Positions 1-64,000 of a stretch of DNA of 64,000 bases are shown here, in pieces. Both the position numbers and the translations under genes were made by a program. A model generated the notes under the pieces. The model was not told the origin of the DNA. It ran no database searches and saw nothing but the letters and a program-made list of their open reading frames with translations. This DNA is from Sipunculus nudus (lineage: Eukaryota > Annelida > Sipuncula > Golfingiida > Sipunculidae): the NCBI GenBank assembly GCA_026874595.1, contig CM049318.1, positions 11,265,241-11,329,240 of the forward strand, given 5' to 3'. Positions within the stretch are counted from its first letter, which is position 1. Every line of letters starts with the position of its first letter.

Positions 1-3000
1 TACCACTTTTGAACCTGCAGTCCATGTAATTGTCGCAAAGGTTGATTTAATCCAGATGCTGAAGTATTCTAGTTATATAACCAGGTTGAAGAGACAACCG
101 TTTTAATTTATCAGTAAATAGTTTGACTTTGGTTTATCATAAAATATTGAAATTCAGATATGTAAAAGTAAAATGATATCATGTAATGCTTTCGTATTTG
201 ATTTAATTCTCATCTCAGCACAGTAGGTCAGTAGCCTAGCTTGTAGTAAAGAGTTTGACTTCATGGCTGACATAACTAATTTAGATCCCCACCAGTGGCG
301 TATAGATTGAGATTAAATGGTGAAAACTCTGGAAAACTCCAAAGTCTTAACTACAATATTTTCTGTAATTGTTGATAAAATAACTTTATGACATCCTTTA
401 TATATAAAACCAGAAATACATTAATCTATCATGTCTGATGGCATTACCATTCATGGGTCAGACACCTATCACACACAAATCCTGATTTTTTGGCTAATTT
501 CAATAACACTGACATGATCAAATGTCAGGTTAACACGTACTATATTGATTCTGCTGCTAATGTTTTTACATTTCACTGTAGGTACAAGTATAGATCACGA
601 AGGACACAGGTGCAGTCATGAAACATTTTCTCGGAACAGAGATAATCAATTTATAAATGCTTTTACCCAGAAAGCACTCCTTCAGTAGCATGGCTTGACA
701 CTATTTTGATGTAAAACGAAAATTACACAATCTTTATGTTTTAATAATTGTGCTTACTTTATTATTACTTAAATTTTGAGGCTGTTAGGATCAAACAGTT
801 TTACAAATATGCCTTCTTTTCTATATTAAGCTACATATAATTACAAAAAAAAATGAAAATAATGGATATGTAGGAAGATGATCCCTTTCACATAGAAAAG
901 AATATTAAGATTATGTCTGGTGCACTGCGGTTTGCCCCACATACATCTGTTGAGCAATACACAGACATTCTGCTATGACACTTGCATTTGCACTATCAAT
1001 GGTGCTTTTGGATGTGTGTCCAGAATAAATCATGAGTGTTTACACAGGCAAGTACAAATGTTTTAGTTAACCTATTATCAAACTACCCCCAGAGCAGGTT
1101 TTATAAAACTTGTCGCAGGCTGTTAGGAAACCGTTTTAACTGAAACATTGATGCACAAAGCATTGTGGGACTGTTTCCAAAACATTTAGCATTTTCTGTG
1201 AAAGGTTTATAGCACTCAGTCTGCTGCTACAAGTTGAGGTATTTGAAGGTATATTGAAGGACAACCGGCCTCATTGTTCTCTGTTCTTAAGGCTTATACA
1301 TGGCACACCCAGTCCTATAAACATAATTAATTATATAGTATCTTTAGCTTAATGTGATACTTGCTCAGCATGAAAAAATGAAGCTCTGTTAAGGAGCATT
1401 GTTAACAGATGGCGTACTGTACTATAAATCTCATGATGCTCATTGATCTGCCCGCTGTCAAATAAATATCTCAAGTTTGATGTCAGGGATTGTCTGGGAC
1501 ATTCTTGTGTTGGTTTAACCTGACATATGATTATGTGAAAAGCTGTCAGATGTTACAGAAAACAGCTCTGATGTACTTATATGAAGCAAGTGTAACATGT
1601 TTGTTTAATTTTACCACCATATGATAAACAAGTTTGTTGCACTTTATTAAATTTTGACCTATATACTGCAAGATATTTTATGTCCTTGATATACCTACGA
1701 AGTAGTCCTGGTATGTATGTGATGAGAGACTGTTGGTGTTTTATGTAGATGAGCTCAACTGCTTAATGCTGCTGTCAGCAGTAAACAGGTTCATACAACA
1801 TCTAAGAAACCATCAAATCACCATCCATTCCATTTTCCTGTACTGGATATTGTGCTCTCAGTGATATATTGTTGATTTTGTTATTCAATGGAAACAGGTC
1901 ATACAGGAGGGACTTGTTTTACATGCAGTTTAAAGATGATTGACTTGACTTTATATGTCATTTCTATTCATATTGGCAAGTGTATATAAACAATATATAG
2001 ATACAGGGACTAAATTGTATTGTTCTCATTTAAAAAAACATAAAATATTTTATATATAAAATATGTTAATGTACTGTATCATGTATTATAAGTGGGTGAG
2101 TATGTAACAAATACACTGTACTTATTTTATGAGGTAGTTTGATATCTAATCTAGCCTATCATATATACATAATATAAAACATTTCTATTAAAATGTAATA
2201 TGAGCTTAGAGTAATTATACCGCCACAGACAAATGACCCAGTTTATAAGCTTTTTAAACATATACCAATATGTGACCACAACATTTGTACAGGCTTTTAG
2301 TAAAGGGGATTGCACCTGTCCCAAGTGGGGTTATATAATGGGAAGTGGTTTCTCATAGCTTGGCAGTAGCTTGGCAGGTCCAGTTTCAGTACATCTATTT
2401 TTAGCTCAGCTCATTTACAGTTGGATTGAGCGATTATGGCTGGTTATTAACATTGTTGATTTAGTTTTCCTGTTTACTCTTTTCTGATCTACTGGCCATG
2501 GCCATCAATAACTGTGTGTAATAATTCCTGTTATAGTTTTTGGGTCTTGCTAAACACAGAATAGTACACGGTACTGAAAAGTTAGTAAATTATAAATTGT
2601 GTGCAATATATAACTCTTCTTATCATATTTTGAAAAAATTATGAAAAATACAGATAAGTTAATGAAAAGCAGCAATAGTTAATTGAAAAGTTAATAACTT
2701 TTCAGGATTTGAAATTCAGTACCTGCCATATTAATAGTTGTCTGACAAATGCTTTTTCATGATTTAAACAATTTGCCTTCACTCAAATCAAGGTTGTTTG
2801 GGTAAGTCAGCCAATTCTATATTTTCTACATTTCTTTATATAGACTGTATAAATAGGTTTGTATCTTAATTTGCAGGATTCTCTTGTGGTCTGTTCTAAT
2901 AGATTTAGCAACACTTGTATATAATGGATGCAGCTGGCCAGTAGAGCCACCATACATTGTCACTTTATTCTGTTTAATACTAAAAGTGTTCAGCCTTAAG

Positions 3001-4990
3001 CAGGATCTCTGTGAGCCAAGGTGTTTAAGGAACCATGTTTACAGCTGTTGTCTGATCTGGAGGTAGTTCTACTTCCTCAAGTCATATGCATGTTATGTGG
3101 TGTAGAAGTTTGGTTGATTTAGTTATGAAGTTAAGCCAAAGATGGCAGCAGCATGTCTTTAGTCAGACCTAGGGAATTGCATCTGGTATGAGGTAAAAGC
3201 CAGGTGAAGGCAGGGCCACCTATCTCCAACCAGCTTAACTGCAGGTACTGCCACCTGTCTCAAACTAGTTGAAACACAGGTGCTTTCCTTCTAATAATTT
3301 GATATAAGCATTAGCTGCATGGTCTAATAACTTATATAAAAATTACCTGCAGCCAGGCTATGCTCCATCATCTTCAATGTACAAAAAGGTTGGCTGCCTT
3401 GACAGTCACTGTGAGTGTGAAAGGTTTGCTTTCTCCTGCAAGTGACACATGATATGCTAATATGCAATATCATAGATCCATCCCCCATTAGTTTTGACAG
3501 GTCACTCACCAGAGCCCAGGCCAACCCTATGATTTAAATCAATGATGATAAAGTCATTGTGTTGCATTTTTAACATTTTTTATGGCAAATAAAATAAAAG
3601 TGGCTTAAAGGTCCAGTCAGAATGATTTTTATTACCAGTTTATCTAGGATTTTATGAAGCCTGTAATAATTATCATAGTGAAGGAAACCACAAGGTCATC
3701 AACCAGCCTAGATAGAGGACAGGTTTTACTTCAGCAGGTCAGTTTATTAAAGGAGTTAATTGTCTCGTATAAAGTTATGTTCCATTAGTCTTCTCCTGGT
3801 CTTGATGACTTGTTTCTGGCCACTTGACAAATATAAAGTACAAGTATTTACCATCCAGTGACTGGAAGAGGACGTAAAAATTAAGGAATATTAGGTCACT
3901 GACAGGTTTTGAAGTCAATTTACTTTTGAAATTAAAATTAAATCAGAAAAAATCCAAACAGAAGGGAACGTTTGATTATTTTTTCCAGCCAGCCAGCCAT
4001 CACAGCTGAACGACACTGGTTTTGGATAATTCATCACCCTCTACTGACGTCCTTTGTCCCGTAAACAGCAGCCAAAATTATCTATTCATGGTCACCATGA
4101 CGACATGTCTGTCATAGTAACATGGGAAACTGGGATCATACCTTGTAAACAAAAAATATAAAGGTTCACCATTTCTACAGGAATTGACTTAAAAACAGAA
4201 GGGAATGTATTTTTTTTTTTTCAAGAAAGCTTTTAGGTTCTATCATTACTGTTATGCATTGAAGCAAAAAGAGCAAGAGCTGCCATGCCACAGATGAAGC
4301 CCAGGCTCACACCAGTATAAAAATATCCTAATTTTATTCCCTCTTTTTCCCTGAAGACTTAAAAATCATAACATTTCCTTTACTGTCTAATGACACGCAG
4401 AGAGATGGGGACAACACAGAGATTATGAACAGACTGGTTGAGGGTTGGAGCTTTGCCATGAATAAGTCGCAATGAAATAAAAAATTTCAAATTTTTGCAT
4501 TAACTGACATTAAAATGTTTTTTCGTTAATGGTGTTTATGGATGCATTAGGGTGATTGGAATCTGAAGAAGAAAGACTCTGCGTCACACTTGGCATGATA
4601 CCCTCTAAAGCTGTTTTTTTTTTAAACCTTAACGTGGACCCTGCAGTGTCTCTACCAGCTGAAGAAGATACCTTTCAAAGCCAACTCACCTTTCTCAAGC
4701 AGGTGTTAATTAACGCTGGTTGATGGGAAAAAGCTACTTTCACTTTAAGCTAGAGATGCTGCAGAGAGCAGGAACATGTGATTTCTTTATCACAGCTTGG
4801 TGGTTTTGTGACTGACGGCGCTGTTATCTGTTCAGGCGGAAACAACTGATAATTAACAGTGAATAGCTTTGGTTAAACTTCACACGATAGTACCCCATTA
4901 AATAAAGCTGTTTAGAACCGTAAGGTTTAACGTAGCTATCGGGACCATTATAAGTTGAAACAGGTTGTACTTTTAAATGGACATATTAAT
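1..4990. other. AT-rich non-coding stretch
   Basis: I see no supported gene here. Open frames are short, start at arbitrary positions and lack paired splice sites. The sequence is AT-rich and mostly unique by eye, with only short homopolymer runs and no recognisable transposon ends. It is probably intergenic or intronic DNA. Confidence 0.5.
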
Positions 4991-5164
4991 TACAGAGTAA
5001 AACCTTGACTTACAACCACCTTAGTTTAACAATCACCTTAAAATAACAACCACTTGTTTACAGTCCCGATTCTTGCTTTATGTAAAACCTCACTTCAACC
5101 ACCTCGAAACTGCGACCAGTTTATCTAGGTCCTACTGGTAGGCGTGATTCAAGGTTTTACTGTA
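4991..5164. mobile_element. Tc1/mariner-like MITE, 174 bp
   Basis: The element starts TACAGAGTAAAACCTTGA (4991-5008) and ends with its near-perfect inverse TCAAGGTTTTACTGTA (5149-5164). TA dinucleotides at both edges fit the TA target duplication of Tc1/mariner-type transposases. The interior carries AACCACC-type motifs and no coding capacity. The same TACAGT..AAACCT terminus recurs at 35981 and 37186, so this is one member of a family that a foreign transposase would have to move. Confidence 0.75.
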
Positions 5165-7162
5165 TATGATTTACAGAGCACTTTTATACAAATATCACTG
5201 GAAGCACTATGATGAATTTTCTTCATATTCATTAAAACAACACAGTGTTTCATTTTCCTTGTGGTATTTCCAGTGTTTACTTTTCTTTGGTAGCTAGAAC
5301 TCATTGACAAGCACAGGCTTAAAGACATACACTGCTGAATATGTACACTCTGTCATATCAGGATTATATGCTTTCTTGATTGAGACCATTTTCAAATACA
5401 GGAAAAACCAATAACTTTGCAATAATAACTTGAAAATATAAAGGTTTTGGCGTGTTTAAATATATTTCAAACTATAAATTCCCATAACAATGTATTTCAG
5501 AATCTGTTAGATCTAGTTGCCGTTTGTGTGTGCCAGTGTGGTTTACAAGTTTGGGCCATTTCCTCTAAGCTTATGGATATCCCCACAGTGGTACAGTCCT
5601 GGTTCCAAAGCTCTACTAAGACATGGTGGCTCTAGAGGTTATTCAGTGAAACATGAACGTGTTAAATTATATTTTGGATGATTCATACTGATGACAGACC
5701 CAAAGTAAAATTGCCAACTTTTCATTAAAAAAAAAAGTATTGTAAAAGATGCTTCAGTGTCACTTTATGGTGATCTCTGCGAACAAAAAAATATGTAATC
5801 AGATCCTAGATCCCCTCCCACCCCTACACACACGTACACACACCTGTGTTATGCCACCGAGCTGAACTGGATCACTGGTTTATACACCATGTGTACCACC
5901 TGGTTATACCAGACTGCCTAATTGTACATATACATCTGAACATACCAGGTTTCTGTGTGAGTTGTTACAACTTCAGCTGTTACTGGTGTTCAGTACATGT
6001 CTTTTGTTACTGTACCAGGCCAAGTACACAGCCCTGTACATCCCTCAATCTCAGTGTGTTTATGACTTTTATGTGTGGTATATCTGATATACAGTAAGAT
6101 AGTTTGTTCCCTGTACAGTAATTGCCTTCAGGTCACCTGGGTGTGGTGATGGTATATCATGCTTGGAATACAATCAATGATTTCATTATGCTAATAATAA
6201 ATAATTCTGATAGCTATGTATATGTAGTAAACAACCTGATCCACCTGCAGTAAGTCAAGTGGTTACTCCAGAAACTCATTTCAAAGCCTGATGCAGTCAT
6301 TGCATCAGGCTTTGAAATGAGTTTCCAGGGTTTGTTGACTGTGACTACATAACTCATTGAGTCAGACTCAATAGACATTCAGATTGAACCAAAATTGTAT
6401 ACTTTGAGTCACAGCAGCAGTCATTAGGAAAACTGCTCTGCAATGGTCATTAATTATATTGCAATGATATAAATACACGGCAATAATCTCAACACTAGAA
6501 TATGATTACAGAAAATAACATAAAAAGAAAATGTGCCTGTATATACTAAAATGTAAATTCCATTTTTCTCATTATGATGACGGCCTTCATTTCATGCCCC
6601 TTGCATGACTCAGATATCAATCACAAACTCTAAAGTGGGGAGACATGCTTATATGAAGTCAAAATGTCTCCAGACATGCTTGGGGATTCATGAACATGCA
6701 TTCTTTTTTACACATTGCAGGCATTGTTGAAATGTAAATAAATTCATTTTATTCAAAGAAAATATGTAGCAGTCAGTCTGGTTTATCCTGTTGAATGCCT
6801 TTGCTTGTAAGTATGACAAAAATATTTGTTTCCTCCTCAAGATTTTTGGTCAGTTTCCCCAGCTATAATTGCTCATGCTGCCATTCAGACATACTTGCTA
6901 GTCTGTCTAATGTCTCTATAGCAAAACATACCAATATCACCTTCCCATGACCTTTAACCTGATCCTGTATGATTATTGATGATTATGATTACTGAATGTA
7001 GCTATTTGAACTTATAGTTCAGTTATTTGTTGCTGTTCAGTAATATGTCATTAAAACAAGTTTGTGCTGCTCTTTGAATATATGTACTTGTTGCAGATAA
7101 CAGAATTTGACTGCAGCCAGGATTGAAGGCTTCTAGGGTTAATTTGATTGTTTATCATTTAT
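5165..7162. other. Non-coding stretch with one strong hairpin
   Basis: No gene is supported here. The only clear structure is the 25-bp perfect inverted repeat at 6271-6325, listed separately. A GTAAGT at 6807 has no convincing exon before it. Confidence 0.45.
6271..6325. repeat. Perfect 25-bp inverted repeat with 5-nt loop
   Basis: The arms are 6271-6295 and 6301-6325 and are exact reverse complements, separated by GTCAT. The bases just outside do not pair. A transcript would form a 25-bp perfect stem with a 5-base loop. The flanking sequence shows no element ends. It could be a recent template-switch product, the tip of a small palindromic element, or a hairpin RNA precursor. The loop is short for an ordinary animal microRNA precursor. 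Confidence 0.9.
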
Positions 7163-8760
7163 TGTATCCCCAACCAGTCGGGGGATACTATGTTTTCCTA
7201 CTGGTCCCGCCGCCCCTGCCACATTTAAATCTTGTTGGCGCTATAACTCAAAAAATATTTCATGGATCTCTACCAAACTTGGTATATGTATAGATATGGG
7301 TGAGAGGATGACGCCTATTTAAAATGAGGTCCTTGACCTTGAATAGGTCCAGTTTTGGGGAAAATCACACAAATTCTTAAATATCTCAAGAAATCTCGCA
7401 TGGATTGATCCAAAAATCAAGTTGATGGAAGATCATGGATAGGGTTGTCATGTTCCAGAAACTGGTGGCGCCACCTATAATTCTTTACTTGTTTTCGTGC
7501 CGTTTAATACCCTCAAAATTGCTACTTGACAGTACTGTGAGCATTATAAGTCAAAAACTAATGGACAGATTTCTTTTATATTATGCATGTACATAGATAT
7601 GGGTTATGGGATAATGTCTATTTAAATTGGGATCATGACCTTTCCTATGAGAGTGGCCTTGACCTTGAATATTGCCATATATGGTGAAATTCACACAAAA
7701 TCATTAATATCTCAATAAGGGATGCATGGATTAATCCAAAAATCAACTTGACCGAAGATCTTGGATATTAATGTCATGTACTGGAAACAGGTGGCGCCAC
7801 CTGTTATTCTTTTACTTGTTTTCGTGCCTTTTAATACCCCCATCATTGCCACTTAACAGTACTGTGAGCAAAACTATCTGACAGATTTCTTTCGTATTAT
7901 GCATATACATAGACATGGGTTAAGGGAGGATGTATATATAAATTGGGGTCATGACCTTTCCTATTAGAGTGGCCTTGACCTTGAATATTGCCATATATGG
8001 GGAAAATTACACAAAATCATTAATATCTCAATAAGGGATACATGGATTGGTCCAAAAATCAACTTGATCGAAGATCTTGGATAGTATTGTCATGTACCAG
8101 AAACAGGTGGCGCCACCTAATATTCTTTTACTTGTTTTCATGCCGTTTAATACCCCATCATTGCCATTTGACAGTACTGTGAGCATTAAAAGTCAAAAAC
8201 TAATGGACAGATTTCTTTCATAATATGCATATACATAGATATGGGTTATGGGATGATGTCTATTCAAATTTGGGTCATGACCTTTCCTATGAGAGTGGCC
8301 TTGACCTTGAATATTGACATATATGGTGAAAATCACATAAAATCATTAATATTTCAATAAGGGATGCATTGATTGGTCCAAAAATCAACTTGACCGAAGA
8401 TCTTGAATAGTATTGTCATGTACCGGAAACAGGTGGCACCACCTGTTATTCTTTTACTTGTTTTTGTGCCGTTTAATACCCCATCATTGCCACTTAACAG
8501 TACTGTGAGCATTATAAGTAAAAAACTAATGGACAGATTTCTTTCATATATTATGCATATACATAGACATGGGTTAGGGGATGATGTATATTGAAATTTG
8601 GGTCATGACCTTTTCTGTGAGAGTGACCTTTTCTATGAGTGTGGTCTGATATCAATTGTTGCTGAAGATGGGGGGGGGGGGGGGCCTGTTCTTAAGGGGG
8701 GGGGGGGGATTTATTGTCTGGGGATACTGTGGCACCTGTGGTGCCAAGAAATATCTAGTC
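7163..8760 (+). mobile_element. Element K: Helentron-like non-autonomous repeat
   Basis: The 5' end is a hairpin: GTATCCCC, a short loop, then GGGGATAC, followed by TATGTTTTC. The 3' end repeats GGGGATAC near 8720, next to a small hairpin (GGCACC/GGTGCC) and the tail ATATCTAGTC. The body holds about four tandem units of roughly 320 bp, with palindromes at 7464, 7790, 8106 and a mutated one near 8431. Each unit carries TGACCTT motifs and ends with GGTGGCGCCACCT. A long G run at 8670-8708 precedes the 3' end. Short open frames inside are shadows of the tandem units. Orientation is set by analogy with elements G, H and I, which share the GGATACTATGTTTTC start. Confidence 0.75.
7200..8600 (+). 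repeat. ~320-bp tandem units inside element K
   Basis: Four diverged copies can be followed by eye. Each contains the phrase ending TATGCATATACATAGA, then GGTCATGACCTTTCC, TGACCTTGAATATTG, ATATCTCAATAAGGGAT and GGTGGCGCCACCTG. Palindrome spacing is 326, 316 and about 325 bp. In the three units with an intact palindrome, the distance from ATATCTC to it is 83 bp. Confidence 0.8.
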
Positions 8761-11700
8761 ATTTAGAGGCACTTGTAATTAACAGTCCAGGCAAGTTGCA
8801 AACCCACATACAGCTGTTAGTTATAAATGTTATTATTTGTCAGAAATGTTTAATACAACACTAAAAGGAAGCACCATCAGTCCTTTTTTTGTCATTTTAT
8901 AAATTAATTTTCCTCGTATCTGTGGCTTTTCATTTTTTAATATCCTTAGAGATTTGTGCTATAAAATCATAAGTTCGGGGATGATAACATGAAAACTTTT
9001 AGATAAATCCTTTATTAAATGAAAGACCTGTTAATCTTGAGAAAGAAATTTTTCATTTTCATCTGCCCACAGGTTCATTGTATATGCCATCTTGCCAACC
9101 AACTGTTTGTAAGTCATACAAACAAAACATATCTCTTTCTCTTTGTCTGGTTACATTTCCAAAGAAAAAGAAAGAGAAACTAATGCTGTGTTGTTCCACA
9201 ACAGGCTGCATTAAAGCACCTGTTGTGATCAAAGGTCAAAGGTCAGAGGCCTTAGATTTGTAATCTGTAGTGTGAACCTCAGTTAACTCATTTAAAATTT
9301 TAAGCAAAGCTTAATAGTTTTCACAAAGACTGTGATCTGTATCTGTTTAAAAATCCTTAAAGATTGGTTTCAGCTCAAAATAGGGACCATCATTAATTGA
9401 GGGTAGTGGATTTATCTCATCTCATTGATCTTCAGTCATAGTTTCATATAAATACTTAAGAATATCTGAGAGAATGATAATATTGAATATTTGTCTGGGT
9501 TTTTGATTCCAAGAAGTAATGAATATCTATTCTTTCTGATGTCATACAAACTCTCCCTAACTCCAGCTGTTCCAATTACATTTGTGTGTACTGTGTACAC
9601 TGGAAATTTGTATTATGACCAATGTTATGGATTTTAAACAAAATTTAAAAATTTGGAAAAAAAATAGGTCTGTAGTGAAAAACTCAGGAAGCAGAACTAA
9701 CAGTTTACTGCAATGCCTTACATAAATAATCCCTAGGTGAGCCTTTGTATGAAAGGTTTGTTCACCAATTGGCCACCAGAGGGCTGCATTATGTATAAAC
9801 ATCATAATGTTTTAATAGGGATGACAGAGGAGAAATACTTGTATCAGTGACTGGGATTTATCAGTTTATTATTGGGGGATACTTAAGTGCACACTAGTAT
9901 TTGTTGGAGGTCATGGGGGTTTGATAGGGGCATTAAAATAAAACAAGAAAGTATTCTGAGGACACGATCAAGGTGGGAATTTATTTGAGAGAGTTTGGTG
10001 ACCATTAGACCCATATCTTTCAAGTAGAAGCTGGTAGAAAGCTCTGGGGATGACCATGATCATATATGCAAATTAGAGTAGGGTTAGGACCATTAAAACT
10101 AGTCATATGTGAACTTCATCACCACAAGATTATTGACAAAATATGGAAAATACTTGAAAATGTTTCTGATTAGAGTCAGTGATATGTTTAAGATATCAAT
10201 GCATGCCAGCAGCTTATCAGCAGTTAAACAATAATAGAAGTGACACAGTATCCTGATATGACCTACCTACTGGCTACATATTTCAAGTGCATTTTATTTG
10301 CTGTACAATATCTTAGTTGAATTAATAAATAATTTCACTCAGAACACTCAGATTGCAGTTAAAATGTAGCAGCTACTGGGTCACAGCATAAACAAGAATG
10401 CTTGTGGCAACATGTTGTTACATTGTTACACATATGAAATGTGTATACCTCATGCATTGGTGCTAGATGCCAGTGTGAATGCACAATATGGTCTGAAACT
10501 GAGTTGACCGATCCACTTTGAACAAAACTTTTTAAAACCATTTTTTGTGTGAAAATTGGTAATGATATCATACCTGCTGCTGGCTGAATCTGTCTGTCTC
10601 CAGTACTTAAAATGCACACAATGTTATAGTTCCTTTTGTTGCCTGTTGATCCAGGGAAGCAACTCTACATCATGTAAGACTTGTGTCTTGAATTTCATTT
10701 AGAATTACAATATTTATCTCACAGTCTGCACTGACACCACTTACCGCAGCATCAGATTAATACTTCCTGTGACATAGGCCATGTTACACTTTTATTTCCT
10801 GTTCATAATTGATATCTGGTTGTTTTGTTAATAGATGGCTTTATTTGATAAAGCCCTCAAGCACTGAATTAATTTCATTTTGTGGATCTGTTTCAGCTGA
10901 GATGTAATTACATATGAGCTTTTGTATTAATTTAAATGATAAATTAATTAGATCTGATGGGTTTTCTAATTATGAGGAAGGTTATTAAAATCATTTTCGT
11001 TTTCGAGTGAGATCACATATTATCCTCACACAGGGAAGACATTTCTGTCCACAGAAGACATTTCTGTCCAGGAAATGGTTAATGAAATCCTCATATTGAG
11101 GACACTGTAAGAATAAAGCCTTATCTGAAATTGTTTGATAGTATCAATCAATGAGGTTTATTTTTATTGGAAGGTTTAATTGTCCATGAAACCATTTCTT
11201 CTGAATGTGACACATGCAGATATAAAGTACATATTAGCTCCAGATTTGTTCCCTAACAGTCAAAAATTATTACGATATTCCATTACAAAACTAGGAGGTA
11301 GATAGGAATGAAAATATCTGAAGGGATCAGTTACTGAAATAACTGGTGTGTTGAGATCAGTTAGTTAAATCATTTCTTCTTATGAAACTTGTGGAAGAGC
11401 TCAGTCTGAAATGAACAGTTTGCTAATGATTCGTCTGATGTGATTGGTTAATTAAATACACTTGTAATCAGGAAAATTACAGATAAAAGCTGAACTTCTA
11501 AACTTAAGGGATCAGTTAGTAAAATAATTTTTGGAATAGCAGTCTTAGCTGCGATGTCAACATGCTATGGTCTTTGATACGTTCAGCATCACCAGCACAA
11601 GAGTGATGGAAATGACATAGCTTGGCTGTGATTCTCTGAGATGTGCTCAGTCAAGAGTATGATTTCAATCTGCGGCGCTGTCAATATCAGAGTCAAGACT

Positions 11701-12166
11701 GCTCCACCAAGTTCAGATCAGGACGGGAAGCTAATTTAATAAATAACCAGGAAACCCCTCATGCCTCATGTAATGACGTAACTTCTTTGTGCTTACATGT
11801 TGAACATTGTAGCACTGTTGAACCCTGTGTAAACGTATCTTATTTTTCTTTAAATTTTCTTTTTCACTGGGATGCATCTAATTCTGAGAATTAATTTAGG
11901 TATAAAGAGGGATACAACACAGATTATTTGCGAGACTAAAATTTTACTATTTTCACATTTAAATTGTTGCACAAGGATTTCTTTTTTTGTGATTCTACCA
12001 TGCAGTAACCTACATATAGTGTATCCATTATCACATTGATACTTAATATGTGAGCTAAACTATAACAATATGGCATGGACCAAGAACAAAGATCAAGTAG
12101 AAATGATTTTCCAACTAATTCAGATAAAATGAAGATCTGATATTATTTATAAATAAGTAATGTCTG
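8761..12166. other. Non-coding stretch
   Basis: No gene can be supported. A short frame at 11641 (about 32 codons) and a minus-strand ATG at 10782 running into a GTAAGT-type donor at 10744 were examined. Neither has a partner exon, so neither is annotated. No transposon ends were found between elements K and A. Confidence 0.4.
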
Positions 12167-14611
12167 TTTAGCTCAGCTGACTTTCAGTCATGCTGGGCTA
12201 TAGCGTTGGGTCTTTGTCCGTCGTCCTTCCGTCTGTCCGTCCGGCCGGCCGTCCGGCCGGCCATCCGTCCGTAAGCAGGGCACAAATCATAACCGTAGGG
12301 GCTAGGGCCATGAACCCTATGCAGTCTTAGAGGTTATAAAAAGATCTCCTTGCAAACCTGAAATTAGGTCACTGCGACCTATATTCTCGAAGTTATGGGG
12401 TGTGTTTGCACCCCCCAGAAATAACTCTTTGAGACAAAATTTCATCCCAAACCTTCCATCTTTCACATACAGCTCACCTACCAACAGGGGAAGAACCATA
12501 ATCTTTTTTAGGTCAAAAGGTCAAAGGTCAAGGTCACAGGAGCCTCTTCTTTGAAAAGCCTGTGGATGCATTTTAAGCCAACCCTTTCATCCCAATTCTT
12601 TGATTTTTCACATATAGCTCACCTACTAAGTTGAAGAAGAATCCCATAGATTTTGAGGTCACAAGGTCAAAGGTCAGGGTCACAGGATCCACTTCTTTGA
12701 AAAGGTTGTGGACACATTTCAAGCTAGACTTTTCATTCCAAACCTTCCAGCACTGATATCGCTTCTCTGCCAACAGGGGAAAAGACCTGTTGATTTTGAG
12801 GTCAAAGGTCAAGTTCACAGCACCCACTTCTTGCGTGGAGTCATTTTCAGGCAAACTTTTCAATCTGTACCTTCCATCTGTCATATATGGCTTACCTACC
12901 AATAAGGGAAGAAGCCTATTGATGTTGAGGTCAAAAAGTCAAAGGTCAAGGTCACAATATTTAATTGTTCTAAATGCTTGTAAGCATATTTCAAGTGTAA
13001 CTGTTCAACCCAAACCTTCAGTCTTTCACATATGCCACATCTATGCATCACTCAGTTTGACTCAAACTTCATATTTATGGGTCTTTTTGCTTGAATAAAT
13101 AACTTATTGATTTTGGGGTCAGCTGGTCAGCAGGTTAAAGGTTGCAGGTCAAAGTTATTCACCCATTGGTTGCCAAGTAATTACACCAGATTTAAGTGGT
13201 TAGTAGTTACCCATCATTTAGAAAGAATCCAGTTAATATATGGGCAAAAGGCCAAGGTCATAGGTCAGGGATGTTCACAATTACTTATTTTATAGACCAT
13301 CTCTATTTTTCTTGTATATATAACCATCCCACTCCAGCTGGTACATCTCCCTGTGTGGCTGTAATTGTGAGTGACACTGGTGACATATGACTCCCTTTTG
13401 TATCAGCCTATTAAGTGATAAGGCTCAGTGATAAGTACCTCGTTACTTCATAACAAAAACACTGTTGTCAGAATGCTTCAGCCAGGCATTAAGACTATGA
13501 GAGTATAGTATTAAGGTTTAGCTACTGATTTATAAGATGATGGGAACATTTTGCAGTTTATTTTATGGAATCCTAGCAATAAACTTAGTTTCCTAGATAT
13601 CTGAATATTTTAATATATATCACCTCATATAAAAGCAAGTGTTTGTTCTCATAATATGTGGATGTAACTTGATTTAGGATGGCTTTTTGTTTTATTTCAA
13701 GACTCTTAGTCATGCTTTCTGCATTTCTTTTCTTTCAGGTTTGGCAGTTTACCTACCCTGCTGACCCCATTGAAAAGCAGAGTGATAATAAAAAATATTG
13801 GACTTACACTTTTTACAATTGCATATCTATAAATCTGATATGAGGGCATGGACATGCCTTTTGAATTATTTTGGGCATTCATTACTGGATAATTTGCCCA
13901 ACTTTGGTCTCTTATTGGAGAATGTGGGATATCAAATGTCATACTTGTCAGAAATCCATAATGTCTGCCAGTTAGCCACCTTAGAAATTCTTTCTTCAGT
14001 GCAGTTTCAGTAATTTTTCTTTAATGTTTGGTCCGATTTAGAGAATGTTTGTTGTCTGATTTCAGACTTGTCAGAAGTCCAATATGGCCACCAGGCAACC
14101 ATCTTTTAATTCCTTTTGATCATATTATCTCAAGAACAGTTAAAGTGAATGCAGTTGGATGTATATTTATGTAATCTTGTAAAGGATTGGGTCAAATATT
14201 TCTGAATAAATATTACCATCATTTATAAAAGTGCAGTACAGTTGGCTTGTATTGAATAAAAATTCATACAGAAGCACCTGTTTCTCAATAGTTCTTGCAT
14301 GTATTTCCTTGATTTTTGCTATATATTTTGATCTTATATTTTCCCTTTGTGGTGTTCCTTTGAGACTGACAGGTTTCAAGCAAGCTGTTGGAATAGTTCC
14401 TGATAGCTTAACAATCATGCATTTTCCTCAGACCATCAATTCACTGTGTTTTAACCAGACATAGGTAATATATATTTCTGTTGTCATAGAAAATTTTCAA
14501 CAAATTGGCAAATTGATTCTTCAAAATTTGACTGGAAGTTGTGAATCTCAGTCCATGATGTCACAGGTCATGCTTGGCAGCTGAGCGTCATGACCCATGG
14601 GTCACTTGTTT
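12167..14611 (+). mobile_element. Element A: Helentron-like repeat, 2.4 kb, GGTCA-rich
   Basis: The start is TTTAGCTCAGCTGACT followed by a GTCC/CCGG-rich microsatellite (12210-12275). The end is CAGCTGAGCGTCATGACC, a perfect 14-bp palindrome (TGACCCATGGGTCA), and the tail CACTTGTTT. GCTCAGCTG at the start is the inverse of CAGCTGAGC near the end, but the 3' copy lies inward of the palindrome, which gives asymmetric termini. The body has about 140-bp units with AGGTCAAAGGTCAAGGTCACA-like strings near 12510, 12655, 12799 and 12928. A closely related copy is at 42772-44996. No transposase is encoded. Confidence 0.85.
12500..12960 (+). repeat. ~140-bp units carrying direct AGGTCA repeats
   Basis: Four units each carry clustered AGGTCA half-sites, including AGGTCAAAGGTCA (two half-sites one base apart) and TCAAGGTCA. 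Each is followed by CACTTCTTTGAAAAG-type sequence and CTTTCAT..CCAAACCTTCCA. The same arrangement occurs at 43087-43540 in the second copy. AGGTCA is the core of many nuclear-receptor sites, but function here is only a possibility. Confidence 0.7.
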
Positions 14612-14800
14612 TGATTAACAAGTAACTTTAAAAATCTACAGACATGGTCACGAGGATTACATACATAAAATGTCAATATATAAATGACCATTCACCTGTG
14701 CAGATGAGGTATTGTATTCACAAAGATGTAATTTTCGCAATAATTTCCCTTTTGCGTATATTGCCAATTTGAAACTCGTGTGAATATAAAGCCAACCACA

Positions 14801-14850
<50 letters not shown>

Positions 14851-16266
14851 CCTCCTTTCCCTGTTTTTATAAAATGCTAATGATACTTAGCACCATTTGA
14901 ATATTTTAAAGTGCATTATTTGAATAGAAACTAATTAAAATGTCAACTTATAAAAATAAAACTGTTATATAACAGAAACAGTCCAATACACAACCAAAAT
15001 AAATGTGTAACCAATTTGGTGGTACATGTTTTATATGATTTGAAATTACAATCTCTTAACAGCAGTTTAGGTTCATCCCCTCCAAAAACCCCTAAATTTA
15101 AAATCAATCCAAAGGCTTTAACAAATGCATATGAGACCCCATAAGGTATATCATTTTAACCTATTACAGAGCCCTTAATGGTATATATATATTTATGAAA
15201 TCCACATTCATGCTACACAGTTTTAAGAAACCAGTTACGGCAAACCACATTTTTATAGGCAAATAGTAAACTGCTTGAAACATATCGAAACTTTTTTGTT
15301 TGTTTTTACTATATAGTGTTTCTTTCTTACCTCAAATTAAATTTTAAAATTTTGCCTCAATAAAGAAATTTAAATTTTATTTTTAAATATGAATAAAACA
15401 TGGTAGAGGAAAACAAAATAAACTTTTGAGATCTTGATATTTACTTTGACATGAACCTACTAAAAAGGGGACTTCTGATATTGTTTACTCAAAATTATAT
15501 ACCATTTGAAAATTTTCCATGTGAATTTCTTCAATATATATATAATCAGAGAGATCACTTTAACAGGCTTAAAATATTATTTACTTCACAGATCTAATAT
15601 TGTAGGCTTTTTGGCTGATTTTTACTCAAGGGGATTTTGCCAGAGATACTATATGATGATGGCTGTTTCATACATGACAACAGTGAAACATGAAATTATG
15701 GAGTATTTTTTTTAATGCATATTTAAGGATTTTTGGGCTACTGTGTTAAGGTTAATGTAATATTGTTGATAAAAGCAAGACCCTGGAATCAATAGAAGGC
15801 TTTAAATGGCTTATTGTGAATTAAGAATATATAACACCAGCCCTCCACAGATAAAATCACATTTACAAGACCATGTGTACTAAAACACTCAATACTAGTG
15901 TGTCAGATAAAATATTAAGTATCAATAAATGTAGACAGGGAATCTGAAAAAAAAATAATCTGTTGGCTTTTTTATGAGATGGAATGGTTAATTAATCATA
16001 CACACATGTAGTTATTACAGCTGCCCAAGGAATTGCTAATACGCCCACATTATCCAGTAAGCGCAAAAAGAATCTTCCATATATCCAAAGCAAGGAGAAT
16101 TAAGTATTCTCAAAATCCTCAGGAACCATTGTGAGTAGTAAATAGACTTTAATATGAAGAAGATTTCATAAACAAGATTTTGTATGAGTGAATTTTCGTT
16201 ATTTTCCTGTATAGAAACTAATTTATGGATGGGCTTCAGGTCTTCAGTTTTTGTTTCATATATTTT
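14612..16266. other. Non-coding stretch with an AT microsatellite
   Basis: No gene is supported. A (TA)n run of about 46 bp lies at 14801-14846, and the rest is strongly AT-rich without recognisable element ends. Confidence 0.5.
14801..14846. repeat. (TA)n microsatellite
   Basis: Uninterrupted alternating T and A, about 23 dinucleotides, with no coding context. Confidence 0.9.
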
Positions 16267-17340
16267 TTTGCTCAGCTGACTATAAGTCATCTTGGCTATA
16301 GTTGTGGTCCTTTGTCCACTGGCTGTCCGTCCGTCCGTTAAACTGGCATGTTTTGAAACCATTGGACCTACGAATCTGAAATTCGGCATAACTTTAGATG
16401 TCCCCAAAATCTCCTACCATACCGAAAATTGGGTCACTATGACTTCTTTCCTTCAAATTATCAAGGAAAAACCTCCGTTTTCCATTAAAAAACCCATTGT
16501 TACACTTCAAGACTGCCTAAATATAAAATCGGTACCTTAAATTTTGCCAGGATTTGACCATTGCACTTTTCTTTCCTGTAACTGCTGTGGATTTAATTTT
16601 CACATCATGTTACCATAAGCATTTCATCTGTTAACATCTGAAATTTGAAACCAGTTGATAAAAAATGTAAATTTTATTCAAGTTTTCAAGCGCCATGTAA
16701 AGTATTGTTTAGATCAAGCAAGTGTTATGCAGTTTGATAGAGCTCAGCTCCCCAGCTTCCCAAGCCAGCTCTCAGCTCCCAAAATATGGCATACAGTTAG
16801 ATGTCCCCTAAACCCCCTACCATACCAAAAGTTTGGTCACTAAAACTTCATTCCTTCGAGATATTCAGTTTTCAATTAAAAACCCATTGTTACACTTCAA
16901 GACTGCTTACTATCACAACCACTGATCTGACTGTCATCATATATAATATACATGTTCTTCTATTCATACTCTTTGCACATGCCAAAAATGATGTCAGTAT
17001 TGCGAAATTGTTTTAAGTTATGGTCCTAAACATAATGCACTTTATAAAAATTCAAGAAATATATTTACTTCCTTAACATGAGAAATGCTGAAGCTAGAGA
17101 TTTTTTACAGGGATACAACATTATTTAATAAAGATTCAATTATATACCAAAAATTAGTTCTGAATTTTCCAAATTTTACAAGTTATTAGCATAAATATAA
17201 AATCAGTACCTTAAATTTTGCCTATATTTGACCATGGCATATTTGTTTCCTGTAAGTACTGTTGATATAATTTTCATATCATGCAGAAATAAGGATTTCA
17301 GCTTGTTACTTTTGAAATTTGAAAGACATTGGCCAAAAAC
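16267..17340 (+). mobile_element. Element B: 5' part, same family as element E
   Basis: The start is TTTGCTCAGCTGACTATAAG followed by a short GTCC array (16325-16340) and then sequence closely matching element E from 23240 onward, such as GATGTCCCCAAAATCTCCTACC. A second copy of that phrase is at 16800, so the element is built of tandem units as E is. Similarity to E fades near 17340. A matching 3' end (CAGCTGAGCGCCGTGACC) is at 28930-28963. B may therefore span to there with D and E inserted into it, or it may be 3'-truncated. Confidence 0.65.
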
Positions 17341-18975
17341 TGTAGCTTATATTATAGTTCTTATGAGACAATGTCAGACCCTAGGCTCTTCACAGTCCCT
17401 CTTCAGTCACCTGTATGTCCTTTAGTTGACCTCTCAGGCCAATTATGCATGCTGGAGGCAGGGCATATACTAGTCAGCCAGGCAGCTTATGGCTTGCCTC
17501 AGTTGATTCAGGTGTCCAACCAAACATCTGTTAGTTGTTTAGATCAACAGCATAACAATAAACAATAAATAAATAATTTTTTATAGGTCTGTAACAACAA
17601 CTTTGAAAAAAATCAGGAGAAAAGGAATTTGATAGTTGATGTGTAACAGGGAATTACCTTGCAATTACTGATGTTTTATGCATTTTTTATGAATGGATGA
17701 AAATGTATTCCAAATAACACCATTGAGTCACCTATGGTATTTTTCTTTTCAGTTTTAATAATGAAAAAAAAAATAATTAAACTATATTGTTCTATACTAT
17801 TAGGGATTATATGAAGGGAATAAATGATAGACAAAGACGCAGTTGATAATATTAATCTAAATTTCCAGGTCTTTTCCAAGTGTTTCAGCTTGTTAATTTG
17901 TATTTATTTCAAATTAAAAAAAAAATTTAGATATGTCAACATTTTTTAATTTTACTCAGACAAGCATTGAATAAAGATGTCAATATGTTTCACTAATGAC
18001 ATTTAGACACGTGGCTGTAACAGCTGGCATAAGACTATGTAAATAATCAAAATTTATATTACTGGTTCCTATATTTCAGTTAATAAAATTAAACTTGCCC
18101 ATCTATAGGTTTCTCCTTGTAAAATTTATAGGGTGTTCTTATCCTTGGCTTTCTTTTTTTACACATATAATGGTTTCATAGCTGAGATTAATTTTTTCTG
18201 ATACATTTTTTTTTTTAATAAAAAAATTTGAATATTATAAAAAATTAGATCTTAGACAAGTTCTCATTATGATTTCTGTAATGTTAATAATTGTCATAAG
18301 ACTCTTGCTATGTCTAGTGTGTAGATTGATGTGACAGCATTCCAAAGTGAATATAATAGTTTTTTTTAATATAAATAAAATTCATAAAACCAAGTACTTA
18401 TGATCATTATTTAGATTTGTGATATTTGTTTATTCTGGATTTTCAAGAACTCTTGTTCAGCTGAAACTGTTATGATTATGGTGATTATTGGGCCAAATAA
18501 CTATAAATTCTTGTTACTCTTCAGTGTAGCTTATTATGCAGGTTCATTCAGTACAGGCATGTAAGTAGAATCCTTTACCTCCTATAGCACAGATAACACT
18601 TTGCTGGTCACCCTGTGTTGACAGGGGTCTCATTTGAGTGCTAGTCAGTGTTCAGGAATGTTTAACATTGCTCCTCCACTGAGCATCTTGATCTTTAGGT
18701 TGTCAGCTTCACCTATCAACCAGATTTGTCATTTTATATAAAAATTTATGTAAGATCATTATGTTAATATATTTAGATGATATGGATGGTCAAGATTTTT
18801 CTTGGTTCTAAATGGACAGAATTTTTAATGCTGGTTTTAGGTCAGTATTATAATATTCAGTAGCTTAAATCCAAGTATCTGGTTGGTTAGTCAGGTTTAG
18901 GAACATGTACTTAAGGGCTTACAGGCCTCTGACAGACAGGCACTTTTAGACATCACAGGACTCTGTTCTGTTTTA
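17341..18975. other. AT-rich non-coding stretch, possibly interior of element B
   Basis: I see no gene and no element ends. It lies between the recognisable part of B and the start of D. Whether it belongs to B cannot be decided without another copy to compare. Confidence 0.35.
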
Positions 18976-19067
18976 TTAGCTCAGCTGACTGAAAGTCATC
19001 TGAGCTATAGGGATCACCTTTTGTCCGTCGGCCGTCCGGCCGTCCTGGCGTCTGTCCGTTAACAGGG

Positions 19068-22000
19068 CACAAATCGTAACCGCTAGAACTGGAATCTTCT
19101 TACTTGACATCCAGGGAGGTCCATGAAAAATCTCCTTGGAAACCAGAAATTAGGTCTCTGATACCCATATCCTTCGAGCTATGGGGCCCCAAAGTACCCC
19201 CCAGAAAAGTCCAAAATTTCATACAAAAACTTCAATATCTCATTAACCACTTGACTGATGGTCATGATTTTTGGCATACATATTGATCATGAGAGGTTCC
19301 ATCAGTTCCTGAAGAATGGTGGCGCCACCTGTATTTTTCGATTTTTTACGAATTTTTTTCTCTATTTTTGAGACCTTTAAAAATGTGAACATCTGTTAAC
19401 AAGGCACAAATCATAATGACTGGACTTAGGATCTTCATTCTCAACACATTGAGAGACCTATGAAAAGTCTCCATGGAAACCAGAAATTAGGTCTCTGTTA
19501 CCCATATCCTTCGAGCTATGGGGCCCCAAAGTACCCCCCCCCCCGAAAAGTCGAAAATTTCATACAAAAACTTCAATATCTCATTAACTACTTGACTGAT
19601 GGTCATGATTTTTGGCATACATATTGATCATGAGAGGTTCCATCAGTTCCTGAAGACTGGTGGCGCCACCTGTATTTTTCGATTTTTTACGAATTTTTTT
19701 CTCTATTTTTGAGACCTTTAAAAATGTGAACATCTGTTAACAAGGCACAAATCGTAATGACTGGACTTAGAATCTTCATTCTCGACACACTGAGAGACCT
19801 ATGAAAAGTCTCCATGGAAACCAGAAATTAGGTCTCTGTTACCCATATCCTTCCAGCTATGGGGCCCCAAACTACCCCCCAGAAAAGTAAAAAATTTCAT
19901 ACAAAAACTTCAATATCTCATTAACTACTTGACTGATGGTCATGATTTTTGTCATACATATTGATCATGAGATGTTCCATCACTTCCTGCAGACTGGTGG
20001 CGCCACCTGTATCGTTCAATTTTTTACGAATTTTTTTCTCTATTTTTGAGACCTTTCAAAATGTAAACATCAGTTAACAAGGCACAAATCATAAAGACTG
20101 GACCTAGAATCTTCATTCTTGACACACTGAGAGGTCCATGAAAAATATCCTTGGAAACCAGAAATTAGGTCTCTGTTACCCATATTCTTCGAGCTATGGA
20201 GCCCTAAAGTACCCCCCCAGAGTAGTCAAAAATTTCATACAAAAACTTCAATATCTCAATAACTACATCACTGATGGTCATGATTTTTGGCATACATATT
20301 GATTATGAGATGTTCCATCAGTTCCTGCAGACTGGTGGTGCCACCTATATTGTTTGATTTTTTTACGATTTCTTCCTCTATTTTTGAGACCTTTAAGGAT
20401 GCTGTCATCTGTTAGCATGGCACAAATCGTAACGACTGGACCTAGAATCTTCATTCTCAATACACTGAGAGACCTATGAAAAGTCTCCATGGAAACCAGA
20501 AATTAGGTCTCTGTTACCCATATCCTTTGAGCTATGGGGCCCCAAAGTACCCCCCCCCCCAGAGTAGTCAAAAATTTCATACAAAAACTTCAATATCTCA
20601 ATAACTACATCACTGATGGTCATGATTTTTGGCATACATATTGATTATGAGATGTTCCATGAGTTCCTGCAGATTGGTGGCGCCACCTATATTGTTTGAT
20701 TTTTTTACAATTTCTTCCTCTATTTTTGAGACCTTTAAGGATGCTGTCATCTGTTAGCATGGCACAAATCGAAACGACTGGACCTAGAATCTTCATTCTC
20801 AATACACTGAGAGACCTATGAAAAGTCTCCATGGAAACCAGAAATTAGGTCTCTGTTACCCATATCCTTCGAGCTATGGGGCCCCAAAGTACCCCCCAGA
20901 GTAGTCAAAAATTTCATACAAAAACTTCAATATCTCAATAACTACATCACTGATGGTCATGATTTGTGGCATAACTATTGATCAAGAGGTGTTCCATCAG
21001 TTCCTGCAGACTGGTGGCACAACCTGCATTTGTTCGGGTTTTTTTTACGAATGTTTTATCAATTTTTGAGATCTTTAAAGATATGAACATCTGTTAACAG
21101 GGCACAATTCATAAAAACTGGACCTAGAATCTTCATTCTTGACACACAGAGAGACCCATGAAAATTCTCAATGGAAACCTGAAATTAGGTCTCTGTTACC
21201 CATATTCTTTAGGCTGTATGGCTCCAAAATACTCCCCAGAATAATGGAAAATTTGATACAAAAACTTCAATATCTCATTAACTACTTGACTGATGGTCAT
21301 GATTTTTGGCATACATATTGATCATGAGCTGTTCCATCAGTTTCTGCAGAGAGGGTGTGCCACCTCTATTTTTTTCAAATTTTTACGAATTTTTTTTCTC
21401 TTTTTTGAGACCTTTGAATATGTGGTTATCTATCAAGAGGGTACAAATAGCAACAACTGGACCTAGAAACTTCATTCTTGTCATGCAAGGAGGCCCATGA
21501 AGAGTGCCTGTGGAAACTTGAAATTAGGTCTCTGTTACCCATATCCTTCAAGCTATAGGACTCTGAAGTATCCCTCAGAATAATGGACAATTTGATACAA
21601 AAGCTGAAGTATCTGAACAACTAATACGGAGATCATCATGATTCTTTGCATGGATATTGACCATTAAGTGTTTTTAGCTCAGCTGACTGTAAGTCATCTG
21701 AAGTATCCCTCAGAATAATGGACAATTTGATACAAAAGCTCAAGTATCTAAACAACTATTGCAGTGATCACCATGATTCTTTGCATGGATATTGATCATG
21801 GAATGTGTAATCAGTTTCTGCAGTATGGTGGCGCCACCTGTATTTTTTTTATTTTAACAAATTTTTTTTCTCTATTTTTGAGACCTCATAAGATGCGGTC
21901 ATCTGTTAACATGGCACAAATCGTAACAACTGGACCTAGAATCTTTTCTCTTGACATGCCGAGAGGCCCATGAAAAGTCTCCTTAAAAACTTGAAATTAG

Positions 22001-23150
22001 GTCTCTGTCACCCATAACCTCTGAGCTATGGGGCTCCGAAGTACCCCCCAGAATAATGGAAAATTTGATACAAAAGCTCAAGTATCTGAACAATTATTAT
22101 ATTGATCACCATGATTCTTTGCATGGATATTGATCATGAAATGTTTCATCAGTTTCTGCATTCTGGTGGCCCACCTCTATTTTTTCAATTTTTAGCTCAG
22201 CTGACTGAAAGTCATCTGAGCTGTAGGGATCACCTTTTGTCCGTTGTCTGTCCGGCCATCCAGGCGTCTGTCTGTTAACAGGGCACAAATTGTAACCGCT
22301 AGACCGGGAATCTTCTTACTTGAAATCCTGGGAGGTCTATGGAAATTCTCCTTGTAAACCTGAAATTAGGTCACTGTGACCTATATTCTTCGAGCTATAG
22401 GGTTCTGAAGTACCCCCAACAATAATGCAAAATTTAATACAAAAGCTCAAGTATCTGAACAACTAATGCATTAATCACCATGATTCTTTGCATGGATATT
22501 GATCATGGAGTGTTTCATCAATTTCTGGAGATTGGTGGTGCCACCTATATTTTTTTTATTTTTTACGATTTATTTTTCTCTACTTTTGTGATCTTTAAAC
22601 ATTTGGTCATCTGTAAACAGGGCACAAATCATAATGACTGGACCTAGAATCTTCTCTCCTCACCTCCAGGGAAGCCCATAAAAAGGTCTACATGGAAACC
22701 CGAAATAAGGTCCCTGTTACCCATATTCTGTAAGCTATGGGGCTCTGAAGTACCCCCCAGAATAAAGATTTGGTCATATATTAACAGGGCACAAATCATA
22801 ATGACTGGACCTAGAATCGTCTGTCCTCACCTCCAGGGAAGCCCATAAAAGGTCTACATGGAAACCCGAAATAAGGTCCCTGTTACCCATATCCTTCATG
22901 CTCTGGGGCTCCGAAGTACTCCCCAGAATAAAGATTTGGTCATCTGTTAACAGAGCACAAATTATAATGACTTGACCTAGAATCTCCTTTCTTGATATGC
23001 TGGGAGGCCCCTAAAAAGTCTCCTGGTGCACCTGAAATAACATCTCTGTTACCCATATCCTTCATCCTATGCGGCTTTGAAATACCCCCCAGAAAAAACA
23101 TTTGGATTTGTTAACAGGGCACAAATCATAATAACTGGACCTAGAATTTT
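19068..23150 (+). repeat. ~340-bp tandem array inside element D
   Basis: Successive GGCACAAATC starts lie near 19068, 19405, 19746, 20083, 20421, 20763, 21103 and 21442, giving periods of 337-342 bp. The array then becomes irregular: a 5'-end fragment is inserted at 21676, a second 5' end lies at 22191, and 164-170-bp partial units run from 22789 to 23120. Each full unit has the phrases CTGGACCTAGAATCTTCATT, GAAATTAGGTCTCTGTTACC, ATATCCTTCGAGCTATGGGG and the palindrome GGTGGCGCCACC or a one-base variant. Open frames starting with METFH at 20490 and 20832 on the minus strand are shadows of this array. Confidence 0.9.
22191..22300 (+). mobile_element. Second 5' end of the D family inside element D
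   Basis: TTTAGCTCAGCTGACTGAAAGTCATCTGAGCT recurs after a T-rich stretch (ATTTTTTCAATTT), again with GTCC-like repeats and GTTAACAGGGCACAAAT. Only one D-type 3' end follows (28224). Either a second element is nested here and shares that end, or the 5' module was duplicated inside the array. Confidence 0.7.
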
Positions 23151-24810
23151 ATTTTTAGCTCAGCTGACTATAAGTCATCTGAGCTATAGTCGTGGTCCAT
23201 TGTCCGTCGTCCGTCCGTCTGTCCGTCCGTCCGTCCGTCCGTCCGTAGATGTGGCACGTTTTGAAACCGTAAGACCTAGGAATCCAAAATTCAGCATAAT
23301 GTTAGATGTCCCCAAGATCTCCTACCAAGCCGAAAACTGGGTCTTTGCGACTTCGTTCCTTTGAGAAATTAAGGAAAAACCTTAATTTTTTATTAAAATC
23401 CTATTTTCACACTTCAGGACTGCCTAATATCAAAACCACTCATCTGTTTTTCCTCATATTTACCATAAATAATAATCTATATGGTTCCTATGTACATGCC
23501 AGAAATTGGGTCTGTATTATATAATTTAAAAAAGTTATGGGCCCAAACATAATGCATTTTGTAAATAATCAGGAAAAAAATTTGATCACTTAACACAAAA
23601 CTTGTTAAAGCTAAGCACTTTTTTTCCAGTAATATAACTTTTATTAATCAAAATTAAATTGTATACCCAAAATTTGATCAAAATCTTTTAAATTTTTTTA
23701 AATATTAGCAAAAATAAAAAATTGGTACCTTAAACTTTGCCCAACTTTGACCATGGCACGTTTTTTTCCTGTAACTGCTGTGGATTTAATTTTCAAAGCA
23801 TGTTTTTGTTAGCATTTCAACTGTTAACATTTAAAATTTGAAACCAGTTGATTAAAAACTGTAGATTTTATTCAAGTTTTCAAGCACCATGTCACATATT
23901 GTTTACATCAACCTAGTGTTATGCAGCTTCAGCTCTAAGTTCCTTAAATTAGGCATACAGTAAGATGTCTCCAAAATCCCCTACCATGCCAAGAATTTGG
24001 TCACCAGAACTTAATTCCTTCGAGATATTAATGAAAAACTTTATTTTTTCATTAAAAACCCTTTGTTACACTTCAGGACTGCCTAGTATCAAAACCACTG
24101 ATCTGACTTTGATCATATATTATATACATATTTTTCTATACATTCGCTACATATGCACATGCCAGAAATGATGTCAGTATTGCGTAATTGTTTTAAGTTA
24201 TGTGCCCAAACAAAATTGACTTTGTAAAAAACAGGAAAAATATTTACTCAGGTTTCATGAAAATTATTGAAGCTAGAGAATTTTTTTTAAGTATATAACT
24301 TTGTTTAATTAAGATTCAATTGTATACCCAAAATTAGATCTGTATTTTGTAAATTTTATAAGTTATTAGCATAAACATAAAATCAGTACCTGAAATTTTA
24401 CCCAACTTTGACCATGGCACATTTTTTCCCTGTGAGTACTGTTGATTTAATTTTCTCAGAATGTAAACATAAGTATTTAATGTGTTTAAATCTGAAATTT
24501 GAAACTAAAAGGTTGAAAATTAGGCCTGTTATTGAATTTTATCTTGAGGGTCTATTGTAGTCACTTGCTTTGTTCCAGATGCAGGTAGGCCACTCCAGGT
24601 CACTGGAAGTCAGCTATGCCAGGGTTCCTGATTTGTTTCAGTCACTGGGGGAGATCCCCTGCTGTGACAAGTGTACAATTGTTCTCATATCACACCCCCT
24701 CCCCCCCCCCCCCCCATGAATATATAAATATACATTTGTATGCATGATGTGGTGTTACATGACAAGATTGAGATTTATGATGATGCAATTTAGAATTATG
24801 AATCAACGTT

Positions 24811-25108
24811 TAGGCCAAAAAAAATAAAAGGTATGGTTCTCAGGCACCGCCCGCGTCAATTTTTACCCCCCGCATCAACAATTTTTATTTTGATTTTTAT
24901 CTTTCAAGAAGATGAATATTACAATTTATGTAGTGCTTTTCCCTGTTTTCCAAAAAAAATTGTTATTTTCATACTTTTCATACCCTGATCATATGACATT
25001 TTTATGGAGACACTCAAAAAAAGGTCAAAAATAAAATACCGCCCGCCCGCACTGATTTCTGAAAAAAAGTGCCTGAGAACCATACCTTATTTTTTTTTTG
25101 GCCTTATA
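24811..25108. mobile_element. ~298-bp MITE with long terminal inverted repeats, nested in E
   Basis: The left end TAGGCCAAAAAAAATAAAAG followed by GTATGGTTCTCAGGCAC is mirrored at the right end by GTGCCTGAGAACCATACC followed by TTATTTTTTTTTTGGCCTTA, giving about 36 bp of terminal inverted repeat. The interior has CCGCCCGC motifs on both sides. An unoccupied version of the target seems to exist in a related unit at 26560-26600 (GAATCAACTGAAGTATTCA), so the insertion came after the E units were amplified. Confidence 0.8.
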
Positions 25109-25274
25109 TTCAGAAATATATGTTATATTGGAAATGTATACAAATTAAACTTAAAATAAAAAAATGAGGATCTAATACAAACATGTGTTCATTATTTTCG
25201 AGCCTCAGCAGAATTGGAGATCAGGCTTTGTTTGCCCTGAATGTTTATGCAAAAGTGTTGTTAATCCAATCTCT

Positions 25275-25275
<1 letters not shown>

Positions 25276-25311
<36 letters not shown>
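25276..25311. repeat. C36 homopolymer
   Basis: Thirty-six consecutive C residues lie within one of the poly-C units of element E. Shorter C runs occur at 24702-24715, 25840-25850 and 26988-26999 in sister units. The length is likely to be unreliable in assembly. Confidence 0.9.
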
Positions 25312-25313
<2 letters not shown>

Positions 25314-26400
25314 CTGTCATTGATCCTTAGCACCTCACCGTCACCTGTGCACTGGGACATTAGTTATTATTGCAAATGTGTACAATTTTTTCAATTTGAA
25401 AAATAATTGGATTAGAAAAAATTAAGATCTAATATTGAAACATATTCTTGCCCCAGGAGAATGGAACATAAAGTGATCAGCTCTTGTCTGTCCATCATCT
25501 CTCAATTATCATTAAATATATATACTAATTATGAAATTTTTCCTTTAAGCACTGTTGAAATAACTTTCATATGCTGTATGTGTATGGATTTAAGCCATTA
25601 AAGTCTGAAATTTGAAAGCAACTTATGTATTCAGATGTGTAATATTGCAGATGAAAAACTTTAAAATATTAAAATTTATTATCAGCTTTGTTTGTCTAAC
25701 AGTCTGTCTGTCCTTTTTTAAATATTATGTAATTGTGAATGGACTATTTAATCCTGTAAGTATTGTTGAATTAAGTGGAAATCCTATATGTATATACACT
25801 ATGTTAATACAGAGATGTTGTAACTCCAATCTTTCCAGCCCCCCCCCCCCAACCACCACCACCAGGTTCTTGCATCTGGGGACTGGAGACATCAGTTATA
25901 TTTCAACTGTATACATTTTATAAAATAAAAATACATATATTTAATAATATATATTATGTAAAATAGATCCAATTGAGCAAATGTGTAAACTACTGAACTG
26001 TCAACAAACTATCAAAAAGCCAGCCAATGATCATGGTAATAATATACATCTTATGTTCACAAACTGCTCACATGCTTCAATTTTGACATTAGAGAATGCA
26101 TGGTTTGGTCACAGAATATTATTTGCAACAATTTCTCACTCATCAATACAAACCAATCATGTCAACCAGCCATGGCATATATTACCTTTTCATCTTAGAC
26201 TTGATCTCCATTATTATTTTAGATTTTTACCTTCAAGGCCAACTTCAACTGAGCACAGTGACCCATATTTATAGCACCATGTCTTGAATGTTTACATCAA
26301 GTCATTGGTTAACAGTGTTCCAGGCTGTTACATAACACCTTCACTCCTTGCCTACTGCTTCTGTGAGTGTCTGGGTCAGGCTGGGTCAGGCAGTAATTAC

Positions 26401-26477
26401 CAGAGAACCTTTCTCCTCTCTCTTTCCCTTTCTCTCTTTCTAGCTCTCTTTCTCTCTCTCTCTTTCTCTCTCTCTCA
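26401..26477. repeat. CT-rich microsatellite
   Basis: Imperfect (CT)n/(CTTT)n tract inside element E. Frames across it in both directions (Ser/Leu/Phe-rich or Arg/Glu-rich) are artefacts of the repeat. Confidence 0.85.
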
Positions 26478-28224
26478 CCCTTATGCCTCCCTTCCTCCTT
26501 CCACCCCATTATGTTGACAGGTACTATAAACCTAATTTATTAGATATATATGTTGATGCAATTAAGAAATGTGAATCAACTGAAGTATTCACATATATAT
26601 GTTATACTCTAAATGTATAGTTACATTTTCAAACCTGGAAAAAAATGATGTTATAATAAAGGGAATTTATGTAAAAATTGTTCATAATTTCCTGGCTCAG
26701 AAGAATGGGAATTAAAATTATTTGCTTTGTTTCTCTAGCTTTCTTGCCTGTTTTAAATATTTAATAATTATGAATAAACTTTTTTTTCCTGTAAGCTCTG
26801 ATTAATTAAATTTCATATCCTGTACGTATATGCAAGGGTATTGTAACTCCCACCATCCCCTTCCCCCACCCCACTAAGTCCTTGCTCCTTCGCACTGTCA
26901 ACAATAGTGCTATTGCTATAGCATAAAATTTAATAATTTGAAGAAAATATATACAGAGAGACAGAGGCGTTGTAACTCCCATCGTAACCCCCCCCCCCCT
27001 CCATCAAGTCCTTCCGCCTGTGGAGTGGGGATTTTATAGCAACTGTATACATATCATAAAATAGAAAAAAACAGTTTAATTAAAGTTTAAATTAAAAAAA
27101 TTGGATCTCATTAGACAAATGTGTAAAATGTTGAACTGTCAACAGCCTGTCAAAAAGGTATCCAATGAAAGCGCAAGGTCAGATCTTAAAATATTATTTG
27201 CAACAATTTCTTCAATCATATCAACCAACCATAGCCTAGATTACCTCTTTCTCTCAGACTTTATCTACATTTCATAATATTTTAGATTTTAACCTTCCAG
27301 GTGTTTAAGTACTGTTGAATGCTCCCTCCCTCTCTCTCTATCTCCTTTTCTCTCTACATCCAACCCTCCTTGCTGCCCACACTGTTTCCTTCTCCGAACC
27401 CCATCCCAATGTCAGCCTCAGTAAATGAGAACAAGTTGAATCAGATATATTCATATTTTTATATATTGTATAACTGTTTGTTGCCTATGTACGTGGCAGA
27501 AATTATGTCAATAAATATGTAATATGTAGATGTGGTGGGCATCAATATAATGTACCTTATCAAAACCTAAGAGATATCATGTCATACAGTCACAATTCAT
27601 AAATCCACTCTTCAGCATAGTTAATAATAACATTATATATGTCAAATTGAAATCTTGCGGACTTCTATACACTATAGATCCTTCAACAAATAGCCTTATC
27701 ATCATTCTACCACTGCTTAGTGTACTTTCATTGCATTCATATTTGCTCAAATATATTGCTATTTTCAACAGCTCCCAAATAAATAAAAAATAAACCACTA
27801 TATTTACTCCATATTAATCCATCAGTCAGGTAATTTCATACATGATTTACTCTCATATTACATTATATTCCTTTATAATAGGTCCATGATATTCATAAGG
27901 TTTGTCGACTAAATATAGTATCACAATGGTGATACATTTATAGTTCAATCATAATCAGCTGAGCGCCGTGACCCATAGGTCCCTTGTTTGACATGCTGGG
28001 AGACCCCTGAAAAGTCATCTTGTAAACCTTGAAAATAGGTGTCTGTTACCCATATCCTTCATGCTACAGAGCTCCATAGTACCCCAATGAATATTGGATG
28101 ATTTTATACAAAAGGTCAAGTTTGGAAAAAGTATTTCATTCAGATTTGACATTCAGATGATAAAATTACTTTTGTCAATGTCTTCCTGGTCAGCTGAGCA
28201 TCATGACCCCTGGGTCACTTGTTT

Positions 28225-28927
28225 AGATTCATCAAGCCTCATTTTATTAGATTAGAAATTTTTAAAGGAAGAACTTATGATCATTTTTGTAGTTCGAGTG
28301 TCAACCTTCAATATTTCAGATACATATTTTAAATGGTGAACTTAGAAGAAAATAAACTTTATTATTACCATATTGATGGACTTTATCATGATTGGTGAGA
28401 AAAAGTGAACAAGAAAACATGGATGTATGTATATAAAATCTACATGGAGCTAATTCCCCCATTTTCCTGGATGCCCAAAACTGAATAAATTCCAGAAAAG
28501 GTAAAGTACTTTGCAAATGTATTTGAATGCAAATATGAATATGTACTCCATAATTTCATGCATAAGGATAGGAATACAGGTAAAAATGAAAGTATTTGAA
28601 TACAAATGCATTCATGAATATTTTCTATAATATTATTTTTAATAATCATTTATTTCAATAATATTATTAATAAATCTTTGCAGATGATACTGTTATTTTT
28701 AATTTAAATTATATTTGACACAATATTTGTTAATAATTTTTAGTAAATAGTTTAACTTTTCAAATTATTCTGCTGCAATGTAGGTAAAGTTTTATGGCCC
28801 TGTCTCAATTATCAAAATCTTACATGACTTGAGTTAAACACTGTCAACTCATAATAGAGCTTATATTACCACACAAAACAAGCCTTTGCCTACCTCCTCT
28901 TCCAAATCATATTTTGTGATCATATAT
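28225..28927. other. AT-rich non-coding stretch between the 3' end of D and a second 3' end
   Basis: No gene is visible. If B is the outermost element, this is the distal part of B's body. If not, it is host DNA. Minus-strand frames at 28316-28649 lack coding character. Confidence 0.35.
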
Positions 28928-28963
28928 AACAGCTGAGCGCCGTGACCCATGGGTCCCTTGTTT
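28928..28963 (+). mobile_element. Solo E/B-type 3' end
   Basis: AACAGCTGAGCGCCGTGACC is followed by CATGGGTCCCTTGTTT. This matches the 3' end of element E at 27957-27989, including the GCC and CCC variants that separate it from the D and A ends. No matching 5' end lies nearby. The nearest unpaired 5' end of this subtype is element B at 16267. Confidence 0.75.
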
Positions 28964-29059
28964 TTTTTCTGTTGCATCTTATTTTTTTCTAATTCTCTGT
29001 TCTTTATAAACTGGGAACTCTTTCAAAATAAATAAGAAATATCATATTACAAAATTTAT

Positions 29060-29949
29060 TGTATCCGCCAAAACAGTTTTGTGGATACTATGTTTTCAGT
29101 TGGACCCCTGCTTAGGTTTCCGGAGAACTCCTCGGTAACCACTGGGTGGAATTTTTTTTAAATTTGGAATTATGATCATGTCACATGTGAACTGCTGCGC
29201 CCTCATTTTTGGCCAACCTCTGACCTTTCCTCTCTGCCTAGTGTCCATTAGTGTGTCTGTTTCCACACATAAACCCACCTATCTCGGGAACCGTTAGACC
29301 GATCAGGCTAAAAATTTTGCACAAATGTAGCCCTTGGAAAGCTTTATAACATACACTAAAAATGGTGGCACCACCTGCAACCATTTTTGCACAGCGTCCA
29401 TCTGTTCATCTGCCCTGGGATAAATTTACTCATGTCTCGACAGTGGTTTGACTTATCCACCTGAAACTTTGCATGTTTATACATCCTGGACAGCTTTCTT
29501 GATTTTGTGGTGGGTGGCACCACTTTCATTCAAGTTTACACTGCAGACATCCCAGCTCATATCTCGGGAACCGTATGACTGATTGGGCCAAAATTTTGCA
29601 TAGGTATAGGTCTCATATAGCATTTAATCATACACAAAATTGGTGGCGCCACCTGCAACTATTTTGCACAGCGTCCATCTGTTCATCTGCCTTGGGATAA
29701 AATCACTCATATCTCGACGGTGGTTTGACTTATCCACCTGAAACTTTGCATTTTATACATCCTGGACAGCTTTCTTGATTTTGTGGTAGGTGGCAAAACC
29801 TACATACACATTTTGGCTGCAGACATCCATCCTTGTATGCAACACACCTCACTCTAGTTCCCCTTGCCACTCAATGCATGCCTCACTTCACCCATCCCAC
29901 TCTGATTTCAGTGGATAGTAGTTGCTTGTCACCTACCTGTATTCTAGTT
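29060..29949 (+). mobile_element. Element G: GTATCC-family Helentron-like repeat
   Basis: The 5' hairpin is GTATCCGCCAAAAC paired with GTTTTGTGGATAC, followed by TATGTTTTCAG. The 3' end is GTGGATAGTAGTTGCTTGTC then ACCTACCTGTATTCTAGTT, a decayed form of the ends of H and I. The body includes two ATATCTCGGGAACCG units and palindromes at 29642 (exact) and near 29366 (one mismatch). At about 890 bp it is shorter than H and I, with fewer units. Confidence 0.8.
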
Positions 29950-32900
29950 TAAATAAGATGGAAAGTAGTAGTTATATTTATCTTATGTCATATTTGTAAG
30001 TGTTATTGATATGTTTATATATATTTGTATTATTTTCTACTCATGATATCTGTGGACTAGTATAATTTGGTACTAGTAATATCACAGTGTTTGTGTTATT
30101 GAGTATTTGTCAGATAGTATGAGACATGATGTGTGATGTCACAGATTGTGATGTCATAATGGTGTGTGATGTCATGAAGGTATATGATGCCATAGGAAGG
30201 GAAGGATAAGATACATAAATTCTTTTGTCTTCATTCTGGATATGATGTGCATGACACTGTTAGCTGTTTACAGGTTGGTATTTTGTCAACCTTCAACTGA
30301 ACCATGTTCCAGATGAGCTGACTTAATAAGTGTAGATTTCAAAGTCAAACGTTCAGGAGTCATAAGGAAGATAAAAACATAACCTGTTGTTATTCAAATT
30401 TCAGGTCTTTAAAAATAAGTGAAAATTTATGTGGTTTAGAACATAAAAGTAGCAACATCAGGGATTTCAAGATATATTCTGAATTATGTGATTTGATTGG
30501 TCATCATATGTTTAGAAAAATATAATACCAAAGCAGGAGTGAAAAAAAAAACAACACTTTCATTGGAAACTGACAGTTCAAGTATAAGCTGTTTGCAATG
30601 AGAGCAGGATTTATCATGTAGGTTTTGACAATCAGAAAATTCGACCAGAATCTCATTGGTAAATGAGGGTGAATTTTGTTTGACTCTGGGAAAAATTTTT
30701 TAATGAAATGATAATTAAACATATTGAAACAATTGATCAATCCACCCTGTGAAGTGGAATTGAAAGTGATAAGTATGTTCAATTCCTACATTTTTATCAC
30801 AATTTAAAAAATTACCTTGAAAAAATATAATTTTGAGTGTATCAATGTATCAATAAGTTATTAAAAATATTATTCGGCACCAAGAATGGTTATCAGTTAT
30901 ATGATTATTATATACCATTTAATATTATATATTTTGAATGTGCAGATCAATATTATTACCATAAAAAATACATTTAAAATTAACTTTTTGAATGTATGGA
31001 TGAAATAAAATTTTTGTGTTAAAAAAAATTAAAATAATACTTCTGCCTGTTAGTATTTCATTTTGTAGTTTTTGTAAGCAAAAAGATAATTCACAATTAC
31101 ATTTTAAAAGTTATTTTATGGATATAATATTGATCTAGAGGAAAAAAATTGTATCAGTTAACATATAAATTGATACATTCAAAAAGTATATTTTAAATGG
31201 TTTATAATAATCATATAATTAATATCCAATTTTTGGAGCCAAATAAATTTATTTCATTGAACACACAGGAACATTGATAGACTCAAAATTATATTTTTAG
31301 TGTTTTTTTCAGTGATGATAATGATTTGTCCATAATGTCCTCCCTTGCAAAAAGGCCTGTCCGAAAAGTCCTTTTCTGGAATGTCCGTGTCCAAAATGTC
31401 CATGTCCAAAACATCACCATTCCTCAAGTGTATGATCCTGTGCCTAGATGTTCATGCTACAGTGATCAGTCATTTTATGGCAGAACTTAATCAGAAATGA
31501 CTTTTCTGAATTTTACATAATCGTAAAAACAGATGAACAGCTACTTGTGTCAGCCTGTGCACTGGTGCTGAAGTTATAATTGCTGAGAGTCCTCATGCTC
31601 AGTTGAAGTATTTTGACAGTTTTCAAGCTGGCAGAATTAGGATTCTAGTGTCATCCATAGTGTAGAATCCAAATTAATAAGATGAAATATTATACATTTT
31701 ATGTCCTGTAGATCATTAAATAAATTATTTGTCTTTTAGAGTGGATCATCGAGATAGAAATTATAATCACATTTATGCTTCACTAATCATCAAAATTGAT
31801 CACTTATGCTGTTCCTCGTTCATTATAATGGTAACTTTTAAATCAGGAAAAATTGCATGCACATCTAACACAGGCTGTAGAAATGAAATACAGGATGCTG
31901 AATGTTTCTTGGAACCTTCTTAGTTTCAGGATTTATATATAGGTTAAAGATTCCAATCCATTTATTAAATCACAGAGGTAAATGTGTCCCGGTCAGGTCA
32001 AATTAAGCACAAGCCTAGTTCAGCTGGATATGGAATTTGGATTGATAGAATATTGCCTTTACCTTAACAATTAGGTCATTTTGCAGAATTCATATTTCTG
32101 ATTTTCTTTTTTAATCCATTATTTGAACAGGAAAAAAGGGCAGTTTTATCTGCAGCCAGTTTAATCCACTGGATTCATCTGGATTAATCCCGATTGGATA
32201 AAACAGGTTTTATCCAGCTTTATCTGAAGTTTGAGTCTTTACTGTCTGTGAAATATACATTTTATATTAAATTTAGCTTTCCACTGTAAAATAATAAAGT
32301 TCTTATAAGATACATTTTTCTAGTTGACTGAATAATTATGTTACTATAAAGTTATATATAAAACAAACATTTCTTGTCATAAATTGCCACTGAAAGTGAT
32401 GCCATGATCTTAATAATAAGTCTGAGACTTTTAATTATTTCTCTTCTGTAGAGTGACTTTTGAAAACATCACATATTTTGTACATTACACCATAATAAAG
32501 CTAAACAACTGCATGCAGTTCATGCATGTTTAGTTAAAACTCACCAGTAAGTGGTACCATATTATGAACTGTCATATATTCACAGATTAACATCAGTTCT
32601 TACATCTGAGAGATGTACATAATCCAGTCATTTATTGCATAAATGACTTAAGATATACAGTGAAATTAGCTGTCCAAAATTTTATGAGGGTTCCTCATGA
32701 CAGTTACACATGAACAATAAAATGCTTAAAACTCTTTATCTTGCCCCTGTATGTTTATCTGAATGTGGGTTAGTCATAACAGCCTGAGAGGAGAAACCTC
32801 CATTGGATCAAAGTCATTCAGGCATCCTCTACCACTGGACTAAGTTTCCCCATAAGTTGTTAACAATGGGCTGCAAATGTCACCCTGTAGCCTGCCCTTG

Positions 32901-35900
32901 ACTATTTGTAAATTTTTGGTGGCTTAGAAAGATGATATAAAGATGGTACTTCTTAATGAGAAATAGACCACCAGCCACATGAGTAACATAGCATAAAGTA
33001 CAGTGGCTACTGACAAAAGTGAAACCTAAACCTGGAGGAACTTGCCAATTGGATATCAAGCGTATATCTTATAAATATATTAATAGACCTTCTGAACTTA
33101 ATTATCATGATTAACATAAATGTCAATAGAACCCAGTTTTATCCATTGTCCTGGATTAAACAAGTTTTATCTGGATAAAACCCAACCCTGCAGGTTGCTA
33201 CTGCTATCCCCATGACCCACCTGTTGTGTAGTACCAAATGCCTCAAGTAGGTGGCGCATCTTTGCCAGAAAAAAATGTACTGGTACTGGTACAAAGACAC
33301 AAAGGAATGCAGGCCTCCACCATGGAGGGGGGGGGGGGGAGGGGTTTCCTTTATCAGGGATGCTTCCAAAAATGTGTTTGCATTTCTTTATTTGGACATT
33401 ATTCCTGTTTCTTCAGGCAGAAGTTCCCCCAACCTGTGTTTGCATTCACCTCTTTAGCCCAGATCAATTTGTGCATTAGTGATTGTAAATTTGTGAATTT
33501 TCCTAGAAGTCCTTTCATTGAACCAGATCGTGAGGCAGATCCACACCAAAATCTAAACAATTCTTCCTTGGACCCATTCCCGTAATGCCTGGAAAGTTCA
33601 TGAGATTCTGTTCATGATTGTGTCAGTTATGTTGTGAACAATCACACACATGCAAACACACACACAAATGGGAATTAATGCATATCCTCCTAACAGAGGC
33701 AGTGATGCAGCTGCCATGCATTGTTTTCAGAGGAATTACTATCCAAATTGAAAGTAATCTTGACCTGCTCTTTAACAAAATGTAATTAAAATCCCTGTCC
33801 ATATACTCTAGTAGGATTTGTTTTTGTACAAATTTAGCTAAAATTTTTGTTACTATGATATAAATCAATTTCTGGTATCATTGATAAACTTTACCAAATT
33901 GATAATCTGCCCGACAGGATAAAAATATATATTGTGGTTTGCTTTTTGTTCCCAAGAGTTTTAAACCTGTGATTTTTGCATAAGGGATATGAGATTATCA
34001 TGAAAATTTACCCTTTGTAAGTTAGACACCCCCAATTATGCAGATCAGCATTTATATAAAGTCATTGGCATCTCACCACTGGTGCCTCATCAGCATCTTA
34101 TTGACATTATCTATAAGCTTGTAGCGGCAAAAAGCAAAATTGTGGTATTATTAATATTAACATATCATTTTTGTTATCCATGAGTCATAGACTGATGTCA
34201 TGAATTATATGCATGAGGTCTCTTAATTTATCTGCTTATTATGAAGAACCAGAATTACCTATCCCTGTCAAAATTTAAAAATTTCGCAAACATATGATGT
34301 AATTCATACAATAAAGGTCTACTTTCTGTTGAGATCAAGAAAATTAAACCCTCGCAAAACACTAAAAGAAGTGGCAATCGCAGAATTTTAACCTTGCTCA
34401 TATAAAGCAAACCCAGTATATATTCCTTGTTTTGCTATCTTTGGCATGGAGATTATATTGTATCATCCATATTTCTTTTTGACAGTATTGGGTTATTCTT
34501 GACAATGTAAACAAACAATTATGGTTTCTTCATGTTTATTTTCCAGATTCTTGAATCAGTTCATTAAACTTGCATTGATTTAGAGCAAGCACTGTGTAGG
34601 TGTTTGTTTTGAAATGTGGCATTGAGTTAACGTGGTAGCATCAGAACAGGGGGATGTTCGCCTGCATTACACTAGAGTTTGGCACACACTGTTGTTTACA
34701 GACTTGATGTTATAAATAGCCCTCAGTGATAGTTAAGTTAATAATACATGCATGTCAGTAGGTGCTGACATTTATCATTCAGAAGATTCTGCTGCCAGCG
34801 TTCAAGCTGCTCCTCCATTTTCTGTATGAAAAATAAAGAAGTAACTACAGTAAATAGGTGTTTTATTAAAACCACAAGCTCCTGCTGTGATTTCCAGCAG
34901 TATACTGATATTAAACATGAAGTCACAGCTCACTGGGCCATGTTACTGTAACCTGTTGAGACTCGATATTTTTTGCTATTATTAAAATATATATATAGGC
35001 CTATCATAGTAATATTATACTAAAATCCCACAAAATGGAAAGGAAACCTGATATGGCCATAATTGTGTTACCATCATATATAACTCCCTGTGATTAAAAC
35101 TATCAGCTCAAAGTATTTTTATTTAAAATTGTTCCATTATCTTGGCAATCTCTCATGGGTGAAATATTGTCAGAATCATAAGAATCAGATATATTCAAGT
35201 TTGACCTTTGAAATCCTAGAGTGTCACCCACTAAACAAATGGCCAGTGTGTGAGCAACAACACTGCTGACATCTCCCTTCACATTCTCATCATGGGACAT
35301 GGGTTCATAACTTTTTTTTAATTCTTCTTGAATTGTTCAGTCCTCACTTGACGTGAAGCAACCCCCCCCCCCCCCCCAACAAATCCCCTGGTAAAAAGCC
35401 TCCCTCCCCCCCTTTTATTAATGTCAAATGATGGTACTTCTGTCCACACATGTTCAGTCAACTATCTCCAGTCACATGGCTTTTTAGATTTTCAGTGTTC
35501 ACTAAATATATATAATATTGTAGTAGCTTGTAGATTAACATGTTTATGCACCATCATAGGGGATCTATCTTTATAAGAACTGCTCGCAGTTCTTTTAATA
35601 TATACTCATAGTCTGCCAGAAATCCTAAATATTTTATAAATGAATGAAGCAGGTGCATGGCTTGCTTTAATATTAAGCTACAAGTGACAGGTCCCCACTA
35701 GATAAGACATGAATGAACAAACAAGTGTGCAAGTCTCATGCACGTGACAACTGTCATTGTTTCTCTGTGGCTTGTAACAGCAACCTTGTGAACCAAAGGT
35801 TTACTCTGGAGACATACGTGCTTTGCATAAAACATTCAACAAACATGGAGAACATTAACTAATGTACTTCATTATGATGGTTTGCTGTGTTTAGAGTTGA

Positions 35901-35980
35901 AATGATACTGTAAATAGCAAGACTTGTGTCCAAAATTTTGAATTTTTTAAATGTTTTTTTTGAGTATTTCCTTTCATATA
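29950..35980. other. Mostly unique non-coding stretch
   Basis: No supported gene is present. A 115-codon frame at 33238-33585 runs through a long G tract and has no splice context, so it is not called. Minor structures are a perfect 10-bp inverted repeat with a 2-base spacer at 32195-32216, with related GTTTTATC/GGATAAAAC sequence at 33135-33185; a CA-rich tract near 33645-33668; and C runs near 35361-35378. Confidence 0.45.
32195..32216. repeat. TGGATAAAAC/GTTTTATCCA inverted repeat
   Basis: Perfect 10-bp arms with two spacer bases. Similar TTTATCC/GGATAAA sequence recurs about 0.9 kb downstream (33135-33185). The pair may mark the two ends of an eroded repeat, but borders could not be defined. 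Confidence 0.5.
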
Positions 35981-36168
35981 TACAGTGAAACCTCATTGTG
36001 TCAAAGTCGAGGGGACCCTCAGAAAACTTCGACACATCAGAGGTTTGACACAAGCAGGTTTTATTTGGTAATATTTTAACTAGAATTGTTGGGAATATCA
36101 AGTCTGTAACTTTGACATAAGCGGGGTATTTGACTTAAGCGAGTTCGACACAACGAGGTTTTACTGTA
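35981..36168. mobile_element. Tc1/mariner-like MITE, 188 bp
   Basis: The start TACAGTGAAACCTCATTGTG and the end CACAACGAGGTTTTACTGTA are inverse copies with a few mismatches, and TATA lies outside on both sides. The interior has TCGACACA and TTGACATAAGCG motifs in alternating orientation. It has the same terminal core as the elements at 4991 and 37186. Confidence 0.8.
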
Positions 36169-37185
36169 TATATAGCTTACACTGGTCTCCAGTCCTTGTC
36201 CCTTGACTCTATCCTTAGCATCATTACCTCACTTTGTCATTAGAGAGTCTATGACCAGCGTCAGAGTGACTTTACATCTTGTATCAAGGACCCCACTGTA
36301 AGATAGATGAGGATGAAAGTGTTTTTATCATTTTTGACAACACCTCATGTCCTACAGCTACACTGTCACAATAAACCAGGCTAGTTGTCAGGTAATGTTT
36401 GTGTACTTCTTAACAACACCTATCATGTACAAGAGATATTCAGTGTATTAATTGGTAAATCCTCATGTATTGAATTTCTGACATCATGAATACAAGCACG
36501 GCTGGCAAGGGTTACACAGCACAGGAAATGACTGGTTATCATAGAGATGTATTTTCACTTTGTTTGTGAGCAAACATGTATTCCTTTATGTTTATTCATC
36601 AATGGTTGCCTAATGTTATGATTCTCAGATTTTTACCACAATACTGATGCAATAAGTTACGATTCCTTATCTATGGAATACAGAGCCAGTGATCAGATAA
36701 AAATTTGTATTGACTTAATAAATAAGGTGAGATTCCTTTTACATGTATCTAGGCATGTGGGATGTGCATCACTACTTGCAGCGATTTTTACGGTTCTGCA
36801 TGGTATCCCACAATAGCACATAAAAAATGTGCATGTTACCGTGCTGGTACATGTATGAAATATCTCATTCTGCATGCCGCATTACAATTCTGTACATCAG
36901 GAATCATAGTTAAAAGGATGGATGGCTGTTGCAGAGCATTTCCCCATATTATTTGTGTCACAACTTAAGTAGGCTTACCAGTCATGTATTCATGGCTATT
37001 CTCTCACAGAAGGGGCAGACCAGGTGCTTTATTGTTATATGACCATTTCACTAACCATCATGTATTTTGTATTGGTAGTGAGAGAAAGATCGTTAAGTCA
37101 AAAGGGGACCTGTGTAAAATGAAAAAGGACTCAAGTGTATTAACTCAAAGTGCCAAAGTCTTGTTATTATAATAACAAGTTGATA
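36169..37185. other. Non-coding stretch
   Basis: No gene or repeat border was seen. Overlapping frames at 36693-37172 on both strands have no splice context. Confidence 0.4.
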
Positions 37186-37585
37186 TACAGTGAATCCTGT
37201 GTCATGAGACAGGTCAGTTATAACCAGTGTGAATGCTTTTGATTACTCAAGGGTGGTCTTAATAACCAGGTGGTCTTAATAACCAGGTGGTCTTAATAAC
37301 CAGCTGGTTTTTATAACCAGGTGGTCTTAATAACCAGGTGGTCTTAATAACCAGGTGGTCTTTATAACCAGGTGGTCTAAATAACCAGGTGGTCTTAATA
37401 ACCAGGTGGTCTTAATAACCAGCTGGTTTTAATAACCAGCTGGTCTTAATAACCAGCTGGTCTTAATAACCAGCTGGTCTTAATAACCAGCTGGTCTTAA
37501 TAACCAGGTGGTCTTAATAACCAGCTGGTCTTAATAACCAGCTGGTCTTTATAACCAGGCGGTCTTTCAGACAGGTTCAACTGTA
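37186..37585. mobile_element. Tc1/mariner-like MITE with internal minisatellite
   Basis: The left terminus TACAGTGAATCCTGT and right terminus ACAGGTTCAACTGTA are inverted, with TA at the edges. This matches the MITE family at 4991 and 35981. Nearly all of the interior is a 17-bp minisatellite, so the element is roughly twice the length of its relatives. The array appears to have expanded from an internal AACCAG/CTGGT segment of the MITE. Confidence 0.7.
37252..37565. repeat. 17-bp minisatellite, about 18 copies
   Basis: The unit is GTGGTCTTAATAACCAG, with a G/C alternation (GGTGG or GCTGG) and an occasional TTTATAACC variant. Each unit is bounded by CTGGT and ACCAG, so it can pair with itself over 5 bp. 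The C-variant copies cluster in the second half, which fits local amplification. Confidence 0.95.
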
Positions 37586-40051
37586 TTCATTTATAAATAT
37601 TTCCTCACAGTTACATGTTGAGAGCAATACCTGTAAAGTGTCCTTTGTCCAATTCTAAGTTTATGTTTAGTATGTGTGCATATATGCTCAATTTAATTGC
37701 TTATTGCAATATAAATATGCATAAAAACAGCTGGATCAGAATCTGGTTGAGTTCATAATTAGTCTTTAGCAGGTTTTGATGGAAATTTGACTATGCCAGA
37801 TCACAAACTAAGATTTCTTAACTCAGATCTAGCCTAGACTATAGGTCTTACTATAAGCAACAAAATTATAGCATAGTCCTGTCACATTCACATTTTATAT
37901 ACACATATTATCAGTCAGATGTGTTTGTAATTGAATCGCTGTCTATGAGATCATCAGATATCACAAATAAAAAATTTTAGTATCAAATGTTATTATGCAT
38001 TCAAGGTGTGTAATTTTATCTCTTTATTGAAATGTATAACATTCTTCGTGACTGATATCATGTTCTTTAGCACCTGAAATTGAATTGTGATCTTGATAAA
38101 CAAAATGTCATATTATAGCACTTACCATTACATGGGCATTATGGTGTTCATATAAAATTATAATATTTTCAATTTTACAAACACAACAATCTACAAGGCA
38201 GCTGCCTGTTGTTGTCAATAGTAGCAATGCGCCATGGCAACAATCAATGCTACTGATATAACTGCCTCGGCAGAAAGATGTCAAAGAGTGCGAAAACATC
38301 CTGTTTACATCGTTGGAGTCATCACCTGGATCTGACTGGGCCATCTGCAGTGCTGTACTTTATTAACAGCAGGGAGTGGTCTAGGATATGTTGTAGGGAT
38401 TTTCCAGCGTGTGTGCTACACTTGTGTCAAGCTAAAATCAACGTCATGCTAAGATCAAGTGGTGCTAGATACTCAGGGGTTAATCGCAGTGCCAATCTGC
38501 ACTGACTTTGTGACAGCTCGATTTCTTGTGGGAACACTGGTGTAAATTGAGTCAAAGTTTAACAACTTTCATGGAGTAGTGATTGCTCTGCACTGCTTTA
38601 TCTATTGGACAAGCTGTTTGTGCTGGTCATCCAGTGCTATTTGATGGTTAATTGTTGTACCATGTGGGATTATATTGTGGGATGATGTAAGTCAGTGCGT
38701 CATAAGAACATGGGCAACAGGATTTAGACTGTTTTTCAGTTAGAGCCACTGTTTCTACATTGTGTTTATCACTTGGAGACTTTTAATGTACTCTTTTACT
38801 GAGTGAAAAGAAAAGCTCTACAGTTGTAAAGTTTGGATTTACCATGATTTCTCAATGTAATTTAAGAATCTCAAGTGTTGTGGAAATAATGACTGACGTG
38901 ACCGGCTTCACAGAGGTGCGAAAAACATTTGTACTTATTCATGTGTGTATAATTAGTAAGTTCCTGTTATGTATTAACCAGCAGGGTATTACGTCTTTGG
39001 AATAATCAGGAAATACTTTTTTTTTGTGTGTAGAACCAAAACAACAGTCAGTCTTAATTATTGTGAATGAGTGAGAACCAATTCAGTGGAAGGAGAGGAA
39101 AGTGAAACTAGTCATTAACTAGTGTATGACCAGGAAAATAACATGGTTTCCTAGAAAACATCAGAATAGCTCAGATTTTAGTGGTCATTTATATATAGCA
39201 GTTGAATATTAAAAAGGACCACCTACCTGGTTTGGCAGCACGTTCCTCCAGTTCTTTTGTGGCAGACACTGGTGCTCAAGTCCACAGAAACCTGCTTTTT
39301 CAAGAAGCATGTGAAAAATCAACATCCAGTTGGACTAGGAAATGTTTGTGGTAGATCACTTCTGTATATCTTACAGAGTGTAGATAAAGTCCATTGAACT
39401 GTACAGAGTTCTCTAAAGAAGTCAGTACAACATGTACAACAGCAGTGGTACCAGCTGACAGAGTGTACAATTGAATCACAACCAAAGGCTCTGCTGCAAA
39501 GACTATGAAGGCGTTGGACTCTTTGAAGTATGATTGAGGTCTTGAAGAAGGATTACCGCAACCGCAGTCACATGTTGTAAAGGTTGATTTTATTAGGAGG
39601 GTTTGACTTCAGGAAGGGTGAATATAAACCAGGTCAGAACACAAGGACAATTTTGCCGTTTGTCATTTCACATTTTGAAGGACTGCCTCAGAGTGCAGTG
39701 TTATCAGTGTGGAGCTTATCTACTCCAGCTGAAGTACCTGCTGTTGAGTTCTTATCATATTGTGTTAATACCTGGAGCTATTTTACAAAGTGTTCTTTGA
39801 GAATGAATATTAACACTATAAAAAGTTCCAACAATCAGCATAGTGAAATTTAGGGTACAAAAGATTAAAAGTACCACTTCTAGGAAAATCCTTGGAGCTA
39901 TTTACTGGATTTATCACTTCAAGAAAAGAAGACAATTTTTAATTCAGGAAATCATTAGTGCAAGGTGCTCAGGAGTTATTTATTCTTATATAATCTTAGA
40001 AATCTGAATCATTTAGATTGAGTGTGAATATTGTCGGTTCTACTTACCATC
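37586..40051 (+). other. Unique DNA upstream of exon 1; possible promoter and 5' UTR
   Basis: No transposon ends were found in this 2.5 kb. It is more mixed in composition than its surroundings between about 38260 and 38540 and leads up to the first coding exon. An in-frame TGA at 40025 shows that the coding frame does not extend upstream in this exon. A good acceptor-like tract (T-rich, ending GTGTGTAG at 39033) and a TATATATAG string near 39190 could mark 5' UTR exon borders or a start site, but nothing fixes either. Short frames here may be upstream open frames or chance. Confidence 0.3.
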
Positions 40052-40187
40052 ATGTCTGGAGAATATGTGTTTTTGGACCCTAGGATTTACTTGTTGAATG
40101 GCACTCCTAGAAAGCCATGTCCCTTACCAAGGAAAAAGAAATATATTAAAATCGGAGAGAGAGCTTCCAAAGGAGATCTGCATCCAT
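40052..40187 (+). CDS. First coding exon of an unrecognised gene (partial)
   Basis: The exon gives a Met start and 45 codons plus one base before CCAT|GTAAGT, a consensus donor. The start was chosen because it is the first ATG after an in-frame TGA at 40025, in the context CATCATGT. The peptide begins MSGEYVFLDPRIYLLNG and then has a proline/basic patch, PRKPCPLPRKKKYIKIGE, ending near KGDLHP. PCPLPR fits the PxPxPR pattern bound by CIN85/CD2AP-type SH3 domains, so an adaptor or signalling protein is possible, but the family is not recognised. There is no signal peptide. The intron is phase 1, matching the acceptor phase of the exon at 56822; joining them would create a Tyr codon. The exon is too short to stand out as an open frame. 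Confidence 0.72.
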
Positions 40188-42055
40188 GTAAGTTGTGATT
40201 ATTGTTTCTTACTGCTGTGTCACCCAAATCAATTTTGTTTTACAAGTATAGAGCTGCATGTTCCTTCAGTATTATTTTTTTTAAAGACTGTGAAGAACAC
40301 TACTTTATTATCAAATGTTAACCCCCTTGGTTTCAGAGCATAAGGATAAAATTGAACAAAATCTCATTGAGTCGTGACAAAATTAGTTTCATAAGTGTCC
40401 TGCAGTAGTAACATCTAGTTAATACATAACATGTAGTAAATACATATGACTGGGAAACAGTGTTTCTTATCATTACACTTCGAAGCCATAAACAGTATTC
40501 ACAACTGAATGTAGTAGCATTCATTAACTAATATATTGTCTTACCATTTTATATGACTTTATCTCTTGTTTTTCCTGTGCATACTTAAATAAACATCATT
40601 TTAAATGAAGGTATTATAAATTCAGTGGATTGATATATGTATATTTATGATACATATAAGATTTGAAATTTAGATGAATACATGTATACAAGTAATATAA
40701 ATATGTAAAGTTTATTGGTATCAATATTATTCAGCAACAAAAAATTGTTAACTTATGAAAGTGTTGTGGATTAGAGTAAATTAATGTTTGATGAAATATG
40801 GATACAAATATGGTTACAAATACAAATAAATTTTAATTTTATTGATGAATTGACCTTGATGCTTGACTTTCCTAATGATCATTATACCAACATTTCTCAA
40901 TCACTGTGCACTCGTTCCCTAGTTAGGAAGAAAAATATGTGCAAATTTGTCAAATTAAAAATATATGCATTTTTTGTTCAGTTGGCATTTATTTTTAAAT
41001 TGTCTTTCAGGACAATAAAAGAAAATGTTTGCCCCAGAGATCTGTTTCATACAGGCCACTTTGAAGTTGAATACATGCAGGCTGGGGTGTTGTTTTTGCT
41101 TAAACAGCTGATTGTATTAGCGTGTGTGTGTCAGTGTGTCACTGGGGCAGGAGGACACAGTCATTAGAGCACCTGTCACTCAAATGTGGGACAAGTAGAG
41201 GACACATAGTGCCATCGGTTTCAGACACTGTATGCTCCTTATCCAATTTGTTCATGCGTTTTAAGATAGTGATGTGCCAATTAATCAATTATAATTGGTC
41301 ATTTTCTTTAATGATCGATTAAACTGATAGTGTTTTTGCCTGATTGATAAAAATTATTATGTATGCCCTTGAAAAGAAATAATATTATCAAAAGAAAAAT
41401 ATTCTAATCCTGTCAGAATTTTAAAAACGAAGGGACACAAAGTAAAGAACAGTATTCAAAATTAACCTTATGCAGGGAAAAAGTGTCAACCTGGCTGTTA
41501 CCTTTACTTGTCAGTGCATGTGATGTACAAGTCAGACAGATTTACTGGATCAGTATCTTAGATTTAATTCTTTACAGAAGATTTCATGGTAACATAAAAG
41601 GTACATAAAGTAATTGATTAATAATCAATCATTGGTTGTTTATTTTCTTTCAATCAACAAACATGGTTTTACAACCAATTCTTACCACTACTGTCAGAGA
41701 ATCAGGAAACAAATGTACACTAGAAACCTGATCCTCATACTAGTGGTCACTGAACAGTTGGGGTAATAAGCATTAATACCAGGCTGGTATATTCCTAAAA
41801 CATGATCACTGCAGGGGCAGGACACAGCCTTGTAGTTCAAATGTAGGACTTAACAGCAGAAAGTCCATAGGTTGAATGCACAAAGATCTAGAGCCTCAAA
41901 GGCAGAATATAGAAATCTCAGGCAAACCTCAGAAAATGCTCTAAGCCTTAATGACAGGGTATGACTTTAAGATTATTCCTAAACCTGTGAATATAAAACA
42001 AACCATGAAGGCATGATAATATTAACATATCCTTACTGTATTTTTTACCTCATTA
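40188..42055 (+). other. Start of intron 1, no further features
   Basis: AT-rich sequence follows the GTAAGT donor at 40188. The 127-codon frame at 40784-41167 is not supported by splice sites or composition. No repeat borders were seen before element F. Confidence 0.5.
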
Positions 42056-45000
42056 TTAGCTCAGCTGACTGTAAGTCATCTGAGCTATAGCGATCACTCT
42101 TTGTCCGTCGTTCGTCTGTCCGTCCATCCATCTGTCTGTTAACCTGGCACAAATCATAACCGCTGGACCTAGAATCTTGTAACTTTACATTCTGAGAGGT
42201 CCATCAAAAATCTCCTTGGAAACCAGAAATTAGGTCTCTGTTACCCCATATCCTTTGAGCTATGGGGCCTCAAAGTACCCCCCCCCCCCAGAATATTCAA
42301 AAATTTCATACAAAAACTTCAATATCTCATTAATGACATCACTGATGGTCCTGATTTTTTGTGTACATATGGATCATGAGAAGTTTCATCACTTCCTGCA
42401 GACTGGTGGTGCCACCTGTATTTTTCGATTTTTTACGAATTTTTTCTCTATTTTTGTGACCTTTAAAAATGTGAACATCTGTTAACAGGGCACAAATCAT
42501 AAAGACTGGACCTAGAATCTTAATTCTTGACACACTGAGAGACCTATGAAAAGTCTCCATGGAAACCAGAAATTAGGTCTCTGTTATCCATATCTTTCAA
42601 GCTATGGGGCCCAAAGTACCCCCGACCCCCAGAATAGTAAATAATTTCATACAAAAACTTCAATATCTAATTAACTACATCACTGATGTTCATTATTTTT
42701 TGCATACATATTGATCATGAGAAGTTTCATCACTTCCTGCAGACTGGTGGCACGACCTATATTTTTCGTTTTTTAGCTCAGCTGACTTTCAGTCATGCTG
42801 GGCTATAGCGATGGGTCTTTGTCCGTCGTCCTTCCGTCTGTCCGTCTGTCCGTCCGGCCGTCCGTCTGTTAGCAGGGCACAAATCGTAACAGTAGGAGCT
42901 AGGGCCATGAAACCTATGCAGTCTTAGAGGTCTAAAAAGATCTCCTTGCAAACCTGAAATTAGGTCACTGCCACCTATATTCTCGAAGTTATGGGGTGTG
43001 TTTGCACCCCCCAGAAATAATTCTTTTAGCCAAAATTTTCATCCCAAACCTTCCATCTTTCACATACAGCTCACCTACCAACAGGGGAAGAACCATGATT
43101 ATTTTGAGGTCACAAGGTCAAAGGTCAAGGTCACAGAACCAACTTCTTTGAAAAGCCTATGGATGCATTTTAAGCCAAACCTTTCATCCCAATTCTTCCA
43201 TCTTTCACATATAGCTCACCTACTAAGTGGGAGAAGAATCCTATAGATGTTGAGGTCACAAGGTCAAAGGTCAAGGTCACAGGATCCACTTCTTTGAAAA
43301 GGTTGTGGACACATTTCAAGCTAGACCTTTCATTCCAAACCTTTCAGCACTGATATCACTTCTCTGCCAACAGGGGAAAAGACCTGTTGATTTGAGGTCA
43401 AAGGTCAAGTTCACAGCACCCTCACTTGCATGGAGTCATTTTCAGGCAAACTTTTCAATCTATACTTTCCATCTATCATATATGGCTTACCTACCAATAG
43501 GGGAAGAAGCCTATTGATATTGAGTTCAAAAGGTCAAAGGTCAATGTCACAATATTGTTCTAAATGCTTGTGAACATATTTGAAGTGAAACTGTTCAACC
43601 CAAACCTTCAGTCTTTCACATATGCCACATCTATGCATCACTCAATGTGATTCAAACTTCATATTTATGGGTCTTTTTGCATGAAGAAATAACTAATTGA
43701 TTTTGAGGTCAGCTGGTCAGGAGGTTAAAGGTTGCAGTTCTTAATTGTTCACTCATTGGTTGCCAAGTTATTACACCCGGCCAGATGTAATTGGTTAGTA
43801 GTTACCCATCATTTAGAAAGAATCCAGTTGATATGTGGGCAAAAGGCCAAGGTCATAGGTCAGGTCAACTTATTTTGTAGACCATCTCTATTTTTCTTGT
43901 TTAGCTACTGATTTATTAGATGATGGGAACATTTTGCAGTTTATTTTATGGAATCATAGCAATAAACGTAGTTTCTTAGATATCTGAATATTTTTATATA
44001 AATCACCACATATAAAAGCAAGTGTTTGTTCTCATAATATGTGGATGTGTACTTGATTTAGGATGGCTTTATTTTATTACAAGACTCTTAGTCATGCTTT
44101 CTGCATTTCTTTTCTTTCAGGTTTTGCAGTTTACCAACCCTGCTGACCCCATTGAAAAGCAGAGTGATAATAAAAAATATTGGACCTACACTTTTACATT
44201 TGCATATCTATAAATCTGATATGAGTGCCTGAACATGCCTTTTGAATTGTTTTGGACATTCATTACTGTAACATCATTTGGAGAATTTGCCCCAAGTTTG
44301 ATCTCTTATTGGAGGTTGTGTGATATCAAATGTCAGACTTGTCAGAAATCCATTTTGTCTGCCAGTTAGCCATCTTAGAAATCCTTTTTTCAGTAATTTT
44401 CCTTCAATTTTAGGTCCGATTTAGAGAATGGTTGTTATCTGATTTCAGACCTGTCAGAAGTCCAAAATGGCCACCAGGCAACCATCTTTAAATTCCTTTT
44501 GATCATATTATCTCAAGAACTGTTAAAGTGAAGGCAGTCGGATGTATATTAATGTAATCTTGCAAAGGATTGGGTCAAATATTTCTTAATAAATATTATC
44601 ATCATATATGAAAGTGCAGTACAGTTGGCTTGTATTGAATAAAAATTCATACAGAAGCACCTGTTTCTCAATAATTCTTGCATGGATTTCCTTGATTTTT
44701 TTGCTATATATTTTGATCTTATATTTGCCCTTTGTGGTGTTCCTTTTGAGACTGACAGGTATCAAGTAAGCTATGGGAATAGTTCTGGATACCTTAACAA
44801 TCATACATTTTCCTCAGACCATCAATTCACTGTGTTTTAACCAGACATAGGTGGTATATATTTCTGTTGTCGTAGAAAATTTCAACAAATTGGCAAATTG
44901 GTTCTTCAAAATTTGACTGGAAGTTGTGAATCTCAGCCCATGATGTCGCAGGTCATGCTTGGCAGCTGAGCGTCATGACCCATGGGTCACTTGTTTTACG

Positions 45001-46116
45001 AATTGTTTTCGCTATTTTTGAGACCTTTAAAAATGTGAACATCTGTCAACAGGGCACAAATTGTAAAGACTGGACCTAGAATCTTCATTCCTGACACAGT
45101 GAGAGACCTATGAAAAGTCTCCATGGAAACCTGAAATAAGGTCTCTGTTACTCATATCCTTTGAGCTGTGGGGCTCCCAATTACCCCCCAGAATAATGAA
45201 AAATTTGATAAAAACAAACTGCAACATCTCAATAACTACAAAACTGATGGTCATAATTGTTTGTATCAATATTGATCATGGAGTGTTTCATCAGTTTCTG
45301 CAGACTGGTGGCACCACCTATATTTGATTGGGTTTTTTTACGAATTTTTTTCTCTATTTTTGAGACCTTTAAAGATATGAACATCTGTTAACGTTAACTT
45401 GAAATTAGGTCTCTGTTACCCATATCCTTCAAGCTATAGGACTCCGAAGTATCCTTCAGAATAATGGACAATTTGATACAAAAGCTGAAGTTTCTGAACA
45501 ACTAATGCAGAGATCACCATGATTCTTTGCATGGATATTGATTAATGAATGTTTCATCAGTTTCTGCAGACTGGTGGCACCACCTGTATTTGTTCAGATT
45601 TTTTTACAAATTTTTTTCTCTATTTTTGAGACCTTTAAGGATGCTGTCATCTGTTAACGTGGCACAGATTGTAACAACAGGACTTAGAATCTTCATTCAT
45701 GTCATGCAAGGAGGCCCATGAAAAGTGTCTGTGGAAACCTGAAATTAGGTCTCTGTTACCCATATCCTTCAAGCTATAGGACTCTGAAGTATCCCTCAGA
45801 ATAATGGAAAATTTGATACAAAAGCTGAAGTATCTGAACAACTAATGCAGAGTTCACCATGATTCTTTGCATGGATATTGACCATTAAGTGTTTTTATTA
45901 GTTTCTGCAGACTGGTGGAGCCACCTGTATTTTTTTTAAAGTTTATGCATTTTTTCTCTATTTTTGAGATATATAAATACAGTCACAATCTTGGCCTGTT
46001 GGTTAATCTGTTTGATGCTTCAAATGAATGGGTATATACTACCATTCAGATGATAAAATTTCTTTTGGCAAATCTCTTTCCAGTCAGCTGAGCGTCATGA
46101 CCCATGGGTCACTTGT
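42056..46116 (+). mobile_element. Element F: D-family repeat interrupted by A2, in intron 1
   Basis: The start is TTAGCTCAGCTGACTGTAAG with the partner arm AGTCATCTGAGCT and GTCCGTC repeats. The end is GTCAGCTGAGCGTCATGACC, then CATGGGTCACTTGTATT. Both ends and the unit phrases (CTGGACCTAGAATCTT, GAAATTAGGTCTCTG) match element D, as does the CATTCAGATGATAAAATT stretch before the 3' end. Element A2 interrupts it in the T-run of ATTTTTCGTTTTTTACGAAT. Without A2 it is about 1.8 kb with roughly five partial ~340-bp units. It lies in the same orientation as the host gene. Confidence 0.85.
42772..44996 (+). mobile_element. Element A2: copy of element A, nested in F
   Basis: This closely matches element A (12167-14611) from the TTTAGCTCAGCTGACTTTC start to the CACTTGTTT end. 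It lacks about 200 bp present in A at roughly 13312-13514 and carries small substitutions throughout. The F unit it interrupts is continuous on either side (TTTTTCGTTT before, TTACGAATTG after). That fixes both borders and shows insertion within a run of T without a longer target duplication. It encodes no transposase. Confidence 0.92.
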
Positions 46117-47130
46117 ATTAACAATAACATATCTTTAATTTTAAATTGAAGCATGAATGCTTTATTTTATGCTTGCTTAAACTCATTGTGATATTCACTG
46201 ATTTTACTCTTTTATTTGATGTATAAAGTAATCTGCTGATGGATTAAGAATCACAGAACATGGTCACAAAGTACAATCCCTGAAATGAGACGTGTCCCCA
46301 TTACCCAGTGTATATTGGTCTGTCTGTACAGCTTCTATCCCATCAATTTCTTTACTTACAGAACAGAAATCCATCACATACTCATCCAAATATGATCCAG
46401 GCCTTTTTTACTCTGGCAGGTAGTGTGAATAGGATGTATATTTAAATCAGCAAGACAGTTTTGCTGATCATTTAGATGCTGAAGTAAATTGACAGGACTA
46501 TCCCATTGGGTGTGAAAGCCATCAGCCATGTGCCATTTGACTGATTTGATGAGACAGGTAATATTTACTCCCTGTGTGTGTCTGACATCATGTTTAACAG
46601 GAAGTACCTGTATATGTAATCACTGACAGAGACGGACTGACATTGAATAAGATAAAATGTGGGAGATGCTTGTTTTCACAAAGTTAAAGGATAACAGTAT
46701 TTCCTTATTGCACATAAGAAAGATGATTTTTTTGTTAAATTTCAAAAGTAAAACTTATGCAAGTTTAATAAATTAATAAGCAAACAGATGCAAGTTTAGC
46801 CATATTAAAAGTGACAGGGTTGTAAGTTTTACACTTTCTTCAGTAGAAATGATTGATTCAAGTTTTATGATTTCATAGGGAAAGAGAAGATGTTTTGTAA
46901 TTTCATAAGTAAAATGGATTAGTTTTATAATTTCATAAGTTAAAGTGATTAGAGTTTTATAATCTCAGAATTAAAAATGATGCAAATTTTATAATGTCAT
47001 AAGTAAAACTATGGTTATTTTTGTAATTTCATAGATAAAAAGGTTTTAGTTTAAATTATGTGATATTAAAAATACAATGAATGGAAAAAGGAAAAAAAAA
47101 TAAGGATCCATCTAATACTGAAAAATTATT
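46117..47130 (+). other. Intron 1, AT-rich, with loose TTTTATAATTTCATAAGT repeats
   Basis: No gene is seen. Between about 46735 and 47050 the phrase TTTTATAATTTCATAAGTAA recurs loosely at 40-60 bp intervals, suggesting a decayed minisatellite. Confidence 0.5.
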
Positions 47131-47440
47131 CCAGGAACATATTCTGGTGTTGGACATTGACTGGAGTTCTTTTGGACAGTCTTTGGAACATGTTCTTAAT
47201 ATGATGACGTTTATCTTTGGAACATGTTCTTTTATTAGACATTTATCTTTGGAACATGTTCTTGTGTTGGACATTTATCTTTGGAATGTTTTTTTATTGG
47301 ACATTTATCTTTGGAACATGTTCTTGTTTTGGACATTTATCTTTGGAGCATGTTCTTGTGTTTGACATTTATCTTTGGAACATGTTCTTTTGTTGGACAT
47401 TTATCTTTAGAACATGTTCTTGTGCTGAACATTTACCTGA
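47130..47440. repeat. 32-bp minisatellite with GAACATGTTC palindromes, intron 1
   Basis: The unit is TGGACATTTATCTTTGGAAC followed by ATGTTCTTGTGT. Unit starts (GGAACATG or variants) lie near 47185, 47219, 47251, 47283, 47313, 47345, 47377 and 47409, mostly 32 bp apart. Because 32 is not a multiple of 3, three overlapping frames of 68-108 codons run across it with the same words in different frames, so these are not genes. GAACATGTTC is a perfect palindrome present in most units. Confidence 0.95.
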
Positions 47441-49479
47441 TCAAGAACATTCCGACGTTGAGCATTACTCAAATCCTACGCTGTTGAACATTATTCTAAA
47501 GCACTTCAAATTATTCTGTATGTTAACATGCCAGTATATCTAAGAAACAAATATGTATATTGAATGCATATGACAGAAAAATGTTCTGATGTTGATTAGG
47601 GATGGTGTTGAACTTTTTAAGGAACATGTTATTGTATTAACATTTATCCTCAAAGCATAGTCATGTGATGCACATTTATACTAAAAATATATTCTAATGT
47701 TTTAATTTATTAAAGGGACATATATCCCTGTGTTGGGTATATTGACAGGTTATGGACATTTTGATTAGCAGAGTCAAGTACATGTCTGTTGCAGATTCTA
47801 AGTGTAGTTAATTCGGCAGATATGATATGAGGTGGTTTTCTTGAGTCCCATGGGGCTTTAACTCACAAAATTCAGCGGGCGTTAAGTGTTTTTACCCCTG
47901 AGTACTTCCCAGTGCCTTAATCTCTGTAGTGTACCCGGTGACCTCAGTCAGTTACTGTCAGATTTGTTCATATGATTAGAATTCCTCTGATGTGGTAATC
48001 ACCATGGTTACATCACCTCCACAGCCTCACGATAAAAAAACATAGTTGAGGGTCATGAAGTTTATTTTCATTTGACTGGTCGGCTGTATAATTGACACCA
48101 AATGATGGTGGTATATTGTTACCCCATTGACGTCAACCCCAAGTCTTCTGGATCCAGATGGTGTAACTGACGTCACTGAAATGTTTTTTATCAGCCCAGA
48201 CGTGAAATTTCATACATGAGAAGATTTTGTTTAACATGGATAAGTAATGGCAGTTTATCCTTTTTGTGAACTCCTATCAGCACATAGATGAGTAATTGTG
48301 GGTTTTTTTTCCAAATGATAATGAAGTGGAGGTGGTGCTAACTGACATAACATATTTTTGAGTTCTTATTAGCACATAAATGATTAATTATGCTTTTATT
48401 TCAACTTATCAGCACATGTAATCAGTACTAACTGACATAGTTTTAGCTAAAACACTACAGATGGAATACTTTTACAGAGATCATTATACTTCAAACTTTT
48501 CCACTTTCCAACAGAAAGGCATTAATACAAGTTTGCCTTTTTGCAGGAAAATTTGCTTTTCCGCTATAGATGCATCCTACCATCATATCAAACTTTGATC
48601 ACACTCAGAGTCCTTTGAAGTATCTCCAAACATAATGTATTCATCACCAGTCAAGGGTGACTGTTTCCTAAATCTGTTAGGGAAATTTAGTGGCATTCAG
48701 TCACAAGCAGGAGCCATTGTTGTTACAGCTTCCAATCACCTTGAATGGCCTGACCAGAAGTGACTGTAAGGTCCTTTCTTTGATTCTCAGACTGCTCTCC
48801 AACCTTAAGTATATCACTTACTTGTAGAGAAACATCAATAAACATTGACATTTTGATACAGTGTAACAGTGAGCTGTCTATTCCACTCATAACCATTATA
48901 GATGATATTTACTAGAGGTGGATCCAGGCACATCTCTGTTGACTGTTACATCTTGTGCTTGCTCACCATTATTTTGGTTTTCTGAAGCTGCTGAAAATTG
49001 TCTTTGACACAGTAATGTCAATAAAATCTGGTGAGTTGTTTTGATGATACTGTGTACCTGGGATTGAAGACAAACAAGGGTAAAAATAGTCACAAACTAC
49101 GAGTACACCAAGGCTACAGTAACCGCATGGCCCACTCCCCGTGCCAGAATGTTACAAAATGTTATTCACATGTAACAGGTGGCATGAACGGAGAGTGGTT
49201 AATGGATGTCGGAATGGAATGCTCGCTAGATCGTGTGTCCGCTGAATAATGTGTTCACCCAGCAGCTGCAGGCAGTTCAAAGCAAGATGTTTACGTGATT
49301 GTTTTGTTTATATGTTATTTGTTGGTCCGAAGAATAAGAAAACTTTCTCCTGGAATTTTAATGAGTGTTTGTTGTTAAGTTTGGAATGCTTTCTGTTTGT
49401 GTTGCTTTTAATCTTTAATTTCTGCATCAGCAATAAAGTTTGGTGTAGGTTGCTAACAAAATTCTCCTATTTATTTAAG
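47441..49479 (+). other. Intron 1, mostly unique, with two CRE palindromes
   Basis: No exon is supported. Decayed relatives of the 32-bp unit (AACATGTT..GAACATTTA) continue weakly to about 47700. The CRE pair at 48128-48175 is listed separately. A frame at 49031-49249 has no splice context. Confidence 0.45.
48128..48175. promoter_or_regulatory. Two full CRE sites (TGACGTCA) 40 bp apart
   Basis: TGACGTCA occurs at 48128-48135 (inside TTGACGTCAA) and again at 48168-48175 (inside CTGACGTCAC), exactly 40 bp start to start. The 8-base palindrome is the consensus site for CREB/ATF-type bZIP factors. I noticed no other copy in the window. It lies in intron 1, outside any recognised element. An enhancer or alternative promoter is possible, but binding is unproven. 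Confidence 0.45.
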
Positions 49480-49603
49480 ACCTCCTCCAAGGAGGTTATG
49501 TTTTTACCTGTGTCTGAAATTTTTGTTAATTAGTTTCTTACAGATCTGGGAGGTTTGTTACGTCTTGGCAGAGGTATGCACTCTGCTTAGTGCTCTCTTT
49601 TCT
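49480..49603 (+). mobile_element. Element L: short decayed hairpin-ended repeat
   Basis: The 5' hairpin ACCTCC-TCCAA-GGAGGT (49480-49496) is followed by TATGTTTTTACC. The 3' part has GGCAGAGGTATGCACTCTGC and TTAGTGC, where GCACT and AGTGC (49578-49593) form a 3' hairpin. GAGGT before it echoes the 5' arm in inverse. This is the plan of elements G-K in miniature, with the tail decayed. I recall similar CCTCC/GGAGG repeats from other marine animal genomes, but cannot check that here. Confidence 0.5.
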
Positions 49604-51754
49604 TATTTGTTTGATTTCTTGGAAGGCAGAATATCATTACTTGCCTTGTAAAAATATGAAATCTAGTGCTTAAGAAAGTAATGATTAAATAAGGAAAGTT
49701 GAAAGTTTAGTGAAAATATTAAATCTTTCATGTATCCAGAATCAGGGGAACAAAAATAAGGAGTTTTTGTAATTTGAGAATTAAAAAAAAATCATTGAAG
49801 CAGTATATGGTGTCAGGCACAGGTGTATTTGTGGCAACATTGGCAAAATCATTAGTTTAAAAGTTGATGTTGAAGATATTAAATTTTGAATTTACCTTTG
49901 GCACATAATAATGTTTGAGTGCACCCTTTCTGTAAAAATGGCTATCCATACCTAAAGTAGTTTTTTTTTGTATATCTGAAATGACAGTCTGAACACTTAA
50001 TGGACTCAAGTATGTAAAATATAAAGCATTGGATGATAGATTTTCTGGGATATTAAAAACCAAGTTAACAGTTACTCAGATTTGTTTTCATGTGTGTGCT
50101 GGATATCAGGTAACAAAGCAGAAACCTTTAAATCAACCAAAATTTGTCTTGATTTTAATTAGGAATGGTTTGTTTGCACATATTGTGAAAGCGAATCTAT
50201 ACTTTCAGCTCCTAACTAAAAAGCCAGCTTTAATAAAACAAAGAAACAGCATTTACACCTGTTTTAATTCTTTGATGGACAGCTGTCTTGGTTTCAAGCT
50301 ATCAGGCAATTTGCTGAAAACATAATCATCAAGGAATGCAGGGTTAAATTTAACTTCTTGAAAGTTACCTATAAACAAATTAGCTTATACCAGCAGGTGT
50401 TTACAACAAAATGTTATTTGAAAGATAGACAAGCATGTTTCAAGCCTTCAAGGATACCTGTGAATCTGTGACTCAATCAGTAGGTATTATATTGAACTGT
50501 TGGGGCCTACTTTGAAGGATGGCCTCAGATATATAGAAAACTGCACTGCAAAGGCCATCCATCCTGTTACAATGAGATTGCAGTTCAGAGCAGGAAGTGT
50601 TAACAATCTTAATAGTGGGCTACAAGTGACAATTTGAAACAAACAAAATCATCATGTGGAAACCACAAGCGTAAAAGCCACTTCTGTGGTGAATGCTGTA
50701 ATTTCCTGTGCTTCCGTTAACTTTGCTGTCAGTCACAGAGCAGTTCATGACATGGGAAGACATGGCACTCTGACATCTGCTATGTAAGATACCACTAGCA
50801 TCATGTGACAGTTAAATAGATTAAATGTAAACAGGTGGGGCAAGTAGTGTTGACTTTAAAATTATACCCCTTTAACCTAAAAGGTTTGTGGAAAGATCTA
50901 TATGTAAACCTCTTTTGCTTTTGGTTTGTAGAATATGAAGAAAACTTCTGAAAAGTTCTCTGTGATACATTAAAAGAAACCTTAGCTGGTATGCAGAGCT
51001 GATACTCTGGTTATGGATACTTTAGGTGGTTATGTGAGAATTCAGTCTGACTCAAAACAGACACTTCTCCAGTCTATCCCCAGGTCACACCAGTTTTCCA
51101 TGACAAAGATATTCTTCTGTATATATTATAGCTGGTCACTTGTAAAACCAGGAAATCACTGCAAGAACATAATAGATTACCTAAATGAGAATACTGTTTG
51201 AGAAGAATACAAACAGTGCGTGAAAGGACAGCACTTTGCAAATGTTGTGTTTAATAAGTCCATAGGCACTAGACTGTGAAACTGGAGTTGTGAACAACCC
51301 ACCAGAGCTGTCAGGGGAAATGTCAAAATCTTCCAGGGGGTCAACAGCAGGCATGCCAAATCTTCGACATTTAGCATGAAACTTGTGCTATTAACCCTTG
51401 CTCTTTGCCCTCACACCAATACACATAAATATCTGTGGCCTATTGACTTTTGGCATCTCTGCCAAAATTAAAAAAAGTAACTCATTATCATGTATTCATC
51501 TATTAAATGAAGCTACCTGACTTCCAGAAATTGTTCGAAAAGCGAATGCCAAAAAAAAAAAAAACACACATGGCTCCCCATCCATCCTGTTGTACAATTT
51601 GTGTCATTATCCAAAATCTAGCAGGACTTATTCAAGAAGCAATGTCCAGTGCTTCTATAAAACTTCAAGAAAAATTATATTGTCCTAGAAAAATTAGTTT
51701 TGCTCAGTTGCATGCACTGGTTATCTCATGTCACACCTCACACTAACTGTACAT
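49604..51754 (+). other. Intron 1, no features
   Basis: AT-rich sequence with scattered short frames (for example 50029-50325) that lack splice partners. No repeat borders were seen. Confidence 0.45.
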
Positions 51755-53440
51755 ATGAAAATAAACACAAGCAGCAACTACAGTAATGAAAATACACATG
51801 AGCAGCAATTACAGTAATGAAAATACACGTGAGCAGCAATTACACTAACAAAAATACCCATGAGCAGCAATTACAGTAACAAAAATACACACAGGCAGCA
51901 ATTACAGTAATGAAAATACACACAAGCAGCATTTACAGTAACAAAAATACAGACAAGCAGCAAATAAAGTAACAAAACTGCACACATCATCACAAGCAGC
52001 AATTACAGTATTGATAATACACATAAGCAGCAATTACAGTAATGAAAATACACACAAGCAGCATTTAGAGTAATGAAAATGCACATGAGCAGCAGTTACA
52101 GTAACAAAAATACACACGGGCAGTTATTACAGTAGTGAAAATACACACAGGTAGCAGTTACATTAATTGTATCAGCCAAAACAGAGTTTTGCGGATACTA
52201 TGTTTTCAGCCCACCGCCGCCGCGTAGGTGTCCGGAGAACTCCTCCGTAACCGCTGGGCGGAATTTTACGAACCCTGGGATTATGTTCGGGTCACATGTG
52301 AACTGCTGCGCCCCGATTTTGTTTTGACCTCTGACCTTTCCTCTGCGCTCTGCGTCCGTTTGTGCGTCTGTTTCCACACATAAACCCACATATCTCGGGA
52401 ACCGTTTAACCGATCAGGAAAATTTTTTGCACAAATGTAGCCCTTGGAGAGCTTGATAACATACACAAAAAATGGTGGCGCCACCTGCAACCATGTTTGC
52501 TCAGTGTCCATCTGTTCATCTGCCTTGGGTTAAAATCACTCATATCTCTGCAGTGGTTTGACTAATTCACCTGAAATTTGGCATGCATATACATCCTGGA
52601 TAGCTTTTCTGATTTTATGACAGGTGGCGCCACCTACATTCACGTTTACACTGCAGACATCCGAGCTCATATCTCGGGAACCTTTTGACCGATTGGGCCA
52701 AAATTTTGCATGTGTATAGATCTCACATAGCTCTTTATCATACGCAAAACTGGTGGTGCCACCTGCAGCCATTTTTGCACAGCTCCCGTCTATTTGTCTG
52801 CCATGAGATAAATCACTCATATCTCGGCAGTGGTTTGACATATCTGCCTAAAATTTTGCAGGTTTATACATCCCCGACAGCCCTCTTGACTTTATGACAG
52901 GTGGCGCCACCTACATTCTAGTTTATGCAGCAGATATCCAAGCTCATATCTTGGGAACCGTTTGTCCGATTGGGCCAAAATTTTGCATGTGTATAGTTCT
53001 AACATAACTCTTTATCATACGCAAAACTGGTGGCGCCATCTGCAACCATTTTTGCACAGGGTCCATCTGTTTTTCTGCCAAGGGCAAAAATCACTCATAT
53101 ACATGTAGTGGTTTGACTTATCTGCCTTAAATTTTGCATATGTATACAACTTGGACGGCTTTCTGGATTTTGTGGTAGGTGGCGCAACCTACATACACAA
53201 TTTGGCTGCAGACATCCATGCTAATATGCAACACTTCACTCTATTTCCCCTTGCCACTCAATCCATGCCTCACTTCACCCGTACCACTCTGATTTAGACG
53301 GATACACGTAGTCGCTTGTCAACTACCCGTATTCTAGTTAAAATACACACAAGTGGCAATTACAGTAATGAAAATACACAGGAGCAGCAATTACAGTAAT
53401 GAATATACACACAAGCAGCAATCACAGTAATTATAGTAAT
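51755..53440. repeat. 31-bp minisatellite split by element H, intron 1
   Basis: The unit is roughly AGCAGCAATTACAGTAATGA followed by AAATACACACA. About 13 copies run from 51755 to 52167, and about three more from 53340 to 53440. Element H sits between the two blocks, interrupting a unit after CATTAAT and before AAAATACAC. The array therefore predates the insertion. Confidence 0.92.
52168..53339 (+). mobile_element. Element H: GTATCC-family repeat inserted in a minisatellite
   Basis: The 5' hairpin is GTATCAGCCAAAACAGAGTT then TTGCGGATAC (one base off I at the start). The 3' end is GACGGATACACGTAGTCGCT then TGTCAACTACCCGTATTCTAGTT. The body has palindromes at 52474, 52623, 52753 (one mismatch), 52902, 53031 (one mismatch) and 53179 (one mismatch), alternately about 149 and 130 bp apart. 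Two sub-units therefore make a ~279-bp higher unit. The minisatellite on both sides fixes the borders. Confidence 0.9.
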
Positions 53441-54940
53441 TATCTTAGTTTCTAATCATAGGTCTATAAATGGATTCACAATCCTCACACTGGTATGACA
53501 CATATGGTGTGTTTTCTCAAGATTCAGATTTATACTCTGGCAATACCATAGAATCATTTTGATAAGGAAATTAAGTTTTGCTATGTATTTAATTTCTTTC
53601 TTTGGTAACTCTCTGTATGTTCTCTGTTTGCTTTATAATTCATTGTTACATCTCCAGTGTCATCAGGCCAATTAAAGTATGCTGTTTTGAGATGTACCTT
53701 GACACTTGGGTAACGTCAGCACAGTGGTCTGACTCTAACAAACTTCCTGGTGCAAGTAGTCAAGTTCTGATGTTCTAAAGCTAGTATTGTATAAATAAAA
53801 GGAATCCTGGCCTGTTGTTTGGAATGAGAAACCTCAGCTTAATTACCAGTAATTAGAAGACTGCATATTGAATTTGCTTCTTTACTGTTCTGTTGCAGGA
53901 ATCATCATTAAAGAATTTTCACAAATGATCTCCAATCATTAATTCATACATAAAGCAAAAATTTCCTCACTGGCCATAACCTTCATTCATATCTACAAAC
54001 AGAGAAGGAACAGCTTCCAGGCCAGTTTCCTTTTGTATAAGCTTAAACACATAGGAATTGTTTGGCAGCCCGCAGGGAATTTTATTTTGTTTCAGGAACA
54101 GTCTTCAGGGATGCAGGGATGTCTTCTTGTTGTTCTTCTGCCTTTCCTACTGTTAAAACAACCATGATTTGTTATGAAATGAGGACTTTATAATGCCAGA
54201 TGCCAAGGCTGCTAACACACACTTGTTTCCCTACTCTAATCATTAAGCTAATGGTTGATTGCCAAGGTGGTTGTGAATATCAAGTTGGGGCATTCCATGG
54301 GTTGAACAATAAAAGTCTCTGAAAGCAACTTCTAAAATTTTCAAAACAGTATTCCCAAATAAATAAAAGAATTTCAGATTTGTCAACCACAACACAAATG
54401 CTGTGCTGTAATACATTTGCGCAGTTTATTTTGATGGCCTGGATGTCCTTGTTGATGAACGGACAATTCTGGGTAAACAACCTTTACAGTCCTGTGTGGC
54501 AAACAAGGTCTCAGGTGTCTGTAAGTTAACCAGTAAACAACCTGGTTATGTCAGTAGGGACTGAGTCAGCACTCAGAAACAGCAGTGCCAGCCAAACAGG
54601 ACATCAATAAATCAACCAATGCAGACAACAAATTGATTAATTCATGCCTTTTATGGTCCATTATAAACTCAGGGTGAATTTCAATGAATTATGGACAATA
54701 GAAATCCAAATATAGAAAGACAGGGTCCTAAATGTCTGTTGGGAATTGTTTGGATGTATTTGTCAGTTTTATGTCAACACATGCAGATGTTTCTTGTTCA
54801 CTCTTTGCTGTATAATGGATATATAAAACTAGCACTGCAATTTTCAATGTAGTTATAGTACAGGTCTCTTTGTAGCAGAAAGAGCAGACATTAAAAAGTT
54901 TAGGAAAACATGAAGGTTTGAAATATTACATTTTCTTTCT
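53441..54940 (+). other. Intron 1, no features
   Basis: Mixed-composition DNA without element borders. The minus-strand frame at 54280-54480 is unsupported. Confidence 0.45.
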
Positions 54941-55592
54941 GTTAACTCTTTAGCCCTGTGAGCAGGATATCTCTAAGAAGATTGACCGTAGGAATTTTAT
55001 TTCTTCAGTGAAGATGTATATTAACGAAATCTTGGTCAAGTTCGAAGATGGGTGACCTTGATCTATTTTTCTACGTTTTAGAAGTGATTATGGAAAATAA
55101 CTTAGAAGCTTATTTCTCAGGAACTATCAGGTGGATTTTCACAAACCTTACTATGATCATTGGGACTGATGGTCTGTACCTGCTGCACAAGTAAGGTGGC
55201 GCTGCCTACAATTTCTGATTTTTTAATGAATTTTTCTCAGATTTTTCAAGTTTGGCCTTGTGAGCAGGATATCTCCAAAGGTATTCAACACAGGATCTTC
55301 ATTTCTTCAGTTCTGATGCATATTTACATAATCTTGGTCATGTTCAAAGATGGGTGACCTTGACCTACTTTTCAAGATCACATAGCTTAGAATAGAGTAA
55401 AACTTGGGATCTTATTTCTCAGGAAGCATTTGGTGGATTATTATGAAACATGGTACATACCTCTCCAGTACTGAGACATGTACAGATATAAATCCATGTG
55501 GGAACACATATTTCGTACTTGTTACTGTTACCACCGATAAACACTGTTCTTTTGGCTGAGGGCTTTTGTCAGCTTCTGCTGTTATTCTAGTT
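54941..55592 (+). mobile_element. Element J1: 5'-truncated J-family repeat
   Basis: It opens with GTTAACTC...TGTGAGCAGG, which corresponds to the inside of J2, so the hairpin and GTCC array are missing. The 3' end matches J2 exactly in plan: GGCTGAGGGCT, TTTGTCAGCTTCTGCTG, TTATTCTAGTT. The units contain GGGTGACCTTGACCTA and TTATTTCTCAGGAACTATC. J2 begins at the very next base. Confidence 0.8.
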
Positions 55593-56557
55593 TTTAGCCC
55601 TCAGCCCTTAGGCTGAAGGGCTATTGTCGTCACCCAAGCTGTCCGTCCGTCCGTCCGTCCGTCCGTCCGGCGTCCGTTAACTTTTACCTTGTGAGCGGGA
55701 TATCTTGAAAAGGATTCACCGTCAGAATTTTATTTCCTCGGTAAAGATGTATATCGACAAAATCTCGGTCAAGTTCGAAGATGGGTGACCTTGACCTATT
55801 TTTCTACATTTTAGAGCTGATTATAGAAAAACACTTAGATGCTTATTACTCAGGAACCATTTGATTGATTTTCACAAAACTTACTATGATTATTAGGACT
55901 GATAATCTGTACCTGCTTCACAAGTTTGGTGGCGCCACCTACAATATCTGATTTTTAATGAATTTTTATCTGATTTTTCAACTTTGGGCTTGTGAGCGGG
56001 ATATCTCTAAAAGGATTCACTGTAGGAATTTTATTTTTTCGGTGAAAATGTATATTGACAAAATCTCGGTCAAGTTCGAAGATGGGTGACCTTGACCTAT
56101 TTTTCTACGTTTTAGAGCTGATTATAGAAAAAACATTTAGAAGCTTATTTCTCAGGAACCATTGGCTGGATTTTCACAATACTTACTATGATCATAGGGA
56201 GTGAAGGTCTGTAACTGCTGCACAAGTTTGGGGGCGCCACCTGCAATTTCTGATTTATAATAAATTTTTCTTGGATTTTTCAATTTTGGGCTTGTGAGCG
56301 AAAATCTCTAAAAGGATTCACAATAGGAATTTTATTTCTTTGGTGAAGATGTAGAACTTAGAAGCTTATTTTTCAGGAAGCATTTGGTGGATTGTTATGA
56401 ATCATGGTACATACCTCTCCATTTTAAATTTATAACTGAGACATGTACAGATATACATCCATGTGAGAACAGATATTTAGTACTTGTTACTGTTACCACC
56501 TCTAAACACTGTTCTTTTGGCTGAGGGCTTTTGTCAGCTTCTGCTGATATTCTAGTT
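55593..56557 (+). mobile_element. Element J2: complete AGCCCT-family Helentron-like repeat
   Basis: The 5' hairpin is TAGCCCTCAGCC-CTTA-GGCTGAAGGGCTA, followed by a (GTCC)n array at 55641-55669 and GTTAAC. The 3' end is GGCTGAGGGCT, the exact inverse of the 5' AGCCCTCAGCC. It is followed by a small hairpin (TCAGC/GCTGA) and the tail ATTCTAGTT. The body holds about two and a half ~300-bp units with GTGACCTTGACCTATTTTTC. There is an exact palindrome at 55928 and a one-base variant at 56230. It ends 265 bp before exon 2. Confidence 0.88.
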
Positions 56558-56821
56558 TTTTCTGTTTACAAAACATCTTCACTTGCTTGAGGAACTGGCT
56601 TGAACACAGAATTGTGATGATGAAATAGGAAACTTGTGTCTTGGAAATATTTACTTTAAGGGAAGATGGCCTCAGAGAATTATGATTTATACTTGTGGTT
56701 AGGCTCATTCTTGTAGCCTCACTTAACTCCCTTGGTAGCAAACAGACCAAGGAACCATAACAGAAGCTGGACTATTTGTTGTCAAGTCAATTGAACTTGA
56801 ACTTTGTCTTCATCTTTTCAG
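56558..56821 (+). other. End of intron 1 with acceptor site
   Basis: The last bases before exon 2 read ACTTTGTCTTCATCTTTTCAG, a good polypyrimidine tract and AG acceptor. Nothing else is recognisable in this short stretch. Confidence 0.7.
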
Positions 56822-57064
56822 ATGACCTTGACCTTGAGCAGCTGATACAAGACATGCACGATGGAGTATCAATTGATCGTTTACCTTTGATAATGCGCGG
56901 TGACCATGACAGCTTACTAATCGGCAAGTCCAATCTCAGTAGTTCTTCTGCGTCTTTGTCTTCAGAGGAAAATCGTTTGAATGGCAGTACAAATAGTATC
57001 TCTGAAGCTGATACATGCCGAGATAAAGGCATGCAGGGGATGGCAATACAGTCTCAATCTGAAG
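56822..57064 (+). CDS. Coding exon 2 of the unrecognised gene (81 codons, phase 1-1)
   Basis: The exon lies between a CTTTTCAG acceptor and GAAG|GTAAGT, and is 243 bases, an exact multiple of three, with both splice sites in phase 1. The peptide begins DLDLEQLIQDMHDGVSIDR, an acidic stretch with helix-like spacing, then LPLIMRGDHDSLLIG. A serine-rich region (SSSSASLSSEENRL) and NGSTNSISEADTCRDKG follow, ending near QSQSEG. The second half looks disordered and phosphorylatable. No domain family is recognised and there is no membrane segment. The acceptor phase fits exon 1 at 40052. Being symmetric, the exon could be alternatively spliced without a frameshift. The opening GATGACCTTGACCTTGAG resembles the TGACCTTGACCT string in nearby J elements, probably by chance. 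Confidence 0.82.
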
Positions 57065-57395
57065 GTAAGTCAAGTCAGTCAAATCTTATGTTTGTCAAAT
57101 TATGTATGTATGATTCAAAATGACATCACCAGGATGCAGTACCATACAATTAAGTTATGCAGAAAAAGCTGGATCATTAAATTGTACATGGAGTACTCCC
57201 AGTTTAAATTCTAGTAAGATTGTGTTATTAAATGCTGGACTACATAATCCCAATCACAATATATTGTTGCAGTGGAGATCACACAGTGTCATCATAAAAA
57301 AATTTGGAATTATCAAAATTTAACATGTATGAGTGATGCGGGAGCATGGATAACAAGTATATATCACAGGTAGGAATGCTGCATGTTGCTGTTAT
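57065..57395 (+). other. Start of intron 2
   Basis: GTAAGT at 57065 opens the intron. The frames that read on from exon 2 (to 57123) and others nearby are intronic read-through. Confidence 0.6.
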
Positions 57396-58849
57396 TGTAT
57401 CCGCCAAAACAGAGTTTTGCGGATACTATGTTTTCAGCCCACCGCCGCCGCGTAGGTGTCCGGAGAACTCCGTAACCGCTGGGCGGAATTTTACGAAACC
57501 CTGGGATTATGTTCGGGTCACATGTGAACTGCTGCGCCTCGATTTTGTTTTGACCTCTGACCTTTCCTCTGCGCTCTGCGTCCGTTTGTGCATCTGTTTC
57601 CACACATAAACCCACATATCTCGGGAACCGTATGACCGATCAGGAAAATTTTTTTGCACAAATGTAGCCCTTGGAGAGCTTGATAACATACATAAAAAAT
57701 GGTGGCGCCACCTGCAACCATGTTTGCACAGTGTCCATCTGTTCGTCTGCCTTGGGTAAAAATCACTCATATCTCTGCAGTGACTTGACTTCACCTGAAT
57801 TTCGGCATGCATATACATCCTGGATAGCTTTTCTGATTTTATGACAGGTGGCGCCACCTACATTCACGTTTACGCTGCAGACATCCAAGCTCATATCTCG
57901 GGAACCGTTTGACCGATCAGGAAAATTTTTTTGCACAAATGTAGCCCTTGGAGAGCTTTATAACATACTCAAAAAATGGTGGCGCCACCTGCAACCATGT
58001 TTGCACAGTGTCCATCTGTTCGTCTGCCTTGGGTTAAAATCACTCATATCTCTGCAGTGACTTGACTAATTCACCTGAAATTCGGATATCTTGGATGGCT
58101 TTTCTGATTTTATGACAGGTGGCGCCACCTACATTCACGTTTACGCTGCAGACATCCAAGCTCATATCTCGGGAACCGTTTGACCGATTGGGCCAAAATT
58201 TTGCATGTGTATAGATCTCACATAGCTCTTTATCATAGGCAAAACTGGTGGCGCCACCTGCAGCCATTTTTGCACAGCTCCTGTCTGTTTGTCTGCCATG
58301 GGATAAAATCACTCATATCTCAGCAGTGGTTTGACATATCTGCCTAAAATTTTGCAGGTTTATACATCCCCGACAGCTCTCTTGATTTTATGACAGGTGG
58401 CGCCACCTGCATTCTAGTTTATGCAGCAGACATCCAAGCTCATATCTTGGGAACCGTTTGACCGATTGGGCCAAAGTTTTGCATGTGTATAGTTCTCACA
58501 TAGCTCTTTATCATACGCAAAACTGGTGGCGTCACCTGCAACCATTTTTGCTCAGCGTCCATCTGTTTGTCCGCCACGGGCTAAAATCACTCATATACAT
58601 GTAGTGGTTTGACTTATCTGCCTTAAATTTTGCATATGTATACAACTTGGACGGCTTTCTGGATTTTGTGGTAGGTGGCACAACCTACATACACAATTTG
58701 GCTGCAGACATCCATGCTAATATGCAACACTTCACTCTATTTCCCCTTGCCACTCAATCCATGCCTCACTTCACCCGTTCCACTCTGATTTAGGCGGATA
58801 CACGTAGTCGACAAAACGTAGTCGCTTGTCGACTACCCGTATTCTAGTT
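57396..58849 (+). mobile_element. Element I: most intact GTATCC-family Helentron-like repeat
   Basis: The 5' hairpin pairs GTATCCGCCAAAAC with GTTTTGCGGATAC around AGA, with one bulged base. The 3' subterminal GGCGGATAC is the exact inverse of GTATCCGCC. Next comes a perfect 11-bp hairpin, GTAGTCGACAA/TTGTCGACTAC, and the tail CCCGTATTCTAGTT. Palindromes lie at 57702, 57848, 57979, 58118, 58247 and 58397, with variants at 58525 and 58674. It is very similar to H but has one extra unit pair and a complete 3' hairpin. Minus-strand frames such as 57507-57857 and 58040-58312 are unit shadows. Confidence 0.92.
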
Positions 58850-59080
58850 GACATATTACCTTTAGTCATGATTTGTCCATATACCTTGCTTGATGATGGA
58901 GTTATTTGTGACTGTTGCCCTGGTGTTGCATCATTACTAGTAATAGAGTACGGGTAGATGTGGGGACAGTGATAGCATGGTTCAGATACAGGCCGGTGAT
59001 GTGGGTAGTTTGTACTATACAGAAGCAGTAAATACCTGGAATACTGTATTGTTGAATTATAACATCCTTGTTGAGCATAG
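58850..59080 (+). other. Intron 2, unique
   Basis: No repeat borders. The minus-strand frame at 58771-59106 overlaps the end of element I and is not supported. Confidence 0.4.
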
Positions 59081-59138
59081 GTATTGTGTTTTACTGGTTG
59101 TACCACAATATGGACAGTGATGATTACAATGCCGGCAG
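59081..59138 (+). CDS. Candidate further exon (weak)
   Basis: The stretch ends GCCGGCAG|GTGAGT, a near-ideal donor. If it starts after the AG at 59080, an incoming phase-1 join from exon 2 gives an open frame: Gly, IVFYWLYHN, then MDSDDYNAG. It leaves in phase 2. The acceptor (CATCCTTGTTGAGCATAG) is mediocre. Alternatively, the ATG at 59110 could begin an alternative first exon encoding MDSDDYNAG. An in-frame TGA at 59053 bounds the frame upstream. Only the donor is strong. Confidence 0.28.
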
Positions 59139-62100
59139 GTGAGTTGTGTATTTAGGGCTTATCCAAGCTGTATTCATTATAACAGATGGCAGGGTCTTTT
59201 TGAACTGTTTAAGGACCAATCTTGACCATGACCTTATAGGTTCAACAACTTTCAGGCTAAGACCAGTGTATTTATATTATACAATAACACTTTTTTGATA
59301 TTCAGTAAATGAGTACCTAAATGTTTTATCATGTCCCATAACCAAATCTATGGTTTAGGTAAGCTTGGTGCACCAGTGATCAATTGGTTTTCTGTATTCT
59401 TTTGAGAATGAATTGTGCTGGTCTCTTGAAGCACACTCACACACAGAATCAATTTCAGCAGATAAAGACTTTAAAACATATATCTGCAGCATGAGATTGT
59501 ATACACATTAGACGAAAATATGTATTGCACAAACTCTGGGATAATATTTACTTCATTACTTACATATTTATTACTTACAAGGCTTCCTTGTTAGGACCCT
59601 GCCTACGTGTCAGGTATCTAATGATCCAAGGTTGTATACAGATAAACTGGCAGGTTTTGCCACTTGACATATCACAGGGAATTCATGCAGAGAAACATCA
59701 TGTACATAAGTGAGGTCTCTGACCTACTGCGACATGCTGGGAACAATGTACTATCGTAACTGTCTTCAGCCTGTAGTTTCATGGAGAAACTGCTTGGTAT
59801 AAACATACCAGGATTTGATGGGTCCCTAAACAGCAGATGTGTGATTTATTATAAAGACGGGCGCCTTCGAGGAAAGTTAATCTAATGGTAGTATTTCTTT
59901 ATTTCCTGTTGTATTAATTTGAACACATGCAAAAATATGTATTTTATTATTCAGTACTGGTAACATAATAGCAATCTGGACAGATTTAATACTTTGCATC
60001 CAAGTTTAGTCCTGATATGATTGGAGCAATTTTCAATCCGTCAGACTTTCACCATGAACAGGTCTCCCTCTGCCAAGACTCGACTCACTCCGCTTGGTCC
60101 TTCTGGTATTCCAGGGTGATACCATGATTTCAGATTAAATTGCCAATAAACTGTAGGACAAGGGAAAATGGTCTTTACTGACATATTTCAGCTGCTGGAA
60201 CTTGCAGCACCACTCAGTAAGTCTAATTAGTATTTGTATCTTAGGAATGTTCATTTCAGTTACAATAATTGTATTTTAATATCTGTACTATCGGAACAAT
60301 GTATCCAATCAGTAACTTGAGCGGTCTTAATTTTAGCTCACGCGTAATCTATACCACCATTACATCAATTTTCTTCATAATCTTTATGAAAAAAAGTTGT
60401 TTAAAAAAATATTGTGCCCTTCACCAGTTAACATTTAATTGCCTTGGGTTTATCATTTACCAAATAACCTCATGGCTACGGGGCACTGGAAAATTGTGGA
60501 TTCATTTAAATGAACTTGCAGTCATGTTTGATTCCAGGAATTAAATAAAGATTGTTACATTGTTCTCAGTAACAAGCTAACTTCCTATTTTGAAAGCCTG
60601 AACCTTATAACTTCAGATTAATATCCTATCAGGTTGCATGAGTGCCATAACAATCAATTTTCCTCTGCTAACCTTGATCACATGCTGTGGTCTATGAATC
60701 AACTCGGTCACCTGAATGAGGTTTAGGAATGAACAATACTTAAGAATTTTTTAAAATTTTATAAACCACTTTGTGGTTGACATTATTGGACATTTGAAAT
60801 GTGGTTTTCGAATATTGTGGAGAGAATTTAGCACTTTCATGAGGATGAATCCATGTGACTTTTTTAAAATACCACTGTTGGTCAGTGGAGCTTACTGATC
60901 ATGAAGGTCATCAGACCTGAGCTTTCAACTGAATTGAATTGGAATTGAATTGGAATTGAATTGGAATTTGTATGAATTAGAATTAAACTTAACTGATTTG
61001 AAAGTAATATAAATGAAATAAATTGGTTTTGAATAAGAGTTTTTCTTTTAAGTTTAAGCCTCCCCTTTATGTAAGAGTTGCTCATGAGAAGTTATTCTGA
61101 ACTTGTATTTGTTCACTTTGTGGATGAGCTGTGCAGTGATGAGCTAAAGGCAAACACAGGTACCTCTAAATTCACAACATGTTAGAAAAACAATGGTGAA
61201 CAGCTGAAATATTGCTCAATATCTGTCACTGCATTTTGTGTATCAGCAGGTATGTTCGCCAAAGAAATGCCTTGTTTTACAAAGATTATTACCTTTTTAA
61301 TTTTCAAATTGCAGATTAAATTAAAGTTAATAAAAATGAGTTAAATTTGAATTTAGATGTTTCTTAAGACTTAGCTATTTTGGATTGACTTGGAATTCAA
61401 ATTTTATTTAAATTCTTGAATTGGAATTTAACCTGAAACTATGGATTAGGTATTTATTATATTATTTATACAACAGATTTCTGTCTTTATCTTTACCCTA
61501 AAGAAGACAAAAACCTCAAAACCAGTAAAATGGAAAATATAAATATTTCCTTGAAATGGCAAGAAAATTAAGCCTAACAGTGTAACAGTCCAACCAGTAA
61601 ACTTGTATCAAATGATGGGTGGGTGATGTACACTCCCAGACAAAACGTCAAAATCTTTCATCCAAAAGAAGACAGTCAGGAAAATGTAAAAGACAAATAC
61701 CATGAAACAGCAAAGGAAATGAAGGCTAATAAGGATGTCTACTTGAACCATTGTGTCTGGGTGGGAGGAGATGATGGCATTTGTCTGCTGGGTTTTGCTG
61801 ACAGCGTGTAAAAAGGGAAGCTATGCTTTATGTTCCCTAGGAGCCATCCTGAAAAAAAAAAACATCAGGGAAAACCATGAAATTGGTTTCTCCCTTTCCA
61901 TGCAGGGAAAGGTCAGGAAATTCAATGAAAAAAAAAAAAACAAATCAGGGAATGGTCAGTAAGTATGATTTTATAGTGTAGAAATTACCTGATATTGACA
62001 AGAATCATCCTGACCATTTCAAAAATCATCAGAGAAATATCATGGAATATATTTATCATCAAACGCTGGGAACCCTACATCATTACACCTTGATATACAT

Positions 62101-64000
62101 GTCAAGGTATGAAGGACTAACTTTATATATTTGGTATTTAAAGTGATTTGTTGTTCGTGTATCCACCTTTTAAGATTGCTATATGAAAGATCAGGTGGGA
62201 CAATGCTTGCTGTAATTTATTAAACTTTAAACCTGTAAAGCTTTAACATTAAACCTGTTAAAAAAAGTTGCTGTCCCCCTGGGGTTAGTCACACGGAGTA
62301 TTGTCCACTTACCATACATGTTGCAGGGACAGTGTAGACGAGGCAAAGGATCATGCATGCCCTCTTTTTTACCTAAAATGTCATGGAATAGAATAATATG
62401 TGCTTTATGCCCAAAAGCAGCTCTGGATTTTACATCTTGCACTGTTTTAAATGTTTTCTGTCATTCACATCTCAATGTGAGAGTCATGTCAAGTCCACCA
62501 GTACATGTCAGGGTGTCGAGAGCCTAATTTTATAAGATCTCTTATCTGTCCCTGTGTTGATGAAAATGTTGAATGAATAAATGTAGAAGAGTTTGATTGC
62601 TGAATTTTATGTAGATGAAAACTTTTGGAAAGACCTTCAAAATGAAATCCAAACATTTTGTGGAAACCCTGATTTATTAATACTGTTCCTTTGTCTTTTA
62701 AACAAATATATTTAAAGGTACACAAAATTAAAAGACAAAATATAGATTTGAACTTTTCATATATTTGAAAAATCTAATGTTATTAACTTGCACTTGAATT
62801 TTCTTATATAAGTTTATACTTGATTCAATATTTTTTTAATCATGGTTTGTATATTTGTTCAAGACATAGTTTCTAATTCAGCTCAGATTGATAAATACAG
62901 TTTTCCTACATAAAACATTTCTTGTATACATATTTGAGCTGTCAATTAAAAGAGAATTTTCATTTCCTGATTTTGCAGACAATGATATGTTTACTATGTG
63001 TTAGCTATATGGGTGATAGTTCGTCTTGTGAAAGCCAGCCCCATTTATCTCTAATATTCAAGATAGCCTAATTACCAAAGTTTGCATACAAATAATTGAG
63101 TAATTATCAGATATGCCAGCAGAAGTTCCTATACTCATGTAATGTTCTACATGTTATATTTGCACAAATGACGCAAGTTTCCCCTGCTTTTGTTGACACA
63201 TTTATTTGACCTGCTTGTGGTTAATTTAGACTTCAGCAGTAAACAGGTTGATGAGGAAATACTTCACAAAAACCATTTCCTCCCAACCTACTTTTTTGAT
63301 AAACATTTCCTGTTTGCACATTTATAAGGAGCACTTGGCTGATCAACAATAAACGATCGCCTGGCTTACTGAACCAAAACTGAACCATAATGTGAATTAG
63401 GGACAGACCATAACACTACAAGGTGATAATTAAACCATACTTACATACTTGTTCTCCCATGTGTCGCTGGTTAATTTTTTTTGTATAAGTTTACTTTTGT
63501 ATTAGTATACTTTTGTATTTGACTCTGGTGTGATCTGTAGTACACTTCTGAGACAAATTTCTGGAATCATAAGGTCATCAGAAATGATGATGTGCATTAA
63601 AACTTGCTGAAAGATTTTATCAGAACATTAAATGAAAACAAATAGCTTTGCGAACATTCTGGTGAATGTGCATGGCAATAAATTACCAAATAGCCCCAGT
63701 GCATGTTGTATGAATGTTTTCATCCTTTCTGTCTCCTTCTCCTATATAATAATGATAATAGATTTTAAGTGTAGGAAGGCAAAGCAATGTTGCTGACAAG
63801 TGGAGTTTGCATTTGTTTGACATATTAGGTAAGCAAAATATTGCTGCATTAACATTAGACACTTGTAACCTTTTAAGTGATTTAAATAGGGATATATCAT
63901 TAGGAATCTTATATGTGCCTTGGTTAAAAAAGATGGGTCCCAAAGACTTCATGTGTACTGGCACATTGCATGTAGATCGGCCGTGTGTGAAGGGCGGTCC
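59139..64000. other. Mostly unique non-coding stretch to the window end
   Basis: No supported exon. A 21-codon frame from the ATG at 60054 (MNRSPSAKTRLTPLGPSGIPG) has coding-like composition but stops at 60117 with only a weak donor nearby. A small 11-bp tandem repeat is at 60930-60968. A-rich runs lie near 61852-61862 and 61928-61941. No transposon ends were recognised, in contrast to the preceding 20 kb. Confidence 0.4.
60930..60968. repeat. 11-bp GGAATTGAATT tandem repeat
   Basis: About three and a half copies of GGAATTGAATT, with loosely related GAATT motifs continuing to about 60985 and again at 61385-61430. Confidence 0.85.

Follow-up and report, generated by a model that had tools for sequence, protein, structure and literature searches.

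HINEs are non-autonomous Helentrons which, in the class definition as far as it was available, depend for their movement on an autonomous Helentron with a Rep/PIF1 helicase and an endonuclease. In arthropods, DINE-1/HINE elements have been described with subterminal inverted repeats (subTIRs), a 3´ stem-loop, a microsatellite, central repeats and no coding capacity, which resemble the elements reported here, with a microsatellite in some of the latter, but the available part of that description contains no internal palindrome module of the present kind (PMC4067079). The Cg_HINE of Crassostrea gigas is also alike in its left subTIR with a complementary inverted repeat (IR), the GTCC-type microsatellite of several elements, fixed-orientation central satellite-like repeats, and a right subTIR with a palindrome. 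Moreover, it shows related flanks with different repeats, and two conserved segments common to dissimilar monomers (CL4 with CL1/2/10/13). A preference for TT without target duplication is stated as a further likeness, which here concerns one site judged by eye. However, its group 2 and 3 repeats are called unrelated, and the available text mentions no invariant internal palindrome at a fixed distance across unrelated ends, although the boxed segments could include such a motif (PMC7492417).

The BIV160/Cg170 (HindIII) satellites, pearl CvA and DTC84 have two conserved monomer motifs that are also found inside HINE-type elements, and in DTC84 a palindrome close to the junction of the repeats is conserved, a likeness by description only (PMC5139131, as far as available). 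The palindrome spacings of the present elements, mostly 128–151 or 300–342 bp, were counted as a difference from BIV160-type satellites as these are described in the text available. Membership of that group was rejected with the BIV160 primer bivF, which has 0 genome matches with up to two mismatches, although a single primer has little power to find divergent members. In oyster satellitomes, the satellites mostly form the centre of Helitron-type elements whose end boxes are conserved, as here, but in the sections available these boxes are placed at the ends of the elements or between the microsatellite and the repeats, with no palindrome inside each repeat (PMC8268682, PMC11136912).

A search for the palindrome GGTGGCGCCACC in the running text of mainly open-access papers returned one unrelated paper. 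Iteron arrays at rolling-circle or theta origins are tandem sites with a fixed internal layout, located near hairpins and bound by an initiator. They differ from the present case, in which Rep binding is putative and the four Helitron-type loci scanned lack the site.

HINE-like elements of the window

The window, a stretch of 64,000 nucleotides from Sipunculus nudus, contains the elements K, D, G, H, I and J (Table 1), which, judged by their sequence features, look like HINE-like elements, i.e., non-autonomous Helentrons (rolling-circle transposons). Their subTIRs measure 10 bp in I, 11 bp in J2 and 9 bp in K, with a complementary 5´ IR in all three, while 12–15 bp are given for the mite (PMC4067079) and 11–12 bp for oyster HINEs (PMC7492417) in the parts of these papers available. 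The 3´ copy ends 47 bp (I), 28 bp (J2) and about 30 bp (K) from the 3´ end of the element, so that in J2 and K it lies nearer the end than in the mite, where 38–60 bp are given. Classical MITEs have terminal inverted repeats and a target-site duplication; in I, J2 and K the inverted repeats are subterminal. No subTIR with an exact run of at least 7 was found in H, or in G as delimited.

The folding of the 5´ hairpin relative to shuffled sequences gave z −6.8 in I, −5.9 in J2, −5.0 in D and −1.7 in K, and that of the 3´ stem-loop −3.5 in I and −2.7 in both J2 and K. GTCC arrays are present in J2 and in both M and both N elements, D having just a GTCC-containing stretch; no left-part microsatellite was seen by eye in H, I or K. 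At the one natural site offered by H in its 31-bp array, no target duplication was seen by eye, the flanks being ...ACATTAAT and AAAATACACAC. A reading of these repeats as RNA genes was dropped, with 0 Rfam matches at the gathering score and 0 tRNA genes (ARAGORN, bacterial code) in the window.

Table 1. Features of the HINE-like elements, in positions of the window
Feature	Positions	Strand	Details
Element K, HINE-like	7163–8757	+	about 4 units of 326 bp, one palindrome each
K 5´ subTIR	7164–7172		GTATCCCCA
K 5´ IR	7181–7188	
K palindrome-less body-phrase copy	7247–7295	+	first half-unit; E 0.0006
K module 1	7381–7475	+	ATATCTC to palindrome, 83 bp + 12
K module 2	7707–7801	+
K module 3	8023–8117	+
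K 3´ subTIR	8719–8727	
K 3´ hairpin	8730–8746		3´ end of K near ATATCTAGTC (by eye)
D-type element(s)	18976–22191	+	5´ end AGCTCAGCTGACT; 337-bp units; second D-type 5´ end 21674
Palindromes/variants of the preceding	19318, 19659, 19996, 20334, 20676, 21013, 21353, 21827
Second D-type element	22192–23150	+	right end approximate; palindrome 22534 (TG variant)
Element G, HI-like	29060–29949	+	5´ end motif 29060; 3´ end TATTCTAGTT
G palindromes/variants	29364, 29513, 29642, 29789
G 3´ hairpin	29918–29936
D-type element	42056–42770	+	palindrome variants 42405, 42746
D-type repeats	44991–46120	+	palindrome variants 45307, 45573, 45914; D-type 3´ end from 46085
Element H	52168–53339	+	inside 31-bp tandem array; 3´ hairpin 53308–53326
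H palindromes/one-mismatch variants	52474, 52623, 52752, 52900, 53029, 53178		spacing 149/129/148/129/149
Element J1	54948–55592	+	left end approximate; palindrome variant 55195; 3´ end TATTCTAGTT
Element J2	55593–56557	+	head to tail with J1; palindromes 55928, 56230 (one mismatch)
J2 5´ subTIR	55596–55606		AGCCCTCAGCC
J2 (GTCC)n	55641–55668
J2 3´ subTIR	56519–56529
J2 3´ hairpin	56534–56547
Element I	57396–58849	+	5´ hairpin
I 5´ subTIR	57396–57405		TGTATCCGCC
I 3´ subTIR	58793–58802	
I 3´ hairpin	58818–58836	
I palindromes/variants	57701, 57847, 57978, 58118, 58247, 58396, 58525, 58674

Candidate autonomous partners were sought in the genome, which has at least 143 Helitron_like_N matches (150 of 195 candidates scored); among the matches listed, at least seven are in frames over 2,200 aa. 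The one long frame in which domains were checked carries OTU, Helitron_like_N, PIF1 and Exo_endo_phos. Pieces of 9–10 kb were scanned at each of four loci whose Helitron_like_N frames are long, namely 2235, 2250, 2426 and 2304 aa, the last truncated where the piece ends; the element ends were not located. Within these pieces there is no palindrome within two mismatches and no match to the body module at E 0.05, and comparison with 13 window elements revealed no relation, the single match being one of 32 bp inside a frame.

Strand orientation was followed over longer distances. Along the first 5 Mb of contig C1, the 47 collapsed elements fall into 9 strand runs (p 1e-5), resembling long single-strand blocks. 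However, the lists for D (55 Mb) and H (103 Mb) are blockless, with 43 runs each against 44.9 and 45.8 expected, and the five family lists jointly show strand concordance that is just local. Megabase-scale strand domains were rejected as a general effect and kept as a local one. Separately, the repeats common to the genome pieces placed blind were nearly all HINE-like, and no non-Helentron control repeat was obtained from them.

Spacing between ATATCTC and the palindrome

It had been proposed from the sequence that these families share a fixed 81–84 bp module running from ATATCTC to a 12-bp palindrome, present about 19 times exactly and many further times with one mismatch. The shared module is confirmed. 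The exact 12-letter palindrome occurs at 19 sites in the window and its one-mismatch forms at 13, against a shuffled-sequence expectation of 0.03 (sd 0.17), and all 32 of these 32 sites lie within repeat blocks. Re-measurement returned the 83 bp given for K (palindromes 7464, 7790 and 8106), G (29642), I (58247) and J2 (55928, anchor ATTACTC), as well as the 84 bp (52474) and 81 bp (52623) of the two H sub-units; D alone was corrected, from 84 to 83 bp, its palindrome starting at 19318, not 19319. Distances of 72, 78, 80 and 85 bp are also present in the window, so that the range of 81–84 bp was slightly too narrow.

Genome-wide, 111,757 exact palindromes were counted, compared with 14 for the reversed pattern. 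ATATCTC-N76-palindrome, i.e., a distance of 83 bp, is found 22,422 times and ATATCTC-N61..91-palindrome 64,814 times, with 0 reversed-control matches in either case. The first 100 exact palindromes of C1 (0.12–0.94 Mb), a non-random sample, have ATATCTC with at most one mismatch 78–85 bp upstream in 79 cases, with peaks at 81, 83 and 85. Exact ATATCTC lies at 80 (1), 81 (21), 82 (3), 83 (18), 84 (3) and 85 bp (15) in this sample, and at other distances up to 130 in just 3. The broad genome-wide distribution that would have spoken against the module did not appear; the C1 distances cluster tightly at a few family-specific values, chiefly 81, 83 and 85, and not at a single number.

A shared body under different ends

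The body of the module was profiled without the palindrome. A profile from window copies only recovers 91 of the 100 C1 palindromes, with 183 matches in real sequence and 0 in reversed sequence, and a wider model of 19 sequences, 10 of them from the C1 sample itself, finds 98. Body pairs of the seven typed families beat shuffles in 20 of 21 comparisons (z 3.1–14.8; z 1.4 in the remaining pair), and mean body identity is 0.51 across 12 families. The common phrases noticed earlier survive just as a loose consensus: 7 of 86 body columns are invariant in the 12 families, with 22 of 86 common to at least 80%. Phrase copies without a palindrome also occur, two in J (E 0.0001 and 0.008) and one to two in N (0.003 and 0.05); the K stretches equivalent to that of its first half-unit are weak (7551–7598, E 0.15; 8193–8240, E 0.71).

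Among the HI, K, J and D types, the 5´ ends have a likeness of just 0.31–0.54, except for HI–K (0.63), whereas the D, M and N types have common ends (0.62–0.79 between types). The M and N types, two further HINE-like types of the window, contain no palindrome within two mismatches despite D's ends, which indicates that not all HINE-like elements need it. Thus, the ends and centres of the window elements are a mosaic. The ancient body shared under different ends that the original prediction had put forward agrees with these comparisons, and its counter-case, one family with mutated ends, did not appear. Selection on a module of defined length, its other proposal, is supported for the palindrome; for the length the support is just indirect, 81–85 bp being held in 12 families against a linker to the next anchor of about 34 to about 240 bp (arithmetic from measured spacings). 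Overall, that interpretation is partly supported.

Such a mosaic might arise if recombination or capture brought central repeats from one HINE to the unrelated ends of another, with the palindrome as the exchange point. D, M and N, with the same ends and different centres, and HI, K, J and D, with the same module under different ends, speak for it, as do the related flanks with unrelated repeats in oyster (PMC7492417, as far as available). However, in H and I it is the ATATCTC phrase, at a distance of about 10 bp or less, and not the palindrome, that marks the start of the array, and exchange alone gives no account of why the palindrome alone stays fixed. We consider this possible but somewhat doubtful; it can be true together with the explanation that we prefer, a selected binding site.

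Conservation and decay of the palindrome

Across 12 families the palindrome is invariant at 12 of 12 sites, against 7 of 86 body columns (P 6e-11 on the assumption of exchangeable columns), a count inflated by five of the 12 families having been picked for holding the exact palindrome. The consensuses of seven families selected by body avoid this selection and give 12 of 12 against 11 of 86 (P 2e-9), although their model was trained on palindrome-bearing bodies and may miss families that lost the palindrome long ago. As the palindrome stayed identical while about half of the module changed, it probably does a job for the transposon.

With the palindrome outside the model, 79 body matches were obtained in the window and 13 pieces of 10 kb placed blind at round coordinates on C2–C12, C14 and C15, of which 70 reach the body end. 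When the slot expected for the palindrome was searched with a tolerance of 12 bp, the best 12-mer had 0 mismatches in 31 copies, 1 in 22, 2 in 8, 3 in 7, 4 in 1 and 5 in 1, while a control slot 60 bp further on has at least 5 in 69 of 70. Within families (69 of the 70 matches entered, and one unclustered copy does not count in the rates), CpG sites changed equally in palindrome (24/135, 0.178) and body (27/150, 0.180; Fisher p 1.0), and non-CpG sites changed in 32/680 against 437/5542 (0.079; Fisher p 0.003). Changes at the central CG of the palindrome are C>T or G>A in 23 of 26. The equal CpG decay after insertion points to selection on transposing lineages, not on inserted copies.

Proposed role of the palindrome

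The explanation that we favour, with moderate confidence, is that the central repeats of these HINE-like elements descend from one ancient module of about 95 bp, whose palindrome is a putative binding site of a dimeric protein, selected in transposing lineages. The ancestral module would have comprised an ATATCTC..AACC..TTGACCGATT..TTTTGCAT phrase, about 45 bp of freely varying sequence and then the palindrome, which by its two-fold symmetry is a candidate site for a dimer. With one or two sites per unit, each element would offer several candidate sites. The binder may belong to the transposition machinery or be a host factor, and the palindrome would be kept because elements losing it leave fewer descendants, not through host need. 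Of 114 exact copies with the anchor, 110 have a symmetry that ends at 12–14 bp and 109 have T as the next base, which was counted in favour of a binding site and not a hairpin. The role as a repeated putative binding site is, on these grounds, likely. Counted against it are the four Helitron_like_N loci, whose scanned pieces contain neither palindrome nor body, the M and N types with their D-like ends, and the palindrome-less phrase copies of K and J. A more elaborate version, which we regard as fairly unlikely, takes the palindrome and phased phrase as an iteron-like trans-recognition array common to HINE families with unrelated ends, through which one putative protein, transposon-encoded or host, would select the HINEs that amplify, with families competing by site number and quality.

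A structural role, in which a hairpin or cruciform would stall rolling-circle copying and generate the tandem repeats, appears unlikely. A stem-loop near the 3´ end is known in HINEs (PMC4067079), DTC84 offers its junction palindrome (PMC5139131), both as far as these accounts were available, and the K copy, with a 20-bp palindrome, folds well (z −3.6). However, the I and D copies show no folding beyond that of shuffled sequence (z −0.4 and −0.9), so that two of the three tested copies go against the replication structure suggested at the outset, as far as hairpin formation is concerned. The short symmetry and the array starts near ATATCTC in H and I also argue against it, and a hairpin was rejected as the main role.

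Common descent only, with the families as branches of one HINE lineage that had too little time for the palindrome to change, draws on the homologous bodies, the related HI–K 5´ ends and the low within-family divergence at non-CpG body sites. It is quite unlikely, since bodies are 51% identical on average, about half of their sites having changed against 0 of 12 in the palindrome, and the unchanged sites include a CpG that decays readily after insertion. Finally, the idea that inserted copies serve the host, as insulators or regulatory sites for instance, and are maintained by selection at the level of the genome could appeal to the 111,757 exact copies, to a half-site that we take to resemble the CTCF core and to CACCTG, presumably an E-box likeness, but it is very unlikely given the equal CpG decay (0.178 against 0.180) and an exact palindrome in just 31 of 70 body-selected copies.

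Significance for HINE biology

The elements are of a known kind, and the palindrome module adds to them a cis-module that is new and well conserved. A phased palindrome that stays identical through about 50% body divergence and under unrelated ends suggests that central repeats carry a selected cis signal and are not passive filler, which bears on the reason for the satellite-like central repeats of HINEs and DINEs. Furthermore, it provides a 12-bp bait for seeking the putative binding protein, possibly the missing partner or a host accomplice, and the 111,757 exact copies in one genome form an extensive natural collection of candidate binding sites.

A Module of Nearly Constant Length Shared among HINE-Like Families

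The 12-bp palindrome GGTGGCGCCACC occurs in the 64-kb window at 19 exact sites, in line with the roughly 19 originally noted, and at 13 further sites with one mismatch (0.03 expected), all 32 within repeat blocks. The whole genome, 1.43 Gb in 153 contigs, contains 111,757 exact copies of the palindrome, versus 14 of the backward pattern. The ATATCTC anchor lies 68–98 bp from the palindrome in 64,814 cases and at exactly 83 bp in 22,422, with 0 in the reversed control for both.

The palindrome is carried by HINE-like elements (non-autonomous Helentrons) of several types. Re-measurement reproduced the anchor distances read by eye for K, G, I and J2 (83 bp), H (84) and a second H sub-unit (81), while that of D was corrected from 84 to 83. 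Spacing beyond the window was examined in the first 100 palindromes listed on contig C1, a single, non-random 0.8-Mb stretch in which nearly all copies share one orientation. ATATCTC, with at most one mismatch, lay 78–85 bp away in 79 of the 100, mainly at 81 (n = 26), 83 (n = 27) or 85 (n = 16), and the exact anchor occurred only three times at other distances up to 130 bp. A body-only profile, built from window copies with the palindrome excluded, recovered 91 sites, its matches ending beside the palindrome, and gave 0 matches on reversed sequence; a broader profile made of 19 sequences, 10 of them taken from that sample, recovered 98. Nearly all exact palindromes of the sample therefore belong to the module, and the body persists at most of the 21 without an anchor.

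The bodies of seven typed families are 0.52–0.80 identical in pairs and exceed shuffles in 20 of 21 comparisons (z 3.1–14.8), the exception being Hodd–J (z 1.4). In a joint alignment of 12 families, mean body identity is 0.51 (0.31–0.77), anchor-to-palindrome length is 81–85 in 12/12, and invariant sites comprise 12/12 of the palindrome versus 7/86 of the body. Successive palindromes lie 129/149 bp apart in H/I and about 302 bp apart in J; the interval is 326 bp for K and 335–342 bp for D. This leaves a linker to the next anchor of roughly 34 to 240 bp, far freer in length than the anchor–palindrome segment. Both halves of H/I units carry the palindrome. Weaker, palindrome-less copies of the first body part are found in J (E 0.0001, 0.008), K (one at E 0.0006, two more at 0.15 and 0.71) and N (E 0.003, 0.05); these half-copies suggest that the units of J, and with less certainty those of K, are dimers with the palindrome in one half.

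Published work describes two conserved segments common to dissimilar oyster HINE monomers (PMC7492417) and a conserved palindrome near the repeat junctions of DTC84 (PMC5139131). Among the full texts searched, the palindrome's letters occur in one paper, on an unrelated subject; figures lie outside such text, so an earlier depiction is possible.

Anatomy and Shuffling of the Carriers

The carriers match the HINE anatomy outlined in PMC4067079 and PMC7492417, and the likeness to bivalve elements lies in anatomy alone. Compared with the mite HINEs of PMC4067079, whose subTIRs measure 12–15 bp, subTIRs here are shorter, and those of J2 and K lie closer to the 3' end.

Features of the window and of other loci
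Feature	Position	Description
Element I	end at 58849 (TATTCTAGTT)	10-bp subTIR, 5' IR, 3' hairpin
Element J2	end at 56557	11-bp subTIR, (GTCC)n, 3' hairpin
Element K		9-bp subTIR, 3' hairpin
M-type elements	12163-12957, 42773-43552	D-type ends; 146-bp repeats with AGGTCA-like direct repeats; no palindrome
J1-J2 junction	55583-55606	head to tail, no spacer
Open frame	56761-57120 (+)	likely with exon at about 56824-57065 (AG..GT borders by eye)
L055 (C8:80136001-80146000), a Helitron-type locus	7337-9316	tandem repeats with units of about 330 bp, immediately following a 2,250-aa open frame of Helentron type
C1	0.12-4.66 Mb	exceptionally long runs of elements in one orientation (9 runs among 47 collapsed elements, p 1e-5)
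C1	about 3.70-3.75 Mb	K-like module six times, every 10.4 kb or so

Folded as single strands, the 5' ends of I, J2 and D do far better than shuffled sequences, and that of K does so less markedly. Element H is flanked on both sides by one continuing 31-bp tandem array, and no target duplication is visible at this one site. The J1–J2 junction has the form expected of rolling-circle concatemers or of neighbouring T-rich insertions.

The 5' ends fall into three types, HI/K (0.63 alike), J, and D/M/N (0.62–0.79 alike). Likeness across types is 0.31–0.54 and, set beside the similarity of the bodies, supports the original reading of an ancient shared body between different ends. M and N share the D-type ends and lack the palindrome in a search allowing two mismatches; ends and centres are thus shuffled among elements.

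Candidate Autonomous Partners

At least 143 Helitron_like_N matches exist genome-wide; among those listed, seven belong to open frames longer than 2,200 aa. Four Helitron-type loci (two of 10 kb and two of 9 kb, with element ends undelimited) were examined. The domain check, covering one of them, found OTU, Helitron_like_N, PIF1 and endonuclease domains, the Helentron set, in a 2,250-aa frame. Within their 9–10 kb each, the four loci contain neither the palindrome (two mismatches allowed) nor the body (E 0.05), and they share with the window's 13 HINE-like elements a single 32-bp match, inside a frame. No partner is therefore assigned to these HINEs, as is likewise stated for oyster HINEs (PMC7492417). 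The L055 repeats contain, by eye, a AAATCTCA.TAAC string resembling the module phrase; the profile search gave no significant match there.

Strand Orientation and Surroundings

On C1, neighbours from different families tend to share an orientation: 35/42 pairs do so when up to 20 kb apart, 33/54 at 20–50 kb, 47/79 at 50–100 kb and about half beyond; below 50 kb this makes 68/96 versus 47.6 expected (sd 4.9). Much of the effect comes from D–HI pairs (21/23 within 20 kb, beyond 5 Mb; other pairs 11/16). All 29 anchored palindromes of the window lie on the + strand, eight others being unanchored, and GTCCGTCC has 17 copies on + and none on − there. Possible causes of the shared facing are rolling-circle insertion in tandem, duplication of local DNA, and a preference for one strand that is linked with transcription or replication. 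The likely exon in the frame at 56761-57120 suggests a gene on the + strand here. The long single-orientation runs of C1 were not observed further along that contig, and its recurring K-like module is probably a large tandem duplication.

Selection and the Putative Role of the Palindrome

Copies were chosen blind to the palindrome, from the window and 13 pieces of 10 kb on 13 other contigs, by a body profile itself trained on palindrome-bearing bodies. It gave 79 matches, 70 reaching the body end. At most 12 bp from the expected slot, the best 12-mer had 0 mismatches in 31 of these, 1 in 22, 2 in 8, 3 in 7, 4 in 1 and 5 in 1, versus five or more in 69/70 at a control slot 60 bp further on. At the central CG, 23 of 26 changes are CpG-decay-type transitions. 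Within families, CpG changes affect palindrome (24/135) and body (27/150) equally (Fisher p 1.0), and non-CpG changes number 32/680 versus 437/5542 (Fisher p 0.003).

The palindrome is better suited to a dimeric DNA-binding protein than to a hairpin. Its perfect two-fold symmetry is confined to 12–14 bp in 110/114 anchored exact copies, with T as the next base in 109/114 and unconserved outer arms, hairpin energy is poor for the I and D copies tested, and each unit has one or two copies, all of which fit a dimer site better. Hairpin energy is not poor for the K copy. Against a dimer site stands the palindrome's absence from the four Helitron-type loci and from the M and N types. The palindrome may resemble a CTCF core or E-boxes.

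Inserted copies decay ordinarily, so the constancy between families must stem from lineages that kept transposing. If a putative dimeric protein binds the 12-bp palindrome, the tandem units would multiply its sites, much as in iterons, where tandem units do so.
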